Assembly: GCA_921293015.1 (NCBI GenBank)
Contig: OV121086.1
Coordinates: 34,595,194-34,659,193 of the forward strand
Direction of reading: 5' to 3'
Length of the DNA stretch: 64,000 nucleotides
From: Phorcus lineatus
Lineage: Eukaryota; Mollusca; Gastropoda; Trochida; Trochidae
The notes beneath the pieces were generated by a model. It searched no databases and was not told where the DNA came from. It was given only the letters and a program-made list of their open reading frames with translations. A program made the translations under genes and the position numbers. Every line of letters starts with the position of its first letter. Within the stretch, counting starts at the first letter, position 1. Below, in pieces: positions 1 to 64,000 of the stretch.

Positions 1-1170
1 CTGCTTATTTTTTCTTTAAAAACTTAAACAAACAAATTAACACCTCTTGGTTTTTAAAAAACCTTTACTTTTACAAACTCTTGTCGCGCGATTATGCAGT
101 GCTGGTCACATTGCCCATATAAGGCTTATGACGTGGTCAACATTCCACAAAGAATTATGGGTAATGTTTGTTTTGGAAGCGTGATGGCGGACTCAATCCT
201 GCCATCTATTTTTTTGCTGCTGTCATAAACGTTAAAGGTGATGCTTTTATCTCTTATATAAGCAGACTGTTCGGGCTGTACACCCAGAATTATATAATCA
301 TTAGGTTGACCGTGTCACATTGAACCTGGTAGAGACGGTTGACGTGAACCAACGTCACAGTCCCACGGGGCGCCGTGACCCAACGCGAAACAACGCGGTC
401 ACTCGACAGTCGACAAGCATTTGCTTTCCATTCTTATTTCCGGTAGATAGAACTAAATGAGGTTCGATACTAGTCAACATTAAAAGAAACATTATCGGCA
501 AAAGCGCCAATACGATAGACATTGATAGGGACAAGCCATGTTGATCGAAAGAACCGAGATGAAAGGTTACCATTGACGCGTGATCACGAGGGGGCAGCGG
601 GGAAGAGCGGATATAACGTCATTCAATTGTTACGTCATGAAAAAACTATACCTTTATTGTCTGATAAAGTACTTTTTTTTCGATTGTTCTAACCGCTAGG
701 CATCTTAGAATATTGTATAAATAGATGAAATTATGAATGTTACACGTGTTAATAATATTGCCTTGCGTATTTCAACGTTTGTTGTCGACAAATGGAAAAT
801 TAATATGGGAGCAATTGCCTGCGAATCTATGCGAGAGACAAAAGCATTTCTATTCAAATTTTCTACAATACTCTTATAATTTATAACTTCATTTTCTTCC
901 CTTGTTGCCAAACTTCGAAGACATGTGTTTGTGGTTATTTCCATTATAGACATGTAGGCTTTTCCTTTTCGCTACATTTCTAACATGGAAACAATACAAG
1001 CGTTAAACTGTGTCACCTTCATATTAATTCGCACGATTTATTTAACAACGAAGTAGAAAAAGCTTGCATTTAAATGAATCCATTGACACACTAAACATTT
1101 CAGACTCGTGACGTTGCTAGAACTTAAGTAAATACACTGGCGCTATCTAATCATGTACATGATTTATGCA
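1..1170. other. Upstream intergenic DNA, no supported gene
   Basis: No convincing exon is seen on either strand. Two short minus-strand frames (355-573, with a hydrophobic stretch, and 705-953) show no recognisable domain. A TATA-like element (255-262) shares the 10-mer TATAAGCAGA (257-266) with the core promoter of the downstream small heat shock gene (1340-1349). No coding frame follows the upstream copy, so it may be a relic of a duplicated promoter or chance. Confidence 0.5.
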
Positions 1171-1176
1171 GGCGTA

Positions 1177-1189
1177 GAAGCTTCGCGAT
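1177..1189 (+). promoter_or_regulatory. Candidate heat shock element (distal)
   Basis: The sequence GAAgcTTCgcGAT gives a perfect GAAnnTTC core followed by a third unit with two of three matches. Alternating nGAAn units are the binding site of heat shock factor HSF1. It lies about 160 bp upstream of the TATA box of the small heat shock gene. Use in vivo is inferred. Confidence 0.5.
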
Positions 1190-1295
1190 CAGTTGAGAAG
1201 TGGCCCGAACAAGCCAGTGTGCTATTTTAAGATTCACGCTTGCGCAGTAGAGTCGCAACGCATCATTTCCGTAAACAAAACCACGTTGTAATGTA

Positions 1296-1308
1296 GTCTA
1301 GAAAATTC
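1296..1308 (+). promoter_or_regulatory. Candidate heat shock element (proximal)
   Basis: GTCtaGAAaaTTC contains a perfect GAAnnTTC core with an upstream unit matching two of three bases. It sits about 30 bp upstream of the TATA box, typical spacing for a proximal HSF site in small heat shock promoters. With the distal site it argues for a stress-inducible gene. Confidence 0.6.
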
Positions 1309-1337
1309 AGCACCCTTCTCGCGCTGTCAGCTAACTG

Positions 1338-1345
1338 TTTATAAG
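1338..1345 (+). promoter_or_regulatory. TATA box of the small heat shock gene
   Basis: TTTATAAG lies about 190 bp before the chosen start codon. Transcription would begin near 1370, giving a 5' UTR of roughly 160 nt without needing an intron. The assignment rests on motif and spacing only. Confidence 0.55.
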
Positions 1346-1533
1346 CAGAGTCGTTCTCTCGCACTGACAATTCAGCTGAAAACGAAGAAGCAGTGCAGAC
1401 TTACGCGCTATACGAGAGGAGACTCATTCAAATTTAAGTGAAGATATAGCCTACACAGCGAAGACAGCCACAGAAGCAGACGAAATTTTTATCGTTGCAA
1501 CGCGTTCATTACGAGAAACTTTCAAGAAAGAAA

Positions 1534-2838
1534 ATGCCGTTCAACATTTTACCGCAAGATATTTTCTATCCCCCGGTTCAGCACAGCAGACCTCAGATGA
1601 GATGTAGCAGTTATAATCCGGAATTTGATCTTCTCAGAAGGCTCGGCCTCGCTCCAGTGTTGATGACACCTGACGGATGCTGCCGGAGACGAATGTCAAA
1701 GACGACAGAACCTGTTTCACCGAAAAGCGAAGAGAAGCAGACGACTGTAGAGAAAGCATCTCTTGACTTCCGAGGATTTTCTCCTGAACAGTTACGGGTG
1801 AAAGTCACAGACAAGTATGTAATAGTTCGGGGTGAACAGAGGAATTGGAACACCAACGTACAGGTCACTAAGTCTGTTCCTTTACCAGAGGGGACAGACT
1901 GGAAAAATATCGTTTGCCGGTTCGAGAATGGTCACGTGACAGTTCACATTCCCGTTACCCAGCAGAAAATATTGGAAAAATCGCCTGATAGGCCTAGTGT
2001 AAAGGACGAAGGGCGGGTAAAACAGATTGATATAGACACGAAACGAAAGGCTGACTTTGACAGGAGCGTGAAAACCCTTGGTGATCTGTTTTCGAGTCTG
2101 TTTGGTCTCGAACTTGACGAGTCCGCAGCGAAGGGTCGAGATGAAGAAAGGGATGGGAAATGTGAAGAGGAAATGAATGAAGGGCAGAAATGTGAAGCGG
2201 TATTTGAGGTAAAATCTAAGGAATCGGTTGAGGAGAACGACTCTAAAGCAGCCTTAAAAGGTCTCGAAACCAAGGATTCCGTCTCCAGTCGGCCTACATC
2301 AGTTGGAGATGATGAGCAAACTTTGGTCATGACAGTTTGTGGGGACAAGCCAAGGCAAAGCGAGGAGGACGGTTTTGTACAATACGAGAAACAAGAGGCT
2401 GACGAGAAGTTTGAGCCAACAATCTCAGGCAGAGAAGATGATGGTAGCTCTACATTGATGACGTCACTGAATGTTGACGTCACCGAGGAAGACGAGCAAG
2501 ATGATAAATCTATCGACGTGGATGTCACTGATCAGAAGTCTGAGCCGACACAACCGAATGTTTTTAAACTGGAGTTTGACCTATCAAATTACAGTCCTGA
2601 ACAGGTAAGGGTCGTGTTCAGAGATGATGACGTCATCATTGAGGCGGAACGGGAAATCAAGGGAGATAACTATAGCGAGACCGAGAGTCTCACTCGATGC
2701 ATCCGAGTTCCGGAGAATGTGGAAAAGTCTATGTTGAAGAGTTACCTCGGTGAGAAAGGACTATTAACTGTTCAGGCGCCTTACAAGAAATGTGACAAAC
2801 CAATCTGGAGAGAAATCAAAGTGGTTTTAGAGGAATGA
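1534..2838 (+). CDS. Small heat shock protein with two alpha-crystallin domains
   Basis: A 434-residue ATP-independent chaperone of the alpha-crystallin/Hsp20 family, which holds unfolding proteins in a refoldable state. The start is the ATG at 1534 (A at -3); the frame is open 13 codons upstream but without an ATG. ACD1 spans about residues 68-141 (FSPEQLRVKV near 82-91, ending GHVTVHIP at 133-140). ACD2 spans about 343-417 (YSPEQVRV near 353-360, GLLTVQAP at 409-416). Between them is a ~200-residue Glu/Asp/Lys/Ser-rich linker, probably disordered. The gene is a single exon, as is common for stress-induced small Hsps, and has heat shock elements, a TATA box and AATAAA. Most small Hsps have one ACD and are about 150-250 residues; tandem ACDs are known in flatworm p36/p40-type proteins. 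Whether this one is orthologous to those is not known. No C-terminal IxI motif is evident after ACD2, though IKV occurs at 428-430. Confidence 0.93.
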   Translation: MPFNILPQDIFYPPVQHSRPQMRCSSYNPEFDLLRRLGLAPVLMTPDGCCRRRMSKTTEPVSPKSEEKQTTVEKASLDFRGFSPEQLRVKVTDKYVIVRGEQRNWNTNVQVTKSVPLPEGTDWKNIVCRFENGHVTVHIPVTQQKILEKSPDRPSVKDEGRVKQIDIDTKRKADFDRSVKTLGDLFSSLFGLELDESAAKGRDEERDGKCEEEMNEGQKCEAVFEVKSKESVEENDSKAALKGLETKDSVSSRPTSVGDDEQTLVMTVCGDKPRQSEEDGFVQYEKQEADEKFEPTISGREDDGSSTLMTSLNVDVTEEDEQDDKSIDVDVTDQKSEPTQPNVFKLEFDLSNYSPEQVRVVFRDDDVIIEAEREIKGDNYSETESLTRCIRVPENVEKSMLKSYLGEKGLLTVQAPYKKCDKPIWREIKVVLEE

Positions 2839-2881
2839 ATGTGAAACTTGAGAGAGAAACTTTAAGAGAAGATGAGGTGTA

Positions 2882-2887
2882 AATAAA
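2882..2887 (+). terminator. Poly(A) signal of the small heat shock gene
   Basis: A canonical AATAAA 44 bp after the stop codon, followed within about 30 bp by a GT-rich stretch. This fits a very short 3' UTR. Confidence 0.7.
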
Positions 2888-3937
2888 AATCCCAAAGAAC
2901 ATTGTGCTCTGTTGATGCTTGTTCACCGTAATCCAGGATTTGTTTAAACTTAGTTAAAGCTTGTATTACTATTGGAGAAATCTATTTGGTAGACATCGTT
3001 TAGTGTTGACTTGTCAAAGGTAAGAAAAATTATATGATGACGTTATACAGGGGACGCTAGAGAAGACTGAACGTGTTTCTCTTGTGAAACTTGTGATAAG
3101 TTGAATATTTAACATAATCTGATTTCGGTCAGGCTGTCGAAGTTTAATGTTTATGTTAGATAAGTATGATTCATTTAATAATAAATTCAAATAATCCACA
3201 AGAAGCAGTGGACATGCTGAATGGATATGTGATATATGTAGTATGCATTGTAAATGTTCTTGATGGTCAATAACTTTGTTTCACTCATTTGTATAGTACC
3301 ATTAAGGTATAATGAATAAAACCTAAATGAAATAATAAAACATGTCTTGTCATTTATAAAATTATTCATTATCTTGCGCTAGGGCGCTCTTAGAAATTTC
3401 GGTGGGTAAAGAGATTTTTTCACACACTTAGGTGTAGCACATCTTTTAGATGAGTGAAGTCATCTCGCTAAAATAAATGTTTCCAATTGCAAGATAATGT
3501 TTTGTAATCAGAAGCCGTTTTAAAACGAAAATAGCATGTAAAATGGCATATAACCTAAGACTGATTGCAAAAGTAACTCGCGTACGGTGTTTTCGAACCC
3601 CATAGGCAAATAGCAACAATTGTAATAGAACAAATATCATTTGCAATTAATTCTTATCTGACCATTATCAAAAAAGAAATCTTGAATACGTAATTCTATA
3701 AAATATACCCGTGTTTATTGCAAGAAAATTTCCGAACTTCGAAAAGGTCCATTTGATCGCGATTTTTGTGACGTCACCTCTTTTCGAGCCCTCAGATTTT
3801 GTGACGTAGTCAACGCATATTAACTTTTCGGGGGCCGATTTCAATAGTTCAAAATACTTAATCAATTTCGTACCTTATATTTTTTTTACAAAACTTAAAA
3901 GTATCATTTTTTCAAAGCACATGTTTATTGTTTATTC
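2888..3937. other. Intergenic DNA, no supported gene
   Basis: AT-rich sequence. The short minus-strand frames here have no recognisable domain. One CRE palindrome (TGACGTCA) is at 3769-3776. Confidence 0.5.
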
Positions 3938-4074
3938 TAGCATTGTTGCGGTAAAGATCAAAGGCGCCGCCTATCCTTTATTTAAGAAATATCAGATACC
4001 CACAGCATTAAAACAATGGCAACAATGGGACCGACGATGTGCTTTATTTGACGATAAACCATGCGCGAGGTTAA

Positions 4075-4108
4075 TGACGTCATTTCAGTAACGTTACAAA
4101 TGACGTCA
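4075..4108. promoter_or_regulatory. Pair of CRE palindromes
   Basis: Two exact TGACGTCA sites at 4075-4082 and 4101-4108, the full CREB/ATF consensus, inside the inverted-repeat element. Function is not shown. Confidence 0.5.
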
Positions 4109-4459
4109 TATTGGCCAAGTCCATTGATCAAACTTGAGAGAGCTATTGTCCATCATGCCTGACTCGGCGTCTGTCGATTCGAAGCCAAAAGGAGAAGTGT
4201 GTGTTTGCAGAGAAAGAAAAGCACGGATTAGAGACGTAACGTATCCCCTGGGGACATTTTCAAATTCATATTGATTGTTAAATAAATTTGATTCTATCTA
4301 TATTGGAGCGCTCATCCCTATACATGATAATGCACTCGTCCGAATATGTTCTACGGCGAGAGGCATCATTGTTTTCAAAATGTTTTTGTTAAAAATACAA
4401 TAATTTTTCAACTATTTTGATATATAAAGCAAGTAATTGTTAAGGGTATCTCATTTAAT

Positions 4460-4589
4460 GAAATAGAAGACGAGTTGGTGTGCATCTATCGTTGAATAAA
4501 ACATAGCAGGGAGCATAAAACATTCGTCATTTATGCTCCCTGCTATGTTTTATTCAACGATAGATGCACACCAACTCGTCTTCTATTTC
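4460..4589. repeat. Perfect 60-bp inverted repeat with a 10-nt loop
   Basis: Left arm 4460-4519 is the exact reverse complement of right arm 4530-4589, with loop 4520-4529. I found no mismatch in 60 bp. The right arm runs directly into the right terminal repeat of the surrounding element. Such a structure would extrude as a cruciform or, if transcribed, fold as a long perfect hairpin RNA. Confidence 0.95.
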
Positions 4590-4665
4590 TTAAATCATGG
4601 ATAGGCGGCGCCTTTGATCTTTACCGCAACAATGCTAAAATCCGCGATAAAGTATAGTTTTTGAA

Positions 4666-4719
4666 TGACGTCATGAAACAATGACCCATGACGTCAACAA
4701 CAATAACGTTATGACGTCA
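4666..4719. promoter_or_regulatory. Triple CRE cluster
   Basis: Exact TGACGTCA sites at 4666-4673, 4689-4696 and 4712-4719, spaced 23 bp apart (about two helical turns), just outside the right end of the inverted-repeat element. The regular spacing suggests a small tandem repeat or a real CREB/ATF site array. Confidence 0.5.
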
Positions 4720-4974
4720 CTGGTTATGGCCCTGGTCGAGCATTTTCAATTAACTGCCAAATTCGATTAATTTCATTTAAGTTAATTTTGGCTGAAATAT
4801 GATTAACACGAGTTAAAATCGACATGCTAGAAAAGAAATAGAGTAGCCTCAACCATCATGTGTTTTGCAACAAAGTATAGTTTTGCCCTGAACTATTATT
4901 AACGTCAAACCACTCGGCCTTCGGCCTCGTGCTTTAACTACTCGAGTCTAAATTGAATTCTACTATATGATAAA

Positions 4975-5056
4975 ATATGATGATAATAATGATAATCATA
5001 ACAACAACAATAATAATAATAATAATTAAAACAACAACAATAATAATGATAATAGC
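4975..5056. repeat. AT-rich trinucleotide microsatellite
   Basis: An imperfect run of ATA/ATG/ACA triplets (TAATAATAAT with CAACAACAA interruptions). Simple-sequence DNA. Confidence 0.85.
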
Positions 5057-5094
5057 TGCGTATGAATTTTCTGTATCTTATATGTAGAGTTTCC

Positions 5095-5165
5095 TTATAA
5101 CAAGAGGATTTGAACTCGATGCATAACGGACGCGCTATACCTGTATGCTACAGCGTTAATCATTA
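5095..5165 (-). mobile_element. tRNA-derived SINE-like fragment
   Basis: On the minus strand the order is an A-box-like TAGCATACAGG, then TAGCGCGTCCGTTATGCATC, then a B-box/T-loop-like GAGTTCAAATCC. This is the layout of the tRNA-like head of many invertebrate SINEs. No clean cloverleaf forms, so a working tRNA is unlikely. No poly(A) tail or target duplication was located. Confidence 0.45.
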
Positions 5166-5169
5166 ACTC

Positions 5170-6740
5170 ACAATGTTCTCCAACTTCCTTGCACTATGTT
5201 ACTGATAGCTTTACTTTGTAAAGGGGTAACAGGATTTTTTTTTATAACTTAACTTACCATTACACGTTTAATCTATACCCAAAATAAAGATTTGATCGTC
5301 AACTTTATAAGCAGGAGTCACAGGTGCACGACTCGGGGCCAGGGGTTTGAGGGGGTTGAGTACACTGCCCAAACCATCCCACTTTTTACAAGCCTCGTTT
5401 TATAGCTCAAAACTTTACTGTTGCCTAACACATAATTTAATGTAGAACGACACCAATAGAGATATGAAAGTTGCACATTTTGGACTAACAATCAACATGG
5501 AACTGAATACTAGAGACACAGCATCCAGTAAGCATGTTGATTTGTAAGGGTTCAAAGGTCAAACCAAATTAAATGACATCATTAATTCATATCAATAGCA
5601 AAACGTTTCGAATGAAATTTTTAAATATAATTTTGACTTACTACGGGTAATCCAGTCACGTCTTTAATCAAAATCGTACAAACACTAACAAATTATGAAC
5701 AATGCCGACCTCCCAAATGATTCAATTAATGGCATTTCAGTGACTTTAATTAACGTTTGCATCACGACGCAGGCTTTGAATCGAGTCTGACACTTGCGTT
5801 GTACATTGAGAGATTGTCACAAATAAACGGATGGTTAACACTGTCGGAGTGACCGAGATTATGCTAGGGAGATGTCTGCATAAACAAACTGTGGGTTGCA
5901 TGTGTTATGTTCTTTGTTACAAAGGGAATATTTCAGTCAAATATGCAACTTGATAATGAAAATAATATCCCCGGCCAAAGTAGAATGATATTTTGAAAAC
6001 TTTCGCTTCCTAGTGTAATGGTGTTATTTCAGTCATGTGTTAAATGTAGCGGTTGTTAGTCGTTATGATCCTTTAACTCGAAAGACACTTTCATAAAATT
6101 ACAAAGATTTTTTATTCAAAATGATAGTCGCAAAATATGTGTATATTGCCATGGGGAAAATCTATATTGTAACATGACTTCGTTGTATCCTCGATTCTGA
6201 TTGGTCGATTCTAAAAAATTACCCTATGGTGAATGACAATGAATACCCGCAAATTAGCAAAGGCGAATCACCGCGAATTGATACAACATGTTCACTAGTG
6301 CCGGCCCGACTCAAGTTGTCTTTGTCTTTTTTTTATATTGTGTCTACCGATAGAAATCACAAATACACTTTTATATGATTTATTTTTGGAGAACGAAAAT
6401 ATTTTCAACTGGCTTACTCAGTCCAAGTTTGCCGCAAAGTTTCATGCGGCCGCCTTCTTTCGAATACCGTTCCCATGGTATGACGTCACAAAGTCCAACC
6501 GTTTTGACGTCACAATGTTTGCGTCCCTGTCACAATGGTTGTGGGCTAGTTCAAGACTTTTGTACTCGGGGTTTTACGATATTTTTCTACGAGCTTTATA
6601 ATTGTTGATTTCGGTCTCGAATTAAACAAGTATGTTGTAAGGTCTCGCTGTTACGAATGCCACTATTTACTATTATCACAACGATGTTTGTAATGTAAAT
6701 AATGCCGGAAATTCACATTAGCTAGACCTTATCTCACCTC
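5170..6740. other. Intergenic DNA, no supported gene
   Basis: No recognisable coding domain. Overlapping short frames at 6338-6608 look non-coding. Two exact CRE palindromes occur at 6481-6488 and 6505-6512. Confidence 0.5.
6481..6512. promoter_or_regulatory. Pair of CRE palindromes
   Basis: Exact TGACGTCA sites at 6481-6488 and 6505-6512, 24 bp apart, close to the 23-bp spacing of the triple cluster at 4666-4719. Confidence 0.45.
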
Positions 6741-7017
6741 TTACAGAAATAGAACAGTCGCAAAGCCCTTTCCACACAAAAATAAGTACGCAAAAACAGA
6801 GTTCGACCTCACTGCGACCGATTTTTGCCCCCCGGTCGTACACACTCTCATTCACTCCCAATGACATCGCGGTGTCGGCCCGGGACGCCTAAAACTTCTA
6901 TTTCGGATGTACCGCGAAGCATAATTTTCAGTGCGGGAGAAAGTACCGGTAAGCCTAATCCTAAACCTTGCTTATCAAAACAGCGGGGGTAATTAAGGCA
7001 GTAATTGAGTTGATACA

Positions 7018-7285
7018 TTTGATTAAGAAAACGTGTTTTGCAAAAATAACAATTTTGAGAACTGTTTTTTTTAATTGAGAAGAAATGATTTATCAAGAAA
7101 ACATGTTTTGCAAAAATAATAATTTTGGGCACCTTTTTTTCAATTGAGAAGAAATAATTTATCAAGGAAACATGTTTTCCAAAAATAACAATTTTAAGAA
7201 CTGTTTTTTCAATAGAGAAGAAATAATTTATAAAGAAAGTGAGAATTTGAGAACACGTATTTTGTATATTGAGAAGATGTATTTT
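7018..7285. repeat. Tandem repeat of about 65-70 bp, four imperfect copies
   Basis: Units share GAGAAGAAAT, ATTTATCAAG, AACATGTTTT and CAAAAATAA with a T-run, at starts near 7021, 7086, 7155 and 7225. The last unit is the most degraded. A minus-strand open frame across this region is a by-product of the repeat. Confidence 0.75.
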
Positions 7286-7352
7286 ATAAAGAAAACAGTA
7301 ACGCATCTATATTTACGTTGCAAACTCTCATAGCAAAGACATACACATTGTG

Positions 7353-7586
7353 ATGGCAAACGCACAGGTCAGAGTTCGCTTCGTTGAGTCCGTTCGTGGA
7401 GGAAGATCACTGTATTATGCTAAGAACAAGTTTCGTCTGAATCGGAACAAGGGAGATACGACTTACTGGCAGTGCACAGAGGCTGGATGCTCTGCTCGTA
7501 TCGTGACTAGTGGAGAAAGATTGCAGTTCGATCAGATTTACACCTTTGAACAACTGATGTCGTGGGAAGGTCCCTATTATCGCTAA
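7353..7586 (+). pseudogene. FLYWCH zinc-finger fragment
   Basis: A 77-codon frame from the ATG at 7353. It reads GGRSLYYAKNKFRLNRNKG, then TYWQC, then AGCSARIVTSG, which matches the first part of a FLYWCH finger: the Gly-rich start, aromatic strand residues, W-x-C and C-x-A-R. The distal His-x-His that should complete the zinc site is absent; the frame goes out of register after about residue 52 and stops. FLYWCH domains bind DNA and occur in host regulators and in MULE-type transposases. No transposase catalytic domain is seen nearby, so it is best read as a transposon-derived remnant or an isolated exon. The next 750 bp form a striking TCGCA motif field. Confidence 0.65.
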
Positions 7587-7599
7587 AAGTATCTCTCTC

Positions 7600-8305
7600 A
7601 CTCGCCATAGATCGCACATTGTCGCAGAGGGGTTTGCGATTTCGATTGTCAGTTTTCAAAAATCGCACAACTCTTGCGATCGATGCGACTAATGTGCTAC
7701 TCGCCAATTTCGTCGCAATTGGGTCGTATTAGTCTGAATGGGGTCTTGGTAATGTCGCATGTCAGTCGCTTGTACTTTCATCTTCCACATGCTCCAGGAG
7801 AATGCCAGTCGGATTCAGAAAGGTATGAATTCAGCTGCTCGCAGTCATTTTTATACTTCTGACCTGACAGGTCTTGCAAAGAGTTGTAATGAGGTCGCAT
7901 TCGAGTCGTACATGACTATGAAATGTCGTAATGTGGTCTTACATGATCGCACCAAGCATCGCAATGGACGCCAGTCGATCGTAACTCGATCGCATGCTGA
8001 TCGCAGAAACTGTGGCTGTGGTCTCAGCTTGGTCCTACTCGCTCGCATGAATAATCGCCAACACGGATGTGTGATTGTCTGGGGACCTACTTGCGATTTA
8101 TACGACCTATCATAACAAACGCAACTCTGTCTCAATGTGCTCGCTACTAGAAGGATATGTGGTCACTTTTTTGTCGCAGTGGAATCGTACAAGTAATTTG
8201 GTGGAAACGCAAACGCGAAATTGTTTAAAATTGGTCGCTAAATAGTCTGCGACCGCTGCGATCGACGTGATCGCGGTGATCTGGGACAGTCGCACATCGG
8301 TCGCT
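7600..8305. repeat. Dense TCGCA/TGCGA motif field
   Basis: Motif copies lie in both orientations with irregular spacing (roughly 10-80 bp), for example near 7610, 7622, 7712, 7756, 7896, 7947, 7959, 7989, 8000, 8042, 8174, 8259 and 8290. Intervening sequence is not repeated, so this is a motif array rather than a tandem repeat. It could be a binding array for the FLYWCH-type protein (inference). Confidence 0.7.
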
Positions 8306-8329
8306 GTTCGGTGGAAGGGGGGCATAACT

Positions 8330-9335
8330 AACGGTCATGTTACAATATCGATAAATAGTTGCGTTTGTAAAATTTCCGGGATTCATTGTTATTCAACACC
8401 CGCAAATTTAGTTTAAAACCGACGGCGTTAGCTTCTTCTAATTGGCGCATCAAGATCAAACATTCAAGATGAGTTTTCCGTGTAACTAACTTGCTATCCT
8501 GCGCTACAAAGAGAGTAAAAACGATTCCTGTTTAATAACATTTTAATGAAACGAGCGGGTGGTTTGGTATTTAACGAGCGAAACCGAGTAAGATACCGAT
8601 AATACTCACGCGTTACAAATCAAATTAAACGGGACAGCGTTTAGTAATTCATATGTTACCCGCCGAAACATGTAAAAGAAAAAGCAAGAGAATCTCCAAG
8701 ATAACAACTGCTGCCGCGCCGCTAACAAAGTGATGTCTTGCTCAACGATAGTGACGCCATGTGACGTCAGTCAGCAAGCGATGTTGTGATCACACAATGT
8801 GTAATTTATCAAAGAGGCGAGTATTAAAAGTTATTGGTTTCGGCGAAGGGAAAGAACCATCCCCCCACCCGTTTAAAGACACATGCCTCGTGTAATACGT
8901 TTCACAAGCGCGCACACATGCACACATCATGTGCTACCAATTCATATTTATTTGTCTATATGAGGCCCGTAGCAACAGGTGGGTGGTGGGGCAAAGAGAA
9001 TGTAAGATGTAAGATAATGGCCTGCAACTTTTATCATTTATAAATGTAAATAGTTCAATTTGACGCATTAAAGTCTCCATTGTCATAAACATGGATGTAG
9101 ATATATGGATAAAGATTCTGGAGGAAAAACGAAAATAAGATTTGAGGGTGGATACCCTTCCACGCAGATATATCTGTACGAGGGAGAAGTGGATCTACTA
9201 GCAAATCTACAAATTTCGTTCGCATGTACATGACGTAACATTTACACTTTTATTCAGACTACTTTTGAAGTGTCCACTTTAAAAATGTTAAATTATCCTA
9301 GCAACAACGACATTTTGACACTCAACTCTTAATCT
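8330..9335. other. Intergenic DNA, no supported gene
   Basis: No recognised gene or repeat. One exact CRE palindrome lies at 8762-8769. Confidence 0.5.
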
Positions 9336-9337
9336 TA

Positions 9338-10072
9338 GGGTAGGGCTCTCAAGGCAGTTAATGCTCCAACAAATGATAGTGAATTGGCGTTACAACGTAG
9401 GGCTCTCTAGGCAGTTAATGCTCCAACAAATGATAGTGTATCGGCTTCACAAGGTAGGGCTCTTGAGGCAGTTAATCCTTCAACAAATGATAGTGTATTG
9501 GTTTTATAAGGTGAGGCTCCCTAGGAAGTTAATGCTTCAACAAATAATATTGTATTGGTTTAACAAGGTAGGGCTTTCTAGGCAGTTAATACTTCAACAA
9601 ATTATATTGTATTGGCTTTACTAGGTAGGGCTTTCTAGGAAGTTAATGCTCCAACAAATGAAAGTGTATTTGCTTCATAAGGTGAGGCTCTCTAGGCAGA
9701 TAATGCTCCAACAAATGATATTGTATTGGCTTCATAAGGTGAGGCTCTCTAGGCAGATAATGCTCCTACAAATGATATTGTATTGGCTTCATAAGGTGAG
9801 GCTCTCTAGGCAATTAATGCTCCAACAACTGATAGTGTATTGGCTTTACAAGGTAGGGCTTTCTAGGAAGTTAATGCTCCAACAAATGAAAGTGTATTTG
9901 CTTCATAAGGTGAGGCTCTCTATGCAGTTAATGCTCCAACAAATGATATTGTATTGGCTTTACAAGGTAGGGCTCTCTAGGCAGTTAATGCTCCTACAAA
10001 TGATAGTGTATTGGCTTTACAAGGTAGGGCTCTCTAGGCAGTTAATGCTCCAACAAATGATAGTGTATTGTA
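9338..10072. repeat. 57-bp minisatellite, about 13 copies
   Basis: The unit contains AGGGCTCTCTAGGCAGTTAA, then ATGCTCCAACAAATGATAGT, then GTATTGG and a short variable end. Copies repeat every 57 bp (for example 9361, 9418, 9475). Because 57 is 19 codons, a 19-residue repeat (core MLQQMIVYWLYKVGLSRQ) stays open for 87 and 151 codons on the plus strand, with one interruption near 9625. No initiator context, splice signals or flanking exons support translation. Confidence 0.92.
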
Positions 10073-10806
10073 TATTTATCGTATCCCACAATTACCCGTA
10101 GCAGTTTTGACAGGTCATTGAAGTGACCAGGGGTCAAAATTCCGAAAATACTTATTTTCATTTTTCTCCATAAAATCCGTTGTAAGTTATAAACTTCTTT
10201 AAAAAGTAATCACGTTTGTTCCTTAGCACAAAGTCAGTGTGATTATGTTGATTTTAATCTCAGAGAGTCGATATGGAACATTTTATTTGAAATTTAACGA
10301 AATCAAAATTTCAAAATTGTGACCCCTTAATATCAATACGGAAAAAAATTATTTTGCACTACAGACCAGACGATCCCAAAAAGGGTTCAAGAATGGCTAT
10401 TTCACACATTGACTGTTTTGCTGAAGTTATTCTATTGACGTTGAAACGAAAACCAAATTACATGAACAATACTTTAATTTGAGGCATAATTAATCGTCAC
10501 ACTCATATGTTAAGGCACTTTCTATGGGAATAAAAGTGAATTAACAAAAAGTGAAACAAATTTCCAATTGTTGGACAATCTTAGAACGAGTCCTTAAACC
10601 AATAAAGAATGTTTTATCAAGCTCTGCGAACCTACTCTCTCTAACTGAAATGAGTAATAGATACTCGTTGACACTTAAAAAAGCCGCATGCTGTCTTTAC
10701 TTGATAAGTGATAATGTCTTTTATGACAATGGGTAATCTAATAATGAGATGTTTGACCCTTTGAAGATAATGCACTGTTTTATGTCGCAGTATATCAGTT
10801 AGTTGT
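10073..10806. other. Intergenic DNA, no supported gene
   Basis: AT-rich sequence. The 61-codon frame at 10551-10736 has no recognisable domain. Confidence 0.5.
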
Positions 10807-10810
10807 TTAA

Positions 10811-11280
10811 AGAGCCACTCCGTGAGTTGTTGGAGTCATATATGCCAAACTTAATCAATGGTGTCATTTGATCGCGAAGTATCGACTCTTACCAAAAATA
10901 CACATTTTAAAGCTAATTGGTTTTGTTACAGAGACAATATGAAAATAGAAAATCTCAATCATGATCGAAAACCGGACAGTGGCGCGCGTCAAATAGTCAA
11001 ACGTAATTTTGGAGACTTATCTGAAACAGCCAGGAGGGTTGTTAGGAGTTGATAGCGTTTGCTAGGTTATATAATTAGTATCCATGTATATTGGACGTGA
11101 TATCTACACCTCTTCGCATTTATAAGGCTGTTTTAGATTTTCATGAAAAATCACTATTTGTTATACATATGTCTTTTGGACATGGAATGTTAAGAAGTTT
11201 TGATTTTATATCACCATTATATGATATTTACATTCGTATCAAAAGTAAATGATATGTTATGAAAATCACGGAGTGGCTCT
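10811..11280. mobile_element. MITE flanked by TTAA duplications
   Basis: A 470-bp element with perfect 15-bp terminal inverted repeats: AGAGCCACTCCGTGA (10811-10825) and its reverse complement (11266-11280). TTAA flanks both ends (10807-10810, 11281-11284). TTAA duplication is typical of piggyBac and Kolobok transposons; the terminus was not matched to either. The interior has a 64-codon frame (10858-11052) with no transposase domain, so the element is non-autonomous. Confidence 0.82.
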
Positions 11281-11678
11281 TTAAATCGGTGTCAGACACC
11301 ACATCAGCAGAAACACTCACCTTTTTCCGTGTAAAGTAGCTTGCCATGAATGACTTGCTTTGCACGTGCTTGTGTATTTTAATCTCACCAGAAATGAGTG
11401 CAGATATTTTGTTTGTAAATTATAATCATTGAATATAGCATGCTCCACTGCAATGAAAGGTTGTATGTTCCTACCGGCTTTCCGGCTGTATTGTTACTGA
11501 CTACTGCAAATTAAAGATGTTGTATTTCTGAGGAACTTTCATTGTCTTTTTAAATTAATAACAAGAGGCTGACAGTGGGTCTTTCCGACGCGTGAATAAA
11601 ATACCGCGAGAATGTATTAACAACGGCATGTGATATCTGTTTTGTTGTTTTATGTTATTTCCCGTGGTGCCGAATCAA

Positions 11679-11805
11679 CCCCTCTCCAATCCATCAATCC
11701 CCTCAACTCACTCCTGCCAACTACCCCTCCCCTCCCTCTCCCCACAATTCAAACCCCACCCCCTTCCCTCAATTCAAACCCCCCTCCGATTCAAGCTTTT
11801 CCCAT
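11679..11805. repeat. C-rich pyrimidine tract
   Basis: About 125 bp, almost free of G on the plus strand, with clusters such as CCCCTCCCCTCCCTCTCCCC and repeated AATTCAAACCCC. Low-complexity DNA that could adopt triplex or i-motif structures. Confidence 0.75.
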
Positions 11806-11849
11806 ACGAGCTTCGCAAACCCAGCTGAAGCGAAAGACATGCTAGGAAT

Positions 11850-13255
11850 TTACAAAATCACAAAATCAATTACATGATGGTATTTACATCCTTGAATAAC
11901 CCCCCTCTCGAGCTTATCAAAGCGACCTTTCTACAGTTGCAATCCTAAGACTCTCAGATAAAAGTTATTATAATTATTTATTTTAAAGTTTACAGTTTAT
12001 GTTTATGAACGTTCGCCCTTTGATGACTGTTATGTTGATTGTCATCGCGGAGTTACGTCCCTTTATTCCAAAACTTTTCACAAAGCCCTAAGGTGATCGT
12101 TAGTCACAAAGGTAACTTTGGTGATATAGGTTTAACGCCGCTTTCAAGATTATTTCACTTATATCGTGGCTGCTAGTATTAGTGCAGGGAGAAAGCCTGC
12201 AACACTATTTTGAGTATGCATTGCGGTGAAACCTGCGAGCAACAGCTGGAACTAGCGAATCATGGATGGTACTACGCTGACATTCTCTACTGTAGACAAA
12301 GTTGCCGAGCCCCTGCAGTGATATTCGAACCAATTCATAGAGACGAATTTTTAAACGAACACTAATGGCCTTAGTACAACCTTAGTAAAGGTTGCTTTGT
12401 TAAAGGAGGCCCGGATACTTCCATTAATCTGATACCTAACAATGCTCTCACTTCGCTATGCATATATATTCTTTAGATAATTGTTTTTTTACACAGTTGA
12501 CAATATTCGATTAAAATGTTAAAAATCTTGGATATACAAATACAGTACTACCATCTATCGTTATAAGATTATCGTCGTTGAGGTTTCAAAGAATTGTTCA
12601 AGGTTTATCCATATTGCAAACTTACTGAGAGAATAGTGTGATATATAAAGTGACCCAGTACAGAATTTACTACAGACCTCTACACAGAAGAACAAGTTCT
12701 AATGGATACGTTCGTATGAATATTGATTGAAATAAGTGGGATGTAAAATGGTTTGGTAGTTGAAGTTTGGTAATTGTTAGAAATTCCATTGTGGCTAAAA
12801 TGGAAGGAATTATCGAACCGACCTTCTATGCAAAAAAATCCCTCTCGATCTGACAATGAGCAATTATCAGTGAGTATCCAAGCATCGCGCCACGAAGCAC
12901 TGACGGATAGCGTAATCATCATTTTATTCTGTTATTATTAAGTACTTTATAGTTCAAATACAATGGTGAATATTGCTGCACGATCACATTGGAATTTCAA
13001 ATCCATTAACGGCGTGAGCATTTTAAGATAACCATAGTAGCTTACTTCTAATTATGCAGTACATAAAAAATTAAAATATACGGTTGAATCAGTTTACTGC
13101 TTTCCAACTTAACACTGCTACAGGACGAACTCGAATACGTCACTGTACTCGTGACGTCATTGATTGTATTAGAGGCATAATGGTGTACAATGATATTCTT
13201 AGAATTAGACTAAAAATAAGCTAATTCATGAATTCATAACCTTTCTGTTAAACTT
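11850..13255. other. Intergenic DNA, no supported gene
   Basis: No recognised gene. A small frame at 12216-12365 (49 residues, four Cys) is unassigned. One CRE palindrome is at 13152-13159. Confidence 0.45.
12216..12365 (+). other. Unassigned small ORF, 49 codons
   Basis: ATG at 12216 to TAA at 12363-12365. It starts MHCGETCEQQ and includes YCRQSCRAPA, so it has four cysteines in two pairs. The frame is open 11 codons upstream to a TAG. Composition is less AT-biased than the surroundings, but no family is recognised, no signal peptide is present and the length is within chance. Possibly a decayed exon. Confidence 0.15.
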
Positions 13256-13597
13256 TTGAATAAAGTTTTCACTCTTCACATTTGTTCAACTCAAAATCAA
13301 ATTGAACATGAATATATATCCATTCCATTCGGTTTAACTTTCAAACGGTTTATAAACCAGTAAACAAATTGAAAATGAAACATTCATTATTAATTCAAAC
13401 TTGATATTTTAACGGTTCCGAAATTACATTGAAAGTAACAACCAGATGTCAAAATAAAAGTGTTGGAACAACAAACAAATTATCTTTTTGATATTTTCTT
13501 TATTCTTCACTTTTGCACAATTCATAATCTTGATGATGGTGTTCATGATAATCTTCAATAAACAATAAACAAATAATGATACATTATATATCGTTTG

Positions 13598-13711
13598 TTC
13601 ACTGGCTTATAAACAGTTCGAAAAATGCAAGTTAAACTTATGTATAAATTCCGTTTACAAGCTCCAGATTTTATACCAGCTTAACTTTCAAACCGTTTAT
13701 AAACCAGTGAA
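13598..13711. repeat. Palindromic module A, copy 1
   Basis: Arms 13598-13623 and 13686-13711 are inverted repeats of 26 bp with three mismatches, separated by a 62-bp centre that is also partly self-complementary. Confidence 0.85.
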
Positions 13712-16700
13712 CAAACACAAAACAAACTATTCCTTATTCCTTCAAACTGGGTAATGTAGACGATACATACAAAATAATTTAAAAATACATACATGTAGAT
13801 AACATTTTAGAACAGCTGTAAATATCTTATAAAAAGGGCCTAAATCGTACACACAATTGTGAGAAAACTTCATGCAACGTCACGAGCAAACTCAAGTTTG
13901 TACGGAAAATTATATATATCTCTCTTATGAGTTGTACAAAAAATATAAGATTACATTTTATTTGTCTACATCAGAACATTTTATAATTTTGTCAGACACT
14001 GACAAATGAAATCGTTTGATTGAATTCTGTTTACAAGCTTCATTATTGATATCAGTATCACTTTTCAACAGTTTACAATGACAAAATAGAATTGTCTCTA
14101 AATATTAATCTTATTTATTTTATCAACTTGATATTTTTTACTTCTTCACATTTGCAAAATTCATAATGGTAATGGTCTTATCTAATCTTCGAATAAACAA
14201 AACATACGTTTCATTCATGTATAATAATACATTACATAATGAGTTTTCCCCTGGCTTATAACCAGTTTCAACTTATGTACAAATTCCGTATACAAGCTCA
14301 AACTTTTATAACAGTTTAAGTTTCAAACCGTTTATAAACCAATGAAAAAAAGACAAAATTTATTTATTCCTTATTCTTTCATACTTGGCAAATTAGCCGA
14401 TACGAAATACATTGAAAAATACATAAAGGTAAATAACATTTTAGAACAACTGTAAAGATCTTATAGACAGGGTCTTAGCTGGCCCACAATTGTGAGCAAA
14501 CTTCATGTGACGTCACAAGCAAACTGAAGTTTGTAGAGAGTAGATCAATGTCATTTCTTACGATTTGTACAAATTGATATAATTTTACATTTCATTCATC
14601 TTTAAAAGATCATTTTATAAATTTGTCACTGCCTTATAGTTTGAAAAGTACAAATGAAATCGTTACATTGAATTCCGTTTACAAGCTTCAGTGATGATAC
14701 CAGTAAAACTTTCAAACCGTTTACATTGACAAAATAGAATCATACATGAATCTTAGTCTTATTAACTTTATCTGATCCAAATTGATAATTACAATGATCC
14801 AAAATTACATTGAACATTCAGAAGTGAGAATATTATACCAGAGTTAGAACTGTTAAGGACTGTAGTTCTGCCTAAAAATGATCTTTTTTATATTTTTTAA
14901 TCTTCACAATCTTTGCACAATTCATAATTATAGAGGTCTTTTAATGATAATCTTCGAATAAACATAACATACGTTTCATTCATGTTTAATTAAACATTAC
15001 CTGATGATTTTTTTCACTGGCTTATAACCAGTTTGAAAAATGCAAGTTAAACTTATGTATAAATTCTGTTTACAAGCTCCAGAACTTATACCAGTTTAAC
15101 TTTCGAACCGTTTATAAACCAGTGAACAAACACAAAACTATTACGAATTAATTCAAACTTGGTAATTCAGCCAATGCGGAAATACATACAGGTAAATAAC
15201 ATTTTAGAACAACTGTAAAGATCTTATAGACAGGGTCTTAGCCGTACCCACAATTATAAGCAAATTCCATGCGACGTCAGGAGCAAACTGAAGTTTGTAG
15301 GAATGTTATCAATATCAATTTGTACAAATCAATACAATTTTACATTTCAATAACTCTAATAAATGAAACAATATCTCACAGTAGAGAATATTATCAATAT
15401 CGTTTCTTATGAGTTGTGCAAAACAATGTAATTTTCAATTTCATTTGTATATAATAGTACATTTTATAAACAATTTCACTGCCTTATATTCTGAAAAGTG
15501 CAAATAAAATCGTTTTAAAAAAAATTCAGTTTACAAGCTCCTGTATTGATGCCAGTTTAACCTTCAAATCGTTCCCCAAACATTAAAAAAAACAATAACA
15601 AAATCTATTCTCTATTAATTCAAACTTGATATTTTAACAGATCCGAAATAAAGTTGAAAGTAACTATCAGATGTGAAAATAATTTTTTTAGAACTGTTAT
15701 GGGGCATAGTTCTGCCTACAAATTATGTTCTTGATATTTTTTAATCTTCAAATTTGCACAAGTCATAATCATAGTAGTCTTTTTTTAATAACCTTTGAAT
15801 AAACTTAACATACATTTCATTCATGTTTAATGAAATATTACTTAATGAGTTTTTTCACTGGCTTATAACCAGTTTGAAAAATACAAGTTAAACTTATGTA
15901 TAAATTCCGTTTACAAGCTCCAGGTTTTATACCAGTTTAACTTTCAAACCGTTTATAAACCAGTGAACAAACACAAAATTTATTTATTCCTTATTCCTTC
16001 ATACTCTGATATTTAGCCGATACGAAATACATTGAAAAATACATAAAGGTAAATAACATTTTAAAACAACTGTAAAGATCTTAAAGACAGGGCCTTAGCA
16101 GGCCCACAATTGTGAGCAAACTTCATGTGACGTCACGAGCAAACTGAAGTTTGTAGAGAATAGATCTATATCATTTCTTATGATTTGTACAAATCGATAT
16201 AATTTTACATTTCATTCGTCTTTAAAAGTACTTTTTATACATTTTTTCACTGCCTTATAGTTTGGAAAGTACAAATGAAATCGTTTGATTTCCGTTTACA
16301 AGCTTCAGTACTGATACCAATAAAACTTTCAAACTGTTTACATTGACAAAATTGAATCACTTGTAAATCATAGTCTTATTAACTTTATCTGATCCAAATT
16401 GATAATTACAATGATCCAAAATTACAATGAACATTCAGAAGTGAGAATATTATACCAGCATTAGAACTGTTAAGGACCGTAGTTCTGCCTACAAATTATC
16501 TTTTTGATATTTTGTTAATCTTCACATTTGCAAAAATCATAATTATAGTGTTCTTTTAATGATAATCTTCGAATAAACTTAACATAAGTTTCATTCATGT
16601 TTAATGAAACATTACCTAATGAGTAAACCAGTGAAAAAAATACAAAATGAAACCAATTCTCCATTAATTCAAAGTTGATATTTTAACGGATCCGAATTTC

Positions 16701-17564
16701 ATTGATAATGACTTTCAGATATAAAAATGTTGAAACTGTTGGGGACCATAGTTCTGCCTAAAAATGATTTTTTAGATATTTTTCATTCTTCACATTTGCG
16801 CAATTCATAATCATAATACGCTCCTAATAAACCAGTGAACAAAGACAAAACGGTATTTATTCCTTCAAACTTGGTAATTTAGCCGATACTAAATACATTG
16901 AAAAAATACATACAGCTCAATAACATTTTAGAACAGCTGTAAATATCTTAGACAGGGCCTAATTAGTAAACACGATTGTGAGAAAACTTCATACGACGTC
17001 TTCGGAAGCAAACTGAAGTTTGTAGAGAAAACTATCAATATCGAATTGTACAAATCGATATAATTTTTCATTTTAGTAACTGATAAATGAAACAATATTT
17101 CACAGTAGTGAATATTTCAATATCATTTCTTATGAGTTGTGCAAAATAAAAATAATTTTCAGTTTCATTCGTCTATAAATACAATTTATAAAAAGGATTT
17201 CACTACGTTATATTTTGAAACGCGCAAATGAAATCTATTTTTTAAATTCAGTTTACAAGCTTCTGTATTGATGCCAGTTTAAGCTTCAAATCGTTCCCCA
17301 AACAGTTAAAAATACATAATGAAATCTATTCTCTATTAATTCAAACTTGATATTTTAACGGATTTGAAAATACATTAAAAATAACTATCAAATGTAAAAA
17401 TAAGTTTCAGAACTGTTAGGGGCATAGTTCTGCCTACAAATTATTTTTTTCTTTCTTCACATTTGCACAATTGATAATCATACTAGTCTTCAAATGATAA
17501 TCTTCAAATGAATACAATATACATTTGATTCATGAAAAATATTACATTACCTACTGAGGTTTTT

Positions 17565-17678
17565 TTCACTGGCTTATAAACAGTTTGAAAAATACAAGTT
17601 AAACTTATGTATAAATTCTGTTTACAAGCTCCAGATTTTATACCAGTTTAACTTTCAAACTGTTTATAAACCAGTGAA
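17565..17678. repeat. Palindromic module A, best-preserved copy
   Basis: Arms 17565-17590 and 17653-17678 match as inverted repeats at 25 of 26 positions. The module is 114 bp, the same length as copy 1. Other copies are near 14247-14346, 15013-15126 and 15854-15967. Confidence 0.88.
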
Positions 17679-18346
17679 AAAAAAAATTAAATGAAACCAA
17701 TTCTCCATTGATTCAAATTTGATATTTTAACGGATCCGAAATTCATTGAAAATAACTTCCAGATATAAAAATGTTGAAATTGTTAGGGAGCATAGTTCTG
17801 CCTATAAAATTATCCTCTAGATATTTTTCAATCTTCACATTTGCAAAATTGATAATCATAATAGTCTCCAAATGATAATCTTCAAATGAATAAAATATAC
17901 ATTTGATTCATGAAAAATAATACATTACATACTGTGTTATAAACAGTATGAAAAATGCAAGATAACTGTAACTTTCAAATCGTTTATAAAACAGTAAACT
18001 AACACAAAACAGTATCTATTCCTTATTCTTATTCTTTCGAACTTGGTAATTTAGCCGATACGAAGTAAATTGAAAAATACATACAGGTAAATAGCATAGA
18101 GCATAGAACAACTGTAACGATCTTATAGACAGGGCCTTAGCTGTACCCACAATTGTGAGCAAACTTCATGCGACGTCAGTAGAGAATGTTATCAGTATCA
18201 AATTGTATAAATCAATTTAATTTACATTTCATTCACTCAAAGAAATAAAAAAAATATCTCACAATAGTAATACTTCGGTAAGGAGTATTTATACAAAAAT
18301 AATAAATTAACACAATTTGTTTCACTGGAAATGCGTTTTGCAGCAG

Positions 18347-18457
18347 ACCATAGTCAATCAGGACACAGACCATAGTCAATCAGGACACAGACCATAGTCA
18401 TTCTGGAGACAGCCCATAGTCATTCAGGACAAAGACCATGGTCATTCAGGACACCAC
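18347..18457. repeat. 22-bp tandem repeat, about five copies
   Basis: Units of AGACCATAGTCAATCAGGAC plus two bases, with small changes in the last copies (CATTCAGGAC, CCATGGTCATT). It lies between the old dimeric repeat and the satellite. Confidence 0.88.
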
Positions 18458-18459
18458 TA

Positions 18460-19105
18460 TAAATTTCGATCACTTATCTTTCCCTTCATTAGATGATGTA
18501 ATAAACTATAATACTGATTCATTATAGGTACTAAAACAATCTGAATAACGATCCTCGTTCATTGATCATTAAGTAATGGACATTCTTTGACATTTAGAAA
18601 ACTTAATATTTTCAAAATTCAAACATAGTACATTCAAAATGTAACCTAGTGTTTCTTGTTTACATCTTTTATACTTTTTTTATTTAATCAGAAAAGGATT
18701 ACATGATACTTTTTAGATTGAAGGAGTTTTTAATCATAATGAGGTAGGTACTGACATCTTGAACGTGGAAAAAGAGAGAAGCTAAAAGAAAATGGAAATT
18801 TCTAAAATTAGAAAAGTATTATCTATATTTTGTTCCTCATTGAGCAACAATACCAAAAATTACAGAAAGTTAAATTGATAAAAAAAAGATATATAAATTT
18901 TCATGTTTCTAACTTTCTTGGTAATACCAAATATGCCTAGTTTTGATAAGAAAAAAATGATGATATATATTTCGAAATTTGAAATAATTTTTCTTTGTAG
19001 GTCAAAATGTCTTTAAAAAAAGTTTAAACTGTGATGAAATAAGATTTAAGCAAGCCATTTCTAAACTAAATGGAACAGGCAATTTGAAATTTTAAATGAA
19101 AAAAA
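18460..19105. other. AT-rich spacer before the satellite
   Basis: No gene or clear repeat recognised. The right part may contain satellite remnants too decayed to align by eye. Confidence 0.45.
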
Positions 19106-19109
19106 ATAC

Positions 19110-19498
19110 AGTTAAATCCTGTAAAATGACTAGCAAAATGTGACAATCAATTCAGAATTTTAAAAAACCCATTAAAGCCGAGAAAAAACTTATTCAAATG
19201 CTTTTTGTAAAAATATATACATATAGAAATATTTTTGATTGTGAAGTAAGATATGGATTTCAATACAACCGAATGAATTCCTGCTAAATGATTGTCTCGA
19301 TGTGCCAATCAATTTAGAAAACGATATTATTTCAATTTCAAGCCAAAAGTGAATTTAATACATTTTTGAAAAATAGTATTTAAAAAGATTATGAAGATGT
19401 TTTTGAATTATGGAAATAGTTTTGTCAAGATAAGTTCAAAGCCCAACTAAAAGAGAATTTGGAAATTTTAAAATGGAAATGGAAAATTTTGAATATTT
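19110..19498. repeat. Decayed left edge of the satellite
   Basis: A weak monomer remnant lies near 19110-19215 (ATCCTGTAAAATGACTAGC against the core TTCCTGCTAAATGATTGTC). A better one spans 19262-19430 (GAATGAATTCCTGCTAAATG, CCAATCAATTTAGAAAACG) with an internal deletion. Divergence rises away from the array core. Confidence 0.75.
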
Positions 19499-20424
19499 TT
19501 GATGAGTTTAAACATAGATGTGTCTTGTCAGTATATTATTGAGAATATGACATTGAAAAAATTGAATCCGCACAAAGAAATAGATCTGAACATTTTAGAT
19601 TTACACAATAAACGGAATGAATTCCTGCTAAATGATTGTCGAGATGTGCCAAACAATTTAGAAAATGATGTTATTTCAAATTCAAGCCAAAAGTGAATTT
19701 ATTAGCTTTTTGAGAAATAGTATTTAAAAAGATTATGAAGATGTTTTTGAATTATTGAGTTCGAAAAAGATTTCAATACATTTGAGTCCAGATGGACTAT
19801 TACATGTTTAATGAAATATAGATCAGTTTTGGTTCGGCTTCAGAATTGTCTTAGTTTTCTAAACTTCGACAGCATCTCTATAATGTGTCAAGTTTAGTCA
19901 AGATAAGTTTGAAGCCGAACCAAAAGAAAATTACAAAATTCATCATAGAATATGAAATTGGAGAAATTTGATATATTAAATCCAAAATTCCGAAAGAGAA
20001 ATTTGATACTCTAAATAGTTTTGTCAAGATAAGTTCAAAGCCCAACTAAAAGAGAATTTGGAAATTTTAAAATGGAAATGGAAAATTTTGAATATTTTTG
20101 ATGAGTTTAAACATAGATGTGTCTTGTCAGTATATTATTGAGAATATGACATTGACAAAATTGAATCCGCACAAAGAAATAGATCTGAACATTTTAGATT
20201 TACACAATAAACGGAATGAATTCCTGCTAAATGATTGTCGAGATGTGCCAAACAATTTAGAAAATGATGTTATTTCAAATTCAAGCCAAAAGTGAATTTA
20301 TTAGCTTTTTGAGAAATAGTATTTAAAAAGATTATGAAGATGTTTTTGAATTATTGAGTTCGAAAAAGATTTCAATACATTTGAGTCCAGATGGACTATT
20401 ACATGTTTAATGAAATATAGATCA

Positions 20425-20554
20425 GTTTTGGTTCGGCTTCAGAATTGTCTTAGTTTTCTAAACTTCGACAGCATCTCTATAATGTGTCAAGTTTAGTCAA
20501 GTTTAGTCAAGATAAGTTTGAAGCCGAACCAAAAGAAAATTACAAAATTCATCA
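20425..20554. repeat. 130-bp palindromic module of the long monomer (example copy)
   Basis: Bounded by ATCA on each side. Inside, TTTTGGTTCGGCTTCA near the left is the exact reverse complement of TGAAGCCGAACCAAAA towards the right. A smaller inner hairpin (CTAAACTTCGACA with TGTCAAGTTTAG) surrounds the decamer repeat. Its absence from short monomers makes it either an inserted MITE-like piece or a deletion between the ATCA repeats. Confidence 0.7.
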
Positions 20555-20709
20555 TAGAATATGAAATTGGAGAAATTTGATATATTAAATCCAAAATTCC
20601 GAAAGAGAAATTTGATACTCTAAATAGTTTTGTCAAGATAAGTTCAAAGCCCAACTAAAAGAGAATTTGGAAATTTTAAAATGGAAATGGAAAATTTTGA
20701 ATATTTTTG

Positions 20710-20904
20710 ATGAGTTTAAACATAGATGTGTCTTGTCAGTATATTATTGAGAATATGACATTGAAAAAATTGAATCCGCACAAAGAAATAGATCTGAACA
20801 TTTTAGATTTACACAATAAACGGAATGAATTCCTGCTAAATGATTGTCGAGATGTGCCAAACAATTTAGAAAATGATGTTATTTCAAATTCAAGCCAAAA
20901 GTGA
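20710..20904 (+). other. Representative 64-codon frame inside the satellite monomer
   Basis: The ATG frame (MSLNIDVSCQ...NSSQK) is open in all 60 core monomers and stops just before the T-run. Variant residues among copies include Arg/Pro, Ile/Phe, Asn/Ile, Phe/Leu, Lys/Thr, Ile/Val, Val/Met, Gln/Arg and Lys/Glu, while I saw only two silent variants (CTG/TTG Leu, CCG/CCA Pro). Both right-edge copies have lost the frame. This looks like a frame kept by homogenisation, not by selection. No domain is recognised. Confidence 0.3.
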
Positions 20905-23900
20905 ATTTATTAGCTTTTTGAGAAATAGTATTTAAAAAGATTATGAAGATGTTTTTGAATTATTGAGTTCGAAAAAGATTTCAATACATTTGAGTCCAGA
21001 TGGACTATTACATGTTTAATGAAATATAGATCAGTTTTGGTTCGGCTTCAGAATTGTCTTAGTTTTCTAAACTTCGACAGCATCTCTATAATGTGTCAAG
21101 TTTAGTCAAGTTTAGTCAAGATAAGTTTGAAGCCGAACCAAAAGAAAATTACAAAATTCATCATAGAATATGAAATTGGAGAAATTTGATATATTAAATC
21201 CAAAATTCCGAAAGAGAAATTTGATACTCTAAATAGTTTTGTCAAGATAAGTTCAAAGCCCAACTAAAAGAGAATTTGGAAATTTTAAAATGGAAATGGA
21301 AAATTTTGAATATTTTTGATGAGTTTAAACATAGATGTGTCTTGTCAGTATATTATTGAGAATATGACATTGAAAAAATTGAATCCGCACAAAGAAATAG
21401 ATCTGAACATTTTAGATTTACACAATAAACCGAATGAATTCCTGCTAAATGATTGTCGAGATGTGCCAAACAATTTAGAAAATGATGTTATTTCAAATTC
21501 AAGCCAAAAGTGAATTTATTACCTTTTTGAGAAATAGTATTTAAAAAGATTATGAAGATGTTTTTGAATTATTGAGTTCGAAAAAGATTTCAATACATTT
21601 GAGTCCAGATGGACTATTACATGTTTAATGAAATATAGATCAGTTTTGGTTCGGCTTCAGAATTGTCTTAGTTTTCTAAACTTCGACAGCATCTCTATAA
21701 TGTGTCAAGTTTAGTCAAGTTTAGTCAAGATAAGTTTGAAGCCGAACCAAAAGAAAATTACAAAATTCATCATAGAATATGAAATTGGAGAAATTTGATA
21801 TATTAAATCCAAAATTCCGAAAGAGAAATTTGATACTCTAAATAGTTTTGTCAAGATAAGTTCAAAGCCCAACTAAAAGAGAATTTGGAAATTTTAAAAT
21901 GGAAATGGAAAATTTTGAATATTTTTGATGAGTTTAAACATAGATGTGTCTTGTCAGTATATTATTGAGAATATGACATTGAAAAAATTGAATCCGCACA
22001 AAGAAATAGATCTGAACATTTTAGATTTACACAATAAACCGAATGAATTCCTGCTAAATGATTGTCGAGATGTGCCAAACAATTTAGAAAATGATGTTAT
22101 TTCAAATTCAAGCCAAAAGTGAATTTATTAGCTTTTTGAGAAATAGTATTTAAAAAGATTATGAAGATGTTTTTGAATTATTGAGTTCGAAAAAGATTTC
22201 AATATATTTGAGTCCAGATGGACTATTACATGTTTAATGAAATATAGATCAGTTTTGGTTCGGCTTCAGAATTGTCTTAGTTTTCTAAACTTCGACAGCA
22301 TCTCTATAATGTGTCAAGTTTAGTCAAGTTTAGTCAAGATAAGTTTGAAGCCGAACCAAAAGAAAATTACAAAATTCATCATAGAATATGAAATTGGAGA
22401 AATTTGATATATTAAATCCAAAATTCCGAAAGAGAAATTTGATACTCTAAATAGTTTTGTCAAGATAAGTTCAAAGCCCGACTAAAAGAGAATTTGGAAA
22501 TTTTAAAATGGAAATGGAAAATTTTGAATATTTTTGATGAGTTTAAACATAGATGTGTCTTGTCAGTATATTATTGAGAATATGACATTGAAAAAATTGA
22601 ATCCGCACAAAGAAGTAGATCTGAACATTTTAGATTTACACAATAAACCAAATGAATTCCTGCTAAATGATTGTCGAGATGTGCCAAACAATTTAGAAAA
22701 TGATGTTATTTCAAATTCAAGCCAAAAGTGAATTTATTACCTTTTTGAGAAATAGTATTTAAAAAGATTATGAAGATGTTTTTGAATTATTGAGTTCGAA
22801 AAAGATTTCAATACATTTGAGTCCAGATGGACTATTACATGTTTAATGAAATATAGATCAGTTTTGGTTCGGCTTCAGAATTGTCTTAGTTTTCTAAACT
22901 TCGACAGCATCTCTATAATGTGTCAAGTTTAGTCAAGTTTAGTCAAGATAAGTTTGAAGCCGAACCAAAAGAAAATTACAAAATTCATCATAGAATATGA
23001 AATTGGAGAAATTTGATATATTAAATCTAAAATTCCGAAAGAGAAATTTGATACTCTAAATAGTTTTGTCAAGATAAGTTCAAAGCCCAACTAAAAGAGA
23101 ATTTGGAAATTTTAAAATGGAAATGGAAAATTTTTAATATTTTTGATGAGTTTAAACATAGATGTGTCTTGTCAGTATATTATTGAGAATATGACATTGA
23201 AAAAATTGAATCCGCACAAAGAAATAGATCTGAACATTTTAGATTTACACAATAAACGGAATGAATTCCTGCTAAATGATTGTCGAGATGTGCCAAACAA
23301 TTTAGAAAATGATGTTATTTCAAATTCAAGCCAAAAGTGAATTTATTAGCTTTTTGAGAAATAGTATTTAAAAAGATTATGAAGATGTTTTTGAATTATT
23401 GAGTTCGAAAAAGATTTCAATACATTTGAGTCCAGATGGACTATTACATGTTTAATGAAATATAGATCAGTTTTGGTTCGGCTTCAGAATTGTCTTAGTT
23501 TTCTAAACTTCGACAGCATCTCTATAATGTGTCAAGTTTAGTCAAGATAAGTTTGAAGCCGAACCAAAAGAAAATTACAAAATTCATCATAGAATATGAA
23601 ATTGGAGAAATTTGATATATTAAATCCAAAATTCCGAAAGAGAAATTTGATACTCTAAATAGTTTTGTCAAGATAAGTTCAAAGCCCGACTAAAAGAGAA
23701 TTTGGAAATTTTAAAATGGAAATGGAAAATTTTGAATATTTTTGATGAGTTTAAACATAGATGTGTCTTGTCAGTATATTATTGAGAATATGACATTGAA
23801 AAAATTGAATCCGCACAAAGAAATAGATCTGAACATTTTAGATTTACACAATAAACCGAATGAATTCCTGCTAAATGATTGTCGAGATGTGCCAAACAAT

Positions 23901-24348
23901 TTAGAAAATGATGTTATTTCAAATTCAAGCCAAAAGTGAATTTATTAGCTTTGAGAAATAGTATTTAAAAAGATTATGAAGATGTTTTTGAATTATTGAG
24001 TTCGAAAAAGATTTCAATACATTTGAGTCCAGATGGACTATTACATGTTTAATGAAATATAGATCAGTTTTGGTTCGGCTTCAGAATTGTCTTAGTTTTC
24101 TAAACTTCGACAGCATCTCTATAATGTGTCAAGTTTAGTCAAGTTTAGTCAAGATAAGTTTGAAGCCGAACCAAAAGAAAATTACAAAATTCATCATAGA
24201 ATATGAAATTGGAGAAATTTGATATATTAAATCCAAAATTCCGAAAGAGAAATTTGATACTCTAAATAGTTTTGTCAAGATAAGTTCAAAGCCCGACTAA
24301 AAGAGAATTTGGAAATTTTAAAATGGAAATGGAAAATTTTGAATATTT

Positions 24349-27300
24349 TTGATGAGTTTAAACATAGATGTGTCTTGTCAGTATATTTTTGAGAATATGA
24401 CATTGAAAAAATTGAATCCGCACAAAGAAATAGATTTGAACATTTTAGATTTACACAATAAACCGAATGAATTCCTGCTAAATGATTGTCGAGATGTGCC
24501 AAACAATTTAGAAAATGATGTTATTTCAAATTCAAGCCAAAAGTGAATTTATTACCTTTTTGAGAAATAGTATTTAAAAAGATTATGAAGATGTTTTTGA
24601 ATTATTGAGTTCGAAAAAGATTTCAATACATTTGAGTCCAGATGGACTATTACATGTTTAATGAAATATAGATCAGTTTTGGTTCGGCTTCAGAATTGTC
24701 TTAGTTTTCTAAACTTCGACAGCATCTCTATAATGTGTCAAGTTTAGTCAAGTTTAGTCAAGATAAGTTTGAAGCCGAACCAAAAGAAAATTACAAAATT
24801 CATCATAGAATATGAAATTGGAGAAATTTGATATATTAAATCCAAAATTCCGAAAGAGAAATTTGATACTCTAAATAGTTTTGTCAAGATAAGTTCAAAG
24901 CCCAACTAAAAGAGAATTTGGAAATTTTAAAATGGAAATGGAAAATTTTGAATATTTTTGATGAGTTTAAACATAGATGTGTCTTGTCAGTATATTATTG
25001 AGAATATGACATTGAAAAAATTGAATCCGCACAAAGAAATAGATCTGAACATTTTAGATTTACACAATAAACGGAATGAATTCCTGCTAAATGATTGTCG
25101 AGATGTGCCAAACAATTTAGAAAATGATGTTATTTCAAATTCAAGCCAAAAGTGAATTTATTACCTTTTTGAGAAATAGTATTTAAAAAGATTATGAAGA
25201 TGTTTTTGAATTATTGAGTTCGAAAAAGATTTCAATACATTTGAGTCCAGATGGACTATTACATGTTTAATGAAATATAGATCAGTTTTGGTTCGGCTTC
25301 AGAATTGTCTTAGTTTTCTAAACTTCGACAGCATCTCTATAATGTGTCAAGTTTAGTCAAGATAAGTTTGAAGCCGAACCAAAAGAAAATTACAAAATTC
25401 ATCATAGAATATGAAATTGGAGAAATTTGATATATTAAATCCAAAATTCCGAAAGAGAAATTTGATACTCTAAATAGTTTTGTCAAGATAAGTTCAAAGC
25501 CCAACTAAAAGAGAATTTGGAAATTTTAAAATGGAAATGGAAAATTTTGAATATTTTTGATGAGTTTAAACATAGATGTGTCTTGTCAGTATATTATTGA
25601 GAATATGACATTGAAAAAATTGAATCCGCACAAAGAAATAGATCTGAACATTTTAGATTTACACAATAAACGGAATGAATTCCTGCTAAATGATTGTCGA
25701 GATGTGCCAAACAATTTAGAAAATGATGTTATTTCAAATTCAAGCCAAAAGTGAATTTATTACCTTTTTGAGAAATAGTATTTAAAAAGATTATGAAGAT
25801 GTTTTTGAATTATTGAGTTCGAAAAAGATTTCAATATATTTGAGTCCAGATGGACTATTACATGTTTAATGAAATATAGATCAGTTTTGGTTCGGCTTCA
25901 GAATTGTCTTAGTTTTCTAAACTTCGACAGCATCTCTATAATGTGTCAAGTTTAGTCAAGTTTAGTCAAGATAAGTTTGAAGCCGAACCAAAAGAAAATT
26001 ACAAAATTCATCATAGAATATGAAATTGGAGAAATTTGATACATTAAATCCAAAATTCCGAAAGAGAAATTTGATACTCTAAATAGTTTTGTCAAGATAA
26101 GTTCAAAGCCCAACTAAAAGAGAATTTGGAAATTTTAAAATGGAAATGGAAAATTTTGAATATTTTTGATGAGTTTAAACATAGATGTGTCTTGTCAGTA
26201 TATTATTGAGAATATGACATTGAAAAAATTGAATCCGCACAAAGAAATAGATCTGAACATTTTAGATTTACACAATAAACGGAATGAATTACTGCTAAAT
26301 GATTGTCGAGATGTGCCAAACAATTTAGAAAATGATGTTATTTCAAATTCAAGCCAAAAGTGAATTTATTAGCTTTTTGAGAAATAGTATTTAAAAAGAT
26401 TATGAAGATGTTTTTGAATTATTGAGTTCGAAAAAGATTTCAATACATTTGAGTCCAGATGGACTATTACATGTTTAATGAAATATAGATCAGTTTTGGT
26501 TCGGCTTCAGAATTGTCTTAGTTTTCTAAACTTCGACAGCATCTCTATAATGTGTCAAGTTTAGTCAAGTTTAGTCAAGATAAGTTTGAAGCCGAACCAA
26601 AAGAAAATTACAAAATTCATCATAGAATATGAAATTGGAGAAATTTGATATATTAAATCTAAAATTCCGAAAGAGAAATTTGATACTCTAAATAGTTTTG
26701 TCAAGATAAGTTCAAAGCCCAACTAAAAGAGAATTTGGAAATTTTAAAATGGAAATGGAAAATTTTGAATATTTTTGATGAGTTTAAACATAGATGTGTC
26801 TTGTCAGTATATTTTTGAGAATATGACATTGAAAAAATTGAATCCGCACAAAGAAATAGATTTGATCATTTTAGATTTACACAATAAACCGAATGAATTC
26901 CTGCTAAATGATTGTCGAGATGTGCCAAACAATTTAGAAAATGATGTTATTTCAAATTCAAGCCAAAAGTGAATTTATTACCTTTTTGAGAAATAGTATT
27001 TAAAAAGATTATGAAGATGTTTTTGAATTATTGAGTTCGAAAAAGATTTCAATACATTTGAGTCCAGATGGACTATTACATGTTTAATGAAATATAGATC
27101 AGTTTTGGTTCGGCTTCAGAATTGTCTTAGTTTTCTAAACTTCGACAGCATCTCTATAATGTGTCAAGTTTAGTCAAGTTTAGTCAAGATAAGTTTGAAG
27201 CCGAACCAAAAGAAAATTACAAAATTCATCATAGAATATGAAATTGGAGAAATTTGATATATTAAATCCAAAATTCCGAAAGAGAAATTTGATACTCTAA

Positions 27301-28589
27301 ATAGTTTTGTCAAGATAAGTTCAAAGCCCAACTAAAAGAGAATTTGGAAATTTTAAAATGGAAATGGAAAATTTTGAATATTTTTGATGAGTTTAAACAT
27401 AGATGTGTCTTGTCAGTATATTATTGAGAATATGACATTGAAAAAATTGAATCCGCACAAAGAAATAGATCTGAACATTTTAGATTTACACAATAAACCG
27501 AATGAATTCCTGCTAAATGATTGTCGAGATGTGCCAAACAATTTAGAAAATGATGTTATTTCAAATTCAAGCCAAAAGTGAATTTATTACCTTTTTGAGA
27601 AATAGTATTTAAAAAGATTATGAAGATGTTTTTGAATTATTGAGTTCGAAAAAGATTTCAATACATTTGAGTCCAGATGGACTATTACATGTTTAATGAA
27701 ATATAGATCAGTTTTGGTTCGGCTTCAGAATTGTCTTAGTTTTCTAAACTTCGACAGCATCTCTATAATGTGTCAAGTTTAGTCAAGATAAGTTTGAAGC
27801 CGAACCAAAAGAAAATTACAAAATTCATCATAGAATATGAAATTGGAGAAATTTGATATATTAAATCCAAAATTCCGAAAGAGAAATTTGATACTCTAAA
27901 TAGTTTTGTCAAGATAAGTTCAAAGCCCGACTAAAAGAGAATTTGGAAATTTTAAAATGGAAATGGAAAATTTTGAATATTTTTGATGAGTTTAAACATA
28001 GATGTGTCTTGTCAGTATATTATTGAGAATATGACATTGAAAAAATTGAATCCGCACAAAGAAATAGATCTGAACATTTTAGATTTACACAATAAACCGA
28101 ATGAATTCCTGCTAAATGATTGTCGAGATGTGCCAAACAATTTAGAAAATGATGTTATTTCAAATTCAAGCCAAAAGTGAATTTATTAGCTTTGAGAAAT
28201 AGTATTTAAAAAGATTATGAAGATGTTTTTGAATTATTGAGTTCGAAAAAGATTTCAATACATTTGAGTCCAGATGGACTATTACATGTTTAATGAAATA
28301 TAGATCAGTTTTGGTTCGGCTTCAGAATTGTCTTAGTTTTCTAAACTTCGACAGCATCTCTATAATGTGTCAAGTTTAGTCAAGTTTAGTCAAGATAAGT
28401 TTGAAGCCGAACCAAAAGAAAATTACAAAATTCATCATAGAATATGAAATTGGAGAAATTTGATATATTAAATCCAAAATTCCGAAAGAGAAATTTGATA
28501 CTCTAAATAGTTTTGTCAAGATAAGTTCAAAGCCCGACTAAAAGAGAATTTGGAAATTTTAAAATGGAAATGGAAAATTTTGAATATTT
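24349..28589. repeat. Higher-order block H1, seven monomers, 4241 bp
   Basis: Monomer lengths in order are 609, 599, 609, 609, 609, 599 and 607. Marker variants in order include a TTTTTGAG start unit, the CAATATATTTG and GATACATTAAAT changes in the third unit, GAATTACTGC in the fourth and GATTTGATCATT in the fifth. The same order and lengths recur at 31012-35252. Confidence 0.9.
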
Positions 28590-31011
28590 TTGATGAGTTT
28601 AAACATAGATGTGTCTTGTCAGTATATTTTTGAGAATATGACATTGAAAAAATTGAATCCGCACAAAGAAATAGATTTGAACATTTTAGATTTACACAAT
28701 AAACCGAATGAATTCCTGCTAAATGATTGTCGAGATGTGCCAAACAATTTAGAAAATGATGTTATTTCAAATTCAAGCCAAAAGTGAATTTATTACCTTT
28801 TTGAGAAATAGTATTTAAAAAGATTATGAAGATGTTTTTGAATTATTGAGTTCGAAAAAGATTTCAATACATTTGAGTCCAGATGGACTATTACATGTTT
28901 AATGAAATATAGATCAGTTTTGGTTCGGCTTCAGAATTGTCTTAGTTTTCTAAACTTCGACAGCATCTCTATAATGTGTCAAGTTTAGTCAAGTTTAGTC
29001 AAGATAAGTTTGAAGCCGAACCAAAAGAAAATTACAAAATTCATCATAGAATATGAAATTGGAGAAATTTGATATATTAAATCCAAAATTCCGAAAGAGA
29101 AATTTGATACTCTAAATAGTTTTGTCAAGATAAGTTCAAAGCCCAACTAAAAGAGAATTTGGAAATTTTAAAATGGAAATGGAAAATTTTGAATATTTTT
29201 GATGAGTTTAAACATAGATGTGTCTTGTCAGTATATTATTGAGAATATGACATTGAAAAAATTGAATCCGCACAAAGAAATAGATCTGAACATTTTAGAT
29301 TTACACAATAAACGGAATGAATTCCTGCTAAATGATTGTCGAGATGTGCCAAACAATTTAGAAAATGATGTTATTTCAAATTCAAGCCAAAAGTGAATTT
29401 ATTACCTTTTTGAGAAATAGTATTTAAAAAGATTATGAAGATGTTTTTGAATTATTGAGTTCGAAAAAGATTTCAATACATTTGAGTCCAGATGGACTAT
29501 TACATGTTTAATGAAATATAGATCAGTTTTGGTTCGGCTTCAGAATTGTCTTAGTTTTCTAAACTTCGACAGCATCTCTATAATGTGTCAAGTTTAGTCA
29601 AGATAAGTTTGAAGCCGAACCAAAAGAAAATTACAAAATTCATCATAGAATATGAAATTGGAGAAATTTGATATATTAAATCCAAAATTCCGAAAGAGAA
29701 ATTTGATACTCTAAATAGTTTTGTCAAGATAAGTTCAAAGCCCGACTAAAAGAGAATTTGGAAATTTTAAAATGGAAATGGAAAATTTTGAATATTTTTG
29801 ATGAGTTTAAACATAGATGTGTCTTGTCAGTATATTATTGAGAATATGACATTGAAAAAATTGAATCCGCACAAAGAAATAGATCTGAACATTTTAGATT
29901 TACACAATAAACCGAATGAATTCCTGCTAAATGATTGTCGAGATGTGCCAAACAATTTAGAAAATGATGTTATTTCAAATTCAAGCCAAAAGTGAATTTA
30001 TTAGCTTTGAGAAATAGTATTTAAAAAGATTATGAAGATGTTTTTGAATTATTGAGTTCGAAAAAGATTTCAATACATTTGAGTCCAGATGGACTATTAC
30101 ATGTTTAATGAAATATAGATCAGTTTTGGTTCGGCTTCAGAATTGTCTTAGTTTTCTAAACTTCGACAGCATCTCTATAATGTGTCAAGTTTAGTCAAGT
30201 TTAGTCAAGATAAGTTTGAAGCCGAACCAAAAGAAAATTACAAAATTCATCATAGAATATGAAATTGGAGAAATTTGATATATTAAATCCAAAATTCCGA
30301 AAGAGAAATTTGATACTCTAAATAGTTTTGTCAAGATAAGTTCAAAGCCCGACTAAAAGAGAATTTGGAAATTTTAAAATGGAAATGGAAAATTTTGAAT
30401 ATTTTTGATGAGTTTAAACATAGATGTGTCTTGTCAGTATATTATTGAGAATATGACATTGAAAAAATTGAATCCGCACAAAGAAATAGATCTGAACATT
30501 TTAGATTTACACAATAAACCGAATGAATTCCTGCTAAATGATTGTCGAGATGTGCCAAACAATTTAGAAAATGATGTTATTTCAAATTCAAGCCAAAAGT
30601 GAATTTATTAGCTTTGAGAAATAGTATTTAAAAAGATTATGAAGATGTTTTTGAATTATTGAGTTCGAAAAAGATTTCAATACATTTGAGTCCAGATGGA
30701 CTATTACATGTTTAATGAAATATAGATCAGTTTTGGTTCGGCTTCAGAATTGTCTTAGTTTTCTAAACTTCGACAGCATCTCTATAATGTGTCAAGTTTA
30801 GTCAAGTTTAGTCAAGATAAGTTTGAAGCCGAACCAAAAGAAAATTACAAAATTCATCATAGAATATGAAATTGGAGAAATTTGATATATTAAATCCAAA
30901 ATTCCGAAAGAGAAATTTGATACTCTAAATAGTTTTGTCAAGATAAGTTCAAAGCCCGACTAAAAGAGAATTTGGAAATTTTAAAATGGAAATGGAAAAT
31001 TTTGAATATTT

Positions 31012-34000
31012 TTGATGAGTTTAAACATAGATGTGTCTTGTCAGTATATTTTTGAGAATATGACATTGAAAAAATTGAATCCGCACAAAGAAATAGATTT
31101 GAACATTTTAGATTTACACAATAAACCGAATGAATTCCTGCTAAATGATTGTCGAGATGTGCCAAACAATTTAGAAAATGATGTTATTTCAAATTCAAGC
31201 CAAAAGTGAATTTATTACCTTTTTGAGAAATAGTATTTAAAAAGATTATGAAGATGTTTTTGAATTATTGAGTTCGAAAAAGATTTCAATACATTTGAGT
31301 CCAGATGGACTATTACATGTTTAATGAAATATAGATCAGTTTTGGTTCGGCTTCAGAATTGTCTTAGTTTTCTAAACTTCGACAGCATCTCTATAATGTG
31401 TCAAGTTTAGTCAAGTTTAGTCAAGATAAGTTTGAAGCCGAACCAAAAGAAAATTACAAAATTCATCATAGAATATGAAATTGGAGAAATTTGATATATT
31501 AAATCCAAAATTCCGAAAGAGAAATTTGATACTCTAAATAGTTTTGTCAAGATAAGTTCAAAGCCCAACTAAAAGAGAATTTGGAAATTTTAAAATGGAA
31601 ATGGAAAATTTTGAATATTTTTGATGAGTTTAAACATAGATGTGTCTTGTCAGTATATTATTGAGAATATGACATTGAAAAAATTGAATCCGCACAAAGA
31701 AATAGATCTGAACATTTTAGATTTACACAATAAACGGAATGAATTCCTGCTAAATGATTGTCGAGATGTGCCAAACAATTTAGAAAATGATGTTATTTCA
31801 AATTCAAGCCAAAAGTGAATTTATTACCTTTTTGAGAAATAGTATTTAAAAAGATTATGAAGATGTTTTTGAATTATTGAGTTCGAAAAAGATTTCAATA
31901 CATTTGAGTCCAGATGGACTATTACATGTTTAATGAAATATAGATCAGTTTTGGTTCGGCTTCAGAATTGTCTTAGTTTTCTAAACTTCGACAGCATCTC
32001 TATAATGTGTCAAGTTTAGTCAAGATAAGTTTGAAGCCGAACCAAAAGAAAATTACAAAATTCATCATAGAATATGAAATTGGAGAAATTTGATATATTA
32101 AATCCAAAATTCCGAAAGAGAAATTTGATACTCTAAATAGTTTTGTCAAGATAAGTTCAAAGCCCAACTAAAAGAGAATTTGGAAATTTTAAAATGGAAA
32201 TGGAAAATTTTGAATATTTTTGATGAGTTTAAACATAGATGTGTCTTGTCAGTATATTATTGAGAATATGACATTGAAAAAATTGAATCCGCACAAAGAA
32301 ATAGATCTGAACATTTTAGATTTACACAATAAACGGAATGAATTCCTGCTAAATGATTGTCGAGATGTGCCAAACAATTTAGAAAATGATGTTATTTCAA
32401 ATTCAAGCCAAAAGTGAATTTATTACCTTTTTGAGAAATAGTATTTAAAAAGATTATGAAGATGTTTTTGAATTATTGAGTTCGAAAAAGATTTCAATAT
32501 ATTTGAGTCCAGATGGACTATTACATGTTTAATGAAATATAGATCAGTTTTGGTTCGGCTTCAGAATTGTCTTAGTTTTCTAAACTTCGACAGCATCTCT
32601 ATAATGTGTCAAGTTTAGTCAAGTTTAGTCAAGATAAGTTTGAAGCCGAACCAAAAGAAAATTACAAAATTCATCATAGAATATGAAATTGGAGAAATTT
32701 GATACATTAAATCCAAAATTCCGAAAGAGAAATTTGATACTCTAAATAGTTTTGTCAAGATAAGTTCAAAGCCCAACTAAAAGAGAATTTGGAAATTTTA
32801 AAATGGAAATGGAAAATTTTGAATATTTTTGATGAGTTTAAACATAGATGTGTCTTGTCAGTATATTATTGAGAATATGACATTGAAAAAATTGAATCCG
32901 CACAAAGAAATAGATCTGAACATTTTAGATTTACACAATAAACGGAATGAATTACTGCTAAATGATTGTCGAGATGTGCCAAACAATTTAGAAAATGATG
33001 TTATTTCAAATTCAAGCCAAAAGTGAATTTATTAGCTTTTTGAGAAATAGTATTTAAAAAGATTATGAAGATGTTTTTGAATTATTGAGTTCGAAAAAGA
33101 TTTCAATACATTTGAGTCCAGATGGACTATTACATGTTTAATGAAATATAGATCAGTTTTGGTTCGGCTTCAGAATTGTCTTAGTTTTCTAAACTTCGAC
33201 AGCATCTCTATAATGTGTCAAGTTTAGTCAAGTTTAGTCAAGATAAGTTTGAAGCCGAACCAAAAGAAAATTACAAAATTCATCATAGAATATGAAATTG
33301 GAGAAATTTGATATATTAAATCTAAAATTCCGAAAGAGAAATTTGATACTCTAAATAGTTTTGTCAAGATAAGTTCAAAGCCCAACTAAAAGAGAATTTG
33401 GAAATTTTAAAATGGAAATGGAAAATTTTGAATATTTTTGATGAGTTTAAACATAGATGTGTCTTGTCAGTATATTTTTGAGAATATGACATTGAAAAAA
33501 TTGAATCCGCACAAAGAAATAGATTTGATCATTTTAGATTTACACAATAAACCGAATGAATTCCTGCTAAATGATTGTCGAGATGTGCCAAACAATTTAG
33601 AAAATGATGTTATTTCAAATTCAAGCCAAAAGTGAATTTATTACCTTTTTGAGAAATAGTATTTAAAAAGATTATGAAGATGTTTTTGAATTATTGAGTT
33701 CGAAAAAGATTTCAATACATTTGAGTCCAGATGGACTATTACATGTTTAATGAAATATAGATCAGTTTTGGTTCGGCTTCAGAATTGTCTTAGTTTTCTA
33801 AACTTCGACAGCATCTCTATAATGTGTCAAGTTTAGTCAAGTTTAGTCAAGATAAGTTTGAAGCCGAACCAAAAGAAAATTACAAAATTCATCATAGAAT
33901 ATGAAATTGGAGAAATTTGATATATTAAATCCAAAATTCCGAAAGAGAAATTTGATACTCTAAATAGTTTTGTCAAGATAAGTTCAAAGCCCAACTAAAA

Positions 34001-35252
34001 GAGAATTTGGAAATTTTAAAATGGAAATGGAAAATTTTGAATATTTTTGATGAGTTTAAACATAGATGTGTCTTGTCAGTATATTATTGAGAATATGACA
34101 TTGAAAAAATTGAATCCGCACAAAGAAATAGATCTGAACATTTTAGATTTACACAATAAACCGAATGAATTCCTGCTAAATGATTGTCGAGATGTGCCAA
34201 ACAATTTAGAAAATGATGTTATTTCAAATTCAAGCCAAAAGTGAATTTATTACCTTTTTGAGAAATAGTATTTAAAAAGATTATGAAGATGTTTTTGAAT
34301 TATTGAGTTCGAAAAAGATTTCAATACATTTGAGTCCAGATGGACTATTACATGTTTAATGAAATATAGATCAGTTTTGGTTCGGCTTCAGAATTGTCTT
34401 AGTTTTCTAAACTTCGACAGCATCTCTATAATGTGTCAAGTTTAGTCAAGATAAGTTTGAAGCCGAACCAAAAGAAAATTACAAAATTCATCATAGAATA
34501 TGAAATTGGAGAAATTTGATATATTAAATCCAAAATTCCGAAAGAGAAATTTGATACTCTAAATAGTTTTGTCAAGATAAGTTCAAAGCCCGACTAAAAG
34601 AGAATTTGGAAATTTTAAAATGGAAATGGAAAATTTTGAATATTTTTGATGAGTTTAAACATAGATGTGTCTTGTCAGTATATTATTGAGAATATGACAT
34701 TGAAAAAATTGAATCCGCACAAAGAAATAGATCTGAACATTTTAGATTTACACAATAAACCGAATGAATTCCTGCTAAATGATTGTCGAGATGTGCCAAA
34801 CAATTTAGAAAATGATGTTATTTCAAATTCAAGCCAAAAGTGAATTTATTAGCTTTGAGAAATAGTATTTAAAAAGATTATGAAGATGTTTTTGAATTAT
34901 TGAGTTCGAAAAAGATTTCAATACATTTGAGTCCAGATGGACTATTACATGTTTAATGAAATATAGATCAGTTTTGGTTCGGCTTCAGAATTGTCTTAGT
35001 TTTCTAAACTTCGACAGCATCTCTATAATGTGTCAAGTTTAGTCAAGTTTAGTCAAGATAAGTTTGAAGCCGAACCAAAAGAAAATTACAAAATTCATCA
35101 TAGAATATGAAATTGGAGAAATTTGATATATTAAATCCAAAATTCCGAAAGAGAAATTTGATACTCTAAATAGTTTTGTCAAGATAAGTTCAAAGCCCGA
35201 CTAAAAGAGAATTTGGAAATTTTAAAATGGAAATGGAAAATTTTGAATATTT
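31012..35252. repeat. Higher-order block H2, duplicate of H1
   Basis: Length 4241 bp, equal to H1, with the same monomer-length string and the same marker variants (CAATATATTTG near 32497, GATACATTAAAT near 32701, GAATTACTGC near 32948, GATTTGATCATT near 33523). The intervening 28590-31011 is a four-monomer segment. Confidence 0.9.
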
Positions 35253-38200
35253 TTGATGAGTTTAAACATAGATGTGTCTTGTCAGTATATTTTTGAGAAT
35301 ATGACATTGAAAAAATTGAATCCGCACAAAGAAATAGATTTGAACATTTTAGATTTACACAATAAACCGAATGAATTCCTGCTAAATGATTGTCGAGATG
35401 TGCCAAACAATTTAGAAAATGATGTTATTTCAAATTCAAGCCAAAAGTGAATTTATTACCTTTTTGAGAAATAGTATTTAAAAAGATTATGAAGATGTTT
35501 TTGAATTATTGAGTTCGAAAAAGATTTCAATACATTTGAGTCCAGATGGACTATTACATGTTTAATGAAATATAGATCAGTTTTGGTTCGGCTTCAGAAT
35601 TGTCTTAGTTTTCTAAACTTCGACAGCATCTCTATAATGTGTCAAGTTTAGTCAAGTTTAGTCAAGATAAGTTTGAAGCCGAACCAAAAGAAAATTACAA
35701 AATTCATCATAGAATATGAAATTGGAGAAATTTGATATATTAAATCCAAAATTCCGAAAGAGAAATTTGATACTCTAAATAGTTTTGTCAAGATAAGTTC
35801 AAAGCCCAACTAAAAGAGAATTTGGAAATTTTAAAATGGAAATGGAAAATTTTGAATATTTTTGATGAGTTTAAACATAGATGTGTCTTGTCAGTATATT
35901 ATTGAGAATATGACATTGAAAAAATTGAATCCGCACAAAGAAATAGATCTGAACATTTTAGATTTACACAATAAACGGAATGAATTCCTGCTAAATGATT
36001 GTCGAGATGTGCCAAACAATTTAGAAAATGATGTTATTTCAAATTCAAGCCAAAAGTGAATTTATTACCTTTTTGAGAAATAGTATTTAAAAAGATTATG
36101 AAGATGTTTTTGAATTATTGAGTTCGAAAAAGATTTCAATACATTTGAGTCCAGATGGACTATTACATGTTTAATGAAATATAGATCAGTTTTGGTTCGG
36201 CTTCAGAATTGTCTTAGTTTTCTAAACTTCGACAGCATCTCTATAATGTGTCAAGTTTAGTCAAGATAAGTTTGAAGCCGAACCAAAAGAAAATTACAAA
36301 ATTCATCATAGAATATGAAATTGGAGAAATTTGATATATTAAATCCAAAATTCCGAAAGAGAAATTTGATACTCTAAATAGTTTTGTCAAGATAAGTTCA
36401 AAGCCCGACTAAAAGAGAATTTGGAAATTTTAAAATGGAAATGGAAAATTTTGAATATTTTTGATGAGTTTAAACATAGATGTGTCTTGTCAGTATATTA
36501 TTGAGAATATGACATTGAAAAAATTGAATCCGCACAAAGAAATAGATCTGAACATTTTAGATTTACACAATAAACCGAATGAATTCCTGCTAAATGATTG
36601 TCGAGATGTGCCAAACAATTTAGAAAATGATGTTATTTCAAATTCAAGCCAAAAGTGAATTTATTAGCTTTGAGAAATAGTATTTAAAAAGATTATGAAG
36701 ATGTTTTTGAATTATTGAGTTCGAAAAAGATTTCAATACATTTGAGTCCAGATGGACTATTACATGTTTAATGAAATATAGATCAGTTTTGGTTCGGCTT
36801 CAGAATTGTCTTAGTTTTCTAAACTTCGACAGCATCTCTATAATGTGTCAAGTTTAGTCAAGTTTAGTCAAGATAAGTTTGAAGCCGAACCAAAAGAAAA
36901 TTACAAAATTCATCATAGAATATGAAATTGGAGAAATTTGATATATTAAATCCAAAATTCCGAAAGAGAAATTTGATACTCTAAATAGTTTTGTCAAGAT
37001 AAGTTCAAAGCCCAACTAAAAGAGAATTTGGAAATTTTAAAATGGAAATGGAAAATTTTGAATATTTTTGATGAGTTTAAACATAGATGTGTCTTGTCAG
37101 TATATTATTGAGAATATGACATTGAAAAAATTGAATCCGCACAAAGAAATAGATCTGAACATTTTAGATTTACACAATAAACGGAATGAATTCCTGCTAA
37201 ATGATTGTCGAGATGTGCCAAACAATTTAGAAAATGATGTTATTTCAAATTCAAGCCAAAAGTGAATTTATTACCTTTTTGAGAAATAGTATTTAAAAAG
37301 ATTATGAAGATGTTTTTGAATTATTGAGTTCGAAAAAGATTTCAATATATTTGAGTCCAGATGGACTATTACATGTTTAATGAAATATAGATCAGTTTTG
37401 GTTCGGCTTCAGAATTGTCTTAGTTTTCTAAACTTCGACAGCATCTCTATAATGTGTCAAGTTTAGTCAAGTTTAGTCAAGATAAGTTTGAAGCCGAACC
37501 AAAAGAAAATTACAAAATTCATCATAGAATATGAAATTGGAGAAATTTGATACATTAAATCCAAAATTCCGAAAGAGAAATTTGATACTCTAAATAGTTT
37601 TGTCAAGATAAGTTCAAAGCCCAACTAAAAGAGAATTTGGAAATTTTAAAATGGAAATGGAAAATTTTGAATATTTTTGATGAGTTTAAACATAGATGTG
37701 TCTTGTCAGTATATTATTGAGAATATGACATTGAAAAAATTGAATCCGCACAAAGAAATAGATCTGAACATTTTAGATTTACACAATAAACGGAATGAAT
37801 TACTGCTAAATGATTGTCGAGATGTGCCAAACAATTTAGAAAATGATGTTATTTCAAATTCAAGCCAAAAGTGAATTTATTAGCTTTTTGAGAAATAGTA
37901 TTTAAAAAGATTATGAAGATGTTTTTGAATTATTGAGTTCGAAAAAGATTTCAATACATTTGAGTCCAGATGGACTATTACATGTTTAATGAAATATAGA
38001 TCAGTTTTGGTTCGGCTTCAGAATTGTCTTAGTTTTCTAAACTTCGACAGCATCTCTATAATGTGTCAAGTTTAGTCAAGTTTAGTCAAGATAAGTTTGA
38101 AGCCGAACCAAAAGAAAATTACAAAATTCATCATAGAATATGAAATTGGAGAAATTTGATATATTAAATCTAAAATTCCGAAAGAGAAATTTGATACTCT

Positions 38201-40100
38201 AAATAGTTTTGTCAAGATAAGTTCAAAGCCCAACTAAAAGAGAATTTGGAAATTTTAAAATGGAAATGGAAAATTTTGAATATTTTTGATGAGTTTAAAC
38301 ATAGATGTGTCTTGTCAGTATATTTTTGAGAATATGACATTGAAAAAATTGAATCCGCACAAAGAAATAGATTTGATCATTTTAGATTTACACAATAAAC
38401 CGAATGAATTCCTGCTAAATGATTGTCGAGATGTGCCAAACAATTTAGAAAATGATGTTATTTCAAATTCAAGCCAAAAGTGAATTTATTACCTTTTTGA
38501 GAAATAGTATTTAAAAAGATTATGAAGATGTTTTTGAATTATTGAGTTCGAAAAAGATTTCAATACATTTGAGTCCAGATGGACTATTACATGTTTAATG
38601 AAATATAGATCAGTTTTGGTTCGGCTTCAGAATTGTCTTAGTTTTCTAAACTTCGACAGCATCTCTATAATGTGTCAAGTTTAGTCAAGTTTAGTCAAGA
38701 TAAGTTTGAAGCCGAACCAAAAGAAAATTACAAAATTCATCATAGAATATGAAATTGGAGAAATTTGATATATTAAATCCAAAATTCCGAAAGAGAAATT
38801 TGATACTCTAAATAGTTTTGTCAAGATAAGTTCAAAGCCCAACTAAAAGAGAATTTGGAAATTTTAAAATGGAAATGGAAAATTTTGAATATTTTTGATG
38901 AGTTTAAACATAGATGTGTCTTGTCAGTATATTATTGAGAATATGACATTGAAAAAATTGAATCCGCACAAAGAAATAGATCTGAACATTTTAGATTTAC
39001 ACAATAAACCGAATGAATTCCTGCTAAATGATTGTCGAGATGTGCCAAACAATTTAGAAAATGATGTTATTTCAAATTCAAGCCAAAAGTGAATTTATTA
39101 CCTTTTTGAGAAATAGTATTTAAAAAGATTATGAAGATGTTTTTGAATTATTGAGTTCGAAAAAGATTTCAATACATTTGAGTCCAGATGGACTATTACA
39201 TGTTTAATGAAATATAGATCAGTTTTGGTTCGGCTTCAGAATTGTCTTAGTTTTCTAAACTTCGACAGCATCTCTATAATGTGTCAAGTTTAGTCAAGAT
39301 AAGTTTGAAGCCGAACCAAAAGAAAATTACAAAATTCATCATAGAATATGAAATTGGAGAAATTTGATATATTAAATCCAAAATTCCGAAAGAGAAATTT
39401 GATACTCTAAATAGTTTTGTCAAGATAAGTTCAAAGCCCGACTAAAAGAGAATTTGGAAATTTTAAAATGGAAATGGAAAATTTTGAATATTTTTGATGA
39501 GTTTAAACATAGATGTGTCTTGTCAGTATATTATTGAGAATATGACATTGAAAAAATTGAATCCGCACAAAGAAATAGATCTGAACATTTTAGATTTACA
39601 CAATAAACCGAATGAATTCCTGCTAAATGATTGTCGAGATGTGCCAAACAATTTAGAAAATGATGTTATTTCAAATTCAAGCCAAAAGTGAATTTATTAG
39701 CTTTGAGAAATAGTATTTAAAAAGATTATGAAGATGTTTTTGAATTATTGAGTTCGAAAAAGATTTCAATACATTTGAGTCCAGATGGACTATTACATGT
39801 TTAATGAAATATAGATCAGTTTTGGTTCGGCTTCAGAATTGTCTTAGTTTTCTAAACTTCGACAGCATCTCTATAATGTGTCAAGTTTAGTCAAGTTTAG
39901 TCAAGATAAGTTTGAAGCCGAACCAAAAGAAAATTACAAAATTCATCATAGAATATGAAATTGGAGAAATTTGATATATTAAATCCAAAATTCCGAAAGA
40001 GAAATTTGATACTCTAAATAGTTTTGTCAAGATAAGTTCAAAGCCCGACTAAAAGAGAATTTGGAAATTTTAAAATGGAAATGGAAAATTTTGAATATTT
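35253..40100. repeat. Higher-order block H3, eight-monomer variant
   Basis: A 4848-bp relative of H1/H2 in which one 607-bp monomer is added near the start (36461-37067). It keeps the same marker order afterwards, including GATTTGATCATT near 38371. This fits unequal exchange between blocks. Confidence 0.82.
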
Positions 40101-43100
40101 TTGATGAGTTTAAACATAGATGTGTCTTGTCAGTATATTTTTGAGAATATGACATTGAAAAAATTGAATCCGCACAAAGAAATAGATTTGAACATTTTAG
40201 ATTTACACAATAAACCGAATGAATTCCTGCTAAATGATTGTCGAGATGTGCCAAACAATTTAGAAAATGATGTTATTTCAAATTCAAGCCAAAAGTGAAT
40301 TTATTACCTTTTTGAGAAATAGTATTTAAAAAGATTATGAAGATGTTTTTGAATTATTGAGTTCGAAAAAGATTTCAATACATTTGAGTCCAGATGGACT
40401 ATTACATGTTTAATGAAATATAGATCAGTTTTGGTTCGGCTTCAGAATTGTCTTAGTTTTCTAAACTTCGACAGCATCTCTATAATGTGTCAAGTTTAGT
40501 CAAGTTTAGTCAAGATAAGTTTGAAGCCGAACCAAAAGAAAATTACAAAATTCATCATAGAATATGAAATTGGAGAAATTTGATATATTAAATCCAAAAT
40601 TCCGAAAGAGAAATTTGATACTCTAAATAGTTTTGTCAAGATAAGTTCAAAGCCCAACTAAAAGAGAATTTGGAAATTTTAAAATGGAAATGGAAAATTT
40701 TGAATATTTTTGATGAGTTTAAACATAGATGTGTCTTGTCAGTATATTATTGAGAATATGACATTGAAAAAATTGAATCCGCACAAAGAAATAGATCTGA
40801 ACATTTTAGATTTACACAATAAACGGAATGAATTCCTGCTAAATGATTGTCGAGATGTGCCAAACAATTTAGAAAATGATGTTATTTCAAATTCAAGCCA
40901 AAAGTGAATTTATTACCTTTTTGAGAAATAGTATTTAAAAAGATTATGAAGATGTTTTTGAATTATTGAGTTCGAAAAAGATTTCAATACATTTGAGTCC
41001 AGATGGACTATTACATGTTTAATGAAATATAGATCAGTTTTGGTTCGGCTTCAGAATTGTCTTAGTTTTCTAAACTTCGACAGCATCTCTATAATGTGTC
41101 AAGTTTAGTCAAGATAAGTTTGAAGCCGAACCAAAAGAAAATTACAAAATTCATCATAGAATATGAAATTGGAGAAATTTGATATATTAAATCCAAAATT
41201 CCGAAAGAGAAATTTGATACTCTAAATAGTTTTGTCAAGATAAGTTCAAAGCCCGACTAAAAGAGAATTTGGAAATTTTAAAATGGAAATGGAAAATTTT
41301 GAATATTTTTGATGAGTTTAAACATAGATGTGTCTTGTCAGTATATTATTGAGAATATGACATTGAAAAAATTGAATCCGCACAAAGAAATAGATCTGAA
41401 CATTTTAGATTTACACAATAAACCGAATGAATTCCTGCTAAATGATTGTCGAGATGTGCCAAACAATTTAGAAAATGATGTTATTTCAAATTCAAGCCAA
41501 AAGTGAATTTATTAGCTTTGAGAAATAGTATTTAAAAAGATTATGAAGATGTTTTTGAATTATTGAGTTCGAAAAAGATTTCAATACATTTGAGTCCAGA
41601 TGGACTATTACATGTTTAATGAAATATAGATCAGTTTTGGTTCGGCTTCAGAATTGTCTTAGTTTTCTAAACTTCGACAGCATCTCTATAATGTGTCAAG
41701 TTTAGTCAAGTTTAGTCAAGATAAGTTTGAAGCCGAACCAAAAGAAAATTACAAAATTCATCATAGAATATGAAATTGGAGAAATTTGATATATTAAATC
41801 CAAAATTCCGAAAGAGAAATTTGATACTCTAAATAGTTTTGTCAAGATAAGTTCAAAGCCCAACTAAAAGAGAATTTGGAAATTTTAAAATGGAAATGGA
41901 AAATTTTGAATATTTTTGATGAGTTTAAACATAGATGTGTCTTGTCAGTATATTATTGAGAATATGACATTGAAAAAATTGAATCCGCACAAAGAAATAG
42001 ATCTGAACATTTTAGATTTACACAATGAACCGAATGAATTCCTGCTAAATGATTGTCGAGATGTGCCAAACAATTTAGAAAATGATGTTATTTCAAATTC
42101 AAGCCGAAAGTGAATTTATTACCTTTTTGAGAAATAGTATTTAAAAAGATTATGAAGATGTTTTTGAATTATTGAGTTCGAAAAAGATTTCAATATATTT
42201 GAGTCCAGATGGACTATTACATGTTTAATGAAATATAGATCAGTTTTGGTTCGGCTTCAGAATTGTCTTAGTTTTCTAAACTTCGACAGCATCTCTATAA
42301 TGTGTCAAGTTTAGTCAAGTTTAGTCAAGATAAGTTTGAAGCCGAACCAAAAGAAAATTACAAAATTCATCATAGAATATGAAATTGGAGAAATTTGATA
42401 CATTAAATCCAAAATTCCGAAAGAGAAATTTGATACTCTAAATAGTTTTGTCAAGATAAGTTCAAAGCCCAACTAAAAGAGAATTTGGAAATTTTAAAAT
42501 GGAAATGGAAAATTTTGAATATTTTTGATGAGTTTAAACATAGATGTGTCTTGTCAGTATATTATTGAGAATATGACATTGAAAAAATTGAATCCGCACA
42601 AAGAAATAGATCTGAACATTTTAGATTTACACAATAAACGGAATGAATTACTGCTAAATGATTGTCGAGATGTGCCAAACAATTTAGAAAATGATGTTAT
42701 TTCAAATTCAAGCCAAAAGTGAATTTATTAGCTTTTTGAGAAATAGTATTTAAAAAGATTATGAAGATGTTTTTGAATTATTGAGTTCGAAAAAGATTTC
42801 AATATATTTGAGTCCAGATGGACTATTACATGTTTAATGAAATATAGATCAGTTTTGGTTCGGCTTCAGAATTGTCTTAGTTTTCTAAACTTCGACAGCA
42901 TCTCTATAATGTGTCAAGTTTAGTCAAGTTTAGTCAAGATAAGTTTGAAGCCGAACCAAAAGAAAATTACAAAATTCATCATAGAATATGAAATTGGAGA
43001 AATTTGATATATTAAATCCAAAATTCCGAAAGAGAAATTTGATACTCTAAATAGTTTTGTCAAGATAAGTTCAAAGCCCAACTAAAAGAGAATTTGGAAA

Positions 43101-43133
43101 TTTTAAAATGGAAATGGAAAATTTTGAATATTT

Positions 43134-45301
43134 TTGATGAGTTTAAACATAGATGTGTCTTGTCAGTATATTTTTGAGAATATGACATTGAAAAAATTGA
43201 ATCCGCACAAAGAAATAGATCTGAACATTTTAGATTTACACAATAAACCGAATGAATTCCTGCTAAATGATTGTCGAGATGTGCCAAACAATTTAGAAAA
43301 TGATGTTATTTCAAATTCAAGCCAAAAGTGAATTTAATACATTTTTGAAAAATAGTATTTAAAAAGATTATGAAGATGTTTTTGAATTATTGAGTTCGAA
43401 AAAGATTTTAATGCGTTTGAGTCCAGATGGACTATTGTTTAATGAAATATAGATAATAGAATATGAAATTGGAGAAATTTGATATATTAAATCCAAAATT
43501 CCGAAAGAGAAATTTGATACTCTAAATAGTTTTGTCAAGATAAGTTCAAAGCCCAACTAAAAGAGAATTTGGAAATTTTAAAATGGAAATGGAAAATTTT
43601 GAATATTTTTGATGAGTTTAAACATAGATGTGTCTTGTCAGTATATTATTGAGAATATGACATTGAAAAAATTGAATCCGCACAAAGAAATAGATCTGAA
43701 CATTTTAGATTTACACAATAAACCGAATGAATTCCTGCTAAATGATTGTCGAGATGTGCCAAACAATTTAGAAAATGATGTTATTTCAAATTCAAGCCAA
43801 AAGTGAATTTATTAGCTTTTTGAGAAATAGTATTTAAAAAGATTATGAAGATGTTTTTGAATTATTGAGTTCGAAAAAGATTTCAATACATTTGAGTCCA
43901 GATGGACTATTACATGTTTAATGAAATATAGATCAGTTTTGGTTCGGCTTCAGAATTGTCTTAGTTTTCCAAACTTCGACAGCATCTCTATAATGTGTCA
44001 AGTTTAGTCAAGTTTAGTCAAGATAAGTTTGAAGCCGAACCAAAAGAAAATTACAAAATTCATCATAGAATATGAAATTGGAGAAATTTGATATATTAAA
44101 TCCAAAATTCCGAAAGAGAAATTTGATACTCTAAATAGTTTTGTCAAGATAAGTTCAAAGCCCAACTAAAAGAGAATTTGGAAATTTTAAAATGGAAATG
44201 GAAAATTTTGAATATTTTTGATGAGTTTAAACATAGATGTGTCTTGTCAGTATATTTTTGAGAATATGACATTGAAAAAATTGAATCCGCACAAAGAAAT
44301 AGATCTGAACATTTTAGATTTACACAATAAACCGAATGAATTCCTGCTAAATGATTGTCGAGATGTGCCAAACAATTTAGAAAATGATGTTATTTCAAAT
44401 TCAAGCCAAAAGTGAATTTAATACATTTTTGAAAAATAGTATTTAAAAAGATTATGAAGATGTTTTTGAATTATTGAGTTCGAAAAAGATTTTAATGCGT
44501 TTGAGTCCAGATGGACTATTGTTTAATGAAATATAGATAATAGAATATGAAATTGGAGAAATTTGATATATTAAATCCAAAATTCCGAAAGAGAAATTTG
44601 ATACTCTAAATAGTTTTGTCAAGATAAGTTCAAAGCCCAACTAAAAGAGAATTTGGAAATTTTAAAATGGAAATGGAAAATTTTGAATATTTTTGATGAG
44701 TTTAAACATAGATGTGTCTTGTCAGTATATTATTGAGAATATGACATTGAAAAAATTGAATCCGCACAAAGAAATAGATCTGAACATTTTAGATTTACAC
44801 AATAAACCGAATGAATTCCTGCTAAATGATTGTCGAGATGTGCCAAACAATTTAGAAAATGATGTTATTTCAAATTCAAGCCAAAAGTGAATTTATTAGC
44901 TTTTTGAGAAATAGTATTTAAAAAGATTATGAAGATGTTTTTGAATTATTGAGTTCGAAAAAGATTTCAATACATTTGAGTCCAGATGGACTATTACATG
45001 TTTAATGAAATATAGATCAGTTTTGGTTCGGCTTCAGAATTGTCTTAGTTTTCCAAACTTCGACAGCATCTCTATAATGTGTCAAGTTTAGTCAAGTTTA
45101 GTCAAGATAAGTTTGAAGCCGAACCAAAAGAAAATTACAAAATTCATCATAGAATATGAAATTGGAGAAATTTGATATATTAAATCCAAAATTCCGAAAG
45201 AGAAATTTGATACTCTAAATAGTTTTGTCAAGATAAGTTCAAAGCCCAACTAAAAGAGAATTTGGAAATTTTAAAATGGAAATGGAAAATTTTGAATATT
45301 T
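43134..45301. repeat. Two 1084-bp dimers (475 + 609)
   Basis: 43134-44217 and 44218-45301 each hold a 475-bp short monomer followed by a 609-bp monomer. Both carry the rare change TTTTCCAAACTTCG, showing a recent dimer duplication. Confidence 0.9.
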
Positions 45302-48300
45302 TTGATGAGTTTAAACATAGATGTGTCTTGTCAGTATATTATTGAGAATATGACATTGAAAAAATTGAATCCGCACAAAGAAATAGATCTGAACATTTTA
45401 GATTTACACAATAAACGGAATGAATTCCTGCTAAATGATTGTCGAGATGTGCCAAACAATTTAGAAAATGATGTTATTTCAAATTCAAGCCAAAAGTGAA
45501 TTTATTACCTTTTTGAGAAATAGTATTTAAAAAGATTATGAAGATGTTTTTGAATTATTGAGTTCGAAAAAGATTTCAATACATTTGAGTCCAGATGGAC
45601 TATTACATGTTTAATGAAATATAGATCAGTTTTGGTTCGGCTTCAGAATTGTCTTAGTTTTCTAAACTTCGACAGCATCTCTATAATGTGTCAAGTTTAG
45701 TCAAGTTTAGTCAAGATACGTTTGAAGCCGAACCAAAAGAAAATTACAAAATTCATCATAGAATATGAAATTGGAGAAATTTGATATATTAAATCCAAAA
45801 TTCCGAAAGAGAAATTTGATACTCTAAATAGTTTTGTCAAGATAAGTTCAAAGCCCAACTAAAAGAGAATTTGGAAATTTTAAAATGGAAATGGAAAATT
45901 TTGAATATTTTTGATGAGTTTAAACATAGATGTGTCTTGTCAGTATATTATTGAGAATATGACATTGAAAAAATTGAATCCGCACAAAGAAATAGATCTG
46001 AACATTTTAGATTTACACAATAAACGGAATGAATTCCTGCTAAATGATTGTCGAGATATGCCAAACAATTTAGAAAATGATGTTATTTCAAATTCAAGCC
46101 AAAAGTGAATTTATTAGCTTTTTGAGAAATAGTATTTAAAAAGATTATGAAGATGTTTTTGAATTATTGAGTTCGAAAAAGATTTCAATACATTTGAGTC
46201 CAGATGGACTATTACATGTTTAATGAAATATAGATCAGTTTTGGTTCGGCTTCAGAATTGTCTTAGTTTTCTAAACTTCGACAGCATCTCTATAATGTGT
46301 CAAGTTTAGTCAAGTTTAGTCAAGATAAGTTTGAAGCCGAACCAAAAGAAAATTACAAAATTCATCATAGAATATGAAATTGGAGAAATTTGATATATTA
46401 AATCCAAAATTCCGAAAGAGAAATTTGATACTCTAAATAGTTTTGTCAAGATAAGTTCAAAGCCCAACTAAAAGAGAATTTGGAAATTTAAAAATGGAAA
46501 TGGAAAATTTTGAATATTTTTGATGAGTTTAAACATAGATGTGTCTTGTCAGTATATTATTGAGAATATGACATTGAAAAAATTGAATCCGCACAAAGAA
46601 ATAGATCTGAACATTTTAGATTTACACAATAAACGGAATGAATTCCTGCTAAATGATTGTCGAGATGTGCCAAACAATTTAGAAAATGATGTTATTTCAA
46701 ATTCAAGCCAAAAGTGAATTTATTAGCTTTTTGAGAAATAGTATTTAAAAAGATTATGAAGATGTTTTTGAATTATTGAGTTCGAAAAAGATTTCAATAC
46801 ATTTGAGTCCAGATGGACTATTACATGTTTAATGAAATATAGATCAGTTTTGGTTCGGCTTCAGAATTGTCTTAGTTTTCTAAACTTCGACAGCATCTCT
46901 ATAATGTGTCAAGTTTAGTCAAGTTTAGTCAAGATAAGTTTGAAGCCGAACCAAAAGAAAATTACAAAATTCATCATAGAATATGAAATTGGAGAAATTT
47001 GATATATTAAATCCAAAATTCCGAAAGAGAAATTTGATACTCTAAATAGTTTTGTCAAGATAAGTTCAAAGCCCAACTAAAAGAGAATTTGGAAATTTTA
47101 AAATGGAAATGGAAAATTTTGAATATTTTTGATGAGTTTAAACATAGATGTGTCTTGTCAGTATATTTTTGAGAATATGACATTGACAAAATTGAATCCG
47201 CACAAAGAAATAGATCTGAACATTTTAGATTTACACAATAAACGGAATGAATTCCTGCTAAATGATTGTCGAGATGTGCCAAACAATTTAGAAAATGATG
47301 TTATTTCAAATTCAAGCCAAAAGTGAATTTATTACCTTTTTGAGAAATAGTATTTAAAAAGATTATGAAGATGTTTTTGAATTATTGAGTTCGAAAAAGA
47401 TTTCAATACATTTGAGTCCAGATGGACTATTACATGTTTAATGAAATATAGATCAGTTTTGGTTCGGCTTCAGAATTGTCTTTGTTTTCTAAACTTCGAC
47501 AGCATCTCTATAATGTGTCAAGTTTAGTCAAGTTTAGTCAAGATAAGTTTGAAGCCGAACCAAAAGAAAATTACAAAATTCATCATAGAATATGAAATTG
47601 GAGAAATTTGATATATTAAATCCAAAATTCCGAAAGAGAAATTTGATACTCTAAATAGTTTTGTCAAGATAAGTTCAAAGCCCAACTAAAAGAGAATTTG
47701 GAAATTTTAAAATGGAAATGGAAAATTTTGAATATTTTTGATGAGTTTAAACATAGATGTGTCTTGTCAGTATATTATTGAGAATATGACATTGAAAAAA
47801 TTGAATCCGCACAAAGAAATAGATCTGAACATTTTAGATTTACACAATAAACGGAATGAATTCCTGCTAAATGATTGTCGAGATGTGCCAAACAATTTAG
47901 AAAATGATGTTATTTCAAATTCAAGCCAAAAGTGAATTTATTACCTTTTTGAGAAATAGTATTTAAAAAGATTATGAAGATGTTTTTGAATTATTGAGTT
48001 CGAAAAAGATTTCAATACATTTGAGTCCAGATGGACTATTACATGTTTAATGAAATATAGATCAGTTTTGGTTCGGCTTCAGAATTGTCTTAGTTTTCTA
48101 AACTTCGACAGCATCTCTATAATGTGTCAAGTTTAGTCAAGTTTAGTCAAGATACGTTTGAAGCCGAACCAAAAGAAAATTACAAAATTCATCATAGAAT
48201 ATGAAATTGGAGAAATTTGATATATTAAATCCAAAATTCCGAAAGAGAAATTTGATACTCTAAATAGTTTTGTCAAGATAAGTTCAAAGCCCAACTAAAA

Positions 48301-49564
48301 GAGAATTTGGAAATTTTAAAATGGAAATGGAAAATTTTGAATATTTTTGATGAGTTTAAACATAGATGTGTCTTGTCAGTATATTATTGAGAATATGACA
48401 TTGAAAAAATTGAATCCGCACAAAGAAATAGATCTGAACATTTTAGATTTACACAATAAACGGAATGAATTCCTGCTAAATGATTGTCGAGATGTGCCAA
48501 ACAATTTAGAAAATGATGTTATTTCAAATTCAAGCCAAAAGTGAATTTATTAGCTTTTTGAGAAATAGTATTTAAAAAGATTATGAAGATGTTTTTGAAT
48601 TATTGAGTTCGAAAAAGATTTCAATACATTTGAGTCCAGATGGACTATTACATGTTTAATGAAATATAGATCAGTTTTGGTTCGGCTTCAGAATTGTCTT
48701 AGTTTTCTAAACTTCGACAGCATCTCTATAATGTGTCAAGTTTAGTCAAGTTTAGTCAAGATAAGTTTGAAGCCGAACCAAAAGAAAATTACAAAATTCA
48801 TCATAGAATATGAAATTGGAGAAATTTGATATATTAAATCCAAAATTCCGAAAGAGAAATTTGATACTCTAAATAGTTTTGTCAAGATAAGTTCAAAGCC
48901 CAACTAAAAGAGAATTTGGAAATTTTAAAATGGAAATGGAAAATTTTGAATATTTTTGATGAGTTTAAACATAGATGTGTCTTGTCAGTATATTTTTGAG
49001 AATATGACATTGACAAAATTGAATCCGCACAAAGAAATAGATCTGAACATTTTAGATTTACACAATAAACGGAATGAATTCCTGCTAAATGATTGTCGAG
49101 ATGTGCCAAACAATTTAGAAAATGATGTTATTTCAAATTCAAGCCAAAAGTGAATTTATTACCTTTTTGAGAAATAGTATTTAAAAAGATTATGAAGATG
49201 TTTTTGAATTATTGAGTTCGAAAAAGATTTCAATACATTTGAGTCCAGATGGACTATTACATGTTTAATGAAATATAGATCAGTTTTGGTTCGGCTTCAG
49301 AATTGTCTTTGTTTTCTAAACTTCGACAGCATCTCTATAATGTGTCAAGTTTAGTCAAGTTTAGTCAAGATAAGTTTGAAGCCGAACCAAAAGAAAATTA
49401 CAAAATTCATCATAGAATATGAAATTGGAGAAATTTGATATATTAAATCCAAAATTCCGAAAGAGAAATTTGATACTCTAAATAGTTTTGTCAAGATAAG
49501 TTCAAAGCCCAACTAAAAGAGAATTTGGAAATTTTAAAATGGAAATGGAAAATTTTGAATATTT

Positions 49565-50039
49565 TTGATGAGTTTAAACATAGATGTGTCTTGTCAGTAT
49601 ATTATTGAGAATATGACATTGAAAAAATTGAATCCGCACAAAGAAATAGATCTGAACATTTTAGATTTACACAATAAACCGAATGAATTCCTGCTAAATG
49701 ATTGTCGAGATGTGCCAAACAATTTAGAAAATGATGTTATTTCAAATTCAAGCCAAAAGTGAATTTAATACATTTTTGAAAAATAGTATTTAAAAAGATT
49801 ATGAAGATGTTTTTGAATTATTGAGTTCGAAAAAGATTTTAATGCGTTTGAGTCCAGATGGACTATTGTTTAATGAAATATAGATCATAGAATATGAAAT
49901 TGGAGAAATTTGATATATTAAATCCAAAATTCCGAAAGAGAAATTTGATACTCTAAATAGTTTTGTCAAGATAAGTTCAAAGCCCAACTAAAAGAGAATT
50001 TGGAAATTTTAAAATGGAAATGGAAAATTTTGAATATTT
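49565..50039. repeat. 475-bp short monomer
   Basis: Lacks the 130-bp palindromic module, reading ATAGATCATAGAATATG across the site, and lacks a nearby ACAT. Other short monomers begin at 43134, 44218 and 51259. The two earliest read ATAGATAATAG at the junction instead. Confidence 0.9.
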
Positions 50040-53000
50040 TTGATGAGTTTAAACATAGATGTGTCTTGTCAGTATATTATTGAGAATATGACATTGAAAA
50101 AATTGAATCCGCACAAAGAAATAGATCTGAACATTTTAGATTTACACAATAAACCGAATGAATTCCTGCTAAATGATTGTCGAGATGTGCCAAACAATTT
50201 AGAAAATGATGTTATTTCAAATTCAAGCCAAAAGTGAATTTATTAGCTTTTTGAGAAATAGTATTTAAAAAGATTATGAAGATGTTTTTGAATTATTGAG
50301 TTCGAAAAAGATTTCAATACATTTGAGTCCAGATGGACTATTACATGTTTAATGAAAAATAGATCAGTTTTGGTTCGGCTTCAGAATTGTCTTAGTTTTC
50401 TAAACTTCGACAGCATCTCTATAATGTGTCAAGTTTAGTCAAGTTTAGTCAAGATAAGTTTGAAGCCGAACCAAAAGAAAATTACAAAATTCATCATAGA
50501 ATATGAAATTGGAGAAATTTGATATATTAAATCCAAAATTCCGAAAGAGAAATTTGATACTCTAAATAGTTTTGTCAAGATAAGTTCAAAGCCCAACTAA
50601 AAGAGAATTTGGAAATTTTAAAATGGAAATAGGAAAATTTTGAATATTTTTGATGAGTTTAAACATAGATGTGTCTTGTCAGTATATTATTGAGAATATG
50701 ACATTGAAAAAATTGAATCCGCACAAAGAAATAGATCTGAACATTTTAGATTTACACAATAAACGGAATGAATTCCTGCTAAATGATTGTCGAGATGTGC
50801 CAAACAATTTAGAAAATGATGTTATTTCAAATTCAAGCCAAAAGTGAATTTATTACCTTTTTGAGAAATAGTATTTAAAAAGATTATGAAGATGTTTTTG
50901 AATTATTGAGTTCGAAAAAGATTTCAATACATTTGAGTCCAGATGGACTATTACATGTTTAATGAAATATAGATCAGTTTTGGTTCGGCTTCAGAATTGT
51001 CTTAGTTTTCTAAACTTCGACAGCATCTCTATAATGTGTCAAGTTTAGTCAAGTTTAGTCAAGATAAGTTTGAAGCCGAACCAAAAGAAAATTACAAAAT
51101 TCATCATAGAATATGAAATTGGAGAAATTTGATATATTAAATCCAAAATTCCGAAAGAGAAATTTGATACTCTAAATAGTTTTGTCAAGATAAGTTCAAA
51201 GCCCAACTAAAAGAGAATTTGGAAATTTTAAAATGGAAATGGAAAATTTTGAATATTTTTGATGAGTTTAAACATAGATGTGTCTTGTCAGTATATTTTT
51301 GAGAATATGACATTGAAAAAATTGAATCCGCACAAAGAAATAGATCTGAACATTTTAGATTTACACAATAAACGGAATGAATTCCTGCTAAATGATTGTC
51401 GAGATGTGCCAAACAATTTAGAAAATGATGTTATTTCAAATTCAAGCCAAAAGTGAATTTATTAGCTTTTTGAGAAATAGTATTTAAAAAGATTATGAAG
51501 ATGTTTTTGAATTATTGAGTTCGAAAAAGATTTTAATGCGTTTGAGTCCAGATGGACTATTGTTTAATGAAATATAGATCATAGAATATGAAATTGGAGA
51601 AATTTGATATATTAAATCCAAAATTCCGAAAGAGAAATTTGATACTCTAAATAGTTTTGTCAAGATAAGTTCAAAGCCCAACTAAAAGAGAATTTGGAAA
51701 TTTTAAAATGGAAATGGAAAATTTTGAATATTTTTGATGAGTTTAAACATAGATGTGTCTTGTCAGTATATTATTGAGAATATGACATTGAAAAAATTGA
51801 ATCCGCACAAAGAAATAGATCTGAACATTTTAGATTTACACAATAAACGGAATGAATTCCTGCTAAATGATTGTCGAGATGTGCCAAACAATTTAGAAAA
51901 TGATGTTATTTCAAATTCAAGCCAAAAGTGAATTTATTACCTTTTTGAGAAATAGTATTTAAAAAGATTATGAAGATGTTTTTGAATTATTGAGTTCGAA
52001 AAAGATTTCAATACATTTGAGTCCAGATGGACTATTACATGTTTAATGAAATATAGATCAGTTTTGGTTCGGCTTCAGAATTGTCTTTGTTTTCTAAACT
52101 TCGACAGCATCTCTATAATGTGTCAAGTTTAGTCAAGTTTAGTCAAGATAAGTTTGAAGCCGAACCAAAAGAAAATTACAAAATTCATCATAGAATATGA
52201 AATTGGAGAAATTTGATATATTAAATCCAAAATTCCGAAAGAGAAATTTGATACTCTAAATAGTTTTGTCAAGATAAGTTTAAAGCCCAACTAAAAGAGA
52301 ATTTGGAAATTTTAAAATGGAAATGGAAAATTTTGAATATTTTTGATGAGTTTAAACATAGATGTGTCTTGTCAGTATATTATTGAGAATATGACATTGA
52401 AAAAATTGAATCCGCACAAAGAAATAGATCTGAACATTTTAGATTTACACAATAAACCGAATGAATTCCTGCTAAATGATTGTCGAGATGTGCCAAACAA
52501 TTTAGAAAATGATGTTATTTCAAATTCAAGCCAAAAGTGAATTTATTAGCTTTTTGAGAAATAGTATTTAAAAAGATTATGAAGATGTTTTTGAATTATT
52601 GAGTTCGAAAAAGATTTCAATACATTTGAGTCCAGATGGACTATTACATGTTTAATGAAATATAGATCAGTTTTGGTTCGGCTTCAGAATTGTCTTTGTT
52701 TTCTAAACTTCGACAGCATCTCTATAATGTGTCAAGTTTAGTCAAGTTTAGTCAAGATAAGTTTGAAGCCGAACCAAAAGAAAATTACAAAATTCATCAT
52801 AGAATATGAAATTGGAGAAATTTGATATATTAAATCCAAAATTCCGAAAGAGAAATTTGATACTCTAAATAGTTTTGTCAAGATAAGTTTAAAGCCCAAC
52901 TAAAAGAGAATTTGGAAATTTTAAAATGGAAATGGAAAATTTTGAATATTTTTGATGAGTTTAAACATAGATGTGTCTTGTCAGTATATTATTGAGAATA

Positions 53001-55344
53001 TGACATTGAAAAAATTGAATCCGCACAAAGAAATAGATCTGAACATTTTAGATTTACACAATAAACGGAATGAATTCCTGCTAAATGATTGTCGAGATGT
53101 GCCAAACAATTTAGAAAATGATGTTATTTCAAATTCAAGCCAAAAGTGAATTTATTACCTTTTTGAGAAATAGTATTTAAAAAGATTATGAAGATGTTTT
53201 TGAATTATTGAGTTCGAAAAAGATTTCAATACATTTGAGTCCAGATGGACTCTTACATGTTTAATGAAAAATAGATCAGTTTTGGTTCGGCTTCAGAATT
53301 GTCTTAGTTTTCTAAACTTCGACAGCATCTCTATAATGTGTCAAGTTTAGTCAAGTTTAGTCAAGATAAGTTTGAAGCCGAACCAAAAGAAAATTACAAA
53401 ATTCATCATAGAATATGAAATTGGAGAAATTTGATATATTAAATCCAAAATTCCGAAAGAGAAATTTGATACTCTAAATAGTTTTGTCAAGATAAGTTCA
53501 AAGCCCAACTAAAAGAGAATTTGGAAATTTTAAAATGGAAATAGGAAAATTTTGAATATTTTTGATGAGTTTAAACATAGATGTGTCTTGTCAGTATATT
53601 ATTGAGAATATGACATTGAAAAAATTGAATCCGCACAAAGAAATAGATCTGAACATTTTAGATTTACACAATAAACGGAATGAATTCCTGCTAAATGATT
53701 GTCGAGATGTGCCAAACAATTTAGAAAATGATGTTATTTCAAATTCAAGCCAAAAGTGAATTTATTACCTTTTTGAGAAATAGTATTTAAAAAGATTATG
53801 AAGATGTTTTTGAATTATTGAGTTCGAAAAAGATTTCAATACATTTGAGTCCAGATGGACTCTTACATGTTTAATGAAAAATAGATCAGTTTTGGTTCGG
53901 CTTCAGAATTGTCTTAGTTTTCTAAACTTCGACAGCATCTCTATAATGTGTCAAGTTTAGTCAAGTTTAGTCAAGATAAGTTTGAAGCCGAACCAAAAGA
54001 AAATTACAAAATTCATCATAGAATATGAAATTGGAGAAATTTGATATATTAAATCCAAAATTCCGAAAGAGAAATTTGATACTCTAAATAGTTTTGTCAA
54101 GATAAGTTCAAAGCCCAACTAAAAGAGAATTTGGAAATTTTAAAATGGAAATAGGAAAATTTTGAATATTTTTGATGAGTTTAAACATAGATGTGTCTTG
54201 TCAGTATATTATTGAGAATATGACATTGAAAAAATTGAATCCGCACAAAGAAATAGATCTGAACATTTTAGATTTACACAATAAACGGAATGAATTCCTG
54301 CTAAATGATTGTCGAGATGTGCCAAACAATTTAGAAAATGATGTTATTTCAAATTCAAGCCAAAAGTGAATTTATTACCTTTTTGAGAAATAGTATTTAA
54401 AAAGATTAAGAAGATGTTTTTGAATTATTGAGTTCGAAAAAGATTTCAATACATTTGAGTCCAGATGGACTATTACATGTTTAATGAAATATAGATCAGT
54501 TTTGGTTCGGCTTCAGAATTGTCTTAGTTTTCTAAACTTCGACAGCATCTCTATAATGTGTCAAGTTTAGTCAAGATAAGTTTGAAGCCGAACCAAAAGA
54601 AAATTACAAAATTCATCATAGAATATGAAATTGGAGAAATTTGATATATTAAATCCAAAATTCCGAAAGAGAAATTTGATACTCTAAATAGTTTTGTCAA
54701 GATAAGTTCAAAGCCCAACTAAAAGAGAATTTGGAAATTTTAAAATGGAAATGGAAAATTTTGAATATTTTTGATGAGTTTAAACATAGATGTGTCTTGT
54801 CAGTATATTATTGAGAATATGACATTGAAAAAATTGAATCCGCACAAAGAAATAGATCTGAACATTTTAGATTTACACAATAAACGGAATGAATTCCTGC
54901 TAAATGATTGTCGAGATGTGCCAAACAATTTAGAAAATGATGTTATTTCAAATTCAAGCCGAAAGTGAATTTATTACCTTTTTGAGAAATAGTATTTAAA
55001 AAGATTATGAAGATGTTTTTGAATTATTGAGTTCGAAAAAGATTTCAATACATTTGAGTCCAGATGGACTATTACATGTTTAATGAAATATAGATCAGTT
55101 TTGGTTCGGCTTCAGAATTGTCTTAGTTTTCTAAACTTCGACAGCATCTCTATAATGTGTCAAGTTTAGTCAAGATAAGTTTGAAGCCGAACCAAAAGAA
55201 AATTACAAAATTCATCATAGAATATGAAATTGGAGAAATTTGATATATTAAATCTAAAATTCCGAAAGAGAAATTTGATATTCTAAATAGTTTTGTCAAG
55301 ATAAGTTCAAAGCCCAACTAAAAGAGAATTTGGAAATTTTAAAA

Positions 55345-56385
55345 TAGAATATGAAACTCTCAGGGGGAATGGGTTTTATTTTAAATCCAAAAGGTAAAGG
55401 AAATGGGAAATTTTGAATTTTTTGATGAGTTTAAACATAGATGTATCTTGTCAGTATATTATTGAGAATATGACATTGAAAAAATTGAATCCGCACAAAG
55501 AAATAGATCTGAACAAGTTTAGATTAAGACAATAAACCGAATGAATTCCTGCTAAATGATTGTTGAGATGTGCTAAACAATTTAGAAAATGATGTTATTT
55601 CAAATTCAAGCCAAAAGTGAATTTAATACATTTTTGAAAAATAGTATTTAAAAAGATTATGAAGATGTTTTTGAATTATTGAGTTCGAAAAAGATTTTAA
55701 TACGTTTGAGTCCAGATGGACTATTGTTTAATGAAATATAGATCATAGAATATGAAATTGGAGAAATTTGATATATTAAATCCAAAATTCCGAAAGAGAA
55801 ATTTGATACTCTAAATAGTTTTGTCAAGATAAGTTCAAAGCCCAACTAAAAGAGAATTTGGAAATTTTAAAACAGAATAATGAAACTCTCAGGGGGAATG
55901 GGTTTTTTTTTAAAATCCAAAAGGTAAAGGAAATGGGAAATTTTGAATTTTTTAATGAGTTTAAACATAGATGTATCTTGTCAGTATATTATTGAGAATA
56001 TGACATTGAAAAAATTGAATCCGCACAAAGAAATAGATCTGAACATTTTAGATTAAGACAATAAAACGAATGAATTCCTGCTAAATGATTGTTGAGATGT
56101 GCCAAACAATTTAGAAAATGATGTTATTTCAAATTCAAGCCAAAAGTGAATTTAATACATTTTTGAAAAATAGCATTTAAAAAGATTATGAAGATGTTTT
56201 TGAATTATGGAGTTTGAATCAATACATTTGAGTCCAGATGGACTATGGTTTAATGAAATATAGATCAGTTTTGGTTCTATATTTCGGCTTCAGAATTGTC
56301 TTAAATTTCTAAACTTCGACAGCATCACTATAATGTGTCAAGTTTAGTCAAGATAAGCCGAAACAAAAAGATAATTTTAAAAAGT
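55345..56385. repeat. Decayed right edge of the satellite
   Basis: Two diverged monomers carry an extra segment (GAAACTCTCAGGGGGAATGG) at about 55350 and 55880 that core monomers lack. The first is a short-type monomer. In both, the core frame is broken: a 1-bp insertion leads to an early stop in the first and TTAGATTAA ends the second. The last piece (56215-56385) carries a diverged palindromic module with an extra TATATT in its left arm. Confidence 0.85.
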
Positions 56386-56389
56386 CTCA

Positions 56390-59078
56390 GACTTCTGCCA
56401 TTGCACCCTCATTGACTGTCTACTGCCATTGCACCCTCATTGACTGTCTACGGCAATCACACCCTAATTGGCTTTCCACTGCTATCGCACCCTCATTGGT
56501 TGTCCATTGCCATCGCTACATCATCGGTTGTCCACCGCCATTACTAATTGACTGTCTACTGCCATCGCACCCTCATCAGTTGTCCTCTGCCATCATACAC
56601 TCATGGGTTGTTCATTGCCATAGCAAACTCATCGGTTGTCCACTGCCATCGCTACCTCATCGGTTGTCCACTGCCATCATACTCTCATTGACTGTCTACT
56701 GCCATCACACTCTCATTGACTGTCCACTGCCATCACACCCTCATCAGTTGTCCACTGCCATCGCACCCTCATCGGTTGTTTACTGCCATTGACTCTCATT
56801 GACTGTCCACTGCCATCATACTCTCATTGACTGTCCACTGCCATCATACTCTCATTGACTGTCCACTGCCATCATAAACTCATTGGTTGTCCATTGCCAG
56901 AGCAAACTCATCGGTTGTCCACTGTCATCACATCCTCATCGGTTGTCCACTGCCATCGCAACCTCATCGGCTGTCCACTGCCATAGCAACCTCATCGGTT
57001 GTCCACTGCCATCACAACCTCATCAGTTGTCCACTGTCATCATATCCTCATCGGTTGTCCACTGTCATCATACTCTCATCGATTGTCCACTGCCATCGCA
57101 ACCTCATCGGTTGTCCACTGCCATCGCACCCTAATCAGTTGTCAACTGCCATGGCAACCTCATTTGCTGTCCAATGTCATCATACCCTCATCGGTTGTCT
57201 ACTTCCATCGCACCCTAATCAGTTGTCTACTGCCATGGCAACTTCATCGGTTGTCCACTGTCATCGCACCCTCATTGGCTGTCCACTGCCATCGCACCCT
57301 CATTGGCTGTCCACTGCCATCGCACCCTCATCGGTTGTCCACTGTCATCACAACCTCATCAGTTGTCCACTGCCATCGCAACCTCATTGATTGTCCACTG
57401 TCATCATACTCTCATCGGTTGTCCACTGCCATCGCAACCTCATTGGTTGTCCACTGACATCGCATCCTCATCGGTTGTCCACTGTCATCACATCCTCATT
57501 GGTTGTCCACTGCCATCGCAACCTCATCGGTTGTCCACTGTCATCATACTCTCATCGGTTGTCCACTGCCATCGCAACCTCATCGGTTGTCCACTGCCAT
57601 CGCACCCTAATCAGATGTCTACTGCCATTGCAACCTCATCCGCTGTCCACTGTCATCATACCCTCATCGGTTGTCTACTGCCATCGCACCCTCATCGGTT
57701 GTCCACTGCCATCGCTACCTCATCGGTTGTCCACTGCCATCATACTCTCATTGACTGTCTACTGCCATCACACTCTCATTGACTGTCCACTGCCATCACA
57801 CCCTCATCAGTTGTCTACTGCCATCGCACCCTCATCGGTTGTTTACTGCCATTGACTCTCATTGACTGTCCACTGCCATCATACTCTCATTGACTGTCCA
57901 CTGCCATCATACTCTCAGTGACTGTCCACTGTCATCATAAACTCATCGGTTGTCAATTGCCAGAGCAAACTCATCGGTTGTCCACTGTCATCACATCCTC
58001 ATCGGTTGTCCACTGCCATCGCAACCTCATCGGCTGTCCACTGCCATAGCAACCTCATCGGTTGTCCACTTCCATCGCAACCTCATCGGTTGTCCACTGC
58101 CATCGCACCCTAATCAGTTGTCTACTGCCATGGCAACCTCATTTGCTGTCCAATGTCATCATACCCTCATCGGTTGTCTACTGCCATCGCACCCTAATCA
58201 GTTGTCTACTGCCATGGCAACTTCATCGGTTGTCCACTGTCATCGCACCCTCATTGGCTGTCCACTGCCATCGCACCCTCATCGGCTGTCCACTGCCATC
58301 GCACTCTCATCGGTTGTCCACTGCCATCGCAACCTCATCGGTTGTCCACTGCCATCACAACCTCATCGGTTGTCCACTGCCATCGCAACCTCATTTGCTG
58401 TCCAATGTCATCATACCCTCATCGGTTGTCTACTGCCATCGCACCCTAATCAGTTGTCTACTGCCATGGCAACTTCATCGGTTGTCCACTGTCATCGCAC
58501 CCTCATTGGCTGTCCACTGCCATCGCACCCTCATCGGCTGTCCACTGCCATTGCACCCTCATCGGTTGTCCACTGCCATCGCAACCTCATCGGTTGTCTA
58601 CTGCCATCACAACCTCATCGGTTGTCCACTGCCATCGCAACCTCATTGATTGTCCACTGTCATCATACTCTCATCGGTTGTCCACTGCCATCGCAACCTC
58701 ATTGGTTGTCCACTGTCATCGCATCCTCATCGGTTGTCCACTGTCATCATACTCTCATCGATTGTCCACTGTCATCATACTCTCATCGGTTGTCCACTGC
58801 CATCGCAACCTCATCGGTTGTCCACTGCCATCGCACCCTAATCAGATGTCTACTGCCATTGCAACCTTATCCGCTGTCCACTGTCATCATACCCTCATCG
58901 GTTGTCTACTGCCATCGCACCCTCATTGGTTGTCCACTGTCATCGCACCCTCAACGGTTGTCCACTGCCATCACACCCTCATCGGCTGTCCACTGCCATC
59001 ACACCGTCATTGACTTTCCACTGCCATCACACCCTCATTGACTGTCCACTGCCATCGCACCCTCATCGGCTGTCCATT
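56390..59078. repeat. 28-bp minisatellite, about 96 copies
   Basis: The unit contains TCGGTTGTCCACTGCCATCG followed by CACCCTCA, 28 bp, with frequent ATTG/ATCG, GTCC/GTCT and CACC/CAACC variants. As 28 is not divisible by three, each plus-strand frame cycles through the same 28-residue repeat every 84 bp. The unit has no stop in any plus frame, giving long overlapping frames (up to 363 codons at 57950-59041, beginning with a non-ATG codon). Larger blocks are duplicated, for example near 57125-57310 and 58100-58290 (about 980 bp apart). Coding use is unlikely. Confidence 0.95.
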
Positions 59079-59079
59079 G

Positions 59080-59945
59080 GCGGTGCTGGTTCTCCAGCGG
59101 CACCCATCTAGGTTGGCATCTGTACACAAAATTAAAGTTTGATTAATATCAGGTCAGCTTATTAAATGTACACTCAGTCAACCTCTGATGCCAAATATAC
59201 CCAAATATCTCTTCGTACATAGTGCATGACTTGTTTAAGATGAGCTTACGATTGGATACAATGAAAATACTGACCTTGGTCCTCTGACACGGTGATCAGC
59301 ATGCCCAAAAGCATGTTTGTGAAGCTAGCAACCATATGTTGGAAACTGTCTGAGGGGAAGGGGGAACCTACTCGTGAGGTGTACCCTACAATCTAAACTG
59401 CGCATCCACACTGGGAACTGTGTGGTCCCTATTCCCCATGATAAGCATGGCCCTGAATTAAACAAGGTGTACAGCCTTGTTATACCAATCCTGGCAGAGC
59501 AGTTCTTGAGAACCTCGAGAACAGTTGCCTGCAGCTATTCACCCCTAAACTAATGATGGGGAAAGCTGACTTCGGATTGGACACCTCAAACAGACAAGTC
59601 TCCAACAACAGGTTTACGTCCCTTCACAACAACCTCTGTGCATGTCACCTTCCCAGGTCCTTCTCTGCTCCTGCAAATCATATGTCATCGTTAAGATTCA
59701 ATCTTTTTGATAAAACTGGGACATGACACAACAATTTTTAAATTATATTTACTTTAAGGAATAGTGAACAGTCCTTAATGCCAAGTATATACAAATAACC
59801 TAACTTAGGAAACAATTGAAAGTTAATGTGCATATTTCCACATATTGTAAGTGATTTTCAGCATTTTGTGTAGATATAAAGAGCACTGCATCATATGATT
59901 TGCTGGATTTGTATAACAGATAAAAAGTTTTTATATAGTTTTTCA
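59080..59945. other. Spacer between two arrays, no supported gene
   Basis: Apparently single-copy sequence of more balanced composition than the flanks. A piece near 59650-59690 (CAGGTCCTTCTCTGCTCCTG) resembles CAAGGTCTTCTTCTGCTCATG of the neighbouring ~460-bp repeat, so a decayed repeat start may lie here. No exon is convincing. Confidence 0.45.
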
Positions 59946-59949
59946 TTAC

Positions 59950-62020
59950 ACCAGCTAAATTCTTGACCTGAAGGATATGATTCCTACATCCCTAGGTCGT
60001 GTCATCAGGCATTTACTTTATTTTCATGTAGGTTTTGTAAGTTTTCAAAGGCTTTTCAAAGAATGATAAAAAGAACAAAATGTTTTGCTGAATAACTATT
60101 ACATAATTTTACCAATGCCACAAACTCTTTCTAATTCTCGACTGTTAAGAAGCTTTGTCAAGCTTTTTTATAATGTGAGCTAAATGGTTGACTTAAAAGA
60201 TATGATTCCTACCTCCCTCGGTCTTCTCATCAGGCATCGCCCACATGGGTCTTTCTCTGGGACCGCAACCCCTCTAGGGTCTTCCTCTCGGACCGCAACC
60301 CCTCAAGGTCTTCTTCTGCTCATGCAAAGAGATAAATATTTGTGTAATTGATCTTAAAAAATGTATCAAGGATGTGCATCAAACACTTTCTACCAATAAC
60401 TACATATACAAGCACAACAGTTATAGAAAGTTGAATTTCTAAGGAATGCTATTAAGACTTCAAAAACATTTACTATATTTTCTTGTAGGTTTTGTATGTT
60501 TTAAAAGGCTTTTCAAAGAATGATAAAAAGAACAAAATGTTTTGCTGAATAACTATTATATACCTTTACCAATGTGACAAACTCTTTCCAATTCTCGACT
60601 GTTAAGAAGCTTTGTCAAGCTTTTTTATAATGTGAGCTACATGTAAATGGTTGACTTAAAAGATATGATTCCTACCTCCCTCGGTCGTCTCATCAGGCAT
60701 CGCCCACATGGGTCTTTCTCTGGGACCGCAATCCCTCTTGGGCCTTCCTCTCGGACCGCAACCCCTCAAGCTAGGTCTTCTTCTGCTCATGCAAAGAGAT
60801 AAATATTTGTGTAATTGATCTTAAAAAATGTATCAAGCATGTGCATCAAACACTTTCTACCAATAACTTCATATACAAGCACAACAGTTATAGAATGTTG
60901 AATTTCTTAGGAGTGCTTATAAGACTTCAAAAATGTTTACTATATTTTCATTTAGGTTTTGTAAGTTTTCAAAGGCTTTTCAAAGAATGATAAAAAGAAC
61001 AAAATGTTTTGCTGAATAACTATTATATACCTTTACCAATGCCATAAACTGTTTCTAATTCTCGACTGTTAAGAAGCTTTGTCAAGCTTTTTTATAACGT
61101 GAGCTAAATGCTTGACTTAAAAGATATGATTCCTACCTCCCTCGGTCTTCTCATCAGGCATCGCCCACATGGGTCTTTCTCTGGAACCGCAACCCCTCTA
61201 GGGTCTTCCTCTCGGACCGCAACCCCTCAAGGTCTTCTTCTGCTCATGCAAAGAGATAAATATTTGTGTAATTGATCTTAAAAAATGTATCAAGGATGTG
61301 CATCAAACACTTTCTACCAATAACTACATGTACAAGCACAACAGTTATAGAATGTTGAATTTCTTAGGAATGCTTATAAGACTTCAAAAACTTTTACTAT
61401 ATTTTCATGTAGGTTTTGTAAGTTTTCAAAGGCTTTTCAAAGAATGATAAAAAGAACAAAATGTTTTGCTGAATAACTATTATATAATTTTACCAATGCC
61501 ACAAACTCTTTCTAATTCTCGACTGTTAAGAAGCTTTGTCAAGCTTTTTTATAATGTGAGCTAAATGGTTGACTTAAAAGATATGATTCCTACCTCCCTC
61601 GGTCTTCTCATCAGGCATCGCCCACATGGGTCTTTCTCTGGGACCGCAACCCCTCTAGGGTCTTCCTCTCGGACCGCAACCCCTCAAGGTCTTCTTCTGC
61701 TCATGCAAAGAGATAAATATTTGTGTAATTGATCTTAAAAAATGTATCAAGCATGTGCATCAAACACTTTCTACCAATAACTTCATATACAAGCACAACA
61801 GTTATAGAATGTTGAATTTCTTAGGAATGCTTATAAGACTTCAAAAACCTTTACTATATTTTCATGTAGGTTTTGTAAGTTTTCAAAGGCTTTTCAAAGA
61901 ATGATAAAAAGAACAAAATGTTTTGCTGAATAACTATTATATACCTTTACCAATGTGACAAACTCTTTCCAATTCTCGACTGTTAAGAAGCTTTGTCAAT
62001 CTTTTTTATAATGTGAGCTA
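59950..62020. repeat. ~460-bp tandem repeat, left part
   Basis: The anchor TTGACTTAAAAGATATGATT begins near 60188, 60651, 61111 and 61569 (spacings 463, 461, 457). A shorter first copy near 59965 lacks the GC-rich centre. Each full unit has two GC-rich subrepeats (GGACCGCAACCCCTC preceded by CTTTCTCTG or CTTCCTCTC) followed by CTTCTTCTGCTCATGCAAAG and AT-rich sequence. Units are nearly identical. No coding role is evident. Confidence 0.95.
62013..62020. repeat. 8-bp target site duplication, left
   Basis: GTGAGCTA immediately before the left terminal repeat. The same eight bases follow the right terminus at 63531-63538. The uninterrupted target is visible in the sister repeat near 60632-60645 (TGTGAGCTACATG). 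Confidence 0.95.
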
Positions 62021-62021
62021 T

Positions 62022-62354
62022 AGGGCTGAAACGGGTACCCGGGTACTCGAGTACGAGGTGGGTAGGAGCATTACTCGAGTAGTAAACTGCTACTCGAGTA
62101 CTCGGCAAAGAAGAGTTATCTCCCCTCTCAACATTGCGGAGCAATCCCGTTCAAACGTTTGGTCCTTTTTCAAACTAACTGACGACAAACTTAAAACTGA
62201 ATGTTCAATTTGTGGAATAAAACTATCCTTCAAGGGTGGGACGACCTCAACTATGAGGAACCATCTGAAGATGAAACATAAGTCAACGTTTGATGTGCCT
62301 ACCGCCTCCACATCAACTCAAAAACAGACTACCCTCGGTAGTTTCTCCAAAAAG
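62022..62354 (+). CDS. BED zinc finger exon 1 of the hAT-type element
   Basis: The open frame runs from within the left terminus. The BED finger lies at about 62148-62285: WSFF, then C-S-I-C (62202-62213), a Lys-rich GGTTST segment, then H-L-K-M-K-H, giving Cys-x2-Cys and His-x4-His ligands with the aromatic N-terminal signature. A Ser/Thr-rich tail ends at AAAAAG before GTTAGT, a plausible 5' splice site. No in-frame ATG precedes the finger inside the element, so translation would need an upstream host exon, a non-ATG start, or not occur at all. Without splicing the frame stops at 62382-62384. Confidence 0.65.
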
Positions 62355-62831
62355 GTTAGTTATTATATTGAGTCAAAAGGATAGTGGACTTCATCAAATC
62401 AATAACATAAAGGTGTCACATTAAGTATGCGTTATGGATATATGAAATCTAATAACCGAATATTTATACAAGTCATCATGTGCTGCCGATGTGCACCTCT
62501 TGTTATCAAAAGACCGTGTTAACCCCCTTCGTGCCATAATAACGTTAGGTGGCGTAAATTTCTATTCGTTACATACTTTGATAAATCATTATAACAGAAT
62601 GAATAAATGGTTACTTTGTAAGTGGAGTATGTGCTCTGATAGGTATGAGATGTGCGATTTTAACATTTAATGATTATGTTCCATCAATCAATTAATGTAA
62701 GACATTTGCGAAAATCTTTGTAAATAATTTTTTGCTGTTGAATAAATCAGTTAAGTTTTGTATTGAGTATTATTTGGGATCCTGCTTCCACAGTGGTGTT
62801 AACAATAGTTAACTTTACATTATTCTTTTAG

Positions 62832-62882
62832 GTCGCGCCTCTGACAAAAGCCCTCCCACAGTTAAAGCTAGAAAGTGACTGA
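62832..62882 (+). CDS. Putative exon 2 of the BED-only gene
   Basis: A pyrimidine-rich stretch ending TATTCTTTTAG (AG at 62830-62831) precedes a frame that joins exon 1 in phase 0. It adds 16 residues (VAPLTKALPQLKLESD) and a TGA. The intron would be 477 bp. An AATAAA follows at 63101-63106. The phase match, acceptor and poly(A) signal support a two-exon transcript, but this is prediction only. Confidence 0.4.
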   Translation, partial: VAPLTKALPQLKLESD

Positions 62883-63100
62883 ATCATGCTGTAGACTGTT
62901 GGGTTCAGTCGGTAAACTGTAGGGTTTCAGTCGATAATTTGACAGTTTACAGAAGTAATGGTTACTTGAGTTTTTTGTTTTGTTGGTTGTTCATGCTAAT
63001 CAGCAGTATGTATTGTGTTCAAGCTAATGCTTGTCAGCAGCGTACGTATTAAAATTGGGAGTTGCATGTTATCTTGTGTTTGCGTTCTTACCAATATGAG

Positions 63101-63106
63101 AATAAA
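63101..63106 (+). terminator. Possible poly(A) signal of the BED-only gene
   Basis: AATAAA about 220 bp after the predicted exon 2 stop and inside the element. Confidence 0.4.
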
Positions 63107-63385
63107 CCACAGCATAATACCTGTTCATTGTGTTGAATCTTAGTATATATGTAATAATGGAACTGGAGTTTATTTCTCTTTCTGTGGACTAAAATATTGT
63201 AAATTACAAACAATACGATCTTAATACCCTCATGAGTTCAGAATAATGTATGATGAATTAATGATGGTGTCATAATTTTTGTAAAACTCGCCTCGATATC
63301 TTCAAATTGGTACCTAAAAACAAAACTTCATTACCGTTCTAAAGACCAGGAAAACGCGTCTAAGAGCTTCTAACTTTCAAAATTT

Positions 63386-63412
63386 CCCGGGGGGGCATGC
63401 CCCCGGACCCCC
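63386..63412. repeat. GC-rich hairpin near the right end of the hAT-type element
   Basis: CCCGGGGGGGCATGCCCCCG and the following CCCCCC form a strong stem-loop about 120 bp from the right terminus. Smaller self-complementary pieces (CGCTTCGCG, CTGCTGCGCAG) follow. The local GC peak contrasts with the AT-rich interior. Confidence 0.75.
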
Positions 63413-63530
63413 CTATATTACTCAATCGCTTCGCGATCTCGTTGTGTCTGCTGCGCAGAGTACTCGAGTACTCGTGAGTAACACTTTATGAGTACTCGAG
63501 TATTAAATAATTGTACCCGTTTCAGCCCTA

Positions 63531-64000
63531 GTGAGCTACATGTAAATGGTTGACTTAAAAGATATGATTCCTACCTCCCTCGGTCATCTCATCAGGCATC
63601 GCCCACATGGGTCTTTCTCTGGGACCGCAACCCCTCTAGGGTCTTCCTCTCGGACCGCAACCCCTCAAGGTCGTCTTCTCGGACCGCGCCCCCTCTTAGG
63701 TCTTCCTCTCGGACCGCAACCCCTCAAGGTCTTCTTCTGCTCATGCAAAGAGATAAATATTTGTGTAATTGATCTTAAAAAATGTATCAAGCATGTGCAT
63801 CAAACACTTTCTACCAATAACTTCATATACAAGCACAACAGTTATAGAATGTTGAATTTCTTAGGAGTGCTTATAAGACTTCAAAATCTTTTACTATATA
63901 TTCATGTAGGTTTTGTAAGTTTTCAAAGGCTTTTCAAAGAATGATAAAAAGAACAAAATGTTTTGCTGAATAACTATTATATACACAAACTCTTTCCATA
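63531..64000. repeat. ~460-bp tandem repeat, right part, running off the window
   Basis: The interrupted unit resumes after the hAT-type element (anchor near 63550; removing the 1518-bp insertion gives a spacing of 463). This unit has four rather than two GC-rich GGACCGC subrepeats, one reading GGACCGCGCCCCCTC, so the subrepeat number varies. A 132-codon plus-strand frame (63546-63944) results from this expansion and is probably not a gene. Confidence 0.93.

What the first reader, a model, noticed from the sequence alone, without database searches (positions are those of the whole stretch)
19245..56380. 37-kb satellite with a 609-bp monomer and complex higher-order structure
Sixty near-identical monomers sit head to tail, and a small set of length and base variants recurs in fixed order. 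That is the signature of higher-order repeats, seen best in centromeric satellites. The monomer is not one I recognise, and the array may be a centromeric, pericentromeric or knob-like block.
Basis: partly seen in the sequence, partly recalled or inferred. Interest (0 to 1): 0.72.

Follow-up and report, generated by a model that had tools for sequence, protein, structure and literature searches.

The report
Interstitial satellite inside a duplicated block
In a sea snail, the thick topshell, this 37-kb stretch of about sixty near-identical repeats looks not like a centromere but like one part of a larger block copied to nine places in the genome, where the same repeat ranges from about two copies to about sixty, so the birth and growth of a satellite may be read off a single genome.

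Summary
Sixty head-to-tail segments (modal 609 bp) fill 19,756-55,681, and seven monomer types recur in fixed order. Two adjacent 4.84-kb higher-order copies differ by one 10-bp indel and no substitution. The strict order is confined to about 25.2-41.6 kb.

The centromere reading does not hold. The array is one module of a larger block. In order: an AT-rich repeat region, a 22-bp repeat, a unique spacer, the 609/645-bp array, a 28-bp minisatellite, a 457-520-bp repeat array, and shared unique DNA. The block has nine copies on six of 18 chromosomes (chr 4, 6, 8, 9, 13, 18). Three chromosomes carry two copies 5-7 Mb apart. The satellite gives about 244 pattern hits, about 0.02% of the genome.

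Six arrays were read, two only in part. Each is homogenised locally (96-99% within a locus, 90-96% between). Right-edge monomers keep the older, 53-bp-longer form. The most divergent copy, on chr4, has about 1.5-2 degenerate monomers where read. Best reading: an interstitial satellite grown independently in duplicated blocks by unequal exchange. How the block itself moved is unresolved.

The parts
19266..56394 (+). 609-bp satellite array; 60 anchor-to-anchor segments 19756-55681 plus degraded edge monomers
25215..31877 (+). higher-order repeat copy 1 (11 monomers, 6663 bp)
31878..36715 (+). higher-order repeat copy 2 (8 monomers, 4838 bp)
36716..41563 (+). higher-order repeat copy 3 (8 monomers, 4848 bp), no substitutions relative to copy 2
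55028..56207 (+). right-edge relics of the older monomer form: they carry the 53-bp segment that the core lacks and that the other arrays and the chr4 monomer have. Counting gap columns the first is 96.3% identical to the chr8 consensus and 88.1% to its own core; without gap columns the two are alike (about 97.4% and 97.7%, my arithmetic), so the older form is shown by the segment and not by substitutions
   Evidence: sister to the core clade in the tree
21035..21143 (+). example of the imperfect palindrome (about 100-nt hairpin) in the near-full-length monomers; the 472-bp type lacks it
   Evidence: (fold z -6.8 to -8.8 against 300 dinucleotide shuffles in the three rows tested)
13320..18178 (+). 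AT-rich, internally repetitive left module of the block
   Evidence: self-similarity; shared with other copies
18344..18454 (+). 22-bp tandem repeat, 5 copies, block module (absent from the chr9 26.5-Mb copy)
18455..19265 (+). unique spacer of the block, one copy per block where present; used to count blocks
   Evidence: 8 hits, all 8 candidates scored
56395..59076 (+). 28-bp minisatellite (96 copies), block module next to the array
59077..60009 (.). spacer between the 28-bp and 457-bp modules; a segment of it (about 59260-59632) recurs at the far end of the 457-bp array
60010..64000 (+). 457-520-bp tandem array with 30-bp subrepeats; runs past the window to about C11:34,693,003 (window coordinate about 97,810)
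10072..13319 (+). left shoulder of the block, shared in part with other copies; contains a MITE-like element at 10807-11284

Best explanation
The array is an interstitial, locus-specific satellite embedded in a duplicated chromosomal block of the topshell Phorcus lineatus. SHOWN: nine dispersed copies of the block exist, and in the copies read the modules that are present keep the same order around the array. SHOWN: the six arrays read differ in length and largely form their own sequence groups. SHOWN: the window's core is a 609-bp form, while its right-edge monomers still carry a 53-bp segment found in the other five arrays read and in the chr4 monomer. INFERRED: a roughly 645-bp segment became a short tandem pair in the ancestral block. 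The block was then copied within and between chromosomes. At each landing site unequal crossing-over and gene conversion between sister copies lengthened and homogenised the array. At the window locus a deletion form (609) took over the core recently and left older monomers at the right edge, and exchanges out of register by 8 or 11 monomers produced the higher-order repeats. No function is needed to explain it. The strong hairpin in each monomer may make the sequence prone to breakage and replication slippage and so help the arrays grow, but that is speculation.
For: Species and chromosome: C1 is 79,430,111 bp and C13 49,790,511 bp, exactly the longest scaffold and the scaffold N50 of xgPhoLine1.1; C11 58,700,416 fits chr6, and C13, C15, C25, C41 and C7 fit chr8, 9, 13, 18 and 4. 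Block copies: the spacer finds 8 loci (8 of 8 candidates scored). The right flank finds the same 8 loci plus C15:26.58 Mb, whose array was read, i.e. nine (28 of 28 candidates scored; 11 of 30 rows are the nine loci, the other 19 are a dispersed element of about 100-145 bp). Shared order; four of six arrays read are followed by the 28-bp array then 457-type repeats, a fifth by the 28-bp array where its fetch ends (457-type at a probe further on), and the sixth runs past the fetched stretch. Local homogenisation: mean within-locus identity 0.958-0.993, between-locus 0.897-0.962, gap columns left out, 141 near-complete monomers. Tree of 145 tips: three of six loci monophyletic; the window core plus its left-edge monomer form one clade (0.966), sister to the right-edge pair (0.932). 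A second HOR at the other chr6 copy: lag-8 identity 0.969 against 0.925-0.955 at the other lags 1-13. Little-expanded copy: chr4 shows one degenerate monomer, a partial one and relics before the 28-bp array, and 5.9 kb from spacer to right flank against 35-93 kb in the others.
Against: The outer limits of the block were not reached on the right (main and chr8 are still 95.6% alike at the end of the fetch) and are ragged on the left, so the way it was copied is open. The chr4 state could be a contraction and not the starting state; no outgroup species was available, and only 1.9 kb of its 5.9 kb was read. In the tree the chr6b and chr9b monomers are not monophyletic (one chr6b monomer falls with chr9b), and two joining nodes are weak (0.34, 0.45). 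Clear multi-monomer periods were seen at two of the six arrays only; chr8 and chr9a show none, chr9b only near-identical neighbours, and chr13 a mix of 650- and 298-bp units that I did not resolve. Local homogenisation by exchange is inferred from sequence pattern, not observed. The chr9 26.5-Mb copy lacks the 22-bp repeat and the spacer, and the chr13 4.3-Mb copy has only 203 of 811 spacer bases. The 28-bp and 457-bp modules were not counted genome-wide (server unreachable), so whether they also occur outside the block is unknown.
Confidence: 0.8

Rival explanations
1. Centromeric or pericentromeric satellite: the array is kinetochore or pericentromeric heterochromatin DNA.
For: Higher-order repeats, AT-richness and a dyad in each near-full-length monomer; position 0.59 along chr6 would suit a metacentric chromosome.
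Against: The block is on only 6 of 18 chromosomes in the assembly, and chr6, 9 and 13 carry two sites 5.2-7.4 Mb apart; about 244 pattern hits in 958 Mb; chr13 copies lie at about 9% and 25% and the chr18 copy at about 87% of the chromosome; an Hsp20 gene pair is 16-25 kb away.
Confidence: 0.05
2. Giant mobile element: the whole block, with its tandem arrays inside, is a very large transposon (Helitron/Helentron-like or other) that moved as one unit.
For: Nine copies on both strands on six chromosomes with the same module order; Helentron-derived elements carry satellite-like arrays in the oyster Crassostrea gigas (PMC7492417, passages read).
Against: Left homology starts at different points (window 5547 for the chr6 pair; 10072, 10284, 11583, 12514 and 12548 elsewhere). 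Homology goes on at least 4 kb past the last array on the right without an end. Apart from the separate hAT insertion at 62021, I saw no transposase, Rep or helicase ORF, but only 7, 2 and 5 peptides were scanned with Pfam and no search was made with such families.
Confidence: 0.15
3. Intronic or non-coding transcript locus: the block is a transcribed gene or long RNA family with repeat-filled introns.
For: Minus-strand open stretch of about 66 aa with splice-like ends (...GACCAAG|GTGAGT) in the shared right flank, open in main and chr8; a related segment lies at window 59260-59632; 30-bp subrepeats in the 457-bp units.
Against: The stretch has an in-frame stop in the chr6b copy. Weak Pfam hit only (Ufd2P_core, E=0.05, below cut-off). 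A genome search with that family finds 17 matches, all on C29 and C2, none in a block. No RNA evidence was available.
Confidence: 0.08
4. Assembly artefact: higher-order order or copy number produced by the assembler.
For: HOR copies 2 and 3 are identical apart from 10 bp over 4.8 kb, a hard case for assembly.
Against: Published assembly from 32-fold HiFi plus Hi-C, QV 56.5 (PMC10444997, part 1 of 3 read); graded edge monomers; unique flanks; arrays of the same family at five other loci read. Exact copy number may still be off.
Confidence: 0.05

Closest known systems
Cg_HINE / Helentron-carried satellite-like arrays of the oyster Crassostrea gigas (PMC7492417; abstract and passages seen)
   Same: Mollusc; tandem arrays in fixed orientation between constant flanks; exceptionally two kinds of array in consecutive order; dispersed in assembled sequence.
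   Different: Those flanks are 50-100 bp with subterminal inverted repeats and a 3' palindrome. Here the shared DNA is tens of kb with at least four consecutive repeat modules, nine copies, and no common left end.
PcH-Sat of the limpet Patella caerulea (PMC11121367; abstract and outline seen)
   Same: Gastropod AT-rich satellite with 91.6-99.8% monomer identity.
   Different: 179-bp monomer, about 10% of the genome, mainly pericentromeric by FISH, SINE-derived. Ours is 609/645 bp, about 0.02% of the genome, in nine interstitial blocks.
Euchromatic satellites of Drosophila such as 1.688 and Rsp-like (PMC4280042, PMC7642928; search listing only; details recalled)
   Same: Interstitial arrays at several loci, each with its own homogenised variant.
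   Different: Those arrays are many and short. Here whole multi-array blocks are shared, and one array shows long HORs.
Alpha-satellite higher-order repeats of primate centromeres (recalled; only search listings seen)
   Same: Multi-monomer higher-order units, near-identical copies, older divergent monomers at the edges.
   Different: Not on every chromosome, not megabase-scale, two sites on some chromosomes, monomer about 3.5 times longer.

Membership tests
Centromeric higher-order satellite | Tandem monomers in a higher-order order | tested here: met
Centromeric higher-order satellite | Present on all or most chromosomes, one main site per chromosome | tested here: not met
   nine block copies on 6 of 18 chromosomes; chr6, chr9 and chr13 have two each; the 24-mer listing (first 100 of 244 places) shows no further chromosome; unassembled DNA cannot be judged
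Centromeric higher-order satellite | High copy number, long arrays | tested here: not met
   244 hits at up to 3 mismatches in 24 bases, reversed-pattern control 0; arrays read in full 10-37 kb, chr9a over 33 kb by probes
Centromeric higher-order satellite | CENP-A chromatin | not testable with these tools
   no chromatin data
Satellite DNA family with concerted evolution | Higher identity within than between loci | tested here: met
   0.958-0.993 within, 0.897-0.962 between (means over 141 monomers, gap columns left out; partial and short units dropped)
Segmental duplication / low-copy repeat | Stretches over 1 kb at 90% identity or more at two or more places | tested here: met
   right flank 1161-bp query, 93-98% at 7 of 8 other loci (four over the full length, three over 906-1015 bases), chr4 86-89%; left 3.2-kb piece 95% at chr6b
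Helentron/HINE element carrying a satellite | Short left and right flanks (50-100 bp) that define the element ends | tested here: not met
   shared DNA goes on for kb on both sides; left limits differ between copies
Helentron/HINE element carrying a satellite | Subterminal inverted repeats and 3' palindrome | not tested
   no element end was identified to test
Helentron/HINE element carrying a satellite | Rep/helicase of an autonomous partner | not tested
   no search with that family was made

The most novel reading that the evidence does not exclude
A satellite life series inside one genome: nine copies of one seed block, from about two degenerate monomers on chr4 through about 15-19 (chr6b, chr8, chr9b) to about 60 on chr6, each array grown and homogenised on its own, with higher-order repeats arising independently at least twice. 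If the chr4 copy is the starting state, every step from duplicated segment to higher-order satellite is preserved with its flanks, and growth can be compared locus by locus.
Probability: 0.4. Interest if true: 0.6.

Novelty: new variant of a known kind. Interest (0 to 1): 0.42.

Why it matters
Higher-order repeats are often taken as a mark of centromeres (recalled). Here they arise in a small interstitial array with no sign of being a centromere, and a second copy of the same block shows its own 8-monomer period, which supports the view that they follow from unequal exchange alone. The nine blocks share flanks, and the arrays read differ in length from about two to about sixty monomers, so satellite birth, homogenisation and HOR formation can be compared between loci of one genome. 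Some block copies lie inverted to each other several Mb apart on one chromosome, possible substrates for inversions.

Tried and rejected
Centromere or knob satellite: rejected on distribution and copy number. Free-standing satellite: rejected because the same neighbours flank it at the other loci. Hsp20 genes as part of the repeated unit: rejected; the protein search (26 of 26 candidates scored) finds the tandem pair here, one full relative at C7:41.16 Mb (6.5 Mb from the chr4 block) and weak hits on C37 and C39. Ufd2/UBE4 exon in the right flank: not supported (E=0.05; family search finds only C29 and C2). Rfam: no match at gathering thresholds. Selection on the hairpin: 40 pairs over 51 distinct rows, 96.3% of 2036 cells paired, no change on both sides, 75 broken cells; arms diverge less than the rest between loci (2.5% against 6.0%), but some 50-column stretches outside the hairpin are also low (3.3-3.4%), so this is no evidence for function. 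TRF gave no 609-bp row because its longest period is 500. 28-bp array as coding: open frames run in several frames; the longest gave no Pfam match above its cut-off; not pursued.

Not done because the genome server did not answer: genome-wide counts of the 28-bp and 457-bp modules, and a test whether C11:34.699 Mb still belongs to the block.

The transcript rival went from 0.10 to 0.08 for the chr6b stop; no other odds were changed.
Full report
Where it is. The window lies at C11:34,595,194-34,659,193 of a genome of 957,807,699 bases in 74 contigs. [quoted passage not shown] first of three parts of the text read). The mitochondrial record (19.1 kb) fits C74 (19,115), and C11 (58,700,416) fits chromosome 6. 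The paper gives 78 scaffolds and 957,853,961 bp, so the copy held here differs slightly from the one described. C13, C15, C25, C41 and C7 fit chromosomes 8, 9, 13, 18 and 4 by length.

The observation. Self-comparison peaks at 609 bp. Sixty anchor-to-anchor segments fill 19,756-55,681, with 36 distinct sequences. Seven monomer types recur in fixed order between 25.2 and 41.6 kb. Runs of four types recur 11 times against a mean of 0.0015 in 2000 shuffles. HOR copies 2 and 3 differ by one 10-bp indel in 4848 columns. Near-identical pairs are commonest at lags of 8 and 11 monomers (22% and 25% of pairs). The right third has 472-bp deletion variants and no strict period. Both ends hold degraded monomers.

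The monomer. It holds an internal duplication (146-232 and 272-351, 74% alike) and an imperfect palindrome at 72-180. The palindrome folds as a hairpin far more stable than shuffles: z -6.8 to -8.8 in the three rows tested. Rows from all six loci read fold alike, with no compensatory changes. No Rfam family reaches its gathering score anywhere in the window.

Genome-wide. A conserved 24-mer gives 244 matches at up to three mismatches, with none for the reversed control; only the first 100 places are listed, and 58 of the 83 exact ones are in this array. Other arrays were read at chr6 39.97 Mb, chr8 36.57 Mb, chr9 26.5 and 31.7 Mb (both in part), and chr13 4.3 Mb. Their near-complete monomers are about 632-664 bp; chr13 also has units of about 298 bp. 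At 0.64 kb each, 244 monomers are about 0.016% of the genome (my arithmetic; a lower bound).

The block. Flanks of these arrays are homologous to the window's flanks, in the same order and orientation. From left to right they are the AT-rich region, the 22-bp repeat, the spacer (at three arrays it ends in the same junction and the array starts at the same monomer phase), the array, the 28-bp minisatellite, and 457-520-bp repeats. The chr9 26.5-Mb copy lacks the 22-bp repeat and spacer. The 457-type array of the window copy runs to about C11:34,693,003. Past it, unique DNA stays 95-96% alike among the three copies read there (chr6 main, chr8, chr6b): to the end of the 4.0 kb compared between main and chr8, and of the 2.5 kb compared between main and chr6b (the chr8 copy lacks about 0.6 kb). 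The spacer query finds 8 places, with all 8 candidates scored. The right-flank query finds those 8 plus chr9 26.58 Mb, with all 28 candidates scored. So there are nine block copies: chr4 one, chr6 two, chr8 one, chr9 two, chr13 two, chr18 one. From spacer to the far end of the right-flank match is 81 kb in the window copy, 35-93 kb in seven others (chr9a measured from its array, since it lacks the spacer) and 5.9 kb on chr4.

Evolution. Mean identity is 0.993 within the window array, 0.958-0.983 within the other five, and 0.897-0.962 between loci (141 near-complete monomers, gap columns left out, partial and short units dropped). In a tree of 145 tips rooted on the chr4 monomer, three loci (chr8, chr9a, chr13) are monophyletic. 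The window core with its left-edge monomer forms a clade (0.966), and the two right-edge monomers are its sister (0.932). One chr6b monomer falls with chr9b and the other 15 form one group; two of the joining nodes are weak (0.34, 0.45). The right-edge monomers carry a 53-bp segment that the core lacks and that the other five arrays and the chr4 monomer have. With gap columns counted the first right-edge monomer is 96.3% identical to the chr8 consensus and 88.1% to its own core; without them the two are alike (about 97.4% and 97.7%, my arithmetic). So the segment, not substitutions, marks the edge as the older form, and the homogeneous 609-bp core as derived and recent. The second chr6 copy has its own 8-monomer period (lag-8 identity 0.969, two of nine pairs at 0.998 or more); chr8 and chr9a show no clear period, chr9b only near-identical neighbours, chr13 was not resolved. 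The chr4 copy, read over 1.9 kb, holds one degenerate monomer, a partial one and weak relics, then the 28-bp array. It is the most divergent copy (77% in the spacer, 86-89% in the right flank). It may be the unexpanded state, or a shrunken one.

Mechanism. Unequal exchange and conversion within each array explain length differences, local identity, HORs and an old edge. This is inferred. What copied the block is open. Left limits are ragged (window 5547 for the chr6 pair; 10072, 10284, 11583, 12514 and 12548 elsewhere), and some copies share further DNA to the left that the chr6 stretches compared do not match. That fits segmental duplication better than a transposon with fixed ends, but the right end was not reached.

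Against the centromere. Six of 18 chromosomes carry the block; chr6, chr9 and chr13 have two sites 5.4, 5.2 and 7.4 Mb apart; total content is low; an Hsp20 gene pair sits nearby. No centromere map was found: paper searches show no trochid study among the 20 of 2,150 and 6 of 5,639 papers listed. So this is distributional evidence only.

Print. Searches list no paper on this repeat or on Phorcus satellites among the rows shown (20 of 2,150; 15 of 636; 10 of 3,554; 12 of 14; 6 of 73; 6 of 5,639); most subscription journals are not held. Closest is the HINE work in oyster (PMC7492417, abstract and passages) and PcH-Sat in a limpet (PMC11121367, abstract and outline).

Noticed in passing
window 62021-63530: A 1510-bp hAT-type insertion inside the 457-bp array: 18-bp perfect terminal inverted repeats (TAGGGCTGAAACGGGTAC), 8-bp target-site duplication GTGAGCTA on both sides, BED zinc-finger ORF. 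The hAT label is my judgement from these features.
   Followed up: partly
window 10807-11284: A MITE-like element with 19-bp inverted ends (TTAAAGAGCCACTCCGTGA); 31 of the 48 matches listed for the left-shoulder query are copies of it on many contigs, with 13,835 first-look candidates of which 40 were scored. The chr13 4.3-Mb block lacks it and has about 229 bp of other DNA there.
   Followed up: partly
window 1495-2838 and L017 4678-6315: Tandem pair of Hsp20-type genes, each a single long open frame with an acidic linker. Pfam finds two HSP20 stretches in the first; the second was not scanned with Pfam but matches it at 52-65%. One further full relative at C7:41.16 Mb.
   Followed up: partly
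C11 34.6(+)/39.97(-), C15 26.5(+)/31.7(-), C25 4.3(-)/11.7(+): On three chromosomes two block copies lie 5.2-7.4 Mb apart in opposite orientation, possible substrates for inversions. The paper notes a possible heterozygous inversion at about 1-6.14 Mb of chr13, which contains one copy.
   Followed up: no
L082 about 629-865 (minus strand), 225-460 bases past the end of the 457-bp array; related segment at window 59260-59632: Minus-strand open stretch of about 66 aa with a splice-donor-like end, open in main and chr8, broken by a stop in chr6b; possible exon relic of an unknown transcript.
   Followed up: partly
window 4453-4595: A 143-bp near-perfect palindrome (93% self-complementary match) left of the block.
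   Followed up: no
reverse complement of L041 about 8066-8603; reverse complement of L087 1-205: An 18-bp minisatellite (ATGGTTCCAAAGCAGTTT) shared by the left sides of the chr13 4.3-Mb and chr18 blocks; no match to it in the chr6 stretches compared.
   Followed up: no
window 56395-59076: The 28-bp array has a longer period of about 1063 bp (lag identity 0.746).
   Followed up: no
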